This document shows positions 1 to 64,000 of a stretch of 64,000 nt of DNA, one piece after another. A program made the translations under genes and the position numbers. How positions within the stretch are numbered: position 1 is the stretch's first letter; each line of letters starts with the position of its first letter. The stretch is from Terriglobus saanensis SP1PR4 (GTDB taxonomy: Bacteria > Acidobacteriota > Terriglobia > Terriglobales > Acidobacteriaceae), in contig NC_014963.1 in the NCBI RefSeq assembly GCF_000179915.2, positions 372,001 to 436,000 of the forward strand, read 5' to 3'. The notes beneath the pieces were generated by a model. The model made no database searches and was not told where the DNA came from. It worked only from the letters and a program-made list of their open reading frames with translations.

Positions 1-195
1 GAACTTGGCGCGGAGACGAATATCTTCAATGATTTCTTTGGGGCCGCCGTGCTCTTCCAGAATCTCGGCGGTGCCGGTCAGGTTGAGTGGGCTGATCTGA
101 CGTATGTCTTCGGCGTACGTGATGGCGTCCGGAAGGATGGAGACGTCCAGGTCGAGCGGGTCAGGACGGAGGTCGATTGGTTTAATGATCGTCAT
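1..195 (-). CDS. YceD/DUF177 family protein, N-terminal part (runs off window)
   Basis: Only the first 65 codons are inside the window; the gene continues past base 1. The start is an ATG at 195 with a strong AGGAGG Shine-Dalgarno six bases upstream. The visible protein begins MTIIKPIDLRPDPLDLDV and contains the segment INPLNLTGTAEILEEHGG-like (here SPLNLTGTAEILEEHGGPK) followed by EDIRLRAKF, which resembles the N-terminal half of DUF177/YceD proteins before their cysteine motif. In many bacteria yceD precedes rpmF (ribosomal protein L32) and fatty-acid or phospholipid genes; those would lie to the left, outside this window. The family call is from pattern memory on a fragment and is moderate; the existence of the gene is well supported. 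Confidence 0.6.
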   Translation of the reverse strand, partial: MTIIKPIDLRPDPLDLDVSILPDAITYAEDIRQISPLNLTGTAEILEEHGGPKEIIEDIRLRAKF

Positions 196-365
196 GGTGC
201 CCTCCTGTCCTCATTATCGCAGGATGCGGCCTGGGAGCGGAGAAAAGAGACGGGATCCAAAGAATCCTATGGATTTTGGTAGGCGGAAAGCTAAAGTGTT
301 CGGATTTGCGGAGTTTCCGTCCGATCAATTTTTGGTTTAGTGCTTATAAAACATGCATTTACGGT

Positions 366-393
366 TTGGTTCGGGAAATGCTTTAGGTATAAG
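366..393 (+). promoter_or_regulatory. Candidate sigma-70 promoter for structured RNA A
   Basis: A TTGGTT box at 366-371 is followed after 16 bases by TATAAG at 388-393. It lies just upstream of a run of hairpins that ends in a strong intrinsic terminator, and predicts a transcript starting near 400. Promoter boxes are degenerate, so the call is tentative. Confidence 0.4.
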
Positions 394-399
394 CGTTGA

Positions 400-598
400 G
401 CAGTAGCGTAAAAGCGCATTGCATCATGATCTGCAAAGGCTGCAGGAACGAATCGGGTCCATAGATGTCTCGATCGCCCGGCTGGCGCAAGGGTTTCGCA
501 TGACGAAACCGAAAATATTCAGGAGGCCAGTGGCTGGCCATTGGCAAGAGAAGTGCGGAGCAGAAAGGCCATCGCGGGCGCGGTGGCCTTTCTGTTTT
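400..598 (+). ncRNA. Candidate structured small RNA (RNA A), family unknown
   Basis: This roughly 200-base stretch has no convincing reading frame but holds consecutive hairpins. These are CTGCA/TGCAG at 431-445, GGTTTCG-CATGA-CGAAACC at 492-510, GGCCAG-TGG-CTGGCC at 525-539, and an 11-bp terminator stem at 561-594 followed by TTTT. A plausible promoter sits at 366-393. The next gene on the left is transcribed away from it and the next one on the right begins 400 bases later, so the terminator serves no visible protein gene. It does not carry the conserved motifs I know for SRP RNA, tmRNA or RNase P RNA, and I could not show the long closing stem of 6S RNA, though its size would fit. Confidence 0.4.
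561..598 (+). terminator. Intrinsic terminator of candidate RNA A
   Basis: CAGAAAGGCCA at 561-571 pairs perfectly with TGGCCTTTCTG at 584-594 across a 12-base GC-rich loop, and TTTTAA follows. This is a textbook Rho-independent terminator on the + strand with no upstream + strand protein gene in the window. Confidence 0.75.
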
Positions 599-654
599 AA
601 GCTTGACGCTGCTGCATGGTGGCCTATCTCCGGAACCGTATCCAAACTCGGAAC

Positions 655-683
655 TTGCGAAATGCTAGGGTGAGTGCTAGTAT
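655..683 (+). promoter_or_regulatory. Candidate sigma-70 promoter for the receiver-protein gene and its leader
   Basis: TTGCGA at 655-660 and TAGTAT at 678-683 are separated by exactly 17 bases. The predicted start near 690 would give a leader of about 330 bases in front of the gene at 1024. Confidence 0.45.
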
Positions 684-689
684 CACGAT

Positions 690-895
690 TGCTGGATCGC
701 GCGGTTGTAGCCCATGTACCTGGGACTTCTCAGACGGGCTCACCAGAACGCCAGATCTTGCACGGGTACAAAGTGGGTCGCGATGGGCGACACCTTGACG
801 ATGCGACCGATCATAGAAGACACCCGGTGGGACTTCTGAAATTGATCCTCGCCGAACCTATGTTTTTCTTTAGTAGTGTTCTTTTTGAGTAGAAC
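690..895 (+). ncRNA. Structured leader or second small RNA (RNA B), family unknown
   Basis: The stretch downstream of the 655-683 promoter is non-coding and foldable. CCCATGTACC at 711-720 pairs with GGTACA at 765-770 plus TGGG at 774-777, a 10-bp long-range stem with a 3-base bulge. Next comes a GTCGC/GCGAC hairpin at 777-791, then AGAAG at 816-820 facing CTTCT at 833-837. TGGGACTTCT occurs twice, at 721-730 and 828-837, so the second copy could compete for the same partner. The block ends in T-rich sequence at 864-885. It could be a free RNA or the 5' leader of the receiver gene at 1024; I cannot tell which. Confidence 0.35.
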
Positions 896-1023
896 TTGAT
901 CATCGTTTCTTCCGACCTTCACATTCCGGCTTAGCGTGCTTTGACGTTCTGCATCCGCAGGGCGGCAGCGTGTGGTTGTGTGTGTGCGGCGATTCGAAAG
1001 TACGAAGTAACCAGGAAGTGGCA

Positions 1024-2145
1024 ATGAGTTCAGAAGCGAATCTCCCCGAGGCTCCCATGCCGCAGGGACCCCCTCCTCCGGTGCAAGCCGGGATAGAGAA
1101 TGGTGGCGAATCTGGCCAGCCAGGTGCAGCTAACAAGAACCGCCGCCGCCGCCGCAAGCGGAAGAAGCCCGGCGTAGGCGAAGCTGGCGCCACGGGAAGT
1201 GGCGAAGCGGTAGGCAGCCTATCTGCTTCTGGCGATGGCGAGGCCGGAGCAAGTTCGAACGGTGCCGCAAACGGCGCGTCGAACGGAGCTTCCAATGGGA
1301 CCCCCGTGCAAGCCGCAGGCCAACCCAATGGACAGCAGCGCACCCAGAACAACGGTCAGGCCCAGGGTCAGAGCAACGGACAGGGAAAGCGTTGGAAGAA
1401 GAAATTTCGCCGTGCAGGTGAAGGCAGTGGTGGCGGTGAGAACCGTCCTCCTCGACCGGAGCCGGGCAACAGCATCCACGCGGGCGGTCAGGGACAGCGC
1501 CGCGGACGCAGTGGCAGCAATGGCGGGAAGCAGCAGCGCGGACCGCGCAGCTTCGTCGGTCCCATGGATCACAGCTACCGCGAGGCGAATGGCAACTTTG
1601 CCGAATCACCCCGTTCGACGATCGAAGTGCACGGCAACGTGCGCCGCGGCGGCGGACAGCAGCACTACAACCAGCATCGCGAAGATCGCATGCCTGCGGA
1701 GTTGCTGACCAACTACCGTCCCGTCGCGATTCCGGAAGATGCACCGACGCACATCTATTTCTTTGTCGATGACCTCTTCGTCACGGCGAAGGTGACCGAA
1801 GCCGCAAAGAATCAGGGCGTCAAGGTCGCCTTCATCAAGGCGGACAAGGACATCGTCGCCCAACTGGTCGACATGGAAGAAAAAGACCATCCGGCGTTGA
1901 TTGTGGTGGACCTGAACAACGCCAACGCCAAGCCCCTGACGCTGATCCCGAAGTTGAAGGCCAAGCTGAAGAAGGGTACTTCCATCATCGGTTTCCTCTC
2001 GCATCTGCAGGGCGACCTGAAGGCAAAGGCCGTTGAAGCGGGCTGCGACACCGTCATGGCAAAAGCCGCGTTCTCACAGAACCTGCCGAATCTTCTCCGT
2101 CGTTATGGCGTAGAAGACGAGGAAGAGCAGAACTTCAACCAGTAA
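1024..2145 (+). CDS. Receiver-domain protein with long basic Arg/Gly/Asn-rich disordered N-terminus
   Basis: This 373-residue protein has two parts. Residues 1 to about 235 are low complexity, rich in Gly, Asn, Gln, Arg and Lys, with a cluster NKNRRRRRKRKK near residue 40 and several RG-type stretches, as in RNA-binding disordered regions. The last 130 residues look like a CheY-type receiver: an acidic pair in FFVDDLF, a central Asp in IVVDLNN, a Ser in GFLSH and the conserved Lys in VMAKAAF. No output domain follows. ATG 1024 was preferred to the upstream frame start because AGGAAG sits 7-12 bases before it. It is probably a soluble cytoplasmic protein, and nucleic-acid binding by the basic tail is inference. 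It is preceded by a structured leader and followed by a strong terminator, so it is likely monocistronic. Confidence 0.8.
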   Translation: MSSEANLPEAPMPQGPPPPVQAGIENGGESGQPGAANKNRRRRRKRKKPGVGEAGATGSGEAVGSLSASGDGEAGASSNGAANGASNGASNGTPVQAAGQPNGQQRTQNNGQAQGQSNGQGKRWKKKFRRAGEGSGGGENRPPRPEPGNSIHAGGQGQRRGRSGSNGGKQQRGPRSFVGPMDHSYREANGNFAESPRSTIEVHGNVRRGGGQQHYNQHREDRMPAELLTNYRPVAIPEDAPTHIYFFVDDLFVTAKVTEAAKNQGVKVAFIKADKDIVAQLVDMEEKDHPALIVVDLNNANAKPLTLIPKLKAKLKKGTSIIGFLSHLQGDLKAKAVEAGCDTVMAKAAFSQNLPNLLRRYGVEDEEEQNFNQ

Positions 2146-2158
2146 ATTTCAATGCTGG

Positions 2159-2194
2159 AAAAAGGGCAGCGACTTCGGTCGCTGCCCTTTTTGC
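2159..2194 (+). terminator. Intrinsic terminator after the receiver-protein gene
   Basis: AAAGGGCAGCGAC at 2161-2173, a TTCG tetraloop, and GTCGCTGCCCTTTTT form a 13-bp stem with a T tail, 15 bases after the stop codon. Confidence 0.9.
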
Positions 2195-2230
2195 TGTTGG
2201 AAAATTCTGTTTTAGTCTTGAAGGTCCTTG

Positions 2231-2785
2231 TTAACGCTTTCCCTTGATTGCGATGAAGATTTTGGCGCCTGCGCTGGAATGCTGCTCGAAGTCATAGGTG
2301 AAAGCTCTGCGTTGGTCGGGATGATGAGCAAAATACTGATAGACCTTCATCCATGCCGCCTTGATCGCATCCGGAGAGCTGGTTCCAGAGGAGAAGACAA
2401 GGTATCGCGCGGCCGGTATAGGAATAGCCTTCATCTTTGCCGGAACTTGCTGTTCGGGCTGAACGGATTTTCCGAGAATGAGGTCGTAGGCGCCAGTTTC
2501 GTCGCTCTCGTAGTTGGTATAAACGGCGTAGATGGTCTCTTGCTCGATCGCTCCGGGAATGGCTTCTGCGCCGCCGTGCATGAACTGGTTCCAAAGCGGC
2601 CCAATTTTGCCATCTTTGCCAGACATCTCTACTGCATTCGTCGTGCGAACAAACGAACCGATGACGGTGAATGCTGGTACTTCGGCAACCTGTGGTGAAG
2701 ACGGGTCTATGGTCTTACTTTGTAAAGGCATAGGGCTGCTGTCCAGCAGGACGACCGAGAGCAGGATTGCCGGGAGTCGTGACAT
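2231..2785 (-). CDS. Exported GyrI/AraC-type effector-binding domain protein
   Basis: The 184-residue product starts MSRLPAILLSVVLLDSS, a signal-peptide-like segment, so it is probably exported. The rest resembles a stand-alone effector-binding (GyrI-like, SOUL/heme-binding fold) domain: PAFTVIGSFVRTTN, then GPLWNQFM, then YAVYTNYESDETGAYDLILG, and a C-terminal PAARYLVFSSG strand followed by an AWMKVYQYF helix. Such domains bind small hydrophobic ligands in regulators; here no DNA-binding domain is present and the export signal argues for a periplasmic role that I cannot specify. ATG 2785 is chosen over an upstream TTG because GGAGG lies five bases before it. The gene stands alone between the receiver gene (convergent) and the HIT gene. 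Confidence 0.75.
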   Translation of the reverse strand: MSRLPAILLSVVLLDSSPMPLQSKTIDPSSPQVAEVPAFTVIGSFVRTTNAVEMSGKDGKIGPLWNQFMHGGAEAIPGAIEQETIYAVYTNYESDETGAYDLILGKSVQPEQQVPAKMKAIPIPAARYLVFSSGTSSPDAIKAAWMKVYQYFAHHPDQRRAFTYDFEQHSSAGAKIFIAIKGKR

Positions 2786-2820
2786 GCTGACCTCCAATGC
2801 CCCATATTAAAACGCCAAAT

Positions 2821-3165
2821 CTATCCCGGAGGCCAGTGCATTTGCCGACCACCCAGAACATGCAGGTGGAGATGGTGGACAGTCTGTCCGCCCTCGTCGC
2901 CGGTGTTGATGACGGTGCGAAATCCGTTGGTGAGACCCTCTTCTCCAGCGACTTTTGCAGCGATGAAGACGAGATGCCCAAGAAGGGCCTCATGGGTCTC
3001 CAGAGCGTGCGCCTGCGAGGAGACGTGTCCCTTCGGGATCAGGAGAACATGCGTGGGAGCGACGGGGTGGAGATCGCGAAAGGCGAGGCAGAGGTCGTCC
3101 TCATAGACCTTCGTGGCGGGAATCTCGCCCGCGACAATGCGACAGAAGATGCAGTCAGGTTCCAT
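2821..3165 (-). CDS. HIT family (HINT-type) nucleotide-binding protein
   Basis: This 114-residue protein carries the family's hallmark His triad as HHLHLHVLGG near the C-terminus and an N-terminal CIFCRIVAGEIPA segment typical of bacterial Hint proteins. The family hydrolyses nucleoside phosphoramidates and related adenylated compounds in the cytoplasm. The start at 3165 lies 9 bases after the stop of the M48 peptidase gene on the same strand, so the two are probably co-transcribed. The Shine-Dalgarno is weak, consistent with translational coupling. Length and motif match the family fully. Confidence 0.92.
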   Translation of the reverse strand: MEPDCIFCRIVAGEIPATKVYEDDLCLAFRDLHPVAPTHVLLIPKGHVSSQAHALETHEALLGHLVFIAAKVAGEEGLTNGFRTVINTGDEGGQTVHHLHLHVLGGRQMHWPPG

Positions 3166-3174
3166 CGAGAGATT

Positions 3175-4479
3175 TTACTTCTTGAAGAACTCCGGCTGTT
3201 TGCCCGGTTGCCAGGGATCGTAGCTGGCGGCGAAGGCGGCGCGGCTGGCGATGGAAGGATGGCTTCCGGTCCAGAACTCCACGAAGGCGTTCGGGTTGGG
3301 GTCGACGAGGGAGGCCTCGCCGAGCTTCTGGAACGCGCTACGGGCCGACTCCTGGGGATTCTGGACGATGCCGTGGACGGCCTCCATACCGTAGACGTCT
3401 GCCTGGTGCTCCATCGAGCGCGAGAAGCCGTTGGTGACGGGTTCTATGAAGAAGCCAAAGATGGAGAGGGCGAGCATAAGGACGGCAAGGGAAGCCCAGT
3501 CGCTTAAGCTTCGAACCTGCCACGAAGTTCCATAACGGGAAATGGCCCAGTCGATGAAGAGCTTGGCGAGAAAGAGTGTGACGAAGAGGACCGCGATGGT
3601 GAAGGCAATGCCCCTCCAGATATGGTTCAGAACGTAGTGTCCCATCTCGTGGCCGAAGACGACGGAGGTCTCGTCGAGGGTCAACTTGGCGATGGTGGTA
3701 TCCCAGACGACGACGCGCTTGGAGGCGCCGATGCCGGTCACGTAGGCGTTCATCTGGGTGGTCTTCGAGCTGGCGTCCATCCAGAACATGCGCGCCGGCG
3801 GGATTACCAGGCCGCCACGGGCGACGACTTGTTCCAGCCGGTTCACGAGAGCGGGTGCCTTCGGCTGCAGCGATTCGTACTTATTCATCAGGGGCTCCAG
3901 AACGACCGGAGCGATGAAGACCAGGAAGACAATGGTGGGAATAGAGGCGCCCCAGAAGATCAGCCACCACTTCTGCGGTGCCTTGCGGAAGATGTATTTG
4001 AGGAGAATGGCAGGCAGGTACGACAGCGCCATGCCGATCAATAGGCCCTTGGTCTGGTCCCAGATCCAGCCTCCCCAGGTTTGCACGCTGAGGCCATATT
4101 TGAGCGACACGGTGTGCATGTAGAGGTCGATGGGGAGATCGATGACGGTGAGGAGCACCAGAAAAAGCGGCATATAGATCAGGCACTGGATCCAGACGTT
4201 CGAGCTGATGTTCTCTGCAATATTGCGAGCCCGTGCGAAGACGCCGAGCGAAAGCAGCACAATCAGGGCGGCGATGTCCCATCCCGCCTGCGCGAAGTGG
4301 ACGATGTCGCGGATGCGCGAGACCTTGATGGCCTTCTGGAGCTTGTCTCCGGAGAGAGAGTAAGCGGGGGTTCCGCTCGTCTGTGCACTGGGCGCTGGAG
4401 GTGCCTGCTGCGCTCTGGCTGTCGCGGCGAAAGGCAGAAGCGACAGAAGCAACAGAAAGATTTTCAGCGAACGCAGCAT
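3175..4479 (-). CDS. M48 family zinc metallopeptidase (Ste24/CAAX protease-like)
   Basis: The 434-residue protein begins with a signal peptide ending in ARAQQ near residue 25 and has several hydrophobic segments (about residues 68-85, 98-118, 150-165, 172-192, 290-310 and 330-346). The zinc site HEMGH is at residues 277-281 and the third ligand is in EHQAD near residue 357. This is the layout of Ste24-type integral-membrane proteases. In bacteria such enzymes usually act in membrane-protein quality control rather than on prenylated substrates, so the substrate is unknown. ATG 4479 has GGAG nine bases upstream. The HIT gene follows after 9 bases. Confidence 0.9.
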   Translation of the reverse strand: MLRSLKIFLLLLSLLPFAATARAQQAPPAPSAQTSGTPAYSLSGDKLQKAIKVSRIRDIVHFAQAGWDIAALIVLLSLGVFARARNIAENISSNVWIQCLIYMPLFLVLLTVIDLPIDLYMHTVSLKYGLSVQTWGGWIWDQTKGLLIGMALSYLPAILLKYIFRKAPQKWWLIFWGASIPTIVFLVFIAPVVLEPLMNKYESLQPKAPALVNRLEQVVARGGLVIPPARMFWMDASSKTTQMNAYVTGIGASKRVVVWDTTIAKLTLDETSVVFGHEMGHYVLNHIWRGIAFTIAVLFVTLFLAKLFIDWAISRYGTSWQVRSLSDWASLAVLMLALSIFGFFIEPVTNGFSRSMEHQADVYGMEAVHGIVQNPQESARSAFQKLGEASLVDPNPNAFVEFWTGSHPSIASRAAFAASYDPWQPGKQPEFFKK

Positions 4480-4612
4480 CGTTTTCGTCTCCGCGAGGTC
4501 TTTGCAAGAGATTCTTCCACGATTGACGCCGGGCGAGCGAAAGAATACTGCGATGGCGCGTTTCCGTTACACTCACACCACGCCACGGGTGCGTCCCGTG
4601 CGTCTCTAAACT

Positions 4613-6349
4613 ATGCAGATTTTTCGCGTCGTACCCGCTGTTGCTCTCTTTGCTTCCTTTGTCTCCCTCTCTGCTGTCGCTGCGGATCCCACCCCGCCGG
4701 TAAAGGCAGACAGCTCCGTGCTGCTCTCCGCGATGGACGCGGAACTGCAGCGGGCCATGTCGTCGCTTGGGAAGGGTGGGGCCGACCAGCCTGCGCCGTA
4801 CTTCCTCTCCTACGCGGTGGCCGATGCGACGACGCTGAATCTTTCGGCGCAGTACGGTTCCATCACCAGTTCGAATGAGAGACATAGCCGTTCCGCGGAT
4901 GTGCAGGTGCGCATCGGTACGACGCAGCTGGACAACACCCACGGCGATCACCGGCCGTCGGGTGTGACCACGATTCCTCTGCCGCTGACGGACGACCGCG
5001 CGGCGATTGAGCGCTCGCTCTGGTTTGCCACGAACCGCGGCTACGGCCGCGCGTTGGACAGCTATCTCAAGGTCAAGACCGACCAACAGGTGCGGGCGAA
5101 GGAAGAGGATTCGTCCAACGATTTCTCGGTGGAGAAGGCGGCGACCTCTGGCATCGCTCCGGGATCTTCGTTGTCAGTGGACAAAGCCGCCTGGGAGAAG
5201 CGCCTTCGCGAACTGTCGGCGGAGCTGCGGGGCTATCGCGGGATCTTCTACTCTGTCGTCGCCCTCACGGTAAACAATGAGAGCGATTACTTCCTCTCCT
5301 CGGAAGGCACGCGGGTTTCCACGCCGTATCACAACGCGCGCCTGGTGATTGTGGCGCGGGCACGTGCCGACGATGGCATGGATCTCTTTCGCGTCGAGAC
5401 GTTTGAGGCCGATACCGTAGCGCATCTTCCCAAGCAGGCTGAGCTTACGGAAAAGATCGAAGCGATGGCGAAGAACCTTGAGGCGCTCCGCATCGCTCCC
5501 GTCACGGAGCCGTACAACGGCCCTGCGATTCTCAGTGGCCGTGCCTCTGCAGTCTTCTTCCACGAAGTTCTGGGGCATCGCCTGGAAGGGCAGCGTCAGC
5601 GCGGAGACGAAGAGGGACAGACGTTCACCAAGATGTTGAACAAGCCGATTCTGCCCTCGTTCCTTTCGGTGGCCGATGATCCAACCCTCTCGGACTTCCA
5701 CGGCACACCCTTGAGCGGACACTACGTCTTCGACGATGAAGGTCAGGCCGCCCGCCGCGTGGACCTGATTACCGATGGAACGCTGAAGACATTCCTCATG
5801 TCGCGTCTGCCGATTGCCAGCTTCTCGGAGTCGAATGGCCATGGCCGCGCGCAGAGCGGACGTATGCCGACGGGACGACAGGGCAACCTGATTGTGACCT
5901 CGACCAAGACCGTAAGCGACGATGAGTTGCGCAAGATGCTGATCGCCGAAGCCAAGAAGCAGGGCAAGCCGTACGGGCTTTATTTTGAAGACATCTCTTC
6001 CGGCTTTGCCGTAACCAGTCGACGCAGCCCGCAGGCGTTCTCCGTCATGCCGTTGGTCGTGTATCGCGTCTATGTGGATGGACGACCGGACGAGCTGGTT
6101 CGTGGGGTCTCCATCGTAGGAACGCCGCAGGCCGCGCTGAATCGCATCGTGGCGACGGGCAACCATCAGGACATCTTCAACGGCGAGTGCGGAGCGGAGT
6201 CGGGAACGGTCCCAGTAAGTGCTGTCGCTCCCCCCATGCTGGTGACAGAGATTGAAACGCAACGGCTGGCGCAGGGAACAACTCGCCCCCCGATTCTTCC
6301 TCCACCGGCTTTCGATGATGACGCGCAGACCAAGAAAGAGGTGCGCTAA
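4613..6349 (+). CDS. tldD: Exported TldD-like metallopeptidase
   Basis: The 578-residue product has the TldD/PmbA fold with the metal motif HEVLGH at residues 317-322 followed by RLEGQRQRGDEEGQ, and a late Cys in GECGAESG at the place where TldD has its third ligand. Unlike cytoplasmic TldD it starts with a clear signal peptide (MQIFRVVPAVALFASF... ending SAVAADP, residues 1-24), so it probably works in the periplasm. Family members act with TldE/PmbA as a heterodimeric protease that digests unfolded peptides. Its stop codon overlaps the next gene's ATG (TAATG), so the pair is translationally coupled. No Shine-Dalgarno is visible before ATG 4613. Confidence 0.88.
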   Translation: MQIFRVVPAVALFASFVSLSAVAADPTPPVKADSSVLLSAMDAELQRAMSSLGKGGADQPAPYFLSYAVADATTLNLSAQYGSITSSNERHSRSADVQVRIGTTQLDNTHGDHRPSGVTTIPLPLTDDRAAIERSLWFATNRGYGRALDSYLKVKTDQQVRAKEEDSSNDFSVEKAATSGIAPGSSLSVDKAAWEKRLRELSAELRGYRGIFYSVVALTVNNESDYFLSSEGTRVSTPYHNARLVIVARARADDGMDLFRVETFEADTVAHLPKQAELTEKIEAMAKNLEALRIAPVTEPYNGPAILSGRASAVFFHEVLGHRLEGQRQRGDEEGQTFTKMLNKPILPSFLSVADDPTLSDFHGTPLSGHYVFDDEGQAARRVDLITDGTLKTFLMSRLPIASFSESNGHGRAQSGRMPTGRQGNLIVTSTKTVSDDELRKMLIAEAKKQGKPYGLYFEDISSGFAVTSRRSPQAFSVMPLVVYRVYVDGRPDELVRGVSIVGTPQAALNRIVATGNHQDIFNGECGAESGTVPVSAVAPPMLVTEIETQRLAQGTTRPPILPPPAFDDDAQTKKEVR

Positions 6350-8001
6350 TGCAGATTCTTTCTCGTAGTTTGATGGTGGCGGCGTTGGGCGTGGGATTGG
6401 TTGCGGGTGCGCAGGAGACTGCGCACGATACCGTGCAGAACGACAAGATTCTTGCGGCCATGAAGGCGGAGCTGGACCGCTCTGTGCAGAAGCTTGTACT
6501 GCCGGGGATGGAGAAGCCTTACTTCATCGAGTATCGTCTCGAGGACATCGCGCAGTTTGAAGCGTCCGCGAACTTCGGCGCGCTCGTCCGCAGGGACAAG
6601 TCGCATCAGAAGGTCCTCCGTGTAAGTCTGCGCATTGGCAACTACAAGCAGGACAGCAACAGCGCACGCGGGGACGGTGTGGTGCAGGTGGCTCCGGAGG
6701 ACGGCGAACCCACTGCGCTTCGCCAGAGCCTGTGGTTTGCCACCGACGAGGCCTACAAGAACGCCCTGCGAAACTATGCGGCCAAGCAGGCTGCGCTGAA
6801 GCGTTTCCAGACACCACCGACGGCGGACGATTTTTCCGCGGTCAAACCCGTGCAGTACGTCGAACCGCTCGTGCACCTGTCTCTCAATGAGGACGAGTGG
6901 ACGAAGCGGATCACCGTTGCCAGTGGTCTCTATGCCACCGACCCGAAGGTTAAGACGTTTTCTTCGGAGGTCCAGTTCTCTTCCGCAAGCGTGCGCGGCA
7001 TGGCGGTGAATCGCTACACCGTGAACTCCGAAGGAACGCAGATGCGGAAGGGCTATACGGTCTATGCCGCAAGCGTTTCTATCGCCGGGCAGGCACCGGA
7101 CGGCATGCGCCTCTCGCGCGACAACGGAACGACGGCGGCGGTGCCTTCTGAACTGGAATCGGATGCAGCGTTTCACGCGCGTGTGATTACGGACATCGAA
7201 AGCCTGCACGCCCTGCGCAACGCCCCTGTGGTGGGCGAGGATTATCACGGGCCGGTGTTGTTCTCCGGCGATGCCGTTGCCGACATCATGAACCGTCTCT
7301 TCGTGCCAAACGTGGAAGCCGACAAACCTGATCCGGGAACGACGGCGCGCACGCAGGGAGCGTATACGTCGAGCTATCACGCGCGCGTGCTGCCGGAGTT
7401 TCTTTCGGCGACGGATGATCCCCTCATGAAGACCTTCGCAGGAAAGCACCTTCTGGGCACGTATGCGGTGGATGACGAGGGCGTGCCAGCGGAGAAGGTG
7501 GACGTTGCGGTGGACGGTATCCTGCAGCATTACCTGATCAGCCGTGCTCCGGTGAAGGACATTGCATCGTCGGATGGTCATGGCCGGTCGGCCCTTGTGC
7601 AGCCCGCGCAGTCACGGTCGGGCGTCATGCTGATCCAGAGCACGAAGCCTGTGAACTCTGCAGAGCTCGAGCGCCGTTTGGTCGCCATGGCGAAGGACCA
7701 GGCGCGGGACTTTGTGTATGCCACGGAGACGCTCGGAGGCGAGCTGGTTCCGAGGATGCTCTACCGTGTGTACCCGGATGGACATCGAGAACTGGTGCGA
7801 GGCGCGGTCTTCGATGAACTCGATCTCCGCAGCCTGCGGTCCGATGTGATTGCTGCAGGAGACGATCCGTACGTGTCGATGACGATCACGCCGATTCCAC
7901 AGACGACGATTGCGCCTTCGCTTTTGTTTGGAGACATTGGCGTGAAGCGGGCAACGCAGGAGCAGGAGAAGGTGCCTTACTACCCGCCTCCGGCAGAGTA
8001 A
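6349..8001 (+). CDS. Exported TldE/PmbA-like partner lacking the metal motif
   Basis: This 550-residue paralogue of the preceding gene keeps the overall order of conserved blocks (LWFATDEAYKNAL, VNSEGT, YHARVLPEFLSATDDP, GTYAVDDEGVPAEKVD, SSDGHGRS, MLYRVYPDGH) but where TldD has HExxxH it reads VADIMNRLFV, and the late Cys is missing. That is the situation of TldE/PmbA, the non-catalytic half of the TldD/TldE complex. A signal peptide (MQILSRSLMVAALGVGLVAGAQ) matches that of its neighbour. The start overlaps the tldD-like stop by one base. I infer an exported two-subunit protease whose second subunit helps bind the peptide. A dispersed hairpin repeat begins four bases after its stop. Confidence 0.82.
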   Translation: MQILSRSLMVAALGVGLVAGAQETAHDTVQNDKILAAMKAELDRSVQKLVLPGMEKPYFIEYRLEDIAQFEASANFGALVRRDKSHQKVLRVSLRIGNYKQDSNSARGDGVVQVAPEDGEPTALRQSLWFATDEAYKNALRNYAAKQAALKRFQTPPTADDFSAVKPVQYVEPLVHLSLNEDEWTKRITVASGLYATDPKVKTFSSEVQFSSASVRGMAVNRYTVNSEGTQMRKGYTVYAASVSIAGQAPDGMRLSRDNGTTAAVPSELESDAAFHARVITDIESLHALRNAPVVGEDYHGPVLFSGDAVADIMNRLFVPNVEADKPDPGTTARTQGAYTSSYHARVLPEFLSATDDPLMKTFAGKHLLGTYAVDDEGVPAEKVDVAVDGILQHYLISRAPVKDIASSDGHGRSALVQPAQSRSGVMLIQSTKPVNSAELERRLVAMAKDQARDFVYATETLGGELVPRMLYRVYPDGHRELVRGAVFDELDLRSLRSDVIAAGDDPYVSMTITPIPQTTIAPSLLFGDIGVKRATQEQEKVPYYPPPAE

Positions 8002-8005
8002 TCTT

Positions 8006-8065
8006 CGTGCCCCATTCTTTCGCGGCTGCATCGTGAAAGGGTGGGGTCGCGCAGAGCGCACAAAC
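8006..8065 (+). repeat. Dispersed hairpin repeat, copy 1 (+ orientation)
   Basis: CGTGCCCCATTCTTTCGCGG at 8006-8025 faces GAAAGGGTGGGG at 8035-8046, followed by a GC-rich tail (TCGCGCAGAGCGCACAAAC). The arms pair with two G-U wobbles, so the hairpin is more stable as RNA read on this strand. It begins four bases after the stop of the TldE-like gene. Other copies are at 8243, 27210, 27755 and 36308. Confidence 0.85.
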
Positions 8066-8096
8066 CTGATTCCTTAGGGAACCCGGGATCGGGTGC

Positions 8097-8127
8097 CCCA
8101 TACATCGCGTTCTTTGCGATGTATGGG
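8097..8127. repeat. Perfect 12-bp inverted repeat within the intergenic repeat cluster
   Basis: CCCATACATCGC at 8097-8108 and GCGATGTATGGG at 8116-8127 enclose a 7-base loop. It sits between two copies of the dispersed repeat; a second small palindrome TGCGC-AA-GCGCA follows at 8130-8141. There is no T tract, so this is not an obvious terminator. Confidence 0.8.
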
Positions 8128-8181
8128 TTATGCGCAAGCGCATCGTTCGCTCGAAGAGCGACCCCACGAAACTTGAAAAAC

Positions 8182-8212
8182 AGATTCCTTCGCTATGCTA
8201 CGGAATGACAAA
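8182..8212 (+). repeat. Second dispersed repeat module, copy 1
   Basis: AGATTCCTTCGCTATGCTACGGAATGACAAAG-type element; its core CCTTCGC..TGCTACGG is palindromic. Near-identical elements occur at 8282-8313 and 36392-36423, always close to the CCCCATTCTTTC repeat. Confidence 0.75.
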
Positions 8213-8242
8213 GAGGTGAAGGAGAAAGTCGTGGCACGCTTA

Positions 8243-8276
8243 CCCACCCTTTCGCGATAAGAAAGAATGGGGCACG
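8243..8276 (-). repeat. Dispersed hairpin repeat, copy 2 (- orientation)
   Basis: Reverse-complement copy of the element at 8006: CCCACCCTTTCGCG at 8243-8256 and GAAAGAATGGGGCACG at 8261-8276, with a shortened loop. Together with copy 1 it brackets the 8.0-8.3 kb intergenic region. It differs from the other copies in not lying right behind a stop codon on its own strand; the nearest - strand gene ends at 8368. Confidence 0.8.
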
Positions 8277-8281
8277 AAATT

Positions 8282-8313
8282 AGATCCCTTCGCTCCGCTA
8301 CGGGATGACAAAA
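8282..8313 (+). repeat. Second dispersed repeat module, copy 2
   Basis: AGATCCCTTCGCTCCGCTACG followed by GGATGACAAAA; same element as at 8182 and 36392. It ends just before the terminator of the DUF2059 gene. Confidence 0.75.
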
Positions 8314-8315
8314 GA

Positions 8316-8353
8316 AAAAGGGCTGGCCAGAAAAGTTCCTCTGGCCAGCCCTT
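8316..8353 (-). terminator. Intrinsic terminator of the DUF2059 gene
   Basis: On the minus strand AAGGGCTGGCCAG and CTGGCCAGCCCTT form a 13-bp stem with a 10-base loop, followed by TTTC and more T. It begins 15 bases after the DUF2059 stop codon. Confidence 0.85.
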
Positions 8354-8367
8354 CCTGTTGGTGAAGC

Positions 8368-8997
8368 TTACTTCTTAGGAGCAGCAGGAGGAGCAGGGGT
8401 GTCCTTCATGTTCTCCGGGGTGCTGATGGTGGGAGGTGTTGCAGCTTTGAGGCTCGTCTGGAACTCCTTCGTGGTCTCGCCGAGCTTCGGCTGAAGGTCT
8501 TTGAGGACGCCCTGGAAGAGCGCGTTGGTCTGTTCGCCGACGGCCTGGGTTTTGTCTACGAAGACCTTGCCTGCGGGCGAGCCGTAGAAGGCTATGATGC
8601 TGTCGAGCTCAGAGTCCGTGAAGTTCGAGGCATAGACGTCGGCCAAGGGCTGGCGGAGCTTCGCGTAATCCAGAGCGGAGGTCGTCATGGCGTCGATCTT
8701 GGCGGTGTAGTCGGTCGCGAGCTTCTGCTGTTCCGGCGTCTTGCCAGCCTGGGCTGCCTGCTCCTGGGCGAGGGAATGAATGCGGCGGCCCGTATTGGTG
8801 AGCATGGTCTGGAGGCCGCTGTCGAGTTTCAGCAGGACGAGGAGCTGTTCCGCCTTCGCGCGCTTCGCAGGTGTGATGGGTGCGGCCGCAGGAGCAGGAG
8901 CGGCAACGACTGGCTTGGCTGCGGAGGGAGCGGTCTGAGCCTCAACAGTCGCGCAGGCGGCTGTGAGAACAAGTGCCAGAGGAAGAAAACGACGCAT
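8368..8997 (-). CDS. Secreted DUF2059 domain protein
   Basis: From ATG 8997 the product is 209 residues: a signal peptide (MRRFLPLALVLTAACATVEAQ), an Ala/Pro-rich linker, then a helical domain with AEQLLVLLKLDSGLQ, YAKLRQPLADVYASNFTDSELDSIIAFYGSPAGKVF and a Pro-rich tail. The phrase FTDSELDSIIAFYGSPAGK is characteristic of DUF2059, a family of exported proteins of unknown function. A longer frame reaches 9114 but its extra 39 residues would sit in front of the signal peptide, so the internal ATG is preferred. A strong terminator follows and the gene appears to stand alone. Confidence 0.85.
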   Translation of the reverse strand: MRRFLPLALVLTAACATVEAQTAPSAAKPVVAAPAPAAAPITPAKRAKAEQLLVLLKLDSGLQTMLTNTGRRIHSLAQEQAAQAGKTPEQQKLATDYTAKIDAMTTSALDYAKLRQPLADVYASNFTDSELDSIIAFYGSPAGKVFVDKTQAVGEQTNALFQGVLKDLQPKLGETTKEFQTSLKAATPPTISTPENMKDTPAPPAAPKK

Positions 8998-9148
8998 GTG
9001 GGTGGAGACTCCGAGGGTAATTTGCATGTCTTGGTAAGTGTAGAGCGGTTGTGGCGTTCCTGTTTGGACGGGCAGCCGAGAAGATTGTTGTTTCTGGCTA
9101 ACTTTTGCTTTCAAGGGTTCGATCTGGGAAAAATCAGGAAATCTAAAA

Positions 9149-10231
9149 TCAGTCGATCTCCGGCAGAATGTGCAGCTTACGGCGAGTGGCGCGGAAGATG
9201 AGGTGGACGATCAGACCGATGGCTCCGCCGAGGATCGTGGCTTCAATCCGATGAGCGAGGACGACTTTCTCCGGCAGGCGGACAATCGCCAGGATAAAGC
9301 AGACATAACCGGTGATGCAGACGACAAACGCTCCATAGTTGACCCGGAGGAGACAGTACCCGGCAAAGAGGAAGAGCAGGACGAGGAGCGCCAGCGTCTC
9401 TCCTGTGGGCCGAACGAAGACAATCAGGACGGTGCAGAGACCCGCTCCCAGCAGCGTTCCCACGAAGCGGTGGACCGTTCGGAGGGTGGTGAGGGCGAAC
9501 TCCGGTTTAGGCAGAAGAATCGCCGTCATCGCCACCCAGTAGGCGTTGCCGAAGTTACGCGTGCGGTAGACAGCGACCGCAATCGCCATGGTAACGGCCA
9601 TCCGCAGGGCGAACTGAAAGTGAATCGACTTCGGCGCGAAATGGGAGAGGAAATACTCCCAGCGCAGCGTGGCGGGGTCGAAGTTCGGATCGGTGAGAGT
9701 GGAGGTTGCACGGGGCACGAACCTCCAGAAGATGAGGATGGCAAGCATCTCCAGAACGCCACCGCAGAACACGCCCGCACCGCGCAGGAGTGCCTGGTGA
9801 AGCGTATCCGTAGGACTTCCGGCAGACGCTGGAGCGGCGGACGAGATGATAAGAAAGACGCAGCACTCCATGCCGACCCAGGCAGCCGCCGGGCCAAGTG
9901 AGTTCGCCATGCCGTACAAGAAAGCCCAGAGGATGGCGATGGCGGCGAGGAGCAGCGTGTGGTCGCGCGCGGCTGCGCCCACCATGGCCGAAATCGTGAT
10001 GCCGACGGCTGCTGCGAGCATCGGACCCCAGCGACGGAAGAGTGGCTGCTGGAACGAGCCGAAGCCGACACACATGGCTCCGCTGGAGAGCAGAACGCCA
10101 GTGCCGGGATAGCCGAGACGGATTGCAACGAAGAGCGGAATGCCGATGGCAGGCATACAGAGAAGCGCGTGCAAGGGCTCGCACTGCGTCCAGTCGAAAC
10201 GGAAGACCTTCTGTCTTATGGAATCTGCCAC
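9149..10231 (-). CDS. FUSC family inner-membrane protein
   Basis: The 360-residue protein is strongly hydrophobic, with roughly ten membrane segments in two groups separated by a central soluble stretch (about residues 175-215, LTDPNFDPATLRWEYFLSHF). The second group contains the pattern YWVAMTAILLPKPEFALTTLRTVHRFVGTLLGA, diagnostic of the FUSC (fusaric acid resistance/YccS-like) module. Members are thought to be efflux or envelope-permeability proteins for aromatic acids and similar compounds. The start is a GTG at 10231 with no good Shine-Dalgarno, so the N-terminus is less certain. No adaptor or outer-membrane partner lies next to it. Confidence 0.85.
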   Translation of the reverse strand: MADSIRQKVFRFDWTQCEPLHALLCMPAIGIPLFVAIRLGYPGTGVLLSSGAMCVGFGSFQQPLFRRWGPMLAAAVGITISAMVGAAARDHTLLLAAIAILWAFLYGMANSLGPAAAWVGMECCVFLIISSAAPASAGSPTDTLHQALLRGAGVFCGGVLEMLAILIFWRFVPRATSTLTDPNFDPATLRWEYFLSHFAPKSIHFQFALRMAVTMAIAVAVYRTRNFGNAYWVAMTAILLPKPEFALTTLRTVHRFVGTLLGAGLCTVLIVFVRPTGETLALLVLLFLFAGYCLLRVNYGAFVVCITGYVCFILAIVRLPEKVVLAHRIEATILGGAIGLIVHLIFRATRRKLHILPEID

Positions 10232-10512
10232 TAGGGGTACGATGCCGGAACGGACGCAGGCATTACTTCCCGCGTTTTCGTGAACGCTTCATGCAGTAAA
10301 AAGATACGTCCGCAATCGGGACTGACAGGAGTTCCAGAATGGATCTCAAGAGAAGAAACGCTCTCTGCATCCTGTTTCGGCGATGAAATAATCGCTGTGC
10401 TTCCGGACGATGCGGTAACGCTGGAGGGGCTCACTAAAGGACGACTTTCGCCCCGACAAAGCGGAACACCCCAGCATAGCGCTGGGGTGCTCAGTCAGAT
10501 CCGGAGGTAGCT
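10232..10512. other. Intergenic stretch before the small membrane-peptide gene
   Basis: No convincing long gene. A 15-codon frame at 10339-10386 starts with ATG after an AGGAG at 10327-10331 (MDLKRRNALCILFRR), which may be a leader peptide or chance. Competing frames on both strands lack family resemblance. The hairpin at 10467-10489 is listed separately. Confidence 0.4.
10467..10489 (+). promoter_or_regulatory. Hairpin in the leader of the 38-residue peptide gene
   Basis: CACCCCAGC at 10467-10475 and GCTGGGGTG at 10481-10489 form a perfect 9-bp stem with a 5-base loop, 23 bases before the peptide start codon. It lacks a T tract, so it is more likely an mRNA stability or translation element than a terminator. 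Confidence 0.55.
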
Positions 10513-10629
10513 ATGGCCAATTGGTTCAAGGTCAAAGCTACGGGTTCAGTGGAAGTGCCAGGACTAGTGATCCTCGCACTCTTCGCCGTGCTTGTAGCAG
10601 TTGCAGTAGCGACAATTCGATTGTTGTGA
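10513..10629 (+). CDS. Small single-pass membrane protein, 38 residues
   Basis: ATG 10513 is preceded by GGAGG with ideal spacing. The product is MANWFKVKATGSVEVPGLVI continuing LALFAVLVAVAVATIRLL. It has a short basic/polar head of about 15 residues and one hydrophobic helix (about residues 17-35) ending near an Arg. A leader hairpin lies upstream and a strong intrinsic terminator starts 18 bases after the stop, so this is a self-contained transcription unit. I do not recognise a family. It could be a small membrane regulator, or a holin-like or type I toxin-like peptide; none of these is shown by the sequence. Confidence 0.65.
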   Translation: MANWFKVKATGSVEVPGLVILALFAVLVAVAVATIRLL

Positions 10630-10647
10630 CTGTAAGGCTATAAAACC

Positions 10648-10689
10648 GACCTCGGATGGTTTCCCGCCCATCCGGGGTCTTCTTGTCTT
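10648..10689 (+). terminator. Intrinsic terminator of the small membrane-protein gene
   Basis: GACCTCGGATGG at 10648-10659 pairs with CCATCCGGGGTC at 10668-10679 (one mismatch) and is followed by TTCTTGTCTT. Confidence 0.8.
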
Positions 10690-10747
10690 ATGAGATGCGT
10701 TTTGAGAATGGATGTCAACCAATTCTCTTCAGGATTTTTCGTCATGC

Positions 10748-10786
10748 AAAAAGAGCCGAAGCGATGATCGCCCCGGCCCTTTTTGT
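10748..10786 (-). terminator. Intrinsic terminator of the ferritin-like gene
   Basis: On the minus strand AAAAAGGGCCGGGGCGAT and ATCGCTTCGGCTCTTTTT form an imperfect stem ending in a T run, about 15 bases after the stop codon of the ferritin-like gene. Confidence 0.75.
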
Positions 10787-10800
10787 TGTTGCGTCTGAGC

Positions 10801-11271
10801 TTACGCGCCTTGCGTAATGACCTTGGGAACGTCGATCCCCAGGGCTGTGGCGAGGTCGTGCTGGTGCTCCTGTTCTTGCACGAGGATCTTGCGGATCTGC
10901 TCTGCGAGGGCGAAGTGGCCCAGGGCCTCGGCCTGCTTGACGCGCTGGCGGTAGGCGGCGATGGTTTCGGTCTCGTTGTCGAGGTCGAAGCGAAGCATCT
11001 CTTCCGGCTTGTCGGAGAGTTTGACTTCTTTCGGGGTAGCCGTGGGCATGCCGCCGAGATAGTCCACCTGGTCCGCAATGATCAGTGCGTGCTGCAGCTC
11101 TTCCAGTGCATGCTTCTTCAGTTCCGCGGCAATGTTCATGTACTGTGCGCCCTTGAGCACGGTCGAGTACACGGTGTAGGCGATTACGGCCTGGTACTCG
11201 CGGGAGAGATCTTCATTGAGCGCGTCGATCAGGTCCTTGAGCGCTTTGTCGTCGTTCTTTTCGTCTGCCAT
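10801..11271 (-). CDS. Ferritin-like / bacterioferritin-family protein
   Basis: The 156-residue protein is all-helical with paired Glu and His of a di-iron four-helix bundle: NEDLSREYQAVIAYTVYS in helix 1, KKHALEELQHALIIADQVDYLGG in helix 2, ETETIAAYRQRVKQAEALG in helix 3 and QIRKILVQEQEHQHDLATALG in helix 4. The E..H (EELQH, QEQEH) spacing fits ferritin-like proteins. It probably binds iron in the cytoplasm for storage or oxidative protection; whether it forms a cage is not visible. Two ATGs are adjacent; the second (11271) has GAGGAG at five-base spacing and is chosen. Confidence 0.85.
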   Translation of the reverse strand: MADEKNDDKALKDLIDALNEDLSREYQAVIAYTVYSTVLKGAQYMNIAAELKKHALEELQHALIIADQVDYLGGMPTATPKEVKLSDKPEEMLRFDLDNETETIAAYRQRVKQAEALGHFALAEQIRKILVQEQEHQHDLATALGIDVPKVITQGA

Positions 11272-11335
11272 CATTTCTCCTCAATGTTGCTGTGTGGTTG
11301 GATGTCGCCAAGCGCGGAAGTGTCGCGTCCGGGGT

Positions 11336-12523
11336 TTAGTTTACGTTTTGCATCCAGAGAAGCGGCTGCCGGATGGGAAAATTGCGAATGATCTCCGGGT
11401 TTTTGGGGTCGGGATCGAGGGACTTCCAGAGATCCAGATACTCCGGTTTGGCGCAGGCAAGGCCGCAGAAGAGCAGGCCGGGCGAGCGGACGGGCCAGAA
11501 GTCGAAGTGCTGGACGTCCTTCGCATAAGTCCAGGTGGATTTGTCTTTGAGGAACGGATACAGAAACTCGGCGGCGCGGCACATGCCCCGGCCGTCGGGC
11601 GTCTGCCAGCGTTCTTCGGCTTCGCGGCCCAGCGACCAGCAGAGGCCAGCCATCACGTCGAAGTTGAAGATGGAGTAGCCATACGGCTTAGTGCGGGCGA
11701 GTTCGCGGGGATAGCTGCCGTTGCCCGCCATCTGTTGCAGCAGGAGAGTGCGGTAGCGGACGCGGAGTTCGTCGCGCGTGTTCTCGTCTCCGATCAGGCG
11801 AGCGAACTCGGAGGCCTGAAGCGCCCACGCTACGGAGTGGTTATTGGCTGCGTCGCGCTCGCGCATGCCCTTTTCGCTGGTCTTCATCCAATCGAGGTAG
11901 GTGGTGAACCATGTTTTGATCGCGGCGGAGTCCGTGGCTGTGAGGGCGCGATTCTGCAGGAGCGTTGCGGCACGGGCGACTTCGACGAGATGCAGCGTGT
12001 CGATGATGCCGTAAGAGCGGCCCGTAACGCCCTGGCGGACCCCCTGCCCGAACTCCAGGTTCGGAGTCATGCGGGTTTCGGGCGTAACGAACCAGGCGCG
12101 AAGGTGAGCGAGGGCGTGGTCGGCGTAGATCTTCTTTCCCGTAAGCAGCCACGCCGCAGTCAGTTGCGGTACGGCCATGGAGAGCGCGAGCATGGCTTTG
12201 CGGTGGCCGGTGAAGTTGTCGGGGTTGGATTGGCCATCGCGTTCTTTGTATGGGCCCGCCGGGTTCTTCGGATCGGGCCAGAAGTAGTCGGATTCGGAGA
12301 AGAAGTCATGCGGTCCACCGGGGGAGCGGCTGGAAGGGAAGGCGGTGATGGTCGCAGGTTGGAGCTTGAGCGCCTCGAAGGCGCGTTGCAGGATGCGCTT
12401 CCGGTCCTGGCGGGCGACGAGGGCATAGCCACTGGTTTCAGGCGGGCTCTTCTGGGCGTACGCAAGACTGGCGCAGGTCGCGGCGCTGCCGGCGAGAAAG
12501 GTGCGCCGATTGATCTTCTCCAT
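11336..12523 (-). CDS. Alginate lyase family protein (PL5-like, Tat-exported)
   Basis: The 395-residue product starts MEKINRRTFLAGSAATCASLAYAQ, a twin-arginine signal peptide. The mature part follows the AlgL-like alpha/alpha barrel: FFSESDYFWPDP with GPYKERDGQSNPD, then DHALAHLRAWFVTPETRMTPNLEFGQ, an AANNHSVAW motif (the Asn-His pair used in catalysis by this family) and FDVMAGLCWSLG. Such enzymes cleave alginate or related polyuronates by beta-elimination in the periplasm. No alginate biosynthesis genes lie nearby, so a nutritional role, along with the other glycan-active enzymes in this window, is more likely. This is inference. Confidence 0.87.
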   Translation of the reverse strand: MEKINRRTFLAGSAATCASLAYAQKSPPETSGYALVARQDRKRILQRAFEALKLQPATITAFPSSRSPGGPHDFFSESDYFWPDPKNPAGPYKERDGQSNPDNFTGHRKAMLALSMAVPQLTAAWLLTGKKIYADHALAHLRAWFVTPETRMTPNLEFGQGVRQGVTGRSYGIIDTLHLVEVARAATLLQNRALTATDSAAIKTWFTTYLDWMKTSEKGMRERDAANNHSVAWALQASEFARLIGDENTRDELRVRYRTLLLQQMAGNGSYPRELARTKPYGYSIFNFDVMAGLCWSLGREAEERWQTPDGRGMCRAAEFLYPFLKDKSTWTYAKDVQHFDFWPVRSPGLLFCGLACAKPEYLDLWKSLDPDPKNPEIIRNFPIRQPLLWMQNVN

Positions 12524-12630
12524 CTTCGGATCTCCACTCGCAACTTTAGCGGACAGGACGCGTTACGTCTTGTGACGTGGCAACACTGTCCTCTGCTGCC
12601 AGCATCTTAAGTGCAGTCGGAGATGCCACC

Positions 12631-13456
12631 ATGATGATCCTGCGTCGTTGCCTTCCCGTGCTTTTGTTTCCCTTTGCTCTGCCTTCCCACGCCCAGACTT
12701 CCGCGGTCGACATGATTCGTGCGATGTCGGATACGGAACTCAAAGCAAGTGCCGCGGACCACAGTCTGTGGAAGTATCGTGACCGCAACCGGCAGCATGG
12801 CGTAGAGACGGTTGCTCTGGTTGTAGATACGAAATCGGGTTCAGTGAAGAAGGTCCTGACGCGGGGTGGTCGACCTCTCACTGCGGAAGAGGAAGCCGCG
12901 GAAGATAAGAAGATCCACGAGTTTGTCACAGACTCCGGGAAGCAGCGCAAGCAGAAGAAGGATGCGGAGCAGGATGACGCGCGTGCGCGCAGCATGCTGG
13001 AGCTGTTGCCGAAGGCGTTTCTGTGGACGGTCAAGGCCCACAGCGGTGAAGAGGTAACGCTGCACTTCGAACCCGATCAGAACTTTGATCCACCGTCGCG
13101 AATCGCGTGTCCTTGCAGCAATGGCGGGCGACGTTGTGATTCACAAGGCCGACCACCGCCTGGAGAGTATCCGCGGAGCTCTGAAAGAGCAAGTGAACTT
13201 CGGCTTCGGTCTATTGGGTAAGCTAGAGAAGGGTGGCACGTTCAACGTGATTCGCCACGAGGTACAGCCCGGCGTGTGGGAGACGACGGAAACTCACGTG
13301 CACATGCAGGGGCATGCGTTGCTCTTCAAAAGCATCAGCGAGCAGGAGGACGACGTGCAGACGGACTTTGCTTCTGTGCCGCCGTCGACCAGTCTTGCGG
13401 ATGCCGCCGCGATGCTGCAGAAGAAGGACGAACAAGTGGCACGCTTAGGCAGATAG
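12631..13456 (+). pseudogene. Secreted hypothetical protein interrupted by a frameshift
   Basis: Two overlapping frames form one protein. Frame 1 starts at ATG 12631 (GGAG eight bases upstream) with signal peptide MMILRRCLPVLLFPFALPSHAQ and runs to ...EEVTLHFEPDQNFDPPSR. Sense then continues in another frame as ESRVLAAMAGDVVIHKADHRLESI... to the stop at 13456. The switch lies near 13097-13102 (TCGCGAATCGCG) and is repaired by adding one base. The joined product of about 275 residues has a Lys/Glu-rich middle and a beta-rich C-terminal half (LEKGGTFNVIRHEVQPGVWETTE). I do not recognise the family. It may be a recent pseudogene or a sequencing error in a GC repeat. Confidence 0.75.
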
Positions 13457-13470
13457 CCTCTGTCGAAGAG

Positions 13471-15324
13471 CTAGTCGCCTTGCCAGCCCTCCGGACGCCA
13501 TGCGCCGGACATCGTAAACGCTGCATGCACCAGCGCGATGTGCGTGAGCGCCTGAGGAAAGTTGCCCAGCATGCGGCAGGCGATGGGATCGTATTCTTCG
13601 CTCATGAGACCGACATCGTTGCGCAGTTTCAGCAAGCGTTCGAAGAGAGCGCTTGCTTCGTCGCGGCGACCAATGAGCCATAGGTTTGTAACCAGCCAGA
13701 AGCTGCAGGCAAGAAAGACTCCTTCTCCCGGAGGCAGGCCATCGGGGGAGGTGGCCGTGTTGTAGCGGAGAACGAAGCCATCATTCACCAGGTATTTCTG
13801 GATTGCGTCAATGGTGCCGAGGATGCGCGGATCGTCGGGCGGAAGGAAGCCAACGAGAAGGATGCGAAGGCACGAAGCATCGAGCTCTTTCGAACCATAG
13901 GCCTGCACAAAGCTGTTCAGTTCCTTGTCGAAACCTTTTTCGCAGACTTCGGCATGAATCAGATCGCGATTGATGCGCCACCGTTCCACGTCGCCGCCAC
14001 CATCGTACTGCTCATAGTGTTTGATGGCACGATCGAGCGCGACCCAGGCCATGACCTTGGAGTGGGTAAAGTGCTGCTTCCCATCGCGCGTCTCCCAGAT
14101 GCCCTCGTCCGGCTCCGTCCAGATATGGCAGAGGTGATCGATCAGGTTGGCCTGCAATGCTGAAGCGGAGACCTTGATGTCGGGCTCTGCCTCGGGAATC
14201 TTGGAGAGGGCCGCGGCAACCTCTCCGTAGACATCGAGCTGGAACTGATTGGCCGCACCGTTCCCCATGTTTACGGGGCGCGAGTTTTCATAACCGGGAA
14301 GCCAGTCCGCATCCCATTCCACGAGTTGGCGTTCGCCGGAGATACCGTAGATGGATTGAATCTGTTCGGGCGCACCGGCGATGGCGCGGAGAAGCCAACG
14401 CCGCCATGCCGCAGCTTCTTCGCTGTACCCGGCCTGGAGAAGTACAAGCAGTGTGAACGAGGTATCGCGCAGCCAGCAGTAGCGATAATCCCAGTTGCGT
14501 ACGCCGCCGATCTGTTCCGGAAGGGACGTCGTGACCGCCGCGACGATGCCACCCGAAGGCCGATAGGTCATCGCCTTGAGCGTCAGTACGGAGCGATACA
14601 CAGCCTCTTCGTACGGGCCGACGTAGGTATTTTGCTGGGTCCATTGTGTCCAGAAGTCCCGCGTCTCCTGCAAGGCTGCTTCAGGGTCGATCGCAGCGGG
14701 AAGCGCGACGCGAGCTTCCCCGTTTTCGTCCTTCTCGCGCCCCATGGACGAGCCATACGTGAGCGCAAAGCTTAGGGATTCTCCCTCGCCTATCGTGAAG
14801 TCGCTCACGGTAGACATTCCCTCGCCTTCGAGCGGTGCGGTTGTGCGTAGAACTACCATATCGGGACCGGCAATGGCGCGAAGTCCGCCCTCGATACGGG
14901 TGACCCACGGAATGGTCCGGCCATAGTCGAAACGGATGGCGAGGTCCATATGCATCGCGACGCGGCCGCTCAGGCCGCGCACGATGCGAACGACGTCGGA
15001 GTTCTTCCCGCGCGGAGGCATAAAATCCGTCACGCAGACTTTGCCTTCCGAAGTTTCAAAGGTGGTCTCGACGACCATGGTGCGCGGCGCGTACTGGCGC
15101 GTGATCTTGCAGCCTGCGCTAGCCGGAGCGATCTTCCAAAAGCCGTGATCGGCGGTGCCGAGAAGCGCGGCGAAACAGGCGCCGGAGGAGAACGTGGGCC
15201 AGCAGAGCCAATCGATGGAGCCACTGCGAGAGACGAGTGCGGCGGTCTCGCAATCGCCGATCAGGGCATAGTCTTCAATCCGACCCGCGTGAAGCGGCCC
15301 CTGGGTCTTCGTCTGCTCTGGCAC
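13471..15324 (-). CDS. Glycoside hydrolase family 15 protein (glucoamylase/trehalase-like)
   Basis: The 617-residue protein opens with HAGRIEDYALIGDCETAALVSRSGSIDWLCWPTF, the typical N-terminus of actinobacterial/acidobacterial GH15 trehalases and glucoamylases, and contains GGVRNWDYRYCWLRDTSFTLLVLLQAGY and RDGKQHFTHSKVMAWVALDRAI, blocks of the alpha/alpha six-barrel. No signal peptide is seen, so it is probably cytoplasmic and acts on trehalose or malto-oligosaccharides. The start is GTG 15324 with AGGA six bases upstream. It is convergent with the frameshifted gene (14-base gap) and downstream of the DUF2235 gene on the same strand, about 260 bases apart. Confidence 0.9.
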   Translation of the reverse strand: MPEQTKTQGPLHAGRIEDYALIGDCETAALVSRSGSIDWLCWPTFSSGACFAALLGTADHGFWKIAPASAGCKITRQYAPRTMVVETTFETSEGKVCVTDFMPPRGKNSDVVRIVRGLSGRVAMHMDLAIRFDYGRTIPWVTRIEGGLRAIAGPDMVVLRTTAPLEGEGMSTVSDFTIGEGESLSFALTYGSSMGREKDENGEARVALPAAIDPEAALQETRDFWTQWTQQNTYVGPYEEAVYRSVLTLKAMTYRPSGGIVAAVTTSLPEQIGGVRNWDYRYCWLRDTSFTLLVLLQAGYSEEAAAWRRWLLRAIAGAPEQIQSIYGISGERQLVEWDADWLPGYENSRPVNMGNGAANQFQLDVYGEVAAALSKIPEAEPDIKVSASALQANLIDHLCHIWTEPDEGIWETRDGKQHFTHSKVMAWVALDRAIKHYEQYDGGGDVERWRINRDLIHAEVCEKGFDKELNSFVQAYGSKELDASCLRILLVGFLPPDDPRILGTIDAIQKYLVNDGFVLRYNTATSPDGLPPGEGVFLACSFWLVTNLWLIGRRDEASALFERLLKLRNDVGLMSEEYDPIACRMLGNFPQALTHIALVHAAFTMSGAWRPEGWQGD

Positions 15325-15581
15325 GGAATTCCTTTCCAGCTAAGAAACCCTTAGAGGGTCTTAGCAGACCCTTGAGCAGATGCGAAACCGGTCTGTGAAG
15401 TTGCGGGAAGCGTGCAGGGATTGATTCGGCCAACAATTTCAGGTCATAGCATGACCACATGGCAACGCCAGGGAGACGTGTGGCATGGATTCGGACCTGT
15501 ATTCAGCAGGGCTGGGACCGACGCCCTGATATCATCCGCATCGATCCCGCACCGAGTGCTTTATCCATTCGTTCTGTATGA

Positions 15582-16637
15582 CTAGGGGACGTAGGGCAAA
15601 ATCTGCGCAATGGCGTACCCGCGTAGATTGCGGCCATCCAGTGCGATATTGCTCGGCTTATAGTCACTATCCTGGTGCAAGCGCTCCTGGACGGTGTTCG
15701 ACATGGCTGCGACTGCGGGAACGTCCCTATGCTCGGGTAGACCCCATGGCACAAGCTTCCATTCTTCATGTGCCATCCCAGTCACGTCCGTCGCCGGGGG
15801 ATGCAGGTCCTGCGCTTCCGCTTCTCGAGAGAGGATCAAACCGTGCTTCTTCGCCTTTTGCAGCATCCAGCTCAAGGTGATGTCAGAGAGCTGTGACTCC
15901 GGATAGCTTCCCCCGACATCGCAGTGCACGCCTGGAAACCATACCTGCTCGACCTGAGCGTTATTGGCGAGCGCTGAGCCATCTGGTTTGGTCCAAAGAG
16001 TCGGTTTGAACTGGGCACGCCGTTCGTCGATGCAAACGGCGTGGTATCCATGCTCCACGCTGGGATGAAGACTCGTATCGAGAAAACCGTATTTCTTCTG
16101 ATTCAACATGTTGAAGAAGATCCCCGGAATCCCAAGGGAGCCGACGGTATCCCAGACTCCTACCATTTCAATGGAGACGTCCTTCAGGCCATAAGTTGAG
16201 ATCAATCCATCCTTCAGCGTCTTCTTGCGATCGGCATCGGGCTCTCGATAGGCTGCAAAAATCTTCTTGACGGTTTCGTTATCCAGATTGACGGAAGGCA
16301 CTCCAAATCCGGCGATCATGCCCGCTACGCTGCGCGCCGTGAACGCTCCTCTGCTGAAACCGAAGAGGAAGATTTTATCCCCTGGGTCGTAGACGTCGGA
16401 GAGAAAGGAATAGCAATCCTGCACCTTCTGAAAAAGGCCCTCGCCCATGGTAAGTGCGGTCAAATGGTCCAGTGGGGTGCCATCCGTGCCGACTCCACTG
16501 TCGTAATACTTCAACTGCGACGCGCTGTTGACCAGCGCCATATAGAGCTTGCGGACATTCGTGTCGGCAAGGGTTGCAGTTGGACCGTGCGGAGTGTTCC
16601 ACGTACCGTCCGCGCACAGGATGATGTTTTTCGCCAT
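15582..16637 (-). CDS. DUF2235 alpha/beta-hydrolase (Tle1-like phospholipase family)
   Basis: The 351-residue protein begins MAKNIILCADGTWN, matches DUF2235 throughout (NVRKLYMALVNS, YYDSGVGTDG, FLFGFSRGAFTARSVAGMI) and has the nucleophile elbow GFSRG with Ser95. Later blocks VGVWDTVGSLGIP and VWFPGVHCDVGGSYPE supply the presumed catalytic Asp and His. The family includes type VI secretion phospholipase effectors (Tle1), but no secretion or immunity genes are next to this one and it lacks the usual C-terminal extension, so a housekeeping or unknown hydrolase role is as likely. ATG 16637 follows GGGAG at good spacing. Confidence 0.85.
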   Translation of the reverse strand: MAKNIILCADGTWNTPHGPTATLADTNVRKLYMALVNSASQLKYYDSGVGTDGTPLDHLTALTMGEGLFQKVQDCYSFLSDVYDPGDKIFLFGFSRGAFTARSVAGMIAGFGVPSVNLDNETVKKIFAAYREPDADRKKTLKDGLISTYGLKDVSIEMVGVWDTVGSLGIPGIFFNMLNQKKYGFLDTSLHPSVEHGYHAVCIDERRAQFKPTLWTKPDGSALANNAQVEQVWFPGVHCDVGGSYPESQLSDITLSWMLQKAKKHGLILSREAEAQDLHPPATDVTGMAHEEWKLVPWGLPEHRDVPAVAAMSNTVQERLHQDSDYKPSNIALDGRNLRGYAIAQILPYVP

Positions 16638-16826
16638 TTCAGTCTCCCTTGGAAGCCTCGGATGAAGATGAGGCTGTTCTTCTATTGCTTTGGACGCTCG
16701 ATGCCACTCCAGGCCAGAGGAGACACAGCAATTTAAAAGTCACTTTGTATTAGGACGGCCTCTGTCCTGCTGAGTTAGATAAACCAGCTTCGCAAAATCT
16801 GCTCATGGGGAAAATAAAAGTACTTA

Positions 16827-16855
16827 TTGACAAGAAAAATTATTCTCTATATTTT
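16827..16855 (+). promoter_or_regulatory. Sigma-70 promoter of the ArsR/AHSA1 operon
   Basis: A consensus TTGACA at 16827-16832 and TATTTT at 16850-16855, 17 bases apart, lie in a locally AT-rich region about 35 bases before the ArsR start codon. The TTAATTAA/TAAATAA stretch just downstream (16865-16887) could hold an operator for the ArsR-type repressor. Confidence 0.65.
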
Positions 16856-16888
16856 ACTTTCAGGTTAATTAACTCATAGGTAAATAAC

Positions 16889-17248
16889 ATGCAGGATCAT
16901 CTCAGCACGACCTTCGCAGCGCTGGCCGATCCAACGCGAAGGGCCATCTTGGCCAGGCTCTCACTTGGTGAGACTTTTGTGACAGATCTTGCCGAACCGT
17001 TCGACATGAGCATGCCCGCGATCACCAAGCACCTGAAGGTGCTCGAAAAGGCCGGGCTGATTAGCAGGAGCCGCGATGCCCAGTGGCGCCCATGCAAACT
17101 TGAGGGCGCTCCCCTGAAAGAGGTGGCCCAATGGGTCGAAGAGTATCGACGCTTCTGGGCTGAAAGCTTCGATCGACTGGATGCATACCTTGCGAAGGTG
17201 CAGGCAGAAGAGAAAAAAAGCAAAAAGAGAAACCCACGGAAACATTAA
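16889..17248 (+). CDS. ArsR-family winged-helix transcriptional regulator
   Basis: The 119-residue protein carries FAALADPTRRAILARLSLGE and the recognition-helix region FDMSMPAITKHLKVLEKAGLISRSRD, a typical ArsR winged helix. No metal-binding CxC motif is present. The downstream gene encodes AHSA1-domain proteins and begins 18 bases after this stop; ArsR-AHSA1 pairs are common in soil bacteria and are usually autoregulated. The protein ends in a Lys/Arg-rich tail (EEKKSKKRNPRKH). It is likely a dimeric repressor of its own operon; its signal is unknown. Confidence 0.9.
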   Translation: MQDHLSTTFAALADPTRRAILARLSLGETFVTDLAEPFDMSMPAITKHLKVLEKAGLISRSRDAQWRPCKLEGAPLKEVAQWVEEYRRFWAESFDRLDAYLAKVQAEEKKSKKRNPRKH

Positions 17249-17265
17249 ACAAACAGGAGAGATGG

Positions 17266-18195
17266 ATGATGGAAACAGAGACGCAAATCGTAGCCTCGCG
17301 AGTATTGCATGCACCTCGCGAGCTCGTCTTCAGCATGTTCACGGATACGGAGCAAATCTCCAACTGGTGGGGGCCGCGAGGCTTTACCACGAAGACCGAG
17401 CAGATGGATGTTCGCCCCGGCGGCCTTTGGATTCACACAATGTTCGGCGCGGATGGCACGGCCTATCCCAACGAAGTTCGTTTCGTGGAGGTCGATGCGC
17501 CCAACAGGATCGTCTACGACCACGTTTCTGATCCTCTCTTCCGGGCGACTATCACCTTTGCAGACATGGAAGAAGGCAAGACCGAAATCCGCTTCGAGAT
17601 GCAGTTTGCCACCAAGGCCCTCCGCGATGGCGTAGCCAAATCACGCGGTGCGGTCGAGGGTCTCTCCGAGACGCTGGCCCGCTTCGAAGAAGTCGTCGGT
17701 ACGTTGGGGAGCGAAGAGCTCGTCATCACCCGCACCTTCGATGCGCCGCGCGAACTCGTTTACAAAGCCTGGACTGAACCTAGTCGCCTGGTAAAGTGGT
17801 TCGGTCCCGTAGGTGCCAAATTGTCGATCAAAAAGGCCGACATGCGTTCAGGGGGCGAGATGGTCTACGGCATGCAAGCGCCGGACGGCAGTAGGATGTG
17901 GGGCCGATGGACCTTCCGTCAACTGACACCGCCGGAACGAATCGTCCTTGTGTTCTCCTTCGTCGACGAGCAGGAGAATGCTATACCGCATCCTTTCGTT
18001 CCTAACCTCTCTGTGGAGATGCTGTCAACGACCACCTTTGAGGAGAAAAATGGCCAGACCCTGATGACACTCCGTTCCCGTGCTTTGCACGCCACCGAGG
18101 AGGGAAAGATGGCTTTCCACAAGCTCTTTGCAGGCATGGAGAAGGGCTGGGGAGGCACACTCGATCAGCTCGACGCCTATCTCAAAGAGGTTTGA
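17266..18195 (+). CDS. Tandem SRPBCC/AHSA1 domain protein
   Basis: The 309-residue product consists of two AHSA1 (START-like, SRPBCC) domains in a row. Domain 1 (about residues 5-150) starts QIVASRVLHAPRELVFSMFTD with NWWGPRGFTTK; domain 2 (about 155-308) starts ELVITRTFDAPRELVYKAWTEP with KWFGPVGAKLS and ends GWGGTLDQLDAYLKEV. Most AHSA1 proteins have one domain, so this is a duplication or fusion. The fold binds hydrophobic ligands. AGGAG lies seven bases before the ATG and the gene is co-transcribed with the ArsR gene. Its ligand or activity is unknown. Confidence 0.88.
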   Translation: MMETETQIVASRVLHAPRELVFSMFTDTEQISNWWGPRGFTTKTEQMDVRPGGLWIHTMFGADGTAYPNEVRFVEVDAPNRIVYDHVSDPLFRATITFADMEEGKTEIRFEMQFATKALRDGVAKSRGAVEGLSETLARFEEVVGTLGSEELVITRTFDAPRELVYKAWTEPSRLVKWFGPVGAKLSIKKADMRSGGEMVYGMQAPDGSRMWGRWTFRQLTPPERIVLVFSFVDEQENAIPHPFVPNLSVEMLSTTTFEEKNGQTLMTLRSRALHATEEGKMAFHKLFAGMEKGWGGTLDQLDAYLKEV

Positions 18196-18353
18196 AGAGC
18201 GGTGCGCGTGGCGATGAGGCTTGCCTTCGTCGCCACGTTTTTCATCAGCGATTCGAGCCGATGAGAAGACTGTCTGGCAAAAGGCTGCATCGTACTAGCG
18301 ACTGGCAAAAGGCCCATTGAGCTTTGCGCCGCGGAAATCTCCAAGGGGGAAGC

Positions 18354-18818
18354 TTGGAAATCGCAATTCTGTTGGTAGAAGACAGTCCCGGAGACGTCCG
18401 TTTGACGCAAGAGGCGTTCCGCGAGGCAAATATGGACGTCCGCCTCCATGTCGCCGTGGACGGTGTTGCGGCCATGGCCTTCTTGAGACGCGAAGGCGAC
18501 TATCACCATGCTCCCCGCCCGGACATGATCCTCCTTGATCTCAATCTTCCCAAAATGGATGGGCGAGAGGTTCTTGCTGCGATCAAGGCGGATGCCAGTC
18601 TGAAGATGATTCCCACAGTCATCCTCACGACCTCGGACGCGGAAGCGGATATCTTCCGGAGCTATGAGCTCCAGGCAAACTGCTACCTGAGCAAGCCTGT
18701 GGAGTTGGAAGCGTTCGAGAGCCTGGTAAGTCGTATCAACGAATTCTGGTTGACGACGGTCAAGCTTCCTCAACGCCAGAAGGCTGTCGGGTCGGATCTT
18801 CCCGCAATCGCTGGATAG
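18354..18818 (+). CDS. Stand-alone response regulator receiver (Rcp1-like)
   Basis: From the TTG at 18354, which has AAGGGGGA four bases upstream, the product is 154 residues: LEIAILLVEDSPGDVRLTQ (acidic pair), MILLDLNLPKMDG (phospho-acceptor Asp), TVILTTSDAEAD (Thr/Ser) and NCYLSKPVELEAFESLV (Lys). This is the single-domain Rcp1 type that accepts phosphate from phytochrome-like or hybrid histidine kinases and has no output domain. A second upstream TTG at 18324 has no Shine-Dalgarno. No kinase is adjacent. A terminator follows 45 bases after the stop. Confidence 0.88.
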   Translation: MEIAILLVEDSPGDVRLTQEAFREANMDVRLHVAVDGVAAMAFLRREGDYHHAPRPDMILLDLNLPKMDGREVLAAIKADASLKMIPTVILTTSDAEADIFRSYELQANCYLSKPVELEAFESLVSRINEFWLTTVKLPQRQKAVGSDLPAIAG

Positions 18819-18863
18819 ATATCCTGGTTGGCCTCTGTCCTCAAAACGCAGCCGGAAACGCTT

Positions 18864-18898
18864 CTGCCTGGGCGCAGTTCAGCCCAGGCAGTTGTACT
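18864..18898 (+). terminator. Intrinsic terminator after the receiver gene
   Basis: CTGCCTGGGC at 18864-18873 pairs perfectly with GCCCAGGCAG at 18882-18891, followed by TTGTACTTTTT. Confidence 0.8.
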
Positions 18899-18924
18899 TT
18901 TTGGCGCTGCACGCTCGTCAGGGA

Positions 18925-19500
18925 CTAGGCTCGCCCGGCGAACTCGCGTGTCTCCGTGGTGATCTTGATCTTTTCGCCTTCTTTGATAAAGATCGGGACG
19001 CGTACGACTGCGCCGGTTTCGAGCGTGGCGGCTTTGGTGACGCCGCCGCTGGCGGTGTCTCCACGGACGCCGGGTTCTGTGTAGGTCACGGCCAGTTCGA
19101 CTTGCATCGGCAACTGAAGGCTGATGGGGTTGCCGTTGAATTTATTGATCTGAAGGATGATTCCTTCCACCATCATCTCCAGTGCGTCGCCAACCTTGTC
19201 TTCGCCGAGCACGAGGGTCTCGAAGTTTTCCTGGTCCAGGAAGTAGGAACCGTCGCTATCGCTGTAGAGATAGGAGGCATCCACTGTTTCCATATCCGGC
19301 TCTTTGAACTTGTCGCTGGCTTTGAAGGTCTTGTCGAAGACCGAGTTGTTCAGCAGGTTGCGCATCTTGAGACGCACCAGCGTCTGTCCGCCACGCGCAG
19401 TGGGCGTGGAGATCTCTACATCCAGGCAGGAGTACGGTATGTTTTCCAGTTCGACGAACATTTTGCGTTTTACGTCGATGGCGTCGATCAGTGCGGCCAT
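18925..19500 (-). CDS. efp: Elongation factor P of the EfpL/YeiP-like type
   Basis: The 191-residue product has the three-domain EF-P architecture, ending VRVPIFIKEGEKIKITTETREF as in all EF-Ps. It relieves ribosome stalling at polyproline. The functional loop reads STPTARGGQTLVRLKMRNLL, with Arg36 where canonical EF-P has the modified Lys34, and the loop is two residues longer than in E. coli EF-P (KPGKGQAFARVK). This SPTARG-type tip is that of E. coli YeiP/EfpL rather than of the lysylated EF-P. The start at ATG 19500 has GAGGG upstream; a longer frame to 19536 lacks support. No EpmA/EpmB or EarP gene is visible nearby. Confidence 0.88.
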   Translation of the reverse strand: MAALIDAIDVKRKMFVELENIPYSCLDVEISTPTARGGQTLVRLKMRNLLNNSVFDKTFKASDKFKEPDMETVDASYLYSDSDGSYFLDQENFETLVLGEDKVGDALEMMVEGIILQINKFNGNPISLQLPMQVELAVTYTEPGVRGDTASGGVTKAATLETGAVVRVPIFIKEGEKIKITTETREFAGRA

Positions 19501-19614
19501 GGTTCCCTCAGAAAAAGTTTGGAGATTGTCTTTCATCCGGTCTGCGAAGACGGAATGGCGGAGGCAGGCGGGTTCGCACCACGTTCCTGAGCTGAATGAA
19601 GGATACCGCGAATT

Positions 19615-19660
19615 GAAAAAGCGAGGAGCGCGACAGTGTTTGCTGTCGCGTCCCCGCTCT
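19615..19660 (-). terminator. Intrinsic terminator of the GH3 gene
   Basis: On the minus strand GAGCGGGGACGCGACAG and CTGTCGCGCTCCTCGC form a stem (CAAACA loop) followed by TTTTTC. It starts about 20 bases after the GH3 stop codon. Confidence 0.8.
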
Positions 19661-19681
19661 TGTGACCGGGCAGCCGAAACT

Positions 19682-22306
19682 CTACTGGGCGGCGTCCACG
19701 GAGACGGTGATCGGTGTGGTCAAACTCAGATCACCCTTCAACTCCAATTCTTCGGAAGATCGCCCTACTTCGACGGTGTAGCTGCCCGCATTGGCCTTCC
19801 AGGCTTTGGCGGCGACATCGTAGTAGGTGAGGGCCCGCGCGTTCAGCGGAAGAACGATGTGCTGCGTCTCGCCCGCGTTAAGCAGGACCCGCTTGAACCC
19901 TTTCAGTTCCTTCACCGGGCGAGGCACGGGCGCGCTCTTTTCACCGACGTAGAGTTGGGCCACGTCCGCGCCACTGCGGGAACCGATGTTGGTCACGTCG
20001 AAGGAAACCTGGTACAGAGTTCCAGCTTCTGTTGCCGGCTCGATCTTCAGATGCTCGTACCGGAAGCTCGTATACGAGAGGCCATAGCCGAAGGGGAAGA
20101 GGGGCTTCGTATGTTTGTGCTCGTAGCCGCGATAGCCTACAAAGATACCGTCCGTATAGTGAACGTCCAGCGTCTTCGGTGCGGGATAGTAGCTCTCCAC
20201 GCTGGGATTGTCTTGGATCCTGCGCTCCCAGCTGAAGGGTAGCCGTCCGGAAGGATTGATCTCGCCAAAGAGCGCCTGGTTGAAAGCCGTTCCGCCTTCC
20301 TGTCCTGAGTACCAGACCTGAAAGACAGCCGGGACCTTTTCGAGCCAACCCGCCGTGGCGACGCTGCCGCCTGCGGAGAGGACGACGACGGTCTTCGGAT
20401 TCGCCGCCGCGATCTGCCGGATTAGCTCTTCCTGTCCTGGCGGCAGCGCAAAGCCGCGATCTGCGCCTTCCGTCTCCGTGTCCGCGTCGAAGCCAACGGC
20501 GACCACGGCCACATCGGCATTCTTCGCAAGCTCCAACGCCATGGGATCGACCAGCTCCTTCTCTTTAGCGATGGCAACGCGCAGGAAGGGTTCCTGAAAC
20601 GCCTCTCCTTCACCCTGATCGATGACAACCTTATGCGCGTCTCCGGTCAGGTGAATACGGATCTGGTTCATCACGGCCTTGGGCAGCACCATCGAATCGA
20701 TCTCCACCTTGCCGTCGACGCTCAGGCGAAACTTCCCCGTGGCCTCCACGAAGAGGAGATACTCGCCCGCGCTCTTCGGCTTGTAGTAACCGGTCCAGCG
20801 ATGCGATTCCTTTTTCGTGGAGGTCGAACCCAGCTTGACGATGAAGTCCGCCTGGGTCATCAGACCCATATCTTCGATGTCCTCCGGCGTTCCAAAGCCG
20901 GGATGGCCGATCTCGGCTGCGGATTCCACGTGCGACCCGGTGGAAGGTCCCGTACAGTCGTCGCTGGCAAAGCTTTCGACCAACAGACCAGGTTTCTTCT
21001 CGGCAGCATCCTGAAAGAAGTGTGTTCGTGTGGACACCTGGTGGAGCGTGGGAATCCCGCGCGCATAGGTGACCTGCTTTTGCAGGTTGTTGTCGCTAAT
21101 GCCGGTGAGAATACTTGTGGTCTTGAACGTTGGCACTTCGCCGCTGCCGCCCGCCGTCGGGCTGCCCGGAAAGGCATTCGTTCCAAAGACTGCGATCTTC
21201 TGCACCTTCGTCTTATCCAGCGGAAGGAGAGCACCCTCGTTCTTCAGCAACACCATGCCCTCCTGTGCTCCCTTCAGAGCTGCTTCGCGGCCCTGCTGGT
21301 TGTAGCGAGGAATGGTGGCGTCTCTCTGCTCGCGCTCCAGCCAGTGAAAGCGCGTCGCCAGCCGCAGCATCCGGCGGATTTTGTCGTCGATGGTGGCCTG
21401 CGAGATGGTGCCAGCCTTGATGGCGGGGAGCAACGTCGCCCGGTTCATATAGGTGCCGAAGGGCATCTCCAGATCCAGCCCCGCGTTTGCGTCGGCGATG
21501 CCGTCGTGCGCCGCGGTCCAGTCGGACATCAGGACGCCGTCAAACCCCCACTGCTGCTTCAGCACGTCGATATTCAGATAGCGATTCGCCGTCATGTACG
21601 TGCCGTTGGTCAGGTTGTAGGAGTCCATGACGGAGCCTACGTGTCCTTCCTTCACCGCCGTCTCAAAGATGGGGAGATAGATCTCGCGCATCGTGCGCTC
21701 GTCGATGATCGAGTTCGTGGTGAAGCGCGCGTACTCGGAGTTGTTGCCCATGAAGTGCTTGATGGTGGCGACGACGTCCTGGCTCTGCACGCCACGGATG
21801 TAGCCGACGGCGATCTTGCCTCCGAGATACGGGTCTTCACCGAAATACTCGAAGTTGCGTCCGTTCATCGGCGCGCGATAGATATTTACTCCAGGACCCA
21901 GAAGAAAGTGTGCGCCCCGCGACCGCGCGTCGCGCCCCAGCTGCACACCGACTTCCTGCGCCAGATCGGGGTCCCATGTGGCGGCCAGGCCGATCCCTGC
22001 AGCGTATGCGGTAGAAGGTGGGGGGATGTGCGCTCCCACGGGACCGTCGCTCATCCAGAAGCTGGGAATGTGAAGACGCGGAACGCCATGCGAGCTGAAG
22101 AGGGTCTCGCCCGAAAGCATGTCTACCTTTTCTTCCAGCGTCATCTGCTGGATCAAGGAGTCGATTCGGGAGTTGGCTGAGGTGTCCGGCATCGCGTCCA
22201 CCTGGGAAAACGCGGGCGCGGCGAGCAACAGAAAAGCGAGAAGGATCGAAAAGCGAGTGCGAGATCGGGACGTCTCGTCCCTGGGTGGCATCATCATGTG
22301 GTTCAT
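19682..22306 (-). CDS. Secreted glycoside hydrolase family 3 protein with PA14 insertion
   Basis: The product (about 874 residues) has a signal peptide (RFSILLAFLLLAAPAFSQ), the GH3 N-terminal barrel with MTLEEKVDMLSGE, HFMGNNSEYARFTTNS and the nucleophile region GVLMSDWTAAHDG, then the C-terminal sandwich (MVLLKNEGALLPL, VGFDADTETEGADR). A PA14-type beta domain (about residues 460-600, HRWTGYYKPKSAGEYLLFVEATG) is inserted in the sandwich, and an FnIII-like domain ends the protein. Such enzymes are beta-glucosidases or beta-xylosidases acting on oligosaccharides in the periplasm. The start is ambiguous; ATG 22306 is taken, with AGAGAGG just upstream and two in-frame Met codons close behind. 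It is divergent from a membrane regulator gene. Confidence 0.9.
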   Translation of the reverse strand: MNHMMMPPRDETSRSRTRFSILLAFLLLAAPAFSQVDAMPDTSANSRIDSLIQQMTLEEKVDMLSGETLFSSHGVPRLHIPSFWMSDGPVGAHIPPPSTAYAAGIGLAATWDPDLAQEVGVQLGRDARSRGAHFLLGPGVNIYRAPMNGRNFEYFGEDPYLGGKIAVGYIRGVQSQDVVATIKHFMGNNSEYARFTTNSIIDERTMREIYLPIFETAVKEGHVGSVMDSYNLTNGTYMTANRYLNIDVLKQQWGFDGVLMSDWTAAHDGIADANAGLDLEMPFGTYMNRATLLPAIKAGTISQATIDDKIRRMLRLATRFHWLEREQRDATIPRYNQQGREAALKGAQEGMVLLKNEGALLPLDKTKVQKIAVFGTNAFPGSPTAGGSGEVPTFKTTSILTGISDNNLQKQVTYARGIPTLHQVSTRTHFFQDAAEKKPGLLVESFASDDCTGPSTGSHVESAAEIGHPGFGTPEDIEDMGLMTQADFIVKLGSTSTKKESHRWTGYYKPKSAGEYLLFVEATGKFRLSVDGKVEIDSMVLPKAVMNQIRIHLTGDAHKVVIDQGEGEAFQEPFLRVAIAKEKELVDPMALELAKNADVAVVAVGFDADTETEGADRGFALPPGQEELIRQIAAANPKTVVVLSAGGSVATAGWLEKVPAVFQVWYSGQEGGTAFNQALFGEINPSGRLPFSWERRIQDNPSVESYYPAPKTLDVHYTDGIFVGYRGYEHKHTKPLFPFGYGLSYTSFRYEHLKIEPATEAGTLYQVSFDVTNIGSRSGADVAQLYVGEKSAPVPRPVKELKGFKRVLLNAGETQHIVLPLNARALTYYDVAAKAWKANAGSYTVEVGRSSEELELKGDLSLTTPITVSVDAAQ

Positions 22307-22417
22307 AGGCCTCTCTGAGGGGCGAAGCTCCGGACGTAAATTCAGCACTGAGCGGGGACGGTTTCGACCTCGGACGAAAACACTACGAACTTCTACGACA
22401 TTCGGGCAAGGGACTTA

Positions 22418-22482
22418 CCGTAAAGAAAGATTTATTCCGCCGCTTCCAACTAAATTCGGCGATTGCAAGCCATCTTTTACGG
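22418..22482. promoter_or_regulatory. Inverted repeat in the GH3 / regulator divergent intergenic region
   Basis: CCGTAAAGAAAGAT at 22418-22431 and ATCTTTTACGG at 22472-22482 are near-complementary arms (three bases unmatched) separated by about 40 bases, with AT-rich sequence between. Located between two divergent genes, it could be a pair of operator half-sites or a promoter region; no clear -35/-10 pair was chosen. Confidence 0.35.
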
Positions 22483-22569
22483 ACGTAGAATACGGCCTCT
22501 CTTGCGGTTAGGGGAGTGGGCGTGCTGAAGATTACTCAGAGACGTTTTCCGTGAATCGATCAGAGCAGG

Positions 22570-23934
22570 ATGGGAATGAGTATGGCGTCAAACGCGTTGC
22601 AAGAGATGTGGATGTACTCCGGGACTGATGCAGGTTCTAACCGTGCAGATGAGATCAGCCGGTCGGCGGTGCTTGAGCAGTTGGAGAAGATTGTTGCCAA
22701 CTCGCACTTCTGCCATAGCAAGCGGTACCCCTCGTTTCTTCGCTTCGTTGTGGAAGAGACGCTGGCGGGCCATACCGATGTCCTGAAGGAACGCAACCTC
22801 GGGACGGAGGTCTTTGGACGACAGAGTGATTACGATACCAACGCGGACCCGATCGTCCGCGTCACCGCCGGAGAGATCCGCAAGCGGCTCGCCCAGTACT
22901 ACCACGAGCCCGGACACGAACATGAGCTCAGGATCGAGCTTCCGCTGGGGTCCTACGTCCCCCATTTCGCTCCTCCGGCTCATCGTCGTCAGGCAGCGGA
23001 TGCGTCCGTCGCGCTGGAGGCTGCTTCGGCTCCGCTCCCCCTGGAGCAGGACGCGTCCGTCGTGCCGTCGGCCCCGAGCTCGCCCGTAGTGCTTTTTCCT
23101 GCGGCAGAGATACCGGCCAGCACTCCATGGCGCCGCTGGCCTCTTCTGATCGCGTTCAGCGCGGTCGGCCTCTGCGTCCTGGCTATCGGCCTTTATCTGT
23201 CTTTCTTCTCCCGCGCAAGCTTCCACGATGCAGGAACGAAGTTCTTCTGGCAGCCGATTGTGTCCTCCAGCAATCCCGCGCTTGTGATCATCGGCGTGCA
23301 CTCGATGGACAGCAAAGGACGTACTCTTCCGGTCGATACCGTTGGGAGTTCGGAACAGAAAGAACCTCAGAACATGATGTCGCTCATGAGCCGCTACGAG
23401 ATGGTCCCCATCAGCGACATCGTCGGTTACAGCAAGATCACGAACCTGTTGACGCGGCACGCGCGGACATACCAGACCGAGGGTTCAGGTGAGGCCACGC
23501 TCGACCAGCTGCGCCACGGCCCGGTGATTCTGATCGGTGGTCTGGATAACGTCTGGACGATACGGCTCACCGCTTCGCTGCGCTATCGCTTCTTCGCAAA
23601 GACGGAGCTGCTCAACGGAATCGAAGACTCAAAAGATCCGTCTAAACTATGGATGTTCGATAACGCTCTTCCCGCCCACGGAAACGCGCGCGACTACGCC
23701 ATCGTCGCCAGCTACTTCGACACGACCATCGAGCAGCAGGTGGTGATCGCCGCGGGTGTGGGAAGAAGCGGGACGGTCGCCGCGACGGAGTTCATCACCA
23801 GCACGGCCAACCTCAACGCCTGGTTGAAGCAGGCAAAACTCTCCCCCGGCCAGAACGTGGAGCTCGTGCTCGCGACCGACCTCCTGGACGGCGAACCTGG
23901 ACCACCGCACGTCATCGCAAGCTCTACCTGGTGA
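22570..23934 (+). CDS. Acidobacterial membrane-anchored regulator-like protein
   Basis: The 454-residue protein has an N-terminal conserved region (about residues 30-135: EQLEKIVANSHFCHSKRYP, FVVEETLAGHTDVLKERNLG, DPIVRVTAGEIRKRLAQYYH, RIELPLGSYVPHF) that recurs in many acidobacterial proteins annotated as regulators or adenylate-cyclase-related. A Pro/Ala-rich linker, one membrane helix (about residues 191-213) and a C-terminal extracytoplasmic domain of about 240 residues follow. The layout suggests a one-component membrane sensor with a cytoplasmic nucleic-acid-binding head, as in CadC/ToxR; that is inference. It is divergent from the GH3 gene and 48 bases upstream of the GlcG/HbpS gene. 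The start among several near ATGs is uncertain. Confidence 0.7.
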   Translation: MGMSMASNALQEMWMYSGTDAGSNRADEISRSAVLEQLEKIVANSHFCHSKRYPSFLRFVVEETLAGHTDVLKERNLGTEVFGRQSDYDTNADPIVRVTAGEIRKRLAQYYHEPGHEHELRIELPLGSYVPHFAPPAHRRQAADASVALEAASAPLPLEQDASVVPSAPSSPVVLFPAAEIPASTPWRRWPLLIAFSAVGLCVLAIGLYLSFFSRASFHDAGTKFFWQPIVSSSNPALVIIGVHSMDSKGRTLPVDTVGSSEQKEPQNMMSLMSRYEMVPISDIVGYSKITNLLTRHARTYQTEGSGEATLDQLRHGPVILIGGLDNVWTIRLTASLRYRFFAKTELLNGIEDSKDPSKLWMFDNALPAHGNARDYAIVASYFDTTIEQQVVIAAGVGRSGTVAATEFITSTANLNAWLKQAKLSPGQNVELVLATDLLDGEPGPPHVIASSTW

Positions 23935-23982
23935 CATTATCCTGACGACCCGATGTTCTACTCAACCTAAGGAGTTTTCGTG

Positions 23983-24375
23983 ATGACATTGAACGATGCA
24001 AGACGGATCATTGCTGCGGCTGAAGTAAAGTCGCATGCCATCGGCCAGCCCATGAACATCGCGGTTGCCGATGCGGGTGGAAACCTCGTCAGCCACGTCC
24101 GTATGGATGGCGCGTGGATCGGCAGTATCGATATTTCCATCAAGAAGGCCTATACCTCCAGGGCCTTCGATATCGCGACCAAAGACCTTGCCACACACTC
24201 CCAGTCAGGCGGCCAGTTCTTCGGCATCAACACATCGAACGATGGACGCATCATGATCTTCGCGGGCGGCATTCCGCTGCGTAAGGATGGCAAAGTGGTA
24301 GGCGCCATCGGCGTGAGCGGAGGTTCGGGAGAACAGGACCACGCGGTGGCAGAAGCAGGCGCTGCGGCTTACTAA
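23983..24375 (+). CDS. GlcG/HbpS family protein (DUF336)
   Basis: The 130-residue protein begins MTLNDARRIIAAAEVKSHAIGQPMNIAVADAG and ends with KVVGAIGVSGGSGEQDHAVAEAGAAAY, the signature blocks of the GlcG/HbpS family, whose members bind heme or cobalamin or act as small sensor partners. GGAG lies eight bases before the ATG; a GTG three bases earlier is an alternative. It has no signal peptide. It follows the membrane regulator gene by 48 bases, so the two may be co-transcribed and functionally linked, and a bidirectional terminator follows. Confidence 0.88.
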   Translation: MTLNDARRIIAAAEVKSHAIGQPMNIAVADAGGNLVSHVRMDGAWIGSIDISIKKAYTSRAFDIATKDLATHSQSGGQFFGINTSNDGRIMIFAGGIPLRKDGKVVGAIGVSGGSGEQDHAVAEAGAAAY

Positions 24376-24380
24376 CGGAA

Positions 24381-24418
24381 AAAGCCTGTACCGGTGATTC
24401 CGGTACAGGCTTTTGCTT
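24381..24418. terminator. Bidirectional intrinsic terminator between the GlcG/HbpS and GH20 genes
   Basis: AAAGCCTGTACCGG at 24381-24394 and CCGGTACAGGCTTTT at 24400-24414 form a perfect 14-bp stem flanked by A and T runs on both sides, between two convergent genes. Confidence 0.88.
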
Positions 24419-24431
24419 TTCCGGTTGGTAT

Positions 24432-26468
24432 TTACTCGGAGACGGCCTTCACCAGATCCGTGAGTGCGGCGATGAAGGTAAAGCGCACAATCGCGCTCGG
24501 CTTCTGCGCCTCCGCGATGAGGTCAAGCTGCTTCGCCTTCCATCCCGCTGGTGCCTTCTGACCCGTTGCCAGATAGTTCAGAGCATCTTTCCCCGTCTGT
24601 GTAAGCTTGACCATCTGCGTCGCGCGCAGGGCCGCATCGTTCAGACGTGGAGAGGCCTTCATCTGGCGCTGCACTTCAGGAACCGTGCTCGACAGTCTGG
24701 TCAGCCACGCCTCCATCTGCGCGCGGTCGGTTGCGTCGCCAGTGGGGTTCGCCAAAAACTGCTTCGTCAGCATCTCGAACCAGTGCTTGGTGGGCGGATC
24801 GGGACGGACGGCATCCACAAAGCGATCCAGAGAGGTCAGTTGATCGGTGCGCTGCGCCTTGTAACGTTCGCCGAAGCTTACTGGCTCCAGCGCGGAGGCA
24901 AAGGTCCGCAGAGCGTCGATCTGCTCCGTGCGCGCGAGCTCACGCAGCCCCGCATCGCCGGATTGCAGGTGCGTGAGGCCGAGGCCTTCGAGTTCGATGG
25001 AGACCCTCTCCAAACGCCGGTACATATCGTCCACGTCACGCAGATTTTCTGGAGACCAGAAGCGCTCCGCGACGGCCGCTGTGCGTGGCCAGATGCGCGA
25101 ATCGATCGTGCGCTCGGAGAGTTGCTCCGCCCACATTGTCACTTCGCCGCCAAGAATCAGCTTGCGCTGCTCCGGTGTCACATCTGCGTCCGAAGGCAAA
25201 GGGTCTGCAAGATAGTGAACCGATGCGGGCCTCATGCCGTCGAGATAATACGGCGCGGAGAGCACGCCCTGGTATCCCAGCTTGGCTCCCTTTACGAGAG
25301 ATGCAGTTCCGCGCCACGACTGCACCACAACATCCTTGGGCAGGCCGGGCGTGAGCACCTCGTCCCATCCCATCATGTGTTTGTGCAGACGCATGACGGT
25401 CTTGAGCACGCGTGTGTTGAAGTACGCCTGCAGGGCTTCGTTGTCCTTCAGATCGTGCTTCTTCATGAAGGCGACGATGCGCGGGTTCGTCTTCCAGTCG
25501 GGCGCGGGGGATTCATCTCCTCCGATGTGGACGTAGGTGTCCGGGAAGATCTCCGCCATCTCGCCGAGAAACTTGTCGACGAAGGCGTAGGTCTCGTCGC
25601 GTGTGGGATCGACGGCGTAGTTGCTGACGCCGAACTCGCGGCGGATGCCATCGGGCACCGTGCCGCTGGACATCTCCGGATACGCGACCAGCCAGGCCGT
25701 GCTGTGACCCGGCATCTCGAACTCGGGCACAACGCGGATGCCGCGATCACGTGCATACGCCACAATCTCGCGCGCATCCTGCTGCGTGTAGAAGAGACCG
25801 TCTGAACCCTTTTCCGTCAGCTTCGGGTAGATCTTGCTCTCGATGCGAAAGCCCTGGTCTTCCGTAAGGTGCCAATGGAAGACGTTGAGTTTCACAGCAG
25901 CCATGCCATCGAGCGTCCGCTTTAGTACCGGGACGGGCTCGAAGTGACGGCCGCAATCGACCATCAGGCCACGCCAGCGGAAGCGGGGTGTGTCGTGAAT
26001 ATGTACTGCAGGAATGGCATAGCCTTCACCGCTAGGCTGCACGAGCTGGATCAAGGTCTCAAGGCCATGCATCGCTCCCACATCGGTTGCCGCATCGATC
26101 TCCGCGCCAGTGGAGGTGACCTCCAGCGTGTAGGTCTCATCCTCATTGAGGCTTTGCACGGCTTCGCCAGGGCTTTGCACTTTGACGACGAGCTTCGTTC
26201 CCGGAACGACGCCTGCACCTGCGTGCCGCAGACCCGCCGCAAAATCGAGGCGGCGCACTGCCCTCCCGATAGCCCCTTCGAGACGTGCGTCATGGGTGCC
26301 GGGCGTCTCGACCGCAAAGGTGGAAGCGAGCGAAAGAGAACCCGTGCCGAAGGAGATCTCGGAGGGCATCGGCATGAGGTTGATCTGGAGCCGTTCCTGC
26401 GCAACTCCGGCAACGGTCGACAGGGCCATGGCGCCTGCCAGAACCGAGAGGGATCGAGTGTATTTCAT
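24432..26468 (-). CDS. Secreted glycoside hydrolase family 20 beta-N-acetylhexosaminidase
   Basis: The 678-residue product has a signal peptide (MKYTRSLSVLAGAMALSTVAGVAQ), the GH20b-type N-terminal domain (residues about 30-145) and the GH20 barrel with FRWRGLMVDCGRHF, FHWHLTEDQGFRIE, VPEFEMPGHSTAWL and the catalytic pair in DTYVHIGGDESPAPDW. These enzymes remove terminal GlcNAc or GalNAc from chitin oligomers or glycans by substrate-assisted catalysis. A C-terminal helical region of about 150 residues after the barrel is of unknown role. The ATG at 26468 is chosen so that the protein starts with the signal peptide; the longer frame begins with a GTG. Confidence 0.92.
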   Translation of the reverse strand: MKYTRSLSVLAGAMALSTVAGVAQERLQINLMPMPSEISFGTGSLSLASTFAVETPGTHDARLEGAIGRAVRRLDFAAGLRHAGAGVVPGTKLVVKVQSPGEAVQSLNEDETYTLEVTSTGAEIDAATDVGAMHGLETLIQLVQPSGEGYAIPAVHIHDTPRFRWRGLMVDCGRHFEPVPVLKRTLDGMAAVKLNVFHWHLTEDQGFRIESKIYPKLTEKGSDGLFYTQQDAREIVAYARDRGIRVVPEFEMPGHSTAWLVAYPEMSSGTVPDGIRREFGVSNYAVDPTRDETYAFVDKFLGEMAEIFPDTYVHIGGDESPAPDWKTNPRIVAFMKKHDLKDNEALQAYFNTRVLKTVMRLHKHMMGWDEVLTPGLPKDVVVQSWRGTASLVKGAKLGYQGVLSAPYYLDGMRPASVHYLADPLPSDADVTPEQRKLILGGEVTMWAEQLSERTIDSRIWPRTAAVAERFWSPENLRDVDDMYRRLERVSIELEGLGLTHLQSGDAGLRELARTEQIDALRTFASALEPVSFGERYKAQRTDQLTSLDRFVDAVRPDPPTKHWFEMLTKQFLANPTGDATDRAQMEAWLTRLSSTVPEVQRQMKASPRLNDAALRATQMVKLTQTGKDALNYLATGQKAPAGWKAKQLDLIAEAQKPSAIVRFTFIAALTDLVKAVSE

Positions 26469-26563
26469 TAAGTGGGTCACCTTCGGCAGAATGTCTTCCT
26501 CCCTAATTTATCCTGCCGCCTGATGGATTCACCCGAAGAGGCTGAGCTAGGTATGCTTTCGCT

Positions 26564-27205
26564 ATGAAGATTGTGATCTTTGGTGCGAGCGGAATGGTCG
26601 GCGGCGGCCTGTTGCTGGAGGCGCTGAAGGATGCGGACGTGACCGAGGTGATCGTCGTAGGACGGTCGCCTGTTGGTGTAACCCACGCGAAGCTGCTTGA
26701 GGTCCTTGTCTCCGATCTGGCAGAGGGCGCGCGCGAAATCTCTGGAATGGACGCGTGTTTCTTTACCGTAGGCGTGACGGCCTCTGGAAAGAACGAGGCG
26801 GAATACACCCGGCTGACCTATGACCTGACGCTGAGTGTCGCTGAGGCGCTCGTGGAGCGAAACCCCGCAATGACGTTTGTCTATGTCTCCGGCCAGGGAA
26901 CAGGCGGCAAGGCCATGTGGGCTCGTGTGAAGCGGCGAACGGAGGATGCTCTGCTGGCGATGCCGTTCCGCGCGGCGTATATGTTTCGTCCCGGCTTCAT
27001 CGTACCCGTCGGTGTGAAGTCGAAGACCAAGCTCTACCAGAGGATGTACACGGTCATGGGACCAGTACTCCCACTTATCCGGAAGATGTTTCCGAAGTCG
27101 GTCGTCAACTCCGATGAACTAGGGCGGGCCATGTTGAAAGTAGCAAAAAGTGGTTTCACAAAAAAAGTATTAGAAACATCCGACATTGCCGGATTAAGGG
27201 AATAG
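26564..27205 (+). CDS. NAD(P)-binding Rossmann protein (HTATIP2-like short epimerase family)
   Basis: The 213-residue protein starts MKIVIFGASGMVGGGLLLEA, a glycine-rich Rossmann turn (GASGMVG), and contains DACFFTVGVTASGK, FVYVSGQGTGG and a C-terminal DELGRAMLKVAKSG helix. This fits small atypical SDR/NAD(P)H-binding proteins related to HTATIP2; no catalytic YxxxK is evident, so the activity is unclear. It is divergent from the GH20 gene. A dispersed hairpin repeat begins five bases after the stop codon. Confidence 0.82.
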   Translation: MKIVIFGASGMVGGGLLLEALKDADVTEVIVVGRSPVGVTHAKLLEVLVSDLAEGAREISGMDACFFTVGVTASGKNEAEYTRLTYDLTLSVAEALVERNPAMTFVYVSGQGTGGKAMWARVKRRTEDALLAMPFRAAYMFRPGFIVPVGVKSKTKLYQRMYTVMGPVLPLIRKMFPKSVVNSDELGRAMLKVAKSGFTKKVLETSDIAGLRE

Positions 27206-27209
27206 CTTC

Positions 27210-27253
27210 CGTGCCCCATTCTTTCGCGGCTTTATCGCGAAAGGGTGGGGTCG
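27210..27253 (+). repeat. Dispersed hairpin repeat, copy 3 (+ orientation)
   Basis: CGTGCCCCATTCTTTCGCGG at 27210-27229, loop TTTAT, and CGCGAAAGGGTGGGGT. It starts five bases after the stop codon of the Rossmann gene. On the opposite strand its arm supplies the TAA stop (27232-27234) of the broken RAYT frame. Confidence 0.88.
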
Positions 27254-27719
27254 GGATGATCGTGGCTGGACCGTCGATTCGCCTTGGCCAAAAAACCTCG
27301 ATAACTACTCCAAGGCCACTCCTCCGGTTGATTCACAAGACCACGCTTCACCGGATTGTGATGGATATACGTAAACGTCTTCCATATAGCATTCTCTTCC
27401 GAAATATTCTCTTCCGTTCAGCGGCTTTGAAGACATCAGGGGCATTTTTCTTGAGACTACGGGCGAAGCGTTGCTTCAATACTTGAAGTACGAGAGAGTT
27501 TGTTTTCACATCAGGTGGTGCCAGGACAAGGTGAAAGTGCTCGGGCATGATGACGTAAGCTTCGAGCGGTGTTTCGTATTTCGTCGTGGTATCGACAAGG
27601 ATTTCTTGAAACAGATCGCGCAGTCGCGGCGTACCAAGAAGAGGTTGACGCCGAAAGCAGCTTACCGTAACGAAGTGGAGATCGCCAGGGTTATGTCTTC
27701 GTTCAAGACCTGTTGGCAT
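27232..27719 (-). pseudogene. REP-associated tyrosine transposase (RAYT, Y1_Tnp), frameshifted
   Basis: The frame from ATG 27719 encodes MPTGLERRHNPGDLHFVTVSC...YVIMPEHFHLVLAPP, with the HUH-type EHFHLVL motif of TnpA_REP/IS200-like enzymes, and then goes out of frame (ending RRLRISITIR at 27348). The expected C-terminal block resumes in another frame, YIHHNPVKRGLVNQPEEWPWSS, and runs to a TAA at 27232-27234 inside the neighbouring repeat. The segment between the two (about 27380-27420) contains a duplicated AAGAGAAT and appears to lack the usual W..R.YDF part, so a small deletion as well as a frameshift is likely. Inverted copies of the dispersed repeat flank the gene, as expected for a RAYT and its REP sequences. 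It is inactive as written. Confidence 0.85.
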
Positions 27720-27754
27720 ACGAAAAAAGATTATCGTGAGTTTTTGAGATTTTG

Positions 27755-27814
27755 GTTCGCGCTTCGCGCGAATACCCCACCCTTTCGCGATGAAGCCGCG
27801 AAAGAATGGGCCCC
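27755..27814 (-). repeat. Dispersed hairpin repeat, copy 4 (- orientation)
   Basis: Reverse-complement copy: tail GGTTCGCGCTTCGCGCGAAT, then CCCCACCCTTTCGCG (27775-27789) and CGCGAAAGAATGGGCCCC. Read on the minus strand it follows the aspS stop codon by 9 bases, and with copy 3 it forms inverted flanks of the RAYT pseudogene. Confidence 0.85.
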
Positions 27815-27823
27815 AGGGTTCTT

Positions 27824-29677
27824 TTAGCTGCGTACTGCGGTTTTCAGATGCAGATCGCGCATCTGCTGCTCCGTAGGCTCGCTGGGGGCCTGGACCATCA
27901 GGTCAATCGCCTTGGCTGTCTTTGGGAACGCGATCACTTCGCGGAGGCTCGAAGCTCCTGCCAGCAGCATTACGATGCGGTCGAGGCCGAGCGCAATACC
28001 GCCGTGCGGCGGCGTGCCGTACTCCAGCGCTTCGAGGAAGAAGCCGAAGCGTTCGCGTGCCTCTTCGTCCGTCATGCCAAGCGAGCGGAAGATCTCCGAC
28101 TGCACGTCTTTGCGATGGATACGGATCGAGCCTGAGCCCAGTTCCAGGCCGTTGAGCACGACGTCGTAGGCAAGCGCGCGGACCGAACCCTTGTCGTTAT
28201 AGAGAGCGCCGGATTTGATGTCGTCTTCGTGCGGTGAGGTGAAGGGATGGTGCGCCGCGTCCCAGGTCTTCTTCTCCTCGTTGAACTCGTACATGGGGAA
28301 GTCGGTAACCCAAAGGAAGCGGTAGTCGTCCGCAGTGCCGGTCTTGTCGAAGAGCTTGTGCTTGTCCGCGAACTTCTTTGCGAGCTCGATGCGGAGCGCG
28401 CCGATGCGCTTCGGAATCCACTGGCGATCGAAGTTCCACAGCGCAGGCGTACCGAGCTTCGGCGTGATGACGACCGCAAGATCGTTGGTGGTGAAGCTGT
28501 TGCCGTTGAAGGCGATGGTGGTGGCGTTGAGGTGCGAGCCGATCTCTTCCGCGAGCGGAACGAAGGCCTCGCTGGTGCGCAGGCGCGTGATATCGAGCGC
28601 GTCCAGACCGGAGTCGCCGAAGAAGGCGCGGATCTCCGAAAGCAGCGACTTGCGCGCCGTGCCGGAGAGTTCTCCAACGTTGGGAATCACAAATCCGAAG
28701 ACAGGCAGGGCAGGTTCGATGCGCAGGCTCTCGCGCAGCTCCGGCGTGAGAACTTCGGTGAGCTCGGCCATGTGCGGCAGACGCATGTCGGGCTTGTCGA
28801 TGCCGTATTTCGTGATGGCCTGGTCGTAGGTCATGCGCGGAAAGGGCGTAGGGATCGTCACATTCGCGGCTGCGAAGGCTGCGGTAAGAAAGCGTTCGGC
28901 AACACCGAAGACGGTCTCCTGTGTGGGAAAAGAGATTTCCAGATCGATCTGTGTGAACTCAGGTTGGCGGTCGGCGCGGAGATCTTCATCGCGGAAGCAG
29001 CGCGCGATCTGGAAGTAACGGTCGAAGCCGCCCACCATGAGGATCTGTTTGAAGATCTGCGGCGACTGCGGCAGAGCATAGAAAGTGCCGGGGTGAACGC
29101 GGCTGGGAACCAGGTAGTCCCGCGCGCCTTCGGGCGTGGAGCGCGTCAGCATCGGCGTCTCAATCTCCAGGAAGCCCTCGGACGAGAGTTGCCCGCGGAT
29201 CGCCTGTGCGACCTTGTGGCGCATCAGGAAGTTCGCCTGCATCTCCGGTCGGCGCAGGTCGAGATAGCGGTACTGGAGACGCAGCTCTTCGTTCACGATG
29301 GCGTCTTCCGCAGGCGAGAACGGAGGAGTCTTTGCATCGGAGAGCAGAAGAAGCTCGCTGACGACGACTTCAATATCACCCGTCGGCATGTTCGGGTTTT
29401 CAAGGCCGGCAATACGCTGGCGCACCGTACCGATGGCGGCGACGACGAACTCAGGGCGCGCGGCCTCCGCCTTGGCGAGAGCTTCGGTGGATTCGGACTT
29501 GTCGACGACGACCTGGGTGATGCCGGAGCGGTCGCGGAGGTCGAGGAAGACGAGGTCGCCGTGGTCGCGGCGGCGATTGACCCAGCCCATAAGGATGACG
29601 GATTGGCCGGCGTGAGCGGAACGAAGGTCGCCGCACATATGCGTGCGCTGATGAGTGCCTAAAAAGTCGAGTGTCAC
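27824..29677 (-). CDS. aspS: Aspartyl-tRNA synthetase
   Basis: The 617-residue protein has the bacterial AspRS layout: N-terminal anticodon-binding OB fold (HMCGDLRSAHAGQSVILMGWVNRRRDHG), class II motif 2 (FQIARCFRDEDLRADRQPEFTQIDLE), a GAD insertion domain (about residues 290-410) and motif 3 (GGIALGLDRIVMLLAG). It charges tRNA-Asp in the cytoplasm; whether it also charges tRNA-Asn is not decided here. The start is set at GTG 29677 because the conserved N-terminus begins VTLDFLGTHQRTHMCG; the open frame extends 88 codons further without homology. It is divergent from the esterase-like gene. Confidence 0.95.
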   Translation of the reverse strand: MTLDFLGTHQRTHMCGDLRSAHAGQSVILMGWVNRRRDHGDLVFLDLRDRSGITQVVVDKSESTEALAKAEAARPEFVVAAIGTVRQRIAGLENPNMPTGDIEVVVSELLLLSDAKTPPFSPAEDAIVNEELRLQYRYLDLRRPEMQANFLMRHKVAQAIRGQLSSEGFLEIETPMLTRSTPEGARDYLVPSRVHPGTFYALPQSPQIFKQILMVGGFDRYFQIARCFRDEDLRADRQPEFTQIDLEISFPTQETVFGVAERFLTAAFAAANVTIPTPFPRMTYDQAITKYGIDKPDMRLPHMAELTEVLTPELRESLRIEPALPVFGFVIPNVGELSGTARKSLLSEIRAFFGDSGLDALDITRLRTSEAFVPLAEEIGSHLNATTIAFNGNSFTTNDLAVVITPKLGTPALWNFDRQWIPKRIGALRIELAKKFADKHKLFDKTGTADDYRFLWVTDFPMYEFNEEKKTWDAAHHPFTSPHEDDIKSGALYNDKGSVRALAYDVVLNGLELGSGSIRIHRKDVQSEIFRSLGMTDEEARERFGFFLEALEYGTPPHGGIALGLDRIVMLLAGASSLREVIAFPKTAKAIDLMVQAPSEPTEQQMRDLHLKTAVRS

Positions 29678-29731
29678 AGTCTTTCTATTGTACGAAGTTT
29701 GCGGCGCGGGACGGGTGAGCCGAAAAAAGCA

Positions 29732-29760
29732 TTGACGAGAACTCTGATTACAAGCACAAT
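29732..29760 (+). promoter_or_regulatory. Candidate promoter of the esterase-like gene
   Basis: TTGACG at 29732-29737 and CACAAT at 29755-29760 are separated by 17 bases, about 75 bases before the start codon at 29837. Confidence 0.5.
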
Positions 29761-29836
29761 GTAGTTCTAATTGCGGCGCCGTGTTTCTATTGGCTGTATC
29801 GGTGCGCAACGGAAAAGTAAGACAGGAGGCAATCGC

Positions 29837-30913
29837 ATGCTGGCAACATCGAAACAAGTGCTTAGAACATTGGCCGTCTTCTTCCTGCTGGGTGTCCTCA
29901 GCGCCCGCCCGGCCTTTTCCGCCGACATCGCTAAGGGACAACTGGTAGACCGCGAGATCCAGTCGAAGAACTTTACTCAGAGCAAGATCGGCGTGAGTCC
30001 CGTGCGCAGGTTGGCAGTCTATCTCCCCGCGGGCTATGACGGATCGCAGAAGCGGTATCCGGTGATCTACTTTCTCCCTAGCCCCTTCGACAACTTCCGC
30101 GCGATCTTTGATTCGATGGGCGCACAGGCAGTGCTGGATCGCGCCATCGCCGACGGCACCATCGGTAAGTTCCTCTTCGTCACAGTGGACATGACAACTC
30201 CTCTAGGCAGTTCCTGGTATGTGAACTCTTCCGCAACGGGGAACTGGGAAGACTTCATGGTGCAAGAGCTTGTGCCTTACGTCGATGCCAACTTTCGCAC
30301 GCTGCCCACGCGCGACTCACGCGGGATCGCCGGACACTTCATGGGAGGCTATGGCGCGATCCGTTTTGGGATGAAATATCCGCAGATCTTTGGTTCTGTT
30401 TACGCGCTGCATCCGGTCGGTACGGGGAGCGGCGTAAAGGTGCTGGCGTCTCTGCCGAACTTCGAGCTGATGGAGCAGGCAAAGACGCTGGACGACGTTC
30501 GCAAGGATGGATACTCCACGATCTTTACCTCCATCTTTCAAGCGCACATTCCGAATCCCGACAAGCCGCCTTTGTACTTCGACTTCCCCGCACATCGCGT
30601 GGCGGGGGAGTTGGTCATCGATGCCAAGGTGATGGATCGCCTGCGGGAGAACTTCTTTCTGGAGTCGCTGATCGGGAAGTACGCCGACAATCTCAAATCG
30701 CTGCGTGGGCTCAAGTTCGACTGGGCGCGCAGCGATTCGAACTGGGACCATGTCTACTCAAACCACGCGCTGACGCACAAGCTGAACGAGTACGGCATTG
30801 TGCATGAAGCGGAAGAGTACAACGGCACATGGGGAGGCGAGGCGAACTGGAGCGCAGAGGGACGTGTTCGTACAGATCTGCTGCCTTTCTTTCAGGAGCA
30901 TCTGGTGTTTTGA
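29837..30913 (+). CDS. Esterase-D/antigen-85-like secreted protein lacking the nucleophile serine
   Basis: From ATG 29837 (AGGAGG upstream) the 358-residue product has a signal peptide ending PAFSAD and an alpha/beta-hydrolase of the esterase family: RRLAVYLPAGYDGSQKRYPVIYFL, FLFVTVDM, ELVPYVDANFRT. At the nucleophile elbow, where relatives read GHSMGG, it reads GHFMGG: Phe168 (TTC, 30338-30340) replaces Ser. At the usual His position it reads EEYNGTWGG, without a His. The fold is intact and uninterrupted, so this looks like a catalytically dead but maintained protein, possibly a binding protein; a single TTC-to-TCC change would restore Ser. Its stop abuts the stop of the truncated toxin gene. 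Confidence 0.8.
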   Translation: MLATSKQVLRTLAVFFLLGVLSARPAFSADIAKGQLVDREIQSKNFTQSKIGVSPVRRLAVYLPAGYDGSQKRYPVIYFLPSPFDNFRAIFDSMGAQAVLDRAIADGTIGKFLFVTVDMTTPLGSSWYVNSSATGNWEDFMVQELVPYVDANFRTLPTRDSRGIAGHFMGGYGAIRFGMKYPQIFGSVYALHPVGTGSGVKVLASLPNFELMEQAKTLDDVRKDGYSTIFTSIFQAHIPNPDKPPLYFDFPAHRVAGELVIDAKVMDRLRENFFLESLIGKYADNLKSLRGLKFDWARSDSNWDHVYSNHALTHKLNEYGIVHEAEEYNGTWGGEANWSAEGRVRTDLLPFFQEHLVF

Positions 30914-31114
30914 TTACAGATCGGAAGGGCGTAGACCGGTTTGCTTTGCAAGCCTTGCAAGCATCTTCGGACGTGTTGCGAGCTTGGTATAGATCTCCGC
31001 CAAAGAAACGGTGCTAATCGCTGCGTCGAAGAGGAGTTCCTGCACGATGTCGCTTCCTGGTTCTTCGTCGAGAAGAGCAAGGACCGCAGAAGTGTCCAGA
31101 ACGGCGTTACTCAC
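30914..31114 (-). pseudogene. vapC: Truncated PIN-domain toxin (VapC-like), N-terminal half
   Basis: From GTG 31114 the product is only 66 residues: VSNAVLDTSAVLALLDEEPGS and STVSLAEIYTKLA supply the first Asp and the Glu of a PIN ribonuclease, but the C-terminal half with the remaining acidic residues is absent (normal length about 130). The stop at 30914-30916 touches the end of the esterase-like gene, so the missing half was probably lost in a deletion or rearrangement there. The start overlaps the antitoxin stop by 8 bases (GTGAGTAA), the usual coupling in toxin-antitoxin pairs. It is unlikely to be active. Confidence 0.75.
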
Positions 31115-31403
31115 GCGCGGCTTCGGCGCGTCGTTCGGCAATGAGGTCGTCGACAATCGAAGCGCCTTCCTGGCGATACGGACGCATTAGCGCCTGAGCC
31201 TGGGCGATGGCCTTTGCTACTTCTTCCCGCGTTCTCTTCCTTGGCTCTGGCTTCTGTGCTGCCTGTAGAGCAGCGTTCAGTACGAAGCTGCTTACTGAAC
31301 GCTGCTCTCGCTCGGCGGCTTCGCGCAAAACACGATGCTGCTCCTCCGTAGCGCGGACGCCAAGGGGCCGTCGAACGGCTGCCGCACTGGAGTTGGAAGT
31401 CAT
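31107..31403 (-). CDS. Antitoxin with DUF1778-like N-terminus and VapB-like C-terminus
   Basis: The 98-residue protein from ATG 31403 begins MTSNSSAAAVRRPLGVRATE and continues EQHRVLREAAEREQRSVSSF with VLNAALQAA, which matches the ribbon-helix-helix DUF1778 (TacA) antitoxins that normally pair with GNAT toxins. Its C-terminal part, AIAQAQALMRPYRQEGASIV followed by DDLIAERRAEAARE, is instead the toxin-wrapping tail seen in antitoxins of PIN toxins, and it overlaps a PIN gene here. I infer a hybrid antitoxin whose DNA-binding head and toxin-binding tail come from different classes. It may still autorepress through the palindrome at 31421-31432 although its toxin is truncated. Confidence 0.75.
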   Translation of the reverse strand: MTSNSSAAAVRRPLGVRATEEQHRVLREAAEREQRSVSSFVLNAALQAAQKPEPRKRTREEVAKAIAQAQALMRPYRQEGASIVDDLIAERRAEAARE

Positions 31404-31420
31404 AAATAAAGTGTCGCAAC

Positions 31421-31432
31421 TTTGTATACAAA
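31421..31432. promoter_or_regulatory. Perfect palindrome, candidate operator of the toxin-antitoxin locus
   Basis: TTTGTATACAAA is a perfect 12-bp palindrome 18 bases upstream of the antitoxin start. Ribbon-helix-helix antitoxins bind short palindromes of this kind in their own promoter. Confidence 0.55.
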
Positions 31433-31460
31433 CGGATAGCATTTTATATACACCCGAAGC

Positions 31461-32261
31461 TCATTGGCAGGAAGCCTCGGAGCACTCGTCTTTGCGGTAA
31501 CCGTCCATATAGAGGGTCATCGGAATGGGCAGCAGGTCGCGGTAGAGACCCATTTTGAAAAAGAACGTGCCACTGGAGAGATAGCCGGAGTCGGCGCTAT
31601 AGGCAGTTACGCCTTCAAAGTGTGCGACCTGCTTGTCGTTGAAGGTAATGTCGATGAGACCGTCGCTGCCCGGTGAGAAGCGGTTGATAAAACGGAAGTT
31701 GAGCCATTGGCCGCGCACCTCGTCGTGCGTGCTGAAGAGCTTGGCCTCTCCCGCATCGTTCTTGCGGGTAATGAACAGTTCGCCGTTGACATAGCGGATG
31801 GCGAGGACGGGATTGTTCGGCAGGCACCGGCCGGTGAAGCAGACCTGTCTCCACTGCGCAAGGACCAGGCGGTCGTCCACGATGGGAAAGTCCGTAGGGA
31901 GATAGAGGCTGAAGCTCTGGGCGTAGGTGTGGTGCGGTCGCGACCAGAAGCGCCAGTGCTCCATGAGTTCGTCGCGTTCGCTCGCGGGCCCCATGTTGCT
32001 GGCGGGATCGAGCATGTCCCCGGGATGGAGCGTGATCTGACCGGTGTGGTGTCCATCGTGGACGACCTCGTGCTGGACTGAAAACGCGCTGGGGACCAGC
32101 CTGCTGGTCATCCAGATGGGGCTTAGTGCGGGGGATTCAAAGTTGTCCGCAACGTGGACGGGACGGTGGCGAACACGTGAGAGATAAGCGGTTGCCGCCA
32201 GGACGGCGACGAGGAAGAGAGTGAAGAGGAGAGTAGCGACTCGAATCAAGCGGTTTTTCAT
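31461..32261 (-). CDS. Polysaccharide-lyase-like secreted or membrane-anchored protein (heparin lyase I type)
   Basis: The 266-residue protein has an N-terminal membrane or signal segment (LIRVATLLFTLFLVAVLAATAYLS) and a beta-jelly-roll domain: DNFESPALSPIWMTS, GPASERDELMEH, YAQSFSLYLPTDFPIVDDRLVLAQWRQV, then FFFKMGLYRDLLPIPMTLYMDGY. The SERDEL motif and the overall pattern fit the polysaccharide lyase/heparin lyase I-like Pfam group, but I cannot define the substrate. The start is ATG 32261, 11 bases after the hisS stop, so it is probably co-transcribed with hisS. Confidence 0.6.
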   Translation of the reverse strand: MKNRLIRVATLLFTLFLVAVLAATAYLSRVRHRPVHVADNFESPALSPIWMTSRLVPSAFSVQHEVVHDGHHTGQITLHPGDMLDPASNMGPASERDELMEHWRFWSRPHHTYAQSFSLYLPTDFPIVDDRLVLAQWRQVCFTGRCLPNNPVLAIRYVNGELFITRKNDAGEAKLFSTHDEVRGQWLNFRFINRFSPGSDGLIDITFNDKQVAHFEGVTAYSADSGYLSSGTFFFKMGLYRDLLPIPMTLYMDGYRKDECSEASCQ

Positions 32262-32272
32262 GAGCAACTTCT

Positions 32273-33586
32273 TTAGCGCAGTGTGCTTGGGAGATCGCTG
32301 CGCGCAATCTTTTCTTGTTCCCCGGTGGCGAAGTTTTTCACGGTGATTTCGCCTGAGGCGACCTCGTTTTCACCAAGTATAAGGATGCTGCGGGCGACAC
32401 GGTCGGCCACTTCAAAGGATTTTTTCAGGCGGAAGGTACCGTCGCCCACTTCGATGCTGAGACCTTCGCGACGCAGTTCACGGGCGAGCGCGAGAGCGGC
32501 GGCGTTCTGCTCCACGCCCATGGGAGCGATGTAGGCATCCAGTTTTTTCTCTGCGGCTTCGGTGGTCTGTGCCTGCAGGGTGAGGATGAGGCGGTCTTCG
32601 CCGATAGCAAAACCGATGCCGGGGGCCTTGGGTCCGCCGATCATTTCGGATAGGCCGTCGTAGCGGCCGCCGCCGAGCAGCGCGTTCTGTGTCCCCAGGC
32701 CAGTTTCTACGGTGAACTCGAAGGTGGTGCGTGTGTAGTAATCCAGGCCGCGAACAAGGCGCGGATTCACGGTGTACGGAACGCTGCAGGCATCGAGCGC
32801 GGCGAGCACCTGGGCAAAGTGGCTCTTCGAATCGTCATCGAGGTAGTCGGCGATCTTGGGCAGCGCGTTGATAAGCTCCTGGTCGGCCTCGTCCTTGCTG
32901 TCGAGGACGCGGAGGGGATTGGTCTCGGCGCGGCGCTGGTTGTCTTCGCACATCAGGTGTTTGACGTGCGCAAGCGCTTCGCGGAGAGCGGCAACGTAGC
33001 GCGGACGGTCCGTCGCGGAGCCCACTGAATTAAGTGTCAGCTTCCAGCCCCTGAACTCGTTGCTTTCACTGGCGCGCTCGATCCCCAACTCGTCGAGTAG
33101 AGTCGCAAGCATCTCCAGGACTTCGGCATCGCGGAGCGGCGATTCGCTGCCTGATGTGACGGGCCCGATAACCTCCGCACCAATCTGGAAGAACTGGCGA
33201 TAGCGGCCTTTTTGCGGGCGCTCGCGTCGGAACTGCGGGCCAATGTAATAGAGCTTCTGGAGATGGCCTGTATCGCCAAGCTTATGTTCGATATAGGCGC
33301 GGACGACACCGGCGGTGTTTTCCGGGCGAAGCGTGAGGGACTGCGCTTTTTCACTGGCGGCGCGGGCGCGGTCCTCCCATGTGTACATCTCCTTGGAGAC
33401 GATGTCGGTCTCTTCGCCAACGCCGCGGGCAAAGAGTTCCGTGGATTCCAGGATCGGCGTGCGGATCTCGCCGAAGCCGTAGCGGGAGAAGACGGAACGG
33501 GCGGTGGCTTCGACGCGGTTCCAGAGGGCGGTTTCGGGGGGGAGCAGATCACGGGTGCCGCGTACGGCTTTGAGCGTAGAAGACAT
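32273..33586 (-). CDS. hisS: Histidyl-tRNA synthetase
   Basis: The 437-residue protein is a typical HisRS: KAVRGTRDLLPPETALW at the N-terminus, class II motif 1 region YGFGEIRTPILESTELFARG, motif 2 region YYIGPQFRRERPQKGRYRQF, the two histidine motifs (LVRGLDYYTRTTFEF and GGGRYDGLSEMIGGP) and motif 3 GIGFAIGEDRLIL, then the anticodon-binding domain. It charges tRNA-His. The downstream polysaccharide-lyase-like gene follows after 11 bases. Confidence 0.96.
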   Translation of the reverse strand: MSSTLKAVRGTRDLLPPETALWNRVEATARSVFSRYGFGEIRTPILESTELFARGVGEETDIVSKEMYTWEDRARAASEKAQSLTLRPENTAGVVRAYIEHKLGDTGHLQKLYYIGPQFRRERPQKGRYRQFFQIGAEVIGPVTSGSESPLRDAEVLEMLATLLDELGIERASESNEFRGWKLTLNSVGSATDRPRYVAALREALAHVKHLMCEDNQRRAETNPLRVLDSKDEADQELINALPKIADYLDDDSKSHFAQVLAALDACSVPYTVNPRLVRGLDYYTRTTFEFTVETGLGTQNALLGGGRYDGLSEMIGGPKAPGIGFAIGEDRLILTLQAQTTEAAEKKLDAYIAPMGVEQNAAALALARELRREGLSIEVGDGTFRLKKSFEVADRVARSILILGENEVASGEITVKNFATGEQEKIARSDLPSTLR

Positions 33587-33905
33587 GAGGGTTCTAGTTT
33601 AGCGGAGCAGGAATGGAAGCTGTGCCCTCTACTCAGCTCGGGGACGCTTGGGGCACGTCGCGGCCGTCAGGCAGAAGAGCGTTTTTTCGAGTTTGCTTCC
33701 AGGAACCGAGGTGGCCTCTGCTTCAAGATGGGGAAAACCTGGCTATTCCTCCGAAGTTGTAAAGATCACATGACTTAGATCGTGTCTGTGCACGGAAGCG
33801 GGCAGATTTGGGGGGGGCCTAAACCGTATTCTTTGCCTAAAGACAACTGACGCTATCAACGTCCCTTCTCGCAAGGTTAATAACGCATCACGGGAAGTGG
33901 GCTCC
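33587..33905. other. Intergenic region upstream of the Crp/Fnr regulator gene
   Basis: No gene is supported. It holds the divergent promoters of hisS and the regulator gene. A run of eight G at 33810-33817 (TTTGGGGGGGGCC) lies about 90 bases upstream of the regulator start and is the longest G tract I noticed; it could vary in length. No clear CRP-type palindrome was found. Confidence 0.4.
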
Positions 33906-34601
33906 ATGGAAGCACCTTTGACGAATCGTTTTCTGAGTACTTTACCGCCGGCCTATCGCAAGTCACTGATGGATCGCATGGTTCCAGTGGCGATGCCGCG
34001 CAGGATGAGTGTCTATCAGCCGGGAGAGGTGCCAAGATTTTCCTACTTCGTGACCTCTGGCTTGGTTTCTGTGGTGTCGAACCTGGAAGACGGGACGATG
34101 ACGGAGATCGAGGTTGTAGGTGCGGAGGGAATCTCTCCCTGGCTGCAGCTGCTCGGCAACCTCTCGGTGAATAGCAGCTGCTTTATGCAGGTCGCGGGAA
34201 CGGCCCTCCGTCTTCCTTTTGCGGAGATGCGGGAAGAGTTTGAAAATAATATAGATATGCGGCGGTCGGTGCTGGCCTTCGCGGAGCACCAGGCACTCGT
34301 TATGGGGCAGCTGGCCGCGTGCAATCGCCGCCATATCGTGGATCAGCGTCTGGCGCGTTGGCTTCTGATGGTGCAGGACCGTGTGCAGACGGAAGAACTG
34401 GCGCTGACGCAGGAGTTTCTGGCGGCAATGCTGGGTTCGCGCCGGACTTCGGTGGCGCTGGCTGCGGGCGAGATGCAGAAGGCAGGTCTCATTCGCTATC
34501 GGCGCGGCAAGGTCAAGATCATCGATCATGCTGGCCTGGTGAAGCGCGCCTGTGAGTGCTACACGGTGATGCAGGGCCTGATGAACGGACTCTATAAGTA
34601 G
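33906..34601 (+). CDS. Crp/Fnr family transcriptional regulator
   Basis: The 231-residue protein has a cyclic-nucleotide-binding-like beta barrel (VYQPGEVPRFSYFVTSGLVSVV, EGISPWLQLLG), a long dimerisation helix and a C-terminal winged helix with LTQEFLAAMLGSRRTSVALAAGEMQKAGLI. The barrel lacks the FGE....RSA cAMP pocket of true Crp and the N-terminal Cys set of Fnr, so its signal is unknown. In this group the HTH reads ..GSRRTSV... as in many acidobacterial paralogues. ATG 33906 has GGAAG about ten bases upstream. Confidence 0.88.
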   Translation: MEAPLTNRFLSTLPPAYRKSLMDRMVPVAMPRRMSVYQPGEVPRFSYFVTSGLVSVVSNLEDGTMTEIEVVGAEGISPWLQLLGNLSVNSSCFMQVAGTALRLPFAEMREEFENNIDMRRSVLAFAEHQALVMGQLAACNRRHIVDQRLARWLLMVQDRVQTEELALTQEFLAAMLGSRRTSVALAAGEMQKAGLIRYRRGKVKIIDHAGLVKRACECYTVMQGLMNGLYK

Positions 34602-34637
34602 GTCTTTCTTCCAGGGGTCGTCGTCGCGGCCGTGGAA

Positions 34638-34647
34638 GAATGAACGT
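34638..34647. promoter_or_regulatory. Putative TetR operator half, copy at the regulator start
   Basis: GAATGAACGT lies immediately before the TetR start codon. The same ten bases occur upstream of the reductase gene at 35217-35226, where they extend into the palindrome GAACGTTC. Confidence 0.4.
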
Positions 34648-35217
34648 ATGGAATCCAAACCAAAGCCTAAGAAGCGGGATGCCATCCTCGATGCGATGCT
34701 CGATGTCGTCGTGGAGGGAGGTTTCCACGATGCTCCGATGTCGCTGATTGCCAAGCGATCGGGAGCGAGCGCGGGCGTGATTTACCACTACTTTGCCAGC
34801 AAAGAAGAGATCATTCAGGCACTCTATGAACGCATCTACACGCTGAAGCGCACCAGCTTTTTTGAAGGCTACTCCCCGGAGATGGACGCCAAAGAGGCCT
34901 GCATTCGCGTGTGGATGAACTGGTATGCGTTCTATCGCAAGCACCTGCGCGAGATGCGTTTCCTGGAGCAGTACGAGCATGCGGGCTTTGTTTGTCCGCC
35001 CGCGAAAGAACCTCTCGGAGAAGTGGAATTGGCCTTCATGCGTCGCTTCAGCGGTCGCTCGAAGGGCGGCATTTTGAAAGACTGGCCCGAGGAAGTTCTG
35101 ATGGAGATGTCGATGGGACTGGCGTCCCGCCTGGCGCAGCAGCCGCGTAAGCTGCCGCAGTCTGTTCTAAAAGAAGTAGCGGAGCAGGTGTGGGAGTCGA
35201 TTCGGTCGGGAAAGTAG
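34648..35217 (+). CDS. TetR/AcrR family transcriptional regulator
   Basis: The 189-residue protein has the TetR N-terminal HTH (KRDAILDAMLDVVVEGGFHDAPMSLIAKRSGASAGVIYHYFASKEEIIQALYERI), followed by a ligand-binding helical domain with a typical MNWYAFYRKHLREMRFLEQYEH stretch. It is followed after 35 bases by a reductase gene with a shared candidate operator, so it probably represses itself and that gene; the inducer would be related to the reductase substrate. Confidence 0.92.
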   Translation: MESKPKPKKRDAILDAMLDVVVEGGFHDAPMSLIAKRSGASAGVIYHYFASKEEIIQALYERIYTLKRTSFFEGYSPEMDAKEACIRVWMNWYAFYRKHLREMRFLEQYEHAGFVCPPAKEPLGEVELAFMRRFSGRSKGGILKDWPEEVLMEMSMGLASRLAQQPRKLPQSVLKEVAEQVWESIRSGK

Positions 35218-35232
35218 AATGAACGTTCGGTT
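35217..35232. promoter_or_regulatory. Putative TetR operator upstream of the reductase gene
   Basis: GAATGAACGTTCGGTT contains the palindrome GAACGTTC at 35221-35228, a common TetR-family operator core, and repeats the 10-mer found just before the TetR start codon. Confidence 0.5.
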
Positions 35233-35252
35233 TATCGTGTAGGATGATCTCC

Positions 35253-36302
35253 ATGAGTGGAGATCTTGTTCTTGTCACCGGTGGAACCGGTTTTATTGGC
35301 GCACATTGCATCGCGCAGCTCTTCCATGCGGGATATCGCGTTAGGACGACGGTTCGTTCGTTAGAACGGGAAGCCGATGTTCGCGCGATGCTGAAGGTGG
35401 CGGGTTGCGAACCGGGCGCGGAGCTTTCCTTCGTAGCGGCCGATCTGATGGCCGATGCGGGCTGGGCCGAGGCGACGGCAGGTTGTACCTACGTGCTGCA
35501 TGTCGCGTCCCCCTTTCCCCTGGGCGTCCCTAAGCACGAAGACGACCTGATCGTGCCCGCACGCGAAGGTGCTCTGCGCGTTCTGCGGGCTTCTCGCGAC
35601 GCCGGGGTAAAGCGCGTGGTGCTTACGTCTTCGTTCGCTGCCATCGGCTATGGCCACAAGCCGCAGGACGCGCCGTTCGACGAGACGGTCTGGACCGATG
35701 TGGATGGCGGTGGCGTGAGCGCCTATGCGAAGTCCAAGACGCTGGCCGAGCGCGCCGCGTGGAATTTCATCGCCCGCGAAGGCGGCGATCTGGAGCTCTC
35801 CGTTGTGAATCCCGTGGGAGTCTTTGGGCCAGCCCTAGGACCGGATTTTTCGACTTCGATTGTTCTGGTGGAGCGCCTGATGAACGGGGACGTACCCGGT
35901 CTGCCGCGCATCTCTTTCGGCGCGGTGGATGTGCGGGATGTCGTGGACCTCCACCTGCGTGCGATGGTCCATCCTGCGGCAAAAGGTGAGCGTTTTCTGG
36001 CGGTTGCGGGCGAGTTTCTCTCGTTCATAGAGATCGCCAGGATACTCAAGCACCACATGGGTGGAGCGGCCAAACGTGTACCGCTTCGGCAACTTCCGGA
36101 CTGGATGGTACGCGTTGTCGCGTTGCTGGATCCGTCTGTGAAGCTAATTCTGGGGGAGCTTGGCAAGAAAAAGGGCGCCAGCAATGCCAAGGCCAGGCGC
36201 GTGCTCGGATGGACGCCGCTCACGAATGAGGAGTCCATCGTTGCTACGGCGGAGAGTTTGGTGCGGCTGGGGTTGTTGAAGGACTCTGCGAAGAAGGCCT
36301 GA
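35253..36302 (+). CDS. NAD(P)-dependent extended SDR reductase (dihydroflavonol/aldehyde reductase-like)
   Basis: The 349-residue protein begins MSGDLVLVTGGTGFIGAHCI with the GxxGxxG nucleotide motif, followed by RVRTTVRSL, the serine region VVLTSSFAAIGYG and the catalytic YAKSKTLAE (YxxxK). This is the extended SDR subgroup of dihydroflavonol 4-reductase and methylglyoxal/aldehyde reductases. ATG 35253 has AGGA at good spacing; an earlier ATG at 35244 does not. It sits behind the TetR gene with a shared operator, which suggests induction by a toxic carbonyl or xenobiotic. A dispersed repeat starts five bases after the stop. Confidence 0.9.
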   Translation: MSGDLVLVTGGTGFIGAHCIAQLFHAGYRVRTTVRSLEREADVRAMLKVAGCEPGAELSFVAADLMADAGWAEATAGCTYVLHVASPFPLGVPKHEDDLIVPAREGALRVLRASRDAGVKRVVLTSSFAAIGYGHKPQDAPFDETVWTDVDGGGVSAYAKSKTLAERAAWNFIAREGGDLELSVVNPVGVFGPALGPDFSTSIVLVERLMNGDVPGLPRISFGAVDVRDVVDLHLRAMVHPAAKGERFLAVAGEFLSFIEIARILKHHMGGAAKRVPLRQLPDWMVRVVALLDPSVKLILGELGKKKGASNAKARRVLGWTPLTNEESIVATAESLVRLGLLKDSAKKA

Positions 36303-36307
36303 AGACT

Positions 36308-36370
36308 CGTGCCCCATTCTTTCGCCAGCTTTACCGGAGAAAGGGTGGGGTCGCGCGGAGCGCACAAACG
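36308..36370 (+). repeat. Dispersed hairpin repeat, copy 5 (+ orientation)
   Basis: CGTGCCCCATTCTTTCGCC at 36308-36326 faces GAGAAAGGGTGGGG, followed by the tail TCGCGCGGAGCGCACAAAC, the same as copy 1. It starts six bases (36308) after the reductase stop codon and points the same way as the gene. Confidence 0.87.
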
Positions 36371-36391
36371 GATCTTTCGGAAAATAAAAGC

Positions 36392-36423
36392 GGATCCCTC
36401 CGCTGCGCTGCGGGATGACAAAG
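36392..36423 (+). repeat. Second dispersed repeat module, copy 3
   Basis: GGATCCCTCCGCTGCGCTGC followed by GGGATGACAAAG; same element as at 8182 and 8282, here 20 bases after copy 5 of the first module. Confidence 0.75.
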
Positions 36424-36458
36424 GTGCTTCGGCGCTACAAGATGACGTGTAAAAGGCT

Positions 36459-39400
36459 TTAGTCGCCCGCGACCGGCTCCGGGTGGGAGCGCAGGCCTCG
36501 CGGAAGCTTCTTCTCTACCGGCTTGCCGCGCCAGCTTTCCATCCGCTGACGCCACTTATCAAAGTAGATATAGACGACCGGTGTAGTGAAGAGTGTGAGG
36601 CACTGCGAGACGATCAGTCCACCGACGATGGTGATGCCGAGGGGACGGCGCAGCTCGGAGCCTACGCCGGTTCCGAAGGCCAGCGGAAGTCCACCGAAGA
36701 GGGCCGCCATGGTCGTCATCATGATGGGGCGGAAGCGCAACAGGCAGGCTTCGTAGATCGCATCGACCGGTTCTTTGCCGTGTTCGCGTTCGGCTACGAG
36801 GGCGAAGTCGATCATCAGGATGGCGTTCTTCTTTACCAGACCGATCAGGAGGATGATGCCGATCATCGCGATGACGGAGAGGTCCGTGTGTGTGATCAGC
36901 AGCGCCAGAATGGCGCCGACCCCCGCTGAGGGCAGCGTGGAAAGAATGGTGAGCGGGTGGATGAAGCTCTCATAAAGCATGCCCAGCACGATGTACACGG
37001 TCGTGAGTGCGAGCAGGATAAGCACCGGCTCCGAGGAGAGAGATTGCTGGAAGGCCTGCGCCGATCCCTGGAAGCCGCCGGTCACGGAGGCAGGCATGGA
37101 GATCGAGTTGCGCGCACGGTCGATCGCCTCCGCAGCCTGGGAGAGTGCTATCCCCGGCGCAAGATTGAAGGAGAGCGTAGCGGCGGGGGTGAGTCCCTGA
37201 TGATTGACCTGCAGCGGAATCCGCTGCATCTCGAAGTGCGTAATGGCCGTGAGCGGGATGGATTTTCCCGAGGAGTTTTTGACGTAGATCTGACGGATCG
37301 CGTCCGGGTCTTTCTGGAACTGCGGGGCCACTTCCATCACAACGTGGTACTGATTCAAGGGCTTGTAGGTGGTCGAAACCTGCCGCTGTCCGAAGGCGTC
37401 GGAGAGAATATTGTCGATGGCGAGCGGTGTAATGCCGAGGCGGGAAGCCGTATCTCGGTCGATGACCAGCGTGGATTCGAGGCCGTTTTCCAGCTGATCG
37501 GTCGCGACGTCGCGCAGCTCCGGCATCTTCTGCATGGCGGCCATCATCTTGGGCGACCACAGGTTCAGATCCTGGACGGAGTCTGCCTGCAGCGTGTATT
37601 GATACTGCGTGGCGGACTGGCGGCCACCGATGTTGAGCTCCTGTTGCGACTGCAGATACACCTGCACGCCGGGCATGCGGGAGAGTTTGGGACGCAGCCG
37701 ATTAATGATGACCTCGGCCGTATCGCCGTCCTTCGCACGTGCCGCCGGGTCTTTGAGGAAGATGAACATGTTGGCGGAGTTGGACGATCCGCCGCCTGGC
37801 CCACCGCCACCCAGATTGGTCATGACATTGAGAACGCCGGGATCCTGTTTGACGAGGTCTGTCATCTCAATCGCCTTGGCCTTCATGGCGTCGAACGAGA
37901 CGTCCTGCTGACCGAGGATGCGTCCGCCGAGCCGTCCGGTGTCCTGCTGAGGGAAGAAGCCCTTAGGAACGAGGATGAAGAGGTAGATGTTGAGGAGGAA
38001 GGTGCCGATCGTGATGAGCATCACGAGCCCCTGGTGGCGCAGGACCCAGCGCAGGCCAAGAGTGTATTCGCCCACCATCCAGTCAAAGAAGCGCTCGCCG
38101 AGCAGGTAGATGCGTCCATGCTTGTTGGCGGAGTGCGGTTGCAGGAACTTGGCCGAGAGCATGGGTGTGGTAGTCAGTGAGACACAGAGCGAGACGAGAA
38201 TCGAGACGGAGAGCGTGACGGCAAACTCGCGGAAGAGACGGCCGACGATGCCTCCCATAAGAAGGATGGGGATGAAGACGGCGATGAGCGAGATGCTCAT
38301 GGAGACGACGGTGAAGCCGATCTCGGCGGAGCCCTTCATGGCCGCGTCGTAGGGGGTAAGCCCCTCTTCAAGATGACGCGAAATGTTCTCGATGACGACG
38401 ATGGCGTCATCCACGACAAAGCCGGTGGAGATAGTGAGGGCCATCAGCGAAAGGTTGTCGAGCGTGTATCCCAGCAGATACATGACGCCGAAGGTGCCGA
38501 GGAGCGAGAGCGGAACCGACACTGCAGGAATGAGGGTAGAGCGGACTTCGCGCAGGAAGAAGAAGACGACGAGGACCACGAGGACGATGGTGATCAGCAT
38601 CGTGCGTGTGATGTCGTCGACCGAAGCGCGGATGGTGGCCGTGCGATCGAGCGCGACCTGTACCTTGATGGCGGGGGAGATCGAAGCGCTCAGGGACGGC
38701 AACATCTTATTGATGGCGTCGACTGTCTGGATGACGTTGGCGCCGGGAGACTTGAAGACAATGACAAGAATGGCCGGGTGCAGGTTGAACAAGCCGCCAT
38801 TGTGAATATCTTCCACGGAATCCACGACATCCGAGACGTCGGAGATCCTTACAATGCCATGACCGCCGATGGTAGGGGTCGCGACGTTGGAGACAGAGGG
38901 GGTCACCTGCGCGGAGGCCATTCCGGCTGCGGAGGTGGCGGTCGTGGTCGTGATAGGAGTTGCGGTGGTGGAGTAGGTTGAAGCCGTGGAACTCGTGGTC
39001 GATGCGCTGGAGGTGGCGGTTCCCGAAGAGGTGCCCGTAGTGCCGCTGCTGCTGACGGAGTTGGTCGTCGTGGTTGATGTGGTGGCGGAGGCGACATTGC
39101 TCTGCAGGCCGTTGGAAGCGGCGGCGCTTGAGACCGGCCCGCGATCGGTGGCGACGATCAGCGGTTTGTAAGCCGCTGCGCCGAAGAGTTGATCGGTCGT
39201 GGTGATGGACCACCGCTGACCTTCGGTGCCTGCACCGTTCAGGTAGCCCTTGGGCTGATTGACGTTAATGGTGGCGATGGCGGCGCGGAGCGCGTCGAGG
39301 CCAAGGCCGTAGCTGGTGAGCTGCGTCGGATTGGCTTCAATCCGGACTGCAGGCTTGGAGGAACCGCCGACGAAGGTCTGACCGACGCCATCGACGGAGG

Positions 39401-40073
39401 CCAGCTTCTGCGCGAGGACGGAGTCCGCGGCATCGTAGAGCTGGGGAACGCTCAGCGTCTCCGACGTAAGCGCAAGGATCATGATGGGCGCGTCGGAGGG
39501 ATTGATTTTGCGGTACGTCGGGTTCGATGGCAGGTTGGCCGGAAGCTGGGAACGGGCGGCATTGATCGCGGCCTGGACATCGCGGGCGGCGCCATTAATG
39601 TCGCGCGTGAGATCGAACTGCAGCGTAATCGAGGCTGAGCCGATGGACGAACTCGAGGTCATCTGGTTGATGCCCGCTATGCGGGAGAACTGGCGCTCCA
39701 GGGGAGTCGCAACAGCGGAGGCCATGGTTTCGGGATCGGCTCCCGGAAGATTAGCGCCGACGGAGATCACGGGGAACTCGACCTGCGGCAACGAAGAGAC
39801 AGGAAGCAGCTTGTAGGCCACCGCGCCGGCGAGGATGATCGCCGCCGAGAGCAGGAAGGTGGCTACGGGACGGCGGATGAAGGGCGCGGAAAAGTGAACG
39901 CCACCACCGTTGGGGCCCTCGTCTTCCTTTTGCTTCTTTTCATCGCGCGGCGAGGCGTGATCGCGTGGAGCGTGGTCGCCGCCACGGGTATCCTCGTGCT
40001 CAAGACGATAGATATCGGAGGCGGTGGCGCCGTCTCGGGGGGCTTTGTCGCCGGGTTGGAATTCGTGGCTCAT
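36459..40073 (-). CDS. RND efflux pump permease (MdtC/AcrB-like) with Ser/Thr-rich insert
   Basis: The 1204-residue protein is an HAE1-type RND permease: FIRRPVATFLLSAAIILAGAVAY as first helix, FVVDDAIVVIENISRHLEEG with the proton-relay Asp pair, and the C-terminal PSAGVGAILALLITHTDLSVIAMIGIILLIG. Two features are unusual. A polar N-terminal extension of about 60 residues precedes the first helix. In the large periplasmic loop about 94 residues (311-404, bases 38862-39143), almost entirely Ser, Thr and Ala, are inserted between IVATDRG and GHGIVRISDVSDVV, where relatives have only a few residues. It lies in an operon with the adaptor, a second RND permease and a 62-codon gene; together they resemble MdtABC. 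Confidence 0.93.
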   Translation of the reverse strand: MSHEFQPGDKAPRDGATASDIYRLEHEDTRGGDHAPRDHASPRDEKKQKEDEGPNGGGVHFSAPFIRRPVATFLLSAAIILAGAVAYKLLPVSSLPQVEFPVISVGANLPGADPETMASAVATPLERQFSRIAGINQMTSSSSIGSASITLQFDLTRDINGAARDVQAAINAARSQLPANLPSNPTYRKINPSDAPIMILALTSETLSVPQLYDAADSVLAQKLASVDGVGQTFVGGSSKPAVRIEANPTQLTSYGLGLDALRAAIATINVNQPKGYLNGAGTEGQRWSITTTDQLFGAAAYKPLIVATDRGPVSSAAASNGLQSNVASATTSTTTTNSVSSSGTTGTSSGTATSSASTTSSTASTYSTTATPITTTTATSAAGMASAQVTPSVSNVATPTIGGHGIVRISDVSDVVDSVEDIHNGGLFNLHPAILVIVFKSPGANVIQTVDAINKMLPSLSASISPAIKVQVALDRTATIRASVDDITRTMLITIVLVVLVVFFFLREVRSTLIPAVSVPLSLLGTFGVMYLLGYTLDNLSLMALTISTGFVVDDAIVVIENISRHLEEGLTPYDAAMKGSAEIGFTVVSMSISLIAVFIPILLMGGIVGRLFREFAVTLSVSILVSLCVSLTTTPMLSAKFLQPHSANKHGRIYLLGERFFDWMVGEYTLGLRWVLRHQGLVMLITIGTFLLNIYLFILVPKGFFPQQDTGRLGGRILGQQDVSFDAMKAKAIEMTDLVKQDPGVLNVMTNLGGGGPGGGSSNSANMFIFLKDPAARAKDGDTAEVIINRLRPKLSRMPGVQVYLQSQQELNIGGRQSATQYQYTLQADSVQDLNLWSPKMMAAMQKMPELRDVATDQLENGLESTLVIDRDTASRLGITPLAIDNILSDAFGQRQVSTTYKPLNQYHVVMEVAPQFQKDPDAIRQIYVKNSSGKSIPLTAITHFEMQRIPLQVNHQGLTPAATLSFNLAPGIALSQAAEAIDRARNSISMPASVTGGFQGSAQAFQQSLSSEPVLILLALTTVYIVLGMLYESFIHPLTILSTLPSAGVGAILALLITHTDLSVIAMIGIILLIGLVKKNAILMIDFALVAEREHGKEPVDAIYEACLLRFRPIMMTTMAALFGGLPLAFGTGVGSELRRPLGITIVGGLIVSQCLTLFTTPVVYIYFDKWRQRMESWRGKPVEKKLPRGLRSHPEPVAGD

Positions 40074-40133
40074 GGTGTTTCGTCGGGTTCTGCGAGTGCG
40101 GGTGGAGCGAACAAAAGATGGTGAGGAAGACTT

Positions 40134-40322
40134 CTACTCGTGTCGGAGATACTTTGCGGATCTGGATGCCGCCGTGTGCCGAATGGCTTCGAGGGCTGCT
40201 TCAAAAGGGTCTCCTTCATAAATGCCACTGACAAAACCCGCATTGACAGCTTGCACGAGAGCTCCCGACTTAATTTCTCCCTCAACGATGAATTCGCGCT
40301 GTTGCGTCAGTTGCAAGGTCAT
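40134..40322 (-). CDS. 62-residue hypothetical protein between two RND pump genes
   Basis: ATG 40322 is preceded by a perfect AAGGAGG seven bases upstream. The product begins MTLQLTQQREFIVEGEIKSG, continues ALVQAVNAGFVSGIYEGDPF and ends EAALEAIRHTAASRSAKYLRHE. It is soluble and mixed alpha/beta with no signal peptide or membrane segment; I do not recognise the family. It starts 25 bases after the stop of the upstream permease and ends 60 bases before the start of the next, so it is translated as part of the efflux operon. It could be a small regulator or accessory factor of the pump; there is no direct evidence. Confidence 0.65.
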   Translation of the reverse strand: MTLQLTQQREFIVEGEIKSGALVQAVNAGFVSGIYEGDPFEAALEAIRHTAASRSAKYLRHE

Positions 40323-40347
40323 TTGTAAGCCTCCTTGATCCTTAATC

Positions 40348-43300
40348 TTAATCGCCAGCCGCGAAGGCTTCATCTTCGTGAGCGTGTTTCGCAAACTCGC
40401 GGTCTGCTTCTTCGGTATGGAAGTATTTGCGGCCGATGCGGTCGAAGAAGAGGTATACGACCGGGGTGGTAAAGAGGGTGAGCACCTGCGAGACGATCAG
40501 GCCGCCGACGATCGTGATACCCAGGGGGCGGCGGAGCTCCGAACCGGTGCCGCTGCCGAGGGCGAGCGGAACGCCTCCGAGGAGCGCGGCCATGGTCGTC
40601 ATCATGATGGGGCGGAAGCGAAGGAGGCAGGCCTGGTAGATGGCTTCTTCGGGAGTCTTACCCTGTTCGCGCTCGGCTTCCAGGGCGAAATCGATCATCA
40701 TGATGGCGTTCTTCTTCACAATACCGATCAGGAGAATACAGCCTATAAGCGCGATCACGGACATGTCCGTCCCGGTGAGTTGGAGGGCGAGAATCGCGCC
40801 CACGCCGGCGGAAGGAAGCGTCGAAAGGATCGTGATCGGGTGGATATAGCTCTCGTACAGAACGCCGAGGACGATGTACACCGTAATCAGAGCCGCGAGG
40901 ATGAGGACCGGTTCGTTGGCAAGCGAGGCTTCAAAGGAAGCTGCTGTGCCCTGGAACTGGGCGTTCACCGAAAGGGGAATGTTGAGCTCTTTTTCCGCTT
41001 TGCGCACGGCGTCTACAGCGTCTCCGATGGACGCTCCGGGTGCGAGATTGAAGGATAGGTTGACCGCAGGAAACTGGCCCTGATGCGAGATGACGAGCGA
41101 GGCGTTCTTCTGCTCGAAGTGAGTAAACGTCGAAAGCGGGACCTGCGTGCCATTGGAGCTCTTGACGTAAATCTGATCGAGCGCCGCAGGGTTCCGCTGG
41201 AACTTGGGCGAGACTTCCAGGATCACGTGGTACTGGTTCTGCTGCGTGAAGATGGTGGAGACCTGGCGCTGACCGAAGGCGTCGTAGAGCGTGTCGTCGA
41301 TGTTCTGCGGCGTAATGCCGAGACGCGAGGCAGTGTCGCGGTCGATGGCGAGCGCGGCTTCCAGGCCTTCAATCTGCTGATCGCTGGCGACGTCGGCGAG
41401 CGGCTTCAAGGTCTTGAATTTATTGAGAATGCGGTTGGACCACTCCGCGAGTTCGTCCGTATTCGCGTCTTCAATCGCGTACTGATACTGGGTACGTGCC
41501 GTACGGTTTTCTACGGTGAGGTCCTGCAGCGGCTGCATGTAGGCCGTGATGCCGATGACCTGGCTGAGGTTCGATTGCAGGCGGTGAATGATCTCTGAGG
41601 CGGACTTGGAGCGAAGCTCACGGTCCTTGAGGTCGATCTGGATACGTCCGGAGTTGAGCGTGGTGTTGGTCGCGTCAATCCCGATGTAGGAGGAGATGCT
41701 CTGGACGTCCGGGTCTTCAAGGATCTTGGCTGCGAGTGCCTGTTGCCGCTGGCTCATGGCATCGAAGGAGATCGACTGGGGAGCATCGGTGATGGCGAGG
41801 ATCTCGCCCGTGTCCTGCACAGGGAAGAAGCCCTTTTGCACGTAAAGGAAAAGAAGAACGGTTGCCGCGAAGGTGGCCAGCGTCACAAGGAGGGTGAAGG
41901 TCTGGTGGCGCAACACCCAGCGCACACCGACGGCGTACTTGTCGATGACGGCGTTGAACCACTCTTCCGACTTCTTGTAGAGCTTGCCCTTTTGATCTTC
42001 CGGGGTGTGCTTCAGGAGCTTCGACGCCATCATCGGTGTGAGCGTGAGGGAGACGACGGCGGAGACAAGGATGGTGACGGAGAGGGTGACGGCAAACTCG
42101 CGGAAGAGGCGGCCGACAATATCTCCCATGAAAAGAAGTGGGATCAATACGGCGATGAGCGAGATGGTCAGCGAAAGGATCGTGAAACCGATCTGCTCGG
42201 AGCCTTTGAGCGCGGCGTCGAGGGGAGATTCGCCCATCTCCAGGTAACGGTCGATGTTTTCGACCATGACGATGGCATCGTCCACAACGAAACCTGTAGA
42301 GATGGTCAGGGCCATGAGAGAAAGGTTGTCGAGCGTGTATCCCAGCAGGTACATCACGCCGAAGGTGCCCACGATGGAGAGCGGGACGGCTACGGAGGGG
42401 ATGATGGTGGCGCGGACGGAGCGCAGGAAAAGGAAGATCACCAGAATGACGAGGCCGATCGTAAGTAGGAGCTCGAACTGAACGTCCTTGACCGACGCGC
42501 GGATGGTGTTAGTCCGGTCGGTCAGAACTTCCACCTTGACCGAGGCTGGAAGCGTTGCCTGCAGCTTGGGGAGGAGCGCTTCGATACGGTCGACGACACC
42601 GATGATGTTGGCGCCCGGCTGGCGCTGAATATTGACGATGACGGCGGGATGGGTGAACGCGGGCTGGCCGTTCTGCGCAGGACGGCCCATCCATGCGGCC
42701 TGGAAGAGGTTTTCCGCACCATCCAGGGAGTTGGCTACATCGGAGAGACGGACGGCGTTGCCATTGCGGTAAGCGATGATGACGTTCGCATAGTCCGCGG
42801 AGGAGAGAAGCTGATCGTTCGCTCCGATGGTGAAGGCCTGGTGCGCTCCGTTGATGTTGCCCTTCGCCTGATCGACGTTGGCGGAGGCAAGCGCTGTGCG
42901 GATATCTTCCAGCGACAGGCCATAGTTGGCCAGCGCCATGGGATTGGCCTGGATACGGACGCCGGGCTTCTGTCCGCCTGCGATGGAGACGAGACCGACG
43001 CCGGAGAGCTGCGAGATCTTCTGGGCGAGAATGGTGTCGGCCAGATCCTCGACTTTGGTCAGTTCAAGGGTATCCGAGGTAAGCGCAAGGGTAAGGATGG
43101 GCGCATCCGCCGGGTTCACCTTGGAGTAGATCGGCGGGTTCGGCAGGTCCTTTGGCAGATAGCTGGTGGCGGCGTTGATGGCCGCCTGCACATCCTGCTG
43201 GGCGACGTCGATCGATTCTTCCAGAGAAAACTGAAGGGTAATGATCGAGCCACCGCCGGAGGAGGTGGAGTTCATCTGGGTCAGGCCGGGAATCTGGCCG

Positions 43301-43512
43301 AACTGCCGCTCAAGCGGGCCAGTGACGGCAGAGGACATGACCTCGGGGCTGGCGCCGGGGTAGAAGGTCTGGACCTGGATGGTGGGGTAATCCACCTGTG
43401 GCAGAGCGGAGACGGGAAGCTGAAAGTACGCCACGCCGCCCGCAAGCAGGATCGCCACCATCAGAAGCGCGGTGGCGACGGGCCGAAGAATAAACGGCCG
43501 CGAAGGGCTCAT
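40348..43512 (-). CDS. mdtB: RND efflux pump permease (MdtB/AcrB-like)
   Basis: The 1054-residue protein is a standard HAE1/MdtB-like RND permease: FILRPVATALLMVAILLAGGVAYFQLP at the N-terminus, LPQVDYPTIQVQTFYPGASPEVMSS, the proton-relay helix FVVDDAIVMVENIDRYLE and the C-terminal RFRPIMMTTMAALLGGVPLALG. It lacks the insert and N-terminal extension of its paralogue. In MdtABC two different permeases form a heterotrimer, and the paired genes here suggest the same. Its ATG overlaps the stop of the adaptor gene (ATGA), so translation is coupled. Confidence 0.94.
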   Translation of the reverse strand: MSPSRPFILRPVATALLMVAILLAGGVAYFQLPVSALPQVDYPTIQVQTFYPGASPEVMSSAVTGPLERQFGQIPGLTQMNSTSSGGGSIITLQFSLEESIDVAQQDVQAAINAATSYLPKDLPNPPIYSKVNPADAPILTLALTSDTLELTKVEDLADTILAQKISQLSGVGLVSIAGGQKPGVRIQANPMALANYGLSLEDIRTALASANVDQAKGNINGAHQAFTIGANDQLLSSADYANVIIAYRNGNAVRLSDVANSLDGAENLFQAAWMGRPAQNGQPAFTHPAVIVNIQRQPGANIIGVVDRIEALLPKLQATLPASVKVEVLTDRTNTIRASVKDVQFELLLTIGLVILVIFLFLRSVRATIIPSVAVPLSIVGTFGVMYLLGYTLDNLSLMALTISTGFVVDDAIVMVENIDRYLEMGESPLDAALKGSEQIGFTILSLTISLIAVLIPLLFMGDIVGRLFREFAVTLSVTILVSAVVSLTLTPMMASKLLKHTPEDQKGKLYKKSEEWFNAVIDKYAVGVRWVLRHQTFTLLVTLATFAATVLLFLYVQKGFFPVQDTGEILAITDAPQSISFDAMSQRQQALAAKILEDPDVQSISSYIGIDATNTTLNSGRIQIDLKDRELRSKSASEIIHRLQSNLSQVIGITAYMQPLQDLTVENRTARTQYQYAIEDANTDELAEWSNRILNKFKTLKPLADVASDQQIEGLEAALAIDRDTASRLGITPQNIDDTLYDAFGQRQVSTIFTQQNQYHVILEVSPKFQRNPAALDQIYVKSSNGTQVPLSTFTHFEQKNASLVISHQGQFPAVNLSFNLAPGASIGDAVDAVRKAEKELNIPLSVNAQFQGTAASFEASLANEPVLILAALITVYIVLGVLYESYIHPITILSTLPSAGVGAILALQLTGTDMSVIALIGCILLIGIVKKNAIMMIDFALEAEREQGKTPEEAIYQACLLRFRPIMMTTMAALLGGVPLALGSGTGSELRRPLGITIVGGLIVSQVLTLFTTPVVYLFFDRIGRKYFHTEEADREFAKHAHEDEAFAAGD

Positions 43513-45155
43513 GGCTGGGTGGCTCCGTTCCCGTTCTGCTGCTTCTTATGCGTACTGCTGTTTGGAAGTTGTGCTGCTCCGTTGGGATGGGTCTTTTGCG
43601 GAGGTGTCTTCGAGGAACCGTTCGGATTGGAGCCGAGGGGCTTGGCCGAAGACTTTGAGCGAGCACCCGTGGTGTCGTTCTCGTGCGGCAGGACCTTGCT
43701 TCCGTCGCGGAGCTTCTCCTGTCCGTCGATGACGACGGCTTCGCCAGGACGCAGACCGGAATCGAGGATGATCTGGGAACCCTGCGTCAGGTCGACTTTT
43801 ACAGGACGAGCCTGGACAGGGTACGCCTGCTGCTGCTGATGCTGGCTGGCAGGGGTTGCAGCGGCGGCGGGAGCCGTCTTTCCGGTGCCTGTGGGCGTCT
43901 GCTGCACGGGGTGCTGCTTGTCGACCACGTAGACAAAGTTGCCGGTGGTGCCGGTCTGCAGAGCAGCGGCCGGAATCACGATGGCGTTGTTGCGCGTTTC
44001 GAGGATCAGACGCGTGTTGACGAACTGATTCGGAAAGAGGGCATTGTCGTCGTTGGCGAAGACGGCCTTCAGCTTTGCGGTGCCCGTGGTGGTATCGATC
44101 TGGTTATCGACGGTCAGCAGCGTGCCGGTCGCAATCTTTTCTGTGTTGCTGCGGTCCCAGGCTTCCACCACCAGGCGATGGCCGCCCTTCATGCCGTCGA
44201 AGACCTGGGGAAGCTGATCTTCCGGAACCGTAAAGATCACGGAGATCGGCTGGACCTGCGTAATCACGAGCAGACCGGTGGACGAGCTGGCGGAGACCAT
44301 GTTGCCGAGATCGACCTGGCGGAGGCCCACAATCCCGGAGATCGGGGCGGTGATGCGGGTGTAGCTGAGATTGACCTTGGCGGCCTGGATCGCGGCCTGG
44401 TCGCCTTCGATGGTTCCCACGGACTGGCCTGCTGTCGACTGCTGGGTCTGTTCCGACTCGCGCGAGACGACGCCAGCGTTATAGAGGGCGGTGTAGCGAT
44501 TGGCCTGGCTTTTAGCCAGAGCGGCATTGGCCTGATCGCGAGAGAGATTCCCTTGGGCCTGGGCGAGAGCTGCCTGGTAGGGGGCTGGGTCAATTTGGAT
44601 AAGGAGTTGACCCTGCTTGACTTGTTGCCCTTCGACAAAGTGGATGCCGGTGATCTGTCCGTCTACGCGGCTTTTGAGGGTGACAGTGTTGTAGGCCGTC
44701 ACGGTGCCAAGTGCCGTGAGATAAATTGGAATAGAACGTAGTCCAACGGTGTCTATAGTCACAGGAACAGGACGGTCGGCCTGAGCTGCGCTCTTGGCAG
44801 CCTGCTGTTGTTCGGCTGTTTTGTTGCTTCGGATGCGCCAGACGACGAACGCAATCGCGCCGAGGATTACCAGGGAGACGATCACCATGCGGATCCATCC
44901 GCCCCCTGCCTTGTGTTCGGCCGGAGGGTTATTTCCCGGCATTCCATCCGAAGAGGGGGATGCGTGGGCTGGCAACTCGTGCGCGGGATCGAGTAGTGGA
45001 ACAGCGTTCAAACCGGTCTGTGCTTCGGACTCGCTGGGCGATTGCATGTAGTGTGTTGGGACCATCCCTGTAGAGTTGGAGGACGCGGGATTGTAAGTCT
45101 CCGGTTTCCTAACGATAAATGAAGTAGACGGATAAGAGGCGCTTTCGGTTTCCAT
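43509..45155 (-). CDS. mdtA: RND periplasmic adaptor (MdtA-like membrane fusion protein)
   Basis: The 548-residue protein has a cytoplasmic head of about 85 residues, a membrane helix (IRMVIVSLVILGAIAFVVWRI), the lipoyl halves (LKSRVDGQITGIHFVEGQQVKQGQLL and ITAPISGIVGLRQVDLGNMV), a helical hairpin and beta-barrel, then a long Gln/Pro/Ser/Asn-rich tail of about 120 residues. It would link the RND permeases to an outer-membrane channel, which is not in this window. The gene is first in the operon. The Shine-Dalgarno before ATG 45155 is weak, and a start further in (MVPTHYMQ) is possible. Confidence 0.9.
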   Translation of the reverse strand: METESASYPSTSFIVRKPETYNPASSNSTGMVPTHYMQSPSESEAQTGLNAVPLLDPAHELPAHASPSSDGMPGNNPPAEHKAGGGWIRMVIVSLVILGAIAFVVWRIRSNKTAEQQQAAKSAAQADRPVPVTIDTVGLRSIPIYLTALGTVTAYNTVTLKSRVDGQITGIHFVEGQQVKQGQLLIQIDPAPYQAALAQAQGNLSRDQANAALAKSQANRYTALYNAGVVSRESEQTQQSTAGQSVGTIEGDQAAIQAAKVNLSYTRITAPISGIVGLRQVDLGNMVSASSSTGLLVITQVQPISVIFTVPEDQLPQVFDGMKGGHRLVVEAWDRSNTEKIATGTLLTVDNQIDTTTGTAKLKAVFANDDNALFPNQFVNTRLILETRNNAIVIPAAALQTGTTGNFVYVVDKQHPVQQTPTGTGKTAPAAAATPASQHQQQQAYPVQARPVKVDLTQGSQIILDSGLRPGEAVVIDGQEKLRDGSKVLPHENDTTGARSKSSAKPLGSNPNGSSKTPPQKTHPNGAAQLPNSSTHKKQQNGNGATQP

Positions 45156-45275
45156 TCGTACTGAATTGCGCGTTCTTGTCGCGCAAAGGTTCCAGCAAAA
45201 GTACCGTTACTCCCTATAATCGCGGGTGAGGCTTTGAAGACTGGCATGGCAGAAGTGAGTTCACGGGAAGGAACG

Positions 45276-46784
45276 ATGCCCACGGCGCCGCCTTCGGGGC
45301 CCACATCGGTCCCCCTCTGTGTCGACTTGGACGGGACCCTGGTGAAGAGCGACACGCTGATGGACGCCGCCATGGCGCTTTGGCGCAAGGAGCCACTGTC
45401 TCCGCTGAAATGGCCAGCCTGGATCGCACAGGGAAAAGCGGGTCTGAAACACGAGATCACCCGACGGGTCGATCTGGATGTGGAGCATCTTCCTTATAAT
45501 CAGCCACTTCTGGCGTATCTGCGAGAGGAGTATTTCGCAGGGCGAAAGATCTATCTTGCGACCGCAGCGAATGGGGCCCTGGCACAGCGAGTGGCGGAGC
45601 ATCTTGGAATCTTCGCGGGGGTTCTGGCCTCCGACGGAAAGCTGAACCTGGCAGGAAAGAACAAGTTGGCGGCGTTTGAAGCTCAGTTCCCGGACGGCTT
45701 CACCTATATAGGGAACGCATTGCCGGACCGGCACCTCCTGCGCAAGAGTGTGGACCCGATGGTGGCGAACCCGCACATGCGTCTGCTGCGCGTCATGCGG
45801 AGCGACGGGGTCAAACCGGTCCGCACGTTTGAAGACCGTGCCTCGGGTTTGAAAGCCTTCGTCAAAGCGGTGCGTCTGCACCAGTGGGCGAAGAACACCC
45901 TGGTCTTTGTGCCTATGCTTCTGGCCCATTCCGCCTCGCCGAACCGTTTAGCGGCCGTGGTGATGGCGTTCTTCAGCCTCGGTTTCTGCGCGTCTGCGAC
46001 CTACATCATTAATGACCTGCTGGACATCGAGGCCGACCGCAAGCATCCGCGCAAGCGGAGACGCGCCTTTGCTGCGGGCGATCTTTCGCCGGTTGCCGGT
46101 GTGGGGATCGTGGTGGTGTTCTTTGCGATCTCTATCTCGCTCGCGCTGCTTTTGCCGAAGGTCTACGCTTCGCTGCCGGGAGAAGCTGGGATCTATGAGG
46201 TCCTGGGACATCCGCTGCGCTTCGCGCTGTGGCTCTCTGTCTATACGGTGTCCACGCTGGCGTATTCGGTGCGTTTGAAGCGGATGATGCTGGTGGACGT
46301 CATGGTGCTGAGCGGCCTGTACACGCTGCGTATGCTGGCGGGATCGGCTGCCGCGGGTGTTCAGATTTCGACATGGCTGGCGGCGTTTTCTATCTTCTTC
46401 TTCCTGTCGCTGGCTTTCGTGAAGCGGTTCAGTGAACTTTTTATGCTCGCCGGAAATTCCGAGAGCGACGACGATATCAAACCGAGCGGGCGCGGCTATC
46501 GGCTGAGCGATATGGAGCAGGTGCGCAGCTTTGGTACATCCGCCGGATATGCCAGCGTGGTCGTCCTGACGATGTATATCTCCAGTCTGGATTCACCCCT
46601 GCTGTATCAGCATCCGCGCAAACTCTGGCTGCTGGCTCCGATTTTGCTGCTCTGGCTGAGCAGGGTGTGGCTGCTGGCCAGTCGCGGAGAGATGCACGAA
46701 GACCCAGTGGTCTACGCCCTCACCGACAAGAGAAGCTGGTTGCTGGGTGCGTTGTGCGCGTTCGTGGTGTGGTGGGCGCTGTAG
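45276..46784 (+). CDS. HAD-like phosphatase fused to UbiA prenyltransferase
   Basis: The product (502 residues) joins an N-terminal HAD domain (LCVDLDGTLVKSDTLMDAA, then AVAANGALAQ-like TAANGALAQ, and GFTYIGNALPDRHLL) of about 200 residues to a C-terminal UbiA-type membrane domain (KAVRLHQWAKNTLVFVPML, then YIINDLLDIEADRKHPRKR with the Asp-rich site, about eight helices). UbiA members transfer prenyl groups; this HAD-UbiA arrangement resembles the decaprenyl-phosphate phosphoribosyltransferase type used for arabinose donors. ATG 45276 is preferred because GGAAGGA lies just upstream. It is divergent from the efflux operon and 22 bases before pheS. Confidence 0.85.
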   Translation: MPTAPPSGPTSVPLCVDLDGTLVKSDTLMDAAMALWRKEPLSPLKWPAWIAQGKAGLKHEITRRVDLDVEHLPYNQPLLAYLREEYFAGRKIYLATAANGALAQRVAEHLGIFAGVLASDGKLNLAGKNKLAAFEAQFPDGFTYIGNALPDRHLLRKSVDPMVANPHMRLLRVMRSDGVKPVRTFEDRASGLKAFVKAVRLHQWAKNTLVFVPMLLAHSASPNRLAAVVMAFFSLGFCASATYIINDLLDIEADRKHPRKRRRAFAAGDLSPVAGVGIVVVFFAISISLALLLPKVYASLPGEAGIYEVLGHPLRFALWLSVYTVSTLAYSVRLKRMMLVDVMVLSGLYTLRMLAGSAAAGVQISTWLAAFSIFFFLSLAFVKRFSELFMLAGNSESDDDIKPSGRGYRLSDMEQVRSFGTSAGYASVVVLTMYISSLDSPLLYQHPRKLWLLAPILLLWLSRVWLLASRGEMHEDPVVYALTDKRSWLLGALCAFVVWWAL

Positions 46785-46806
46785 TGCTCTATTCTGTAAA
46801 GACGTT

Positions 46807-47916
46807 ATGAGTGATGTGATTCCACAACTAAGCGCGTACGACGACGCTGCGCTGGACGCCGCGTTTCGTTCGCTGATCGAACAGGTACAGGCCGGAGCGT
46901 CGTCGCTGTCGACGGCAGAGGCGCAGGAAGCCTTCCGTCTGGAATGGCTGGGACGCAAGCAGGGCCGCTTGAAGCTGGTGAGCGATGTCTGGCTGAAGAC
47001 GGCTCCTGTCGAAGCGAAAAAAGCTCTGGGAAAACGGTTCAACGATCTCAAAGCCGCGATTGAAAATGCTCTGGAGAGCGGCGCGGGCGCTACGAGGGCC
47101 TCTGGCCCCGCGCTCGATGTCACCCTTCCAGGGATTGCGCGTCGCATCGGTATAGAGCATCCGCTGACGCGTACGATGCGCGAGGTGGTGCAGGTCTTCC
47201 AGGCGCTGGGGTATTCGATTGCGCTTGGGCCTGAAGTTGAGTCCGATTTTTACAACTTTGAAGCGCTGAATTTTCCGCAGAACCATCCCGCGCGCGATAC
47301 GCAGGACACTCTGGTCATCGCGGACCAGCAGGGCAAGCCTGGACGCGACCGCCTGCTGATGCGGACGCACACTTCGCCCGTGCAGATTCGCACGATGCTG
47401 GCGCAGGATCCTCCGCTGCGGATCGTTGTGCCGGGCAAGGTGCATCGCAACGATGAAAGCGATGCGACGCACTCGCCAATCTTCCACCAGATAGAAGGTC
47501 TCTGCGTGGATACGAATATTACCTTCTCCGATCTGAAGGGCACACTCGATCACGCGATGAAGACGCTCTTCGGCAGCGGCGTGAAGACGCGGTTCTTTCC
47601 TTCGTTCTTTCCGTTTACGGAGCCGAGCGCGGACGTGCAGATCTCGTGCATCTTCTGCGGCGGAAGCGGTTGCCGCAAGTGCAAGCACTCCGGCTGGATT
47701 GAACTGCTGGGTTGCGGCATGGTGGACCCTGCGGTGTTCGAGGCAGTCAATCAGCGCCGCGCCGAGATGGGTATGGATGCCGCCTACGATCCGAAGCGCA
47801 TTAGTGGGTTCGCGTTTGGTATGGGCGTGGACCGCATTGCGATGATGCTTTCGGGTGCGACGGATATTGGTTTGTTTTACTCGGGTGACTTGCGGTTTTT
47901 GGAGAGTTTCGCGTGA
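46807..47916 (+). CDS. pheS: Phenylalanyl-tRNA synthetase alpha subunit
   Basis: The 369-residue protein has the N-terminal coiled-coil (residues 1-100), LGRKQGRLKLV, and the class II core: HPLTRTMREVVQVFQALGY, MRTHTSPVQIRTM, PGKVHRNDESDATHSPIFHQIEGL, FFPFTEPSADVQISC and the motif 3 region GFAFGMGVDRIAMMLSG. It forms the alpha2-beta2 enzyme with PheT, whose gene overlaps its stop codon by 4 bases (GTGA). The Shine-Dalgarno before the ATG is poor. Confidence 0.96.
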   Translation: MSDVIPQLSAYDDAALDAAFRSLIEQVQAGASSLSTAEAQEAFRLEWLGRKQGRLKLVSDVWLKTAPVEAKKALGKRFNDLKAAIENALESGAGATRASGPALDVTLPGIARRIGIEHPLTRTMREVVQVFQALGYSIALGPEVESDFYNFEALNFPQNHPARDTQDTLVIADQQGKPGRDRLLMRTHTSPVQIRTMLAQDPPLRIVVPGKVHRNDESDATHSPIFHQIEGLCVDTNITFSDLKGTLDHAMKTLFGSGVKTRFFPSFFPFTEPSADVQISCIFCGGSGCRKCKHSGWIELLGCGMVDPAVFEAVNQRRAEMGMDAAYDPKRISGFAFGMGVDRIAMMLSGATDIGLFYSGDLRFLESFA

Positions 47917-49979
47917 AGATTCTTAGTTCGTGGTTGCGCGAATTCCTTCCTTCCTTGACCGTCGATGATCACCATCTCGCCGAAGACCTGACGTTGCGTG
48001 GTATCGCGGTTGAAGGTGTGCATGAAGTTGAGGGTGGCCATCTGTTTGAGATGGACATCACGACGAACCGCGTCGATGCGATGAACCACTATGGTGTGGC
48101 GCGCGAGGCGGCGGCGATCTACGGCATTCCCTTGATGAAGATCGAGGACGACTGCCATGCGGCGACGACGGGCGACGGATATCCCGTGCGCATCGAAGCG
48201 GAGGATCTCTGCGGTCGCTTTACGGCGCAGGTGGTGCGCGGCGTGAATGTGGCTGCGTCCACGGGCCTGATGGCGGAGCGCTTTGCGCAGCTGGGGCAGA
48301 AGCCGATCTCCAATGTGGTGGATGTGACGAACTACACGTGGCTGGCGATGGGGCATCCCACGCATGCCTTCGATCTCGACACGCTGGAGGGCGCGATTGT
48401 GGTGCGTCGTGCGCGCGAGGGAGAGAAGCTGCATCTGCTGGATGGCTCCGAGAAGACGCTGACGGCGGAGGATCTTGTCGTTGCCGATGAGAAGAAGGCG
48501 CTTGCGCTCGCGGGCGTGATGGGCGGATGGGATTCCCGCGTTACGGAGTCGACGAAGAATGTTCTGGTGGAAGCTGCGTGGTTCGACCAGGCGGCGATTC
48601 GCGCGAGTTCGAAGCGGCACGGTCTGCACACGGATGCGAGTCACAGGTTCGAGCGCGGTGCGGATTTCGCTGCGGCTCCCGTGGCGAATCGTTACGTGGT
48701 GAAGAAGCTGGTGGAGTGGTGCGGAGGTACGGCTGAAGGTGGGATGACCGATATCGTGGTCTCTGCCATCGAGGCACGCACAGCGAAGCGCCCGCACATC
48801 GCGATGAGCGCTGAAGAAGTGCGGCGGCTGCTTGGTACGACACTCGAAGGCGGTCTAGTCTCCGCGGATGACATTGAGAAGTATCTTGAGGCGTTGGGTT
48901 GCGGTCTGCGGCCTGCGGCGATCGTGGGAACGTACGAGGTCGCGCTGCCGAGCTGGCGTCTGGACCTGGAGCGCGAGATCGATCTGATTGAAGAGGTCGC
49001 GCGCGTCTACGGCTACAACCGCTTTGCCGATACGCTGCCTGCATTCTCTGGCGGCATCATCGCTCTGCCGCATGTCGAGCAGGAGCGCGTTCTGCGCGAG
49101 ACACTGCGCGGTCTTGGCTGGAGTGAAGTGATCGGGAGTACCTTCTGTTCCGAAGCGGACGCGGCGACGTTTGCCGGGGAGAAGGGCGTGGTTGCGATGG
49201 GCAATCCGCTGAATGCCGAGGCGGGTGTGCTGCGTCCTTCGCTTTTGCCTGGTGCGGTCACCATGCTGGCGGGAAATCTGAACCGCGATGTGCGCGAGGC
49301 GCGGGTCTTCGAGATAGGTGCTGTGTTTACGGGATCGACGGCAGAGGTTCACGAAGAGCCTTCGCTTGCGCTCGCGGCATATGGTGGCGCCCGTGCCACG
49401 CAGACGATCTCGGAACGCGATGCATTGTTCTTTGAGATGAAGGGCGCTGTGGAAGGTCTGTTGGCGAAGTTCGCACCGGTTGGTGTGAGTTATGAAGCCA
49501 GCCCTTTGCCTGCGTGGATGGAGCCTGGGCGCGGTGCGCGCGTGTTGCGTGGCGGCGAAGAGATTGCCGTGATCGGCGAACTGAGTGCGGCGATTGCAGA
49601 GAAGCGCAAGCTGAAGCAGGTGGTGGTGCTCGGCGAAGTGCGCGCCGTGAAGCTGTTGGCGACGCCTCTGCGTACACCGCTGGCGAAGGAGCCTTCGCGC
49701 TTTCAGGCAGTGGATCGTGATCTCTCGTTCTTGTTCTCCGACGCTGTGCGTTGGGGCGCGATTGAATCGGCAATTCGCGGCGTAGGTGCAGCGGAGCTCG
49801 TCTCCGTGGAGCCATTGGAGATCTTCCGAGGCAAGACGGTTGCGGAGGGCGAGTATTCGCTGTTGCTGCGTATCGTTTTACAGGCAGCGGATCGTACGCT
49901 GCGTGAGGATGAAGTGACCGGTATTGTCGAACGAGTGACGCAGGCGCTCGCATCGCTTGGTGGAAAACAGCGGGCTTAG
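47913..49979 (+). CDS. pheT: Phenylalanyl-tRNA synthetase beta subunit, lacking the EMAP-type tRNA-binding domain
   Basis: The 688-residue protein starts at a GTG overlapping the pheS stop. It has B1/B3/B4 domains (FEMDITTNRVDAMNHYGVAREAAAIYG, NVVDVTNYTWLAMGHPTHAFD), the B5 domain, the inactive class II core (EVARVYGYNRFADTLP...) and the C-terminal ferredoxin-like anticodon-binding domain (RFQAVDRDLSFLFSDAVRWG). After VEGVHEVEG it passes straight to HLFEMDITTNR, so the tRNA-binding insertion of about 110 residues found in most bacterial PheT (about 795 residues) is missing. The rest is intact, so the enzyme is probably functional. Confidence 0.94.
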   Translation: MKILSSWLREFLPSLTVDDHHLAEDLTLRGIAVEGVHEVEGGHLFEMDITTNRVDAMNHYGVAREAAAIYGIPLMKIEDDCHAATTGDGYPVRIEAEDLCGRFTAQVVRGVNVAASTGLMAERFAQLGQKPISNVVDVTNYTWLAMGHPTHAFDLDTLEGAIVVRRAREGEKLHLLDGSEKTLTAEDLVVADEKKALALAGVMGGWDSRVTESTKNVLVEAAWFDQAAIRASSKRHGLHTDASHRFERGADFAAAPVANRYVVKKLVEWCGGTAEGGMTDIVVSAIEARTAKRPHIAMSAEEVRRLLGTTLEGGLVSADDIEKYLEALGCGLRPAAIVGTYEVALPSWRLDLEREIDLIEEVARVYGYNRFADTLPAFSGGIIALPHVEQERVLRETLRGLGWSEVIGSTFCSEADAATFAGEKGVVAMGNPLNAEAGVLRPSLLPGAVTMLAGNLNRDVREARVFEIGAVFTGSTAEVHEEPSLALAAYGGARATQTISERDALFFEMKGAVEGLLAKFAPVGVSYEASPLPAWMEPGRGARVLRGGEEIAVIGELSAAIAEKRKLKQVVVLGEVRAVKLLATPLRTPLAKEPSRFQAVDRDLSFLFSDAVRWGAIESAIRGVGAAELVSVEPLEIFRGKTVAEGEYSLLLRIVLQAADRTLREDEVTGIVERVTQALASLGGKQRA

Positions 49980-49987
49980 TTTTCCAG

Positions 49988-51421
49988 CTAGGCCTGTGTG
50001 CTTCTTCGCCGGATAACCAATGCGATCAGGCCGGTCGCCAGAACGATGGCTGCGATGCCAAGCTCTGCCATGAAGTGTGGCCGCGAAAACAGGATGAAGA
50101 GAAAGCCCGCCATCGCCAGAAGAATCGGCAGCGGATAGAGCGGCATGCGGAAGCGGCCTGGCTGTTTGCGTTCGCGCCGATGCTTGGGTAGAAGTGCTGC
50201 CATGCCTTGCAGCAGGAACTGGAAGACGATGCGGATGACGACGAGCGAGGCGATGACGTCCTGCAGTCGAAGGAAGCACCAGAGCAGTGTGATGCCTCCG
50301 AGCGTGAGCAGCGAGACGGATGGGATGCGGTAGCGCGGATGGATGCGTCCGAAGATCGCGGGGAAGTTGCCATCGCGCGCAGCGGCGAAGGGGATGCGTG
50401 AGTATCCCAGCAACAGAGCGAAGACCGAAGCGAGCGACGCGACAGCGATAAGAATCACGACAACCGAAGCTGCCGTGTGCGCCCACAGATGGGGCACGAA
50501 AGCGGTCTGCATGAAGGTGGCCATGGTGTACTGGCGTGCTGCGGCGTCGTGCGAGGTAACGCCAACCAGTTGCTGCCACGGCACAACGCCGAGCACGGAG
50601 ATGTTCATGAGCACGTAAAGCGTGCCGACGATGGCGATCGAACCGAAGACCGCGCGGGGTATCGTCCGCTGCGGATCGCGCACTTCGGCGCCAAGGAAGC
50701 AGACGTTGTAGTAGCCCCAGTAGTCGTACGCGGAGACGAGCATGCCTGCGCCAAGGCCAAGGAAAAAGGCGTGATCCAGATGGAATGCGCCTGAGGGAAA
50801 ACTGAAGGCCTGCTTCGCGGAGAAGTGCGTGAAGCCGACGGCGATGATGAGTGCGAGTGTTCCTAGTACCGTGATGCCGAGCGCGCGTGTGACCTTTTCG
50901 ATGTGCCCGATGGGGCGATAGAGCAGCGTGAGGGCGAGCAGACACGCGCCCATCGCGATCAGAGTCTGTCCACTGAGCACGACCGGGATGTGGAAGAGCT
51001 TGGTGCTGAAGAACGCGTGCGAAGACGAAGGGATGAACCACGAGGCGTACTGCGCGAAACCGATGCATCCACTGGCGATGGAGAGTGGAGCGGAAAAGAG
51101 AAGCTGCCAGGCGTAGAGAAAGGAGAAGCTGCGACCCAACTTCTTTTCGCCGTAGAGATGCTTCAGGTAGGCGTAGGAGCCGCCCGCTTCAGGGTACGCT
51201 GTACCGAACTCGCTCCATACGCAGCCGTCGCAGAGCGAGAGCAGCGCGCCAAGCACCCATCCCAGCATGGCCTGCGGCCCGCCCATCGCGGTGAGAATGA
51301 GCGGCAGGGTGATGAAGGGGCCGACGCCAACCATGTCGATGATGTTCGCGCCCGTTGCGGAGACGGAGGTGAGTCCTCGAACGAGCGAATCGGGTTGGCC
51401 GTTTTGTTTACCGGTTTCCAT
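49988..51421 (-). CDS. APC family amino-acid permease
   Basis: The 477-residue protein has about twelve membrane helices and the first-helix signature TGANIIDMVGVGPFITLPLILTAMGG with the unwound Gly-rich segment, then SEFGTAYPEAGGSYAYLKHLYG as in APC transporters. It imports or exchanges amino acids or related compounds. Start at ATG 51421 has GGAAG at five-base spacing, 17 bases after the ArgH-like gene; an ATG at 51433 is possible. It ends 8 bases from pheT on the other strand. Operon context with the lyase and the TonB receptor suggests it brings in the lyase substrate; this is inference. Confidence 0.9.
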   Translation of the reverse strand: METGKQNGQPDSLVRGLTSVSATGANIIDMVGVGPFITLPLILTAMGGPQAMLGWVLGALLSLCDGCVWSEFGTAYPEAGGSYAYLKHLYGEKKLGRSFSFLYAWQLLFSAPLSIASGCIGFAQYASWFIPSSSHAFFSTKLFHIPVVLSGQTLIAMGACLLALTLLYRPIGHIEKVTRALGITVLGTLALIIAVGFTHFSAKQAFSFPSGAFHLDHAFFLGLGAGMLVSAYDYWGYYNVCFLGAEVRDPQRTIPRAVFGSIAIVGTLYVLMNISVLGVVPWQQLVGVTSHDAAARQYTMATFMQTAFVPHLWAHTAASVVVILIAVASLASVFALLLGYSRIPFAAARDGNFPAIFGRIHPRYRIPSVSLLTLGGITLLWCFLRLQDVIASLVVIRIVFQFLLQGMAALLPKHRRERKQPGRFRMPLYPLPILLAMAGFLFILFSRPHFMAELGIAAIVLATGLIALVIRRRSTQA

Positions 51422-51438
51422 CTGGTCTTCCATCAACT

Positions 51439-52911
51439 TTACTGTGCGGCCAGAAGAGAGTCGGCGGCTTTGCGAATGCTTCGCTGTGCTGTCTGAATCT
51501 GTTCGCGTTGCGATGCGAGCCACACGCGGTCGGTTGCGAGCTGTGCTTCCGCGCGAGCGATCTCCGGCGAGAGCGCTTCGAGGGCAGGGCCTCCGGGGAT
51601 AGAACGGATGGCGACGAAGTACTCCGGATCGAGAGCGCGGAAGAGGATGGAAGGCTCCGGTGCCTGCACGCCTGCGGTCGCAAGGGATGCCAGAACAGAA
51701 GCGACCATCGCTTCCGCGCTGAAGATGCCGTTCGCGGATTTAACTGCGGCGGCGACGAAGGTGTGTGCCTGATGGAAAGAGATGCCGGTCTCGCGCACAA
51801 GCGTGTCGGCAAGTTCGGTGACGGTAAGAAAGCTGCCTGCTGCGCGCGCACGCATGTGGTCAAGGTTAAAGGTGGCTTCGGAGAGCACGCCTTCGAGTAG
51901 AAGAAGAGCGCGCAGGCCATCGGTGAAGGCCATATCGACGAGGGGCTGGAAGGAGTCTTCCGAATCGTTCATGTCGGCGAAGGGCGTGTTGTGGAGCGAC
52001 TGCAGTGTGGACTGCGCTTCGGAGAGCGAGCGCGAAGAGAGGATGCGGACGTGCTCCAGCGGTACAGGATTGCGCTTCTGCGGCATGATGCTGGAGATCT
52101 GCACGTAGCCATCGGAGAGGCGAAGGAAGTTGAACTCCGCCGTGCTCCAGAGAAGAAGGTCCTGCGCGAAGCGGCCGAGGTTCAACATGGTTACAGCAAG
52201 TACCGAACAGCTTTCGGTGATGTAGTCGACGGAGGCGATGGCGCCGTAGGAGTTTGTCTGCAGGCCGTGGAAGCCGAGCATTGTCATGGTCTGCGCGCGG
52301 TCGATGGGGAAGCCCGTGGTGGTGATGGCGCACGCGCCGAGCGGGCTGCGGTTCACGCGGAGGAACGCTGCCCGCAGGCGTTCCGTATCGCGCTCCAGAA
52401 TTTCAATGATGGCCATCAGGTAGTGGCCGAGCGTGGTCGGCTGCGCGGGCTGGTTGTGTGTGTACGCGGGCATCAGAGCGGAGCGATGTTCAGAGGCCAG
52501 GGTGACGAGACGCGTGCGGAGAGCGGCGACGGCATCGAGCGTGGCGAGGAGGCGGCTGCGGAGCACCATGCGGTACATGGTCATGTCGATGTCGTTCCGC
52601 GAGCGCGCGGTGTGGATGCGACCGGCGTTGTCCGCGCCGCAGAGATCGGCGAGCTTCTGCTCGATGAGAAAGAAGAGGTCTTCGACGGAGCCGTCGTAGG
52701 GGGTGGAGCGAATGGCCTCGAGGTCGAGGGAGTCGAGCGCCCGCAGGCAAAGCACGGCGGTCTCGCGCGAGACGATCTTCTGCTGCGTCAGCATGAGCAG
52801 GTGCGCGTAGTCGATCTCGATCATCGAGTCGAGGAAGAGACGCTTGGCGTCGGCGAAGACGTGCGCGAGGACTGTGTCGCGATAGATTGGTGCGGGAAAT
52901 TGGGAGGCCAT
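51439..52911 (-). CDS. argH: Argininosuccinate lyase-like fumarase-superfamily enzyme
   Basis: The 490-residue protein belongs to the aspartase/fumarase superfamily: GRIHTARSRNDIDMT, YTHNQPAQPTTLGH (catalytic His region) and the flexible signature SSIMPQKRNPVPLEH with the catalytic Ser. It resembles ArgH but lacks the usual N-terminal WGGRF and differs at HTGRSRNDQ (here HTARSRNDID). It could be ArgH, or a relative that releases fumarate from another N-succinyl amino compound. The neighbours are a TonB receptor and an APC permease, not other arginine-biosynthesis genes, which favours a catabolic role. The substrate is unresolved. Confidence 0.8.
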   Translation of the reverse strand: MASQFPAPIYRDTVLAHVFADAKRLFLDSMIEIDYAHLLMLTQQKIVSRETAVLCLRALDSLDLEAIRSTPYDGSVEDLFFLIEQKLADLCGADNAGRIHTARSRNDIDMTMYRMVLRSRLLATLDAVAALRTRLVTLASEHRSALMPAYTHNQPAQPTTLGHYLMAIIEILERDTERLRAAFLRVNRSPLGACAITTTGFPIDRAQTMTMLGFHGLQTNSYGAIASVDYITESCSVLAVTMLNLGRFAQDLLLWSTAEFNFLRLSDGYVQISSIMPQKRNPVPLEHVRILSSRSLSEAQSTLQSLHNTPFADMNDSEDSFQPLVDMAFTDGLRALLLLEGVLSEATFNLDHMRARAAGSFLTVTELADTLVRETGISFHQAHTFVAAAVKSANGIFSAEAMVASVLASLATAGVQAPEPSILFRALDPEYFVAIRSIPGGPALEALSPEIARAEAQLATDRVWLASQREQIQTAQRSIRKAADSLLAAQ

Positions 52912-52943
52912 TTTGATTCCTTGCGGGGTTGTACGGGTGAAAC

Positions 52944-52982
52944 GTTGAAGGGCGATGAAACGTTTTGTCTCATCGCCCTTTG
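52944..52982 (-). terminator. Hairpin between TonB receptor and ArgH-like gene (attenuator or weak terminator)
   Basis: AAGGGCGATGA at 52948-52958 and TCATCGCCCTT at 52970-52980 form a perfect 11-bp stem; on the transcribed minus strand it is followed only by CAACGTTTC, not a T run. It may reduce read-through or stabilise the 3' end of the receptor mRNA rather than terminate fully. Confidence 0.55.
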
Positions 52983-52997
52983 CTGCGGGTAGGTTGC

Positions 52998-55943
52998 TTA
53001 GAACTCGATCTTCGCACCGAACTGCAGGATGCGGGATTCGAGCACGGAGGAAGTAGGCAGCAGAGAGGGCGCTGTGGTGATGACGCCTGCTGCATTGGTC
53101 GTTGCCGTGGTGTTAATTGTGGTGACATTCGAGCGATTGAACAGGTTGTTGCTTTCGACCAGAATCTGGGGCCTCACGCGTTCCCATAAGGTGGCGAAGG
53201 TGCGGGTGTAGCGCATGTCCACCTGAGCGATACCCGGAGTACGAACAGTGTTGCGGCCAACAAAGAGTGGACGGCTGGTTGCGAGTGAGTCTCCATTCAA
53301 CTTCGTTCCAGTGGTGATGGTCTGCGCGTCGCCACTGGAAAAGTTGCCAAGGATAGAGAAACGGTTGTTTGTGAAGACGCCATTGACGTACTTGTTCGCA
53401 AAGTGAGTTTGCGGAACGTAGTCTGTCGAGAGTGTGAAAGAGTTTGGTCGGTTGATGCCGCTATTCGCGCGATCTCGTTTGGGGTTATCCGTATCTTCAA
53501 CGGGCGTTGAAAATTCGTAGGTATAGCCTTCGGGGGTATTGGAGATGGCATGCGACCATGTGTAGTTTGCGGCGACGGTAAGTCCCGCCGAGAGGCGGTG
53601 CTCATACGATGCCACAAGGGCGTTGTAGCTGGAGTTCGAACCGACGTCGATGAGTGTGATGTTGTTGAAGCGCGAATCGATGCGTGTGGCCGCGCTCGGC
53701 GTGCTGGAGTAGATGAGGCGTCCATCGGCGAGTGCGCCTAAGCCGGAGTACTTTAGATTGCTGTTTCTGAGGAAGGCGAGATTGCGTCCCTGAGTCAGTA
53801 CGTAACCCATAGTCAGGGAGTCATTTTTACCAAGCTGCTGTGCTACCTGCGCATTCGCGTTCCATGTGTAGCCATTCTTGAAGTTCGGATTCAGCGCGGT
53901 CACGCTCTGCGCCGCGATGCAGGACGTGGAAATGGCCGATGGCGTGTTTGGGAAGGCAGGAAGGCAGGGATTGGCTGCGCCTTGAGCTTCGGTTGTTGAA
54001 CTGTTGGCAACGGAAGCGATGTATGAACCCGTGCCGACAAGGCCGTTGTTATAAAGCGGTGTGTACCAGGAGTTAGTCGGTGTTGCTTCGTAGTACATAC
54101 CGCCGCTAACCCGGACGACCGTACCGGGCATGGGTGTGTAAGCAAAGCCGACGCGCGGAGCGAAGTTGCCTTTGGGCGTGTGGAAGCTCTGGGTCTGCGT
54201 GAGGGGAGCTGAGGCCAGGCCATCGGGAGCACGGTATTGGTCATAGCGCACACCGTAATTCGCGGTCAGGTTCTTCGCGATCTGCCATGTGTCCTGTGCA
54301 AAGAAACTGAAGAAGATGGAGTGGTACGCTGCGCCGGGACGACCGATCGAAGCCGCAACCGAAGAGTAAACGTGAGGGGATGTGCCATTCTTGGCGCTCA
54401 AATATTGGGTGATAGAGCTGAAGGTGTACTGGGTGTAAACATCAGCGAGCTGTGTGTCCAGGTTCTTCTGAAAGCCTGTGCCGAACTTAAACGAGTGCTT
54501 GCCATGCACCCAGGTCACGTTGTCGTTGAAGGAGGGGATTTTCTCCTGGAATTTGTCCCCGGCGCCATTCGTGCCACCAAATCCGTTGACCACGCTGGAG
54601 ATGGTAACCATAGGTCCAGCGCCCGTAAGGGGGCCGGAAATATGCGCCTGGTTGCGGTAGGGCCACGAACCACGAAACTCATTGAGGACGACGGGCGAAA
54701 ATGTGGTGATTAACTGTGCGCCCAGGATGTGGGCGCGGTCGCGAAAGTCGGAGGCAGCGCTCTGCAAATAGAGACCACCAACGTTCGTATTGAAGGGGTA
54801 GTCGTTACGGAAATAGTTGTAACGGATAAAGGCCTGGTTGCTCTTATTGATTGTCCAGTCCCCACGAACGTTTACCCATTGGGCGCGCTGCACCTGCGGT
54901 GCGGTGTTGAAATCTGAAGCAGCTACACCCGCAGCAATGAGCGCAGCCTGATTGGCGGATGTAACCGTAATGGCCTGTGGATTAGCGCGCTTCAGCTTTT
55001 CGTACGCACCAAAGAGGAAGAGGCGATCTTTCACAACGGGGCCACCAGCGCGTCCGACAAAGTCATCGACGTGCAGATCGGGCTTCGCTTTGTAGATGGA
55101 GGAGGTGGGATCGCAGTTCTGCAGCATGGGGCAGGAGCTTGCCGCTTTTGGCCGCCAGATGTATTGCGCCATGCCGTGGAGCTGGTTCGTCCCTTGCGGA
55201 GTAATGACGTTGTAGATGATACCGGCTGTGTTGCCGAACTCCGCGTTGAAGGCGTTTGAAACCGTCTGCACCTGCTGGACGTAGGAATCGGAGATGGCGA
55301 AGAGGCGCAGGCCGTAACGGTCTGTTTCAGTGTCCACCATGCCATCGAGCTGGTATTGCACGCGATCAACAAGCCCGTTCGTGTTCACTGTACGCGGAAT
55401 ACCGTTTTCCGCATTTGGGTGACCGGAGACGCCGGGCTGGAAGAGGATGAAGTTGTAAGGGTTCCGCGAGGTGAGCGGGAGATTCTGGACCTCCGCCTCG
55501 CTGATCGTGCGCCCCAGATCGACACGCGTCGTTTCGATGATTGGAGCATCGCCAGTCACCTGAACCTCCGTTGCTACGGAGCCAACCTTAAGCGCTTCGT
55601 TCACCGTAAGATCGCTACCTGCATCTACGTGAATGCCGGACTGGATAAACGGTGCAAACGAGCTGGACGTCGCCGTTACGGAGTAGGTTCCGATCGGAAG
55701 GCTAGGTGCGAGATAGCCACCGGAGGTATCCGAGGTCAGTTCGCGCGTGAAGCCGGTGTCGAGGTTTTTGACGACCACGTTCACGCCCGCGATCGGAGCG
55801 CCGGAAGGGTCGGTCACCGTACCGCGGATCGTACCGTTGATGGACTGCGATTGGGCATGGGCAGATGGCGTGGCCATGACACCCAGAAGAGTGAAGGTTC
55901 CCAGCGTACGCAGGGCAGACCGGAAGAAATTGGTATACGTCAT
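52998..55943 (-). CDS. TonB-dependent receptor, Oar-like, with carboxypeptidase regulatory domain
   Basis: The 981-residue protein has a signal peptide (ending PSAHAQ), an N-terminal carboxypeptidase-regulatory-like domain (INGTIRGTVTDPSGAPIAGV, GGYLAPSLPIGTYSVTATSS), a plug (VQVTGDAPIIETTRVDLGRTISEAEVQNLPLTSRN) and a long beta-barrel ending in RILQFGAKIEF. This is the Oar-like architecture abundant in Acidobacteriota. It imports a bulky substrate across the outer membrane with TonB energy. ATG 55943 has a strong GGAGG. The cargo is unknown; the adjacent lyase and permease hint at an amino-acid-like or N-acyl compound. Confidence 0.93.
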   Translation of the reverse strand: MTYTNFFRSALRTLGTFTLLGVMATPSAHAQSQSINGTIRGTVTDPSGAPIAGVNVVVKNLDTGFTRELTSDTSGGYLAPSLPIGTYSVTATSSSFAPFIQSGIHVDAGSDLTVNEALKVGSVATEVQVTGDAPIIETTRVDLGRTISEAEVQNLPLTSRNPYNFILFQPGVSGHPNAENGIPRTVNTNGLVDRVQYQLDGMVDTETDRYGLRLFAISDSYVQQVQTVSNAFNAEFGNTAGIIYNVITPQGTNQLHGMAQYIWRPKAASSCPMLQNCDPTSSIYKAKPDLHVDDFVGRAGGPVVKDRLFLFGAYEKLKRANPQAITVTSANQAALIAAGVAASDFNTAPQVQRAQWVNVRGDWTINKSNQAFIRYNYFRNDYPFNTNVGGLYLQSAASDFRDRAHILGAQLITTFSPVVLNEFRGSWPYRNQAHISGPLTGAGPMVTISSVVNGFGGTNGAGDKFQEKIPSFNDNVTWVHGKHSFKFGTGFQKNLDTQLADVYTQYTFSSITQYLSAKNGTSPHVYSSVAASIGRPGAAYHSIFFSFFAQDTWQIAKNLTANYGVRYDQYRAPDGLASAPLTQTQSFHTPKGNFAPRVGFAYTPMPGTVVRVSGGMYYEATPTNSWYTPLYNNGLVGTGSYIASVANSSTTEAQGAANPCLPAFPNTPSAISTSCIAAQSVTALNPNFKNGYTWNANAQVAQQLGKNDSLTMGYVLTQGRNLAFLRNSNLKYSGLGALADGRLIYSSTPSAATRIDSRFNNITLIDVGSNSSYNALVASYEHRLSAGLTVAANYTWSHAISNTPEGYTYEFSTPVEDTDNPKRDRANSGINRPNSFTLSTDYVPQTHFANKYVNGVFTNNRFSILGNFSSGDAQTITTGTKLNGDSLATSRPLFVGRNTVRTPGIAQVDMRYTRTFATLWERVRPQILVESNNLFNRSNVTTINTTATTNAAGVITTAPSLLPTSSVLESRILQFGAKIEF

Positions 55944-55980
55944 TGCTACCTCCTAGAAGTGAAGCGGGTATGGAAGTGCT

Positions 55981-56000
55981 TACGAACTTAGTAATTCGTA
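55981..56000. promoter_or_regulatory. Interrupted palindrome upstream of the TonB receptor gene
   Basis: TACGAA at 55981-55986 and TTCGTA at 55995-56000 are perfect arms around an 8-base AT-rich spacer, about 40 bases upstream of the receptor start and next to a ROK regulator gene. It is a plausible operator. Confidence 0.45.
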
Positions 56001-56095
56001 TTTATAAAGTCCATGCTCGTGGTGCGGGATACGCTGTTGGTGCTGGAAAGGTTCTGCGGCATTACTAAAAAGTGGAATGCGTGATCAATGGAGGA

Positions 56096-57331
56096 TCAAC
56101 AGAGCAGTTTGCTTTCAACGGCGGTCAGCGACAACGAGATAGCGCCGTGCAACTGGGCCTGTGTGCCCAGAAAACTTGTGCGGATCCGCGGTGGTGCAAA
56201 GTCCGCGCTTCGTAGCAGTCGGTCCGTCTCGCGACAAAGGCGATCATGCGAACCTACGCCGCCGCCGAGGACGATCAACTCCGGATTGAAGACCAGGGCC
56301 AGTGTTGCAATGGCGTCCGCCAGAATGACTGCGGTGTACTGCAAGACTTCGAGGGCGAGTAAGTCGCCTTCCTGGGCAAGATCAAAGATCTGGGGAGCAC
56401 GCAGCTCCGCAAGCTCTGGTTCGTTGCGAAGACCTGCACGTTCCAGGCGCTCCAGCCACTGTAGTTCAATCCCTGCGCCGCCAATCATACGCTCCAGCTG
56501 GCCGGTCTTGTGCATCTCCATCGGCTCGCGGGGAGCGCCGGGGACGCCAAGGTAACCGATTTCGCCTGCGCTCCAGCGTGCGCCGTGATGCAGGCTGCCG
56601 CGCAGGAAGATTCCCGCGCCTACGCCGGTTCCCATGGCCACAAAGACGAAGTCTTCCACGCCTTCCGCTGCGCCCTGGCGATATTCGCCGACGGCTGCCA
56701 GGTTCGTGTCGTTCTCCACGATGGTTTCAATGCCCGTCTGCTTGCGCAGCATGGAGCGCAGAGGAACTTCGGTCCAGCCCGTGAGGTTGGGAGCGAAGCG
56801 AACGATGCCTGCGCGGACGTCCGTGATGCCGGGTGCGCCTGCGGTCAGGTGCAGCACTTTGCTGGTGGGGATATTCGTCTGTTGGCACATCGCGCGCAGA
56901 CCTTCGTCCAGAACGCTGCATACCGAGGCAGGATCTTTCTGATCTGCGGCAAACTGGGTGGACCAGTGCGCTACGGGTGTTCCGTTCAGGTCGGCAAGCA
57001 TCATGCGCAGGCGCGTCCCGCCAATATCGGCGGCGGCGACGTAGCCGTGCGAGGCTTTGAACTGGATCAGCTCAGGAGGGCGTCCGCCGGAAGATTCGCC
57101 TTCGCCAAGTGTCTCTACTAAACCCAGCGCTTCTATCTGCGCGATGGCAGAGGAGACAGTAGGAGCGGAGAGGCCGGAGGAGCGAACGAGGTCCGCCTTC
57201 GAGCAGGGACCGTGGACACGGAGAAGTTGCAGAAGGGTGCGGCAGTTCGCAAAACGCAGATGCGCTGGCCGCGAAGGCTGTGTCTCTGGCGGATTGAAAG
57301 TGCCCGTCGCCATTCTGCTGGGATTCTCCAT
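56096..57331 (-). CDS. ROK family transcriptional regulator (NagC/XylR-like)
   Basis: The protein (411 residues from ATG 57331) has an N-terminal winged helix (RTLLQLLRVHGPCSKADLVRSSGLSAPTVSSAIAQIEALGLVE) and a ROK sugar-kinase-like domain (YVAAADIGGTRLRMML, FVAMGTGVGAGIFLRGSLHHGARWSAGEIG). In most ROK proteins GEIGH is followed by a Cys-rich zinc site; here it reads GEIGYLGVPGAPREP with neither His nor Cys, so the zinc site is absent. It probably represses the flanking receptor and deacetylase genes in response to a sugar-like ligand. It is divergent from the PIG-L gene. Confidence 0.87.
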   Translation of the reverse strand: MENPSRMATGTFNPPETQPSRPAHLRFANCRTLLQLLRVHGPCSKADLVRSSGLSAPTVSSAIAQIEALGLVETLGEGESSGGRPPELIQFKASHGYVAAADIGGTRLRMMLADLNGTPVAHWSTQFAADQKDPASVCSVLDEGLRAMCQQTNIPTSKVLHLTAGAPGITDVRAGIVRFAPNLTGWTEVPLRSMLRKQTGIETIVENDTNLAAVGEYRQGAAEGVEDFVFVAMGTGVGAGIFLRGSLHHGARWSAGEIGYLGVPGAPREPMEMHKTGQLERMIGGAGIELQWLERLERAGLRNEPELAELRAPQIFDLAQEGDLLALEVLQYTAVILADAIATLALVFNPELIVLGGGVGSHDRLCRETDRLLRSADFAPPRIRTSFLGTQAQLHGAISLSLTAVESKLLC

Positions 57332-57420
57332 AGGGTGCGTGGCTAGATTATAAACAAACTTTACAAAGATGCCAGCGAATGATATCAACCCAATACACAT
57401 ATATTTTCAAGGGGTACCCG

Positions 57421-60273
57421 ATGGCGGTTGATCAAAAGGATCAGGCAGCGCAAAAGCGATGGGTTGCAGTCCTGCTTGCAGGCACAATGGCGCTCTTGCC
57501 GGTTATGGGCGAAGCCCAGGCGGTGAAGGAGACGTACCAACCGGCTTCGGCCTATCCCCTGATGATCGATCGCGGCTCGGCGGGCCTCTGGCAGAGCCTG
57601 CAGAAGCTGAACACGCGCGCCAGCCTGATGATGGTGGTCGCGCATCCTGACGATGAGGACAGCGGCATGCTGGCCTTTGAAAGCCGGGGGAACGGCGTGG
57701 ATACCTCGCTATTGACGCTGAATCGCGGCGAAGGCGGACAGAACGTCATGACCGGAAACTACTGGGACGAGCTGGGCATCATGCGCACGCAGGAACTTCT
57801 GGCGGCGGGCGACTACTTCGGTGTCCATCAGTACTTCACCCGCGTTGCCGATTTCGGTTTCTCCAAGACGCTGGAAGAGGCGCTGAAGCAGTGGGGGCAT
57901 GACCGTGTCCTGGCGGATGTGGTGCGTCAGGTGCGTATCTCGCGGCCGCTGGTGATTAACAGTGTCTTTGCAGGGAATGTCTCCGACGGCCACGGCCATC
58001 ACCAGACGGCTGGCGTCATGGCGCAGGAGGCCTACAAACTGGCTGGCGATCCGAAGGTCTTTCCCGAACAGATCAAGGCTGGACTTCGTCCGTGGAACCC
58101 GCTGAAGGTGTACGCCCGCGTTCCGTTTGCTACGGTCGATCAGCGCGGCATCTTCGACTACGCGACTGGCCACTGGGAACCCGTTCGCTTCAAGAACTAC
58201 GTCACCGGCGATTACATTGAAGGCGTTCCCACGGCTACATTGCGGATTCCCGAGGGTGGCTATAACCCTCTCTTTGGCCGCAGCTATCTCGCCATCGCCC
58301 GCGAAGGCCTGGACAAGCAGAAGTCGCAGACCGGCGGCGTGGCGATCCCTGTAACGCGGCCCTTCGATTCGCCGTACCATCTCTATGCTTCGCGTGTTCC
58401 GGCGCAGGTGGGGCATCTTCCGCAGCAGGAAGAGAGCTACTTCAACGGCATCGATATCTCGCTCGCTGGGATTGCGAACTATGTACCTGCGGCAGAGCAG
58501 GCGAAGTGGAGTGCGGCCCTGCAGCCGGTTCAGGCCAGCGTAGATGAAGCCACGCACGCCTTCGATGCGACGGACCCTACGAAGTCCGCACCCGCGCTCG
58601 CAAAGGGGCTGGAAGCGACCCGTGTCCTGCGCGCGCAGATTGCCTCCAGCCATCTGGATGTCGACGCGAAGTACAACATGGACCACGAGCTTGGAATCAA
58701 GGAAGCCCAGTTCAACGAGGCTCTGACGCAGTCCCTTGGAGTTTCGCTTCTGGCAACTGTGGCGAGCGGAACGATTCCGGCTCGCATGGGGCCGATGGGC
58801 GATATGAGCAACCAGCCTACGTTTCAGAGCGTGGTTGCAGGACAGGCTTTCGGCGTGAATGTTCACGTGGCTGACCAGGGAGCGAAGGCCCTGCACATCG
58901 AATCCGCCACGGTGGACGCCACGGACGGCAAGAACTGGAAGCTGACCACTGCCGCACCGATGGCCGGAGAGATTGCCGCAGGACAGTCGAGCGACGTTCT
59001 GGTAAAGGCGGTTGTTCCGCAGGATGCGGGCATCACGCGCCCCTACTTTAGCCGCCCTAGCCTGGAGCAGCCCTTCTACGATCTCCAGCTTCCGCAGTAC
59101 CTTGGCCTGCCGACGATGCCATATCCGCTGCTTGCCCGCGTGGTCTACAGCTTCAACGGTGTGAAGGCCGAGGTGCGTGGCGTGGTGCAGACGACGCATC
59201 GCCTGAACGGTGGCGGACCCACGCTGGAGCCTCTGCTGGTCGCACCGGCGATCTCTGTCCGTGTGGCTCCGCTGGCGGGCGTGATCCCGATGGATGGCGA
59301 ACTAGTTAAGGTGCACGTCACAATCGGCAGCAGCGTCAAGGGTCTAGCGAAGGGTGAGGTGAAGTTGAGTCTTCCTGCAGGTTGGACCTCGTCGCCCGAG
59401 ACGGCGAGCTTTGCCACTTCGCGCGACGGCGATGAGCAGGGAATCGATTTCACCGTCACCACGAAGAACGTGCAGGCTAAGCGATATGACCTGACCGCCG
59501 TGGCGACGTATGAAGGCAAGAAGTTTACCGAAGGCTTTATCACCATCGGCTACCCCGGCCTGCGTCCTTACCCGATGTATCGCAAGGCGGAGTACAAGGC
59601 CACGGGCGTCGATGTGAAGGTGGCTCCGGGATTGAAGGTCGCCTACATCATGGGTACGGGCGACGATGTGCCTGCGGCGCTGGCGAACCTCGGTGTCCAC
59701 GTGACGCAGTTGAGCGCGGAAGATATCGCCTCCGCCGATCTGAGCGTGTACGACTCCATCGTGCTTGGCGTGCGTACGTATGCTGCACGTCCGGAGCTGC
59801 GGTCGCTCAACGACCGTCTGCTGCAGTACGTGAAAGACGGCGGCGTGGTCGTGACGCAGTATCAGACGCCCGAGTTCGATCATAACTACGGACCGTATCC
59901 GCTCTCGGTTCCGGCGGACGCGGACAAGGTCGTCGAAGAGGACTCCAAGGTCACGATCCTTGCCCCCTCGGATCCTCTGTTGAACTGGCCGAACAAGATC
60001 GTTACCGCGGACTTCGACAATTGGGTCGAAGAACGCGGTCATGGCTTCCTGCGCAGCTGGGACCCGAAGTACATCGCCCTGACGGAGATGCATGACAAGG
60101 ACCAGGACCCGCAGAAGGGTGGTCTTGTCTATGCGCCCTACGGCAAGGGGTACTACGTCTATCTGGCGTATGCCTTCTTCCGCGAGATGCCAGAGGGAGT
60201 GCCCGGATCGTTCCGTATTATGGCGAATCTGATCAGCGCCAAAAAGAATCCGCATCTGCCCCATGCTCAATAG
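57421..60273 (+). CDS. Large secreted PIG-L family deacetylase
   Basis: The product (950 residues) has an N-terminal signal segment (RWVAVLLAGTMALLPVMGEAQA) and a LmbE/PIG-L zinc deacetylase domain: MMVVAHPDDEDSGMLAF supplies the AHPDDE motif and NVSDGHGHHQTAG the distal His. Around 600 residues follow: beta-rich (NPCBM/Ig-like) segments and a C-terminal alpha/beta domain (VAYIMGTGDDVPAALANLGV) resembling a glutamine-amidotransferase-like fold. PIG-L enzymes remove N-acetyl groups from GlcNAc-type sugars. ATG 57421 has AAGGGG upstream; a longer frame to 57379 lies inside the divergent promoter. A strong terminator follows. Confidence 0.88.
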   Translation: MAVDQKDQAAQKRWVAVLLAGTMALLPVMGEAQAVKETYQPASAYPLMIDRGSAGLWQSLQKLNTRASLMMVVAHPDDEDSGMLAFESRGNGVDTSLLTLNRGEGGQNVMTGNYWDELGIMRTQELLAAGDYFGVHQYFTRVADFGFSKTLEEALKQWGHDRVLADVVRQVRISRPLVINSVFAGNVSDGHGHHQTAGVMAQEAYKLAGDPKVFPEQIKAGLRPWNPLKVYARVPFATVDQRGIFDYATGHWEPVRFKNYVTGDYIEGVPTATLRIPEGGYNPLFGRSYLAIAREGLDKQKSQTGGVAIPVTRPFDSPYHLYASRVPAQVGHLPQQEESYFNGIDISLAGIANYVPAAEQAKWSAALQPVQASVDEATHAFDATDPTKSAPALAKGLEATRVLRAQIASSHLDVDAKYNMDHELGIKEAQFNEALTQSLGVSLLATVASGTIPARMGPMGDMSNQPTFQSVVAGQAFGVNVHVADQGAKALHIESATVDATDGKNWKLTTAAPMAGEIAAGQSSDVLVKAVVPQDAGITRPYFSRPSLEQPFYDLQLPQYLGLPTMPYPLLARVVYSFNGVKAEVRGVVQTTHRLNGGGPTLEPLLVAPAISVRVAPLAGVIPMDGELVKVHVTIGSSVKGLAKGEVKLSLPAGWTSSPETASFATSRDGDEQGIDFTVTTKNVQAKRYDLTAVATYEGKKFTEGFITIGYPGLRPYPMYRKAEYKATGVDVKVAPGLKVAYIMGTGDDVPAALANLGVHVTQLSAEDIASADLSVYDSIVLGVRTYAARPELRSLNDRLLQYVKDGGVVVTQYQTPEFDHNYGPYPLSVPADADKVVEEDSKVTILAPSDPLLNWPNKIVTADFDNWVEERGHGFLRSWDPKYIALTEMHDKDQDPQKGGLVYAPYGKGYYVYLAYAFFREMPEGVPGSFRIMANLISAKKNPHLPHAQ

Positions 60274-60290
60274 GCGTGGTTGTGCTGGAT

Positions 60291-60325
60291 GGGGAGCCTC
60301 TCACTGGGGGCTCCCCTATTTTTTT
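60291..60325 (+). terminator. Intrinsic terminator after the PIG-L gene
   Basis: GGGGAGCC at 60291-60298 and GGCTCCCC at 60309-60316 form an 8-bp stem followed by TATTTTTTTC, 18 bases after the stop. Confidence 0.88.
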
Positions 60326-60385
60326 CTTCCAAATTTTTGCGTCCAGGTTTCGAAACTGTAGGCGCGCGAAGCCGTCCAATGAGAT

Positions 60386-61507
60386 ATGTATTCTCTTCGT
60401 TCGCTCGTGGCTGCTGGTCTGCTCTCTGCTTCCTTTGCTTTTGCTCAAGTTGCCCCGCCTGCGGAGAAAGCCCCGGTTGCTCCGACGCTCAATGTGAGTG
60501 CGCGCCTAGTGACTGTTCCTGTGACCGTGCGAGACAAGAAGGGACAGCTTGTCGCGACGTTGAAGCAGGAAGACTTCACCATTGCGGAAGATGGCAAACC
60601 GCAGGTGATTCGGTACTTCGACCGCGACAACAATCTCCAGCTCACGCTGGGTCTTCTGGTGGACGTGAGTGGCAGCCAGCGCCAGGTGCTGGATGAGGAG
60701 CGCGAGGCCAGCTCTTCGTTTCTCGACAACATGCTGGTGGCGGACCGCGATAAGGCGTTCCTCATCCAGTTCGGCCATACGGTAGAGCTGCTTACCGATG
60801 TGACCGGTTCCATTCCGAAGCTGCAGAGCGGGTTGAAACAGGTGGACACGCAGGCCGCCCGCCCGCAGTTCTCCAACAATCAAGATCCCAACGACAACAG
60901 TGGGGGCAGCTCACAGCGTGGCCGTCGCGGTGGTGGTGGGGGCGCCGGGACGGCGCTTTATGACGCGATCTTTCTCGCCTCCGATGAGGTGATTCACAAG
61001 CAGCCGTTTCGCAAAGCTCTGATTCTTCTGACGGATGGCGAAGACAATGGCAGCAAGGAGAGCCTGTCCAGCGCGATTGAAGCCGCACAGCGCGCCGACA
61101 CTGCCGTGTATTCGATTTACTTCAAGGGGGAAGAGCACAACGATACCTCAAGCCGTCGTCCCAGCTTTGGCGGCGGCGGATTTCCGGGTGGTGGTGGACG
61201 TCACGGCGGCGGCGGTGGGCAGGGCGGCGGGCAGCCGCAGCGTACGCACGTAGACGGCAAGAAGATCCTGCAGCGCATCTCGGATGAGACCGGCGGACGC
61301 TTCTTCGAGGTCTCCAAGAAGGAGCCGCTGGCGGAGATTTATAAAAAAATCGCACAGGAACTGCGCAGCCAGTACCGCATCGGATTTACGCCGACGAACC
61401 AGGAAGAGGGATATCACAAGCTCCTGGTCGACACCCCCAAGGACCACAAACTCGTCCTGCAGACGCGAGAAGGGTACTACACCGGTTCGGCGAGTAGTCC
61501 GAAATAA
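60386..61507 (+). CDS. Secreted acidobacterial VWFA-related domain protein
   Basis: The 373-residue protein has a signal peptide (MYSLRSLVAAGLLSASFAFAQ), an N-terminal beta segment (VTVPVTVRDKKGQLVATLKQEDFTIAEDGKPQVI) and a von Willebrand factor A domain with the MIDAS motif LLVDVSGSQRQ. It matches the acidobacterial VWFA-related family, which is found almost only in that phylum and has no known function. Two Gly/Ser-rich loops (near residues 175-190 and 250-285, with many GGG runs) interrupt the domain. It is probably an exported metal-dependent binding protein. No Shine-Dalgarno is obvious before the ATG. Confidence 0.9.
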   Translation: MYSLRSLVAAGLLSASFAFAQVAPPAEKAPVAPTLNVSARLVTVPVTVRDKKGQLVATLKQEDFTIAEDGKPQVIRYFDRDNNLQLTLGLLVDVSGSQRQVLDEEREASSSFLDNMLVADRDKAFLIQFGHTVELLTDVTGSIPKLQSGLKQVDTQAARPQFSNNQDPNDNSGGSSQRGRRGGGGGAGTALYDAIFLASDEVIHKQPFRKALILLTDGEDNGSKESLSSAIEAAQRADTAVYSIYFKGEEHNDTSSRRPSFGGGGFPGGGGRHGGGGGQGGGQPQRTHVDGKKILQRISDETGGRFFEVSKKEPLAEIYKKIAQELRSQYRIGFTPTNQEEGYHKLLVDTPKDHKLVLQTREGYYTGSASSPK

Positions 61508-61546
61508 CGGGTTGCGCGGAGCGGTACGATTGCATCCTAAGCAGGT

Positions 61547-64000
61547 ATGCTGCAGAAGCGCCTTCTCAACTCGCCCATCGAACGTGTCCCGACTCTTGAA
61601 ATCCTGATCGATGGCCGCTCTGTACCTGCTGCGGAGGGGGAGCTTCTCGTCGAAGTGCTCAACCGTGCTGCGAAGGCGGTGAATGATGCGCTTCTTCCCG
61701 GTGCCAAAAACTCGGGTCTTGCGGGCGCGCGCTCCGTTCCGCAGATCTGCTATCACCGCCAGATGGGTCCGATCGAAACTTGCGACACCTGCATGGTGGA
61801 GGTCAACGGCCAGCTTGTGCGTGCCTGCAGCACAGAGATCGCGCCGGAGATGCGCGTGCTTTCTGTCTCGCACCGTGCCGATGTAGCGCAGCGCGAGGCG
61901 ATGGACCGCATTCTGCAGAATCACGATCTCTACTGCACGGTCTGCGACAACAACAACGGCAACTGCACGATTCATAACACCACGGGCGAGATGAGCATTC
62001 AGCACCAGCAGCGGCCCTTTTTGCATAAGCCCTTTGAGCAAGACCATTCGAATCCCTTCTATCGCTACGACCCCGACCAGTGCATTCTCTGCGGCCGCTG
62101 TGTAGAGGCCTGCCAGGATGTGCAGGTGAACGAGACGCTGACGATTCGTTGGGAAGACGAGCACCCGCGCGTTCTCTGGGACGGTGGGGAACAGATCGCC
62201 GGTTCGAGCTGCGTGAGCTGTGGCCATTGCATCACCGTCTGCCCCTGCAATGCGCTGATGGAAAAGAGCATGCTCGGCGAAGCAGGATACTTCACGAACC
62301 TTCCCACGAAGGTGCTCGACGATATGATCGAGGTCGTAAAGGGCGTTGAGCCGGAGACGGGCTATCCCGCGATCATGGCGATCTCGAACATCGAATCGCA
62401 CATGCGCGAAGCGCGTATCAAACGCACCAAGACCGTTTGCACCTACTGCGGTGTGGGCTGCAGCTTCGAGGTCTGGACGCGCGACCGCCATATTCTGAAG
62501 ATCGAACCCAGCGAAGGTCCGGCCAACGGCATCTCCACCTGTGTGAAGGGCAAGTTCGGGTATGAGTTTGTGAATGCGAAGGACCGCCTGCACAAGCCAC
62601 TCATCCGTGCTGGCGCGACCTTTCGCGAGGCGGAGTGGGACGAGGTACTCACTCTCATCGCGTCGAAGTTCAAACAATATATGAAGACTGACGGCCCGGA
62701 TTCGCTGGCCTTCATTGCGTCGTCGAAGTGTACGAACGAAGAGAGCTATCTGATGCAGAAGCTCGCGCGCGCCGTGGTGGGCACGAACAACATCGACAAC
62801 TGCAGCCGCTACTGCCAGACGCCTGCCACCATGGGTCTGCAGCGTACCGTCAAGTACGGCGGCGATGCGGGATCGATCGCGGACATTGAGATGGCGGGCC
62901 TCGTCATCGGCATTGGTACCAATACCTCGGAGAGCCATCCTGTGCTGGCAACGCGCGTGAAGCGTTCGCATAAGTGGCGCGGGCAGAGGTTGATCGTTGC
63001 CGATCTGCGCAAGCACGAGATGGCGGAACGCGCCGACCTCTTCTTTCAACCGAAGCCGGGAACGGACATGGTCTGGCTCTCTGCTGTGACGAAGTACATC
63101 TTCGATCAGGGGTGGGAGAAGCGTGAGTTCATTGAGCGCCTGGTCAACAAGGCGGACGAGTATCGCGCCAGCCTTGCGCCCTTCACACTGGAGTTTGCGG
63201 AAGAGACCACCGGCATTCCGATGGAGACGCTGAAGACCGTCGCACGGGAGATCGTTGCAGCGGATGGCGTCTGCATCCTCTGGGCGATGGGTGTGACGCA
63301 ACACTGCGGCGGATCGGATACCTCCACCGCGATCAGCAATCTTCTTCTAGTCACCGGCAACTACGGACGCCGGGGTGCGGGTGCGTATCCGTTGCGCGGA
63401 CACAACAACGTGCAGGGCGCGAGCGACTTCGGTTCCATGCCGAATCTTTACCCTGGCTATCAGCTTGTCGATGACGATGCCGTGCGCGCGAAGTTCGAGG
63501 CAGCATGGGGTGTGAGTCTGCCGTTCACCAAGGGTCTCGACAATCACGAGATGATTCGCGCGATCCATCAGGGCAAGCTGAAGAGCCTGTATATCAAGGG
63601 CGAAGATACGGTGACCTCCGACGCGAATGCGAACGATGTGGAACGCGCGCTCTCGCAGGTGGATTTCCTCATCGTGCAGGACATCTCGTTTTCAGAGACA
63701 GCGCGCTTTGCGGATGTCGTTCTACCCGCATCGCCATCACTCGAAAAAGACGGCACCTTCGTCAGCACGGAGCGCCGCATTCAACGGCTGTACAAGGCGA
63801 TGGAGCCGCTTGGAGATTCGCGCCCCGACTGGCAGATTCTGCAGATGATTGCAAACGCGATGGGCGCGAAGTGGACCTACGAACACCCCTCCGAGATTAT
63901 GGACGAGGTCGCTTCGCTCACGCCGCTCTTCGCTGGTGTGAACTATCAACGCCTCGAAGGCTTCAAGAGCTTGCAGTGGCCGGTGGCTGCGGATGGAACG
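61547..64000 (+). CDS. fdhF: Formate-dehydrogenase-like molybdoenzyme, ForC/YjgC type (3' end beyond window)
   Basis: The 818 visible residues show, in order, a [2Fe-2S] ferredoxin domain ([15 protein letters not shown]), a His/Cys cluster region ([11 protein letters not shown]), two [4Fe-4S] sites ([25 protein letters not shown]), then the Mo/W-bis-MGD domain with its own cluster ([13 protein letters not shown]). The whole resembles B. subtilis YjgC/YrhE. The catalytic position reads [10 protein letters not shown]: Cys is followed by Gln (62813-62818), whereas true formate dehydrogenases have Cys or Sec followed by His. An in-frame stop lies just upstream of ATG 61547, so the start is near this ATG. 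The frame is open at base 64000; the molybdopterin-binding C-terminal domain is cut off. Confidence 0.88.

Follow-up and report, generated by a model that had tools for sequence, protein, structure and literature searches.

Why do copies of one hairpin lie directly behind stop codons in the soil bacterium Terriglobus saanensis SP1PR4, pointing the same way as the gene before them? The window, by which we mean the whole 64,000-nt stretch analysed (GCF_000179915.2, NC_014963.1, positions 372,001-436,000 of the forward strand), holds five sites that match an 18-nt consensus at a tolerance of 3 mismatches, against 0.12 expected from shuffles, and all five hairpins of the original prediction are present. 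In four of them, 5, 5, 6 or 10 nt separate the stop codon from the GTG at the foot of the hairpin, which is oriented like the gene, which agrees with the 5-10 bases first proposed. Copy 1 (8005-8083, plus; repeat match 380005-380083 and fold) consists of a hairpin at 8007-8047 and a tail; its GTG at 8007 is 5 nt past the TAA (7999-8001) of a gene with a PmbA/TldA C-terminal domain (6349-8001, plus). The same 5-nt gap separates the GTG at 27211 in copy 3 (27210-27251, plus; this and the remaining copies by consensus match and fold) from the TAG (27203-27205) of an NAD-dependent epimerase-like gene (26564-27205, plus). Copy 5 (36307-36386, plus), again hairpin and tail, has its GTG at 36309, 6 nt past the TGA (36300-36302) of an NAD-dependent epimerase/dehydratase gene (35244-36302, plus). 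Copy 4, on the minus strand, occupies 27774-27813 rather than the 27755 given earlier; its foot is mutated and lies 10 nt past the stop (27824-27826) of a class II tRNA synthetase gene of D/K/N type (27824-29941, minus; started at 29677 by our gene caller). The fifth hairpin, copy 2 (8241-8275, minus), is the exception it was said to be: an inverted partner with a shortened stem, it is co-oriented with the minus gene ending at 8368 but is 92 nt from that stop, beyond the gene's terminator-like hairpin (8315-8356, minus), which was also recovered in a terminator scan (place 380002). None of the window hairpins is followed by a T tract, as had been noted, and Rfam gave no match in the window at gathering score, with chance-level matches only around copy 1.

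Each hairpin makes up the 5' end of a repeat of about 78 nt, here called A, found at no fewer than 169 places in the genome. This is a lower bound that lacks window copies 8241- and 27774-: the structure-model search scored 150 candidates, and the pattern matches are those listed, 100 of 143 and 100 of 157. A strict pattern finds 69 copies genome-wide and none in a reversed control. Our first count covered 165 of the 169 places, of which 162 lie outside called genes, and the null models use the 161 intergenic copies for which a gene was called on either side. In an alignment of 29 copies, the ends of A are YYGTGCCCC and GGGGTCGCGC, TCGCGC or a close variant comes after the hairpin, and no copy has a T tract. 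A sits at one end of the mosaic A-tail-(C)-B, whose B and C parts were searched in regions that had been chosen for A. In the window, by sequence and annotation, copy 1 is followed by a C repeat with a foot identical to that of A (8091-8129, plus; GGGTGCCCCATACATCGCG...) and by B repeats at 8182-8212 and 8282-8312 (both plus), and another B repeat (36390-36422, plus) closes the mosaic of copy 5. By manual count, only about 16 of 161 records have an inverted A in the same gap, and five opposite-strand pairs within 200 nt occur among the 169 places, a set that misses the pairs of 8241- and 27774-. We therefore rejected A as a REPIN, a unit of two inverted REPs, since most copies have no inverted A partner.

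As a short palindrome with many extragenic copies, and with inverted copies flanking both REP-associated tyrosine transposase (RAYT) genes of the genome, A belongs among the RAYT-associated repeats (REP/TIR, broadly understood). The window RAYT (27348-27719, minus; PF01797, NF047646 and reading frames) is broken. PF01797 matches at 27402-27680 (E 7.8e-8), NF047646 reaches 57.2 bits, under its cut-off of 80, in a short open piece, and the C-terminal signature runs on in another frame toward 27270. Its inverted ends are copies 3 and 4 (27211+ and 27813-), 37 nt long and 97% complementary; thus two of the four window copies behind stops are the ends of a single RAYT unit. The intact RAYT, at 465 kb, carries a different variant of A in 35-nt perfect copies. 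Of 13 RAYT loci in five other genomes, 4 are flanked on either side by hairpins whose foot is identical or similar. From sequence, we regard RAYT as the putative mobiliser of A.

The reading we favour, at a probability of roughly 0.4, is that a single-strand transposase of the RAYT type spreads a non-autonomous mosaic repeat whose outer end is A, and that copies close to stops are kept as mRNA 3'-end stem-loops. Mosaics would enter short gaps behind genes, and insertions into coding or promoter sequence would be lost. Those with the A end just past a stop would be retained because the hairpin could serve as a 3'-end stem-loop, a barrier to 3'-5' exonucleases once transcription has ended, probably through Rho or further downstream, at genes without their own intrinsic terminator. 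Dar and Sorek reportedly found in 2018 that the mature 3' ends of Rho-terminated mRNAs are trimmed back to a stem-loop; by analogy, a hairpin without a T tract just past a stop would act like such ends. Searching the literature for Rho and trimmed 3' ends gave no match. Such a role is plausible. It is nearly as likely that A is purely selfish and does nothing for the host, its placement reflecting bias in insertion or tolerance. Single-strand insertion of the RAYT type would then occur in short gaps behind genes, perhaps into the non-template strand at sites of transcription end, and insertions that break genes, promoters or terminators would be lost; closeness to stops would follow from short gaps and orientation from transposition chemistry.

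Mapped genome-wide against stops and strand, A copies are not random in distance or orientation. Of 161 intergenic copies, 75 start 2-15 nt past a same-strand stop, whereas copies placed at random in those gaps average 11.8, with a maximum of 23 in 2000 trials; feet are misplaced or loosely placed in four of the 161 (2440810, 679128, 4998724 and 4660759), one of them within the 75. Once a pyrimidine tract is allowed for, the A end begins about 1-12 nt behind stops. Exceptions are common: 39 of the 161 copies have an opposite-strand gene 5' of them, and among the 122 in-sense copies 47 are more than 15 nt away. About half of A copies thus lie directly past a stop in the orientation of the gene, which is striking, but this habit of such repeats is partly known. 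Since the outward-facing end in a convergent gap is in sense by geometry, only tandem gaps test orientation, and there 40 copies are sense and 22 antisense (p = 0.03), against a purely selfish repeat. The polarity of the mosaic argues the same way: in convergent gaps the A end is closer to its stop than the B end to its own in 38 of 45 (p 3e-6), with 30 A ends and 8 B ends within 15 nt of a stop. In 82 convergent gaps the 3' side of A is never within 15 nt of the other stop. For the selfish repeat speaks the shortness of repeat-free convergent gaps (median 64 nt, n = 23), where insertions would often land near a stop. Equal-weight random insertion into them places 46% within 15 nt, compared with 61% observed; weighting by gap length lowers the expectation in convergent gaps to 10%.

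Genes on the A side rarely have an intrinsic terminator, which argues for the 3'-end reading and against the selfish repeat. Where A lies behind only one stop of a convergent gap (49 gaps), 9 A-side genes have an intrinsic terminator compared with 21 of the other genes, at least four of these 21 being formed by the B repeat itself; the discordant gaps divide 1 vs 13 (p 0.002). The deficit in tandem gaps, 2/27 vs 19/127, is not significant (p 0.37). This deficit would offer a direct test of the 3'-end reading.

Loss of the hairpin in the sister genome G009, a 70% complete metagenome assembly, favours the selfish repeat. Of 106 segments prepared, the comparison used 84, each taken from a sense-oriented copy no more than 20 nt past a stop. 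By manual reading, 45 orthologous sites include 8 with an intact A-type hairpin, 2 with a degraded one and 4 with the tail alone; most sites lack an intact hairpin, and the hairpin is therefore dispensable and freely lost. Twelve measurable orthologous gaps without an A hairpin span 2, 57, 57, 59, 63, 80, 141, 149, 149, 151, 169 and 184 nt, and most of the longer ones contain B or C repeats. Three sites (1594020/L249, 830531/L252 and 1262758/L262) have a stem that differs but still pairs, spaced similarly, which favours the 3'-end reading instead. In G173, which belongs to another genus and has a quite different stem, 12 of 19 copies are in sense within 21 nt of a stop (null mean 2.7, maximum 9), a recurrence in favour of the 3'-end reading. 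The rule is absent from families that share the foot, with 0/17 in G068, 0/11 in G136 and 0/10 in G120 in sense within 21 nt, and we rejected it as universal for the superfamily. The original prediction had offered a 3' mRNA-end function or insertion targeted to 3' ends; the placement rule is real genome-wide and recurs in G173, and neither result decides between selection and insertion bias.

The stem arms of A covary, which speaks for the 3'-end reading. We used an arm-swap test, since counts of gap-free double stem changes are inflated by one subfamily with a stem one base shorter. Native arms fold at -22.9 in T. saanensis compared with -21.1 when swapped (lowest swap -21.65), and at -26.1 compared with -21.8 in G173. 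In T. saanensis the effect is modest, with 40 non-consensus 5' arms folding at -23.0 with their own 3' arm and -22.4 with the consensus 3' arm. The proposed G-U asymmetry stands as an observation: the sense strand folds more strongly in all five window copies (-26.1/-16.1, -28.0/-21.5, -22.4/-21.2, -23.9/-17.8 and -14.8/-11.3 kcal/mol, sense/antisense), with a small gain in the copy at 36309. As a sign of RNA function it fails, because G068 and G136, which lack stop placement, show the same sense-over-antisense stability and because stem changes are symmetric between strands. Raw counts of stem changes show no strand bias (27 antisense-compatible, 29 sense-compatible), nor do C-G pairs (11 G-to-A, 9 C-to-T), and the missing sense-strand bias again fits a selfish repeat. 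The density of A falls with distance from the assumed origin, which resembles a DNA-level process and also favours that alternative. Relative to the fork, 65 copies run with it and 104 against (origin at 0, terminus assumed at 2.25 Mb), or 69 and 100 by a noisy skew estimate, with 39 to 43 in convergent gaps and 26 to 49 among stop-proximal copies; we claim no replication-strand bias, because the terminus was chosen after looking. Symmetric stem mutations, the modest covariation, hairpin loss in G009, the 46% of the equal-weight null, the non-significant tandem deficit, the terminators formed by B and the foot-sharing families without the rule all weigh against a 3'-end function.

A broader version of the 3'-end reading seems unlikely: that some Acidobacteriaceae have adopted a transposase-linked hairpin as a general 3' end for their genes, with A replacing the intrinsic terminator of some eighty T. 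saanensis genes and held by compensatory change during sequence turnover, and likewise in G173 with its different stem. If it were true, mobile DNA would supply a genome's 3'-end signals. A translational effect like that of E. coli REPs, in which the hairpin would hinder the terminating ribosome and lower expression, is improbable; the spacing is in the same range (75/161 within 15 nt) and PMC12306157 cites the E. coli effect, but a cost to the gene predicts loss rather than accumulation. That A is itself an intrinsic terminator is more improbable still. It is a strong GC-rich hairpin right after stops, its genes show the terminator deficit, and at site 480160/L254 an intrinsic terminator in G009 corresponds to an A mosaic in T. 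saanensis, a swap that also fits the 3'-end stem-loop. We rejected it because the T tract is missing from the window copies and from the 29-copy alignment, and at site 1180901 an intrinsic terminator follows A in T. saanensis and also lies behind the orthologous gene in G009. Finally, although genes were called with an in-house hexamer caller and copies found partly by structure model, chance or artefact is extremely improbable given the strict pattern with its empty control, 75 copies against 11.8 expected, and a tail-only search, within regions chosen for A, in which 80 of 167 intergenic matches are in sense within 20 nt of a stop.

Returning to the 3'-end stem-loop, if these hairpins define mRNA 3' ends, then these bacteria would draw their termination or stability signals from mobile repeats, and not from point mutation. 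If they do not, A offers a clean natural case for asking how a single-strand transposon settles near stops in one orientation, a placement of REPs already reported in the available text of PMC3733652. Our literature search found no description of the A family, its polarity or its terminator deficit.

The closest known systems are the TIRtrons, RAYT-family (TIRYT/RAYT) genes flanked by TIRs that are unrelated to GTAG REPs, some TIRs forming repeat families (Di Nocera et al. 2013, PMC3733652). The T. saanensis RAYTs resemble them in having flanking inverted repeats. The available text of that paper names T. saanensis tsa 392 along with other Acidobacteria, and going by its gene number we guess that tsa 392 corresponds to the second RAYT, the one at 465 kb; the same text does not name the A family or the window RAYT, nor describe the position or orientation of TIR repeats. 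The motif GGGGWSAS, which according to that text holds for some TIRs only, is approached loosely by A: its consensus GGGGTCGC is one position off, and one aligned copy reads GGGGTCAC. A also resembles the REP/BIME/REPIN elements of Enterobacteria, Pseudomonas and Stenotrophomonas, which, as far as the sources available go, are short imperfect palindromes with many extragenic copies, RAYTs with inverted flanks, mosaics and 3'-end placement; REPs less than 20 bp from gene 3' ends, G-T pairs and complementary stem changes are described in the parts available of PMC3733652 and PMC2817692. Unlike them, A lacks the GTAG or CGTC superfamily tag at either end of its alignment, placing it outside those superfamilies, and has the foot YYYGTGCCCCAT / TGGGGT; its unit is also polar, one of the two ends facing the stop, and mostly lacks an inverted partner. 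In E. coli, 446 of 4,072 REPs (RepRanger), or 260 of 496 as cited there, are no more than 15 nt from a stop (PMC12306157, available part), compared with 75 of 161 for A, which places its 5' end at the stop and in none of 82 convergent gaps its 3' side near the other one.

The original prediction placed five copies of a hairpin in the window (8006, 8243, 27210, 27755 on the minus strand and 36308) and held that four of them sit directly behind a stop codon, pointing with the gene. All five are present. On the plus strand three begin 5, 5 and 6 nt after the stop, and on the minus strand one begins 10 nt after it. The fifth, already named as an exception, lies 92 nt past the stop of a minus-strand gene (end at 8368), with that gene's own terminator-like hairpin in between. 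The hairpin, with a GTG foot, forms the 5' end of a repeat of about 78 nt (A), and alignment of 29 copies gave the consensus YYGTGCCCCATTCTTTCGC - loop - GCGAAAGGGTGGGG - TCGCGCRGAGCGCACAAACCNGATCTNTNAGGAA. Regardless of location, copies have mainly pyrimidines in the 3–4 bases preceding the GTG; this tract seems to belong to A, so the true stop-to-A gap would be 3–4 nt below the values quoted here. A strict A pattern gave 69 matches and its reversed control none. Four pooled searches found at least 169 places in the genome, a lower bound; two of the window's five copies are missing from this set. A search of the window against Rfam gave no match. A copies become sparser away from an origin that a noisy skew would put near 77 kb, with successive counts per 0.25 Mb of 31, 30, 28, 18, 18, 11, 13, 4, 9, 5 and 2.

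With genes called by a custom hexamer caller, 162 of 165 A copies are intergenic, and a same-strand gene precedes 123 copies but not 39. Among the 161 copies with both neighbours called, 75 follow a stop in sense at a distance of 15 nt or less. Randomising position and orientation within each copy's own gap gives 11.8 (s.d. 3.2, maximum 23, 2000 trials), and randomising position alone gives 12.9. Because the present gap includes the insert, repeat-free gaps were used as a second null. In convergent gaps 61% (50/82) were within 15 nt, against 46% from repeat-free gaps at equal weight per gap and 10% with length weighting; the size of the stop-proximal excess hinges on the null chosen. The distances also differ in shape from this null, with 59% observed versus 23% expected at 4–15 nt and 2% versus 23% at 0–3 nt, in part because of the pyrimidine tract. 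Tandem gaps hold 40 copies in sense (25 within 15 nt) versus 22 antisense, and in one of the latter A comes within 15 nt of the gene that follows. The original observation is right, and it extends beyond what was seen in the window.

A is part of a mosaic, frequently ordered A-tail-(C)-B, where B is GCAGATCCCTTCGCTNCGCTACGGGATGACAAA and C begins GGGTGCCCCATACATCGCG. Within the fetched regions, which were picked for A though other gaps were also included, A-holding gaps contain 91/98 intergenic B matches and 77/81 intergenic C matches. The two ends are unlike. The A end is closer to its stop than the B end in 38 of 45 convergent gaps with both (median 12 versus 47 nt). The 5' end of B falls within 15 nt of a stop in 3/75 and is without stop anchoring; a facing stop lies no more than 15 nt from its 3' end in 16/77, and in antisense tandem gaps with a recognised B the B end is that close in 3/12. 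Read on the opposite strand (window 8282–8312 and others), B folds into a hairpin with CTGCTTTT after it. In two genera, GTGCCCCAT-foot hairpins enclose a second palindromic module, GGGGTCCCCGGCGARC...GCTGGGGTGG, with two exact matches in T. saanensis regions (4660717 and 4722773) and four in another genome, G120 (L224, L226, L230, L234); slightly altered inserts of this kind are also seen.

Intrinsic terminators were found in 5/54 convergent genes with A within 20 nt versus 10/36 in repeat-free gaps (p = 0.04), and in 2/27 versus 19/127 for tandem genes (p = 0.37). Among convergent gaps where A follows one of the two stops (n = 49), terminators numbered 9 on the A side and 21 on the other, at least 4 of the 21 being the B repeat itself; where one side only had a terminator, the counts were 1 and 13 (p = 0.002). 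With B standing as the opposite gene's terminator in these four or more gaps, the mosaic may serve both flanking genes, with different ends.

A search with a window protein returned relatives named mostly Terriglobus, Granulicella, Edaphobacter or Acidobacteria. Among 40 relatives, close A copies occur only in a sister genome of the same genus, G009, which is 70% complete. Probing it with 84 gene 3' ends beside stop-proximal A gave 47 matches and 45 readable sites, classified by eye. In eight the A-type hairpin is intact and similarly spaced (L249, L252, L256, L258, L262, L278, L285, L300), with a different, re-paired stem in L249, L252 and L262, and in two it is degraded (L276, L281). Four retain just the tail, immediately after the stop, as excision of the hairpin would leave it (L243, L251, L253, L291), about eight have a C-type hairpin, and the remainder show B repeats, a terminator or no recognised element. 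These classes indicate that A partly predates the split, yet was often lost. The 12 measurable gaps without the A hairpin span 2 to 184 nt. Site 480160 carries the mosaic in T. saanensis and an intrinsic terminator behind the G009 orthologue, and site 1180901 has an intrinsic terminator in both genomes.

Same-foot hairpins were read in four further genomes (G173, 20 copies; G136, 14; G068, 18; G120, 18), and those inside called genes or without a neighbour were excluded from the counts. G173 belongs to another genus of the same family; of its 19 intergenic copies, 12 follow a stop in sense at 21 nt or less, where the null gives a mean of 2.7 and a maximum of 9. None do so in G136 (0/11), G068 (0/17) or G120 (0/10); 9/10 in G120 are in sense, four of these at 23–29 nt. 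Many G173 copies (L181–L200) have a second small hairpin, ATCGTTTGC GGAA GCAAACGACCG, after the main one, and its stem changes pairwise between copies. Two G068 contigs, C46 and C65 (L213–L216), each carry several foot-bearing hairpins, none of which follows a stop in sense at 21 nt or less; those on C65 lie beside a REP-associated tyrosine transposase (RAYT) gene.

Native arms outpair arms swapped between copies in 5/5 genomes, the margin being small in G068 and G136. All five window copies fold more stably in sense than in antisense, and mean stability is higher in sense in 5/5 genomes. The original prediction cited G-U wobbles on the transcribed strand in suggesting an mRNA 3'-end or transcript-stability function, or insertion targeting of 3' ends. 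The same asymmetry holds in G068 and G136, whose copies do not follow stops; it therefore characterises the superfamily and does not speak for an mRNA function. Across 116 gap-free copies, 29 stem changes keep a sense G-U and 27 pair in antisense only, both counts being inflated by one shorter-stem subfamily, and C-G pairs changed C-to-T 9 times versus G-to-A 11 times. Whether the hairpin benefits the gene through a 3'-end role or is tolerated selfish DNA is close to an even call.

Copies at 27211 (plus) and 27813 (minus) are inverted ends 522 nt apart, enclosing a reading frame that matches Y1_Tnp (E = 7.8e-8). This frame scores 57.2 bits against the NCBIfam REP-associated tyrosine transposase model, below the cut-off of 80, and the C-terminal RAYT signature falls in another frame, which indicates a broken gene. 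The sole other Y1_Tnp match in the genome, at 465 kb, is open (161 aa) and flanked by perfect inverted copies of GGGTGCCCCATGTCCGGATTTTCGGACATGGGTTT, a variant with A's foot. Class-wide, the foot pattern GTGCCCCAT-N-TGGGGT is present in 56/200 genomes, nine of them with at least 10 matches and with paired stems that differ widely. With the pattern reversed as a control, 10 genomes gave 12 matches, and an isolated match may therefore be fortuitous. At 13 RAYT loci in five other genomes, same- or near-foot hairpins stand on both sides of 4 and one side of 1, with none seen near the other 8, one of which is on a short contig.

The consulted sections of the literature on REP/RAYT/Acidobacteria, TIRtron/TIRYT and REP orientation versus the stop codon, and of the best 10 of 14 results on T. 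saanensis repeats, contain no description of the A family or its polarity. PMC3733652 places REPs mainly downstream of genes, with convergent REPs mostly <20 bp from both 3' ends, takes G-T pairs in REPs to suggest transcription, and names a T. saanensis TIRYT (a RAYT-family gene flanked by inverted repeats), tsa 392. In E. coli, 446 of 4,072 REPs lie within 15 nt of a stop, according to PMC12306157, which also cites ribosome effects of such REPs. RAYT-associated repeats like A are a known kind; this family, the polarity of its placement and the shortage of terminators next to it add to what is described.
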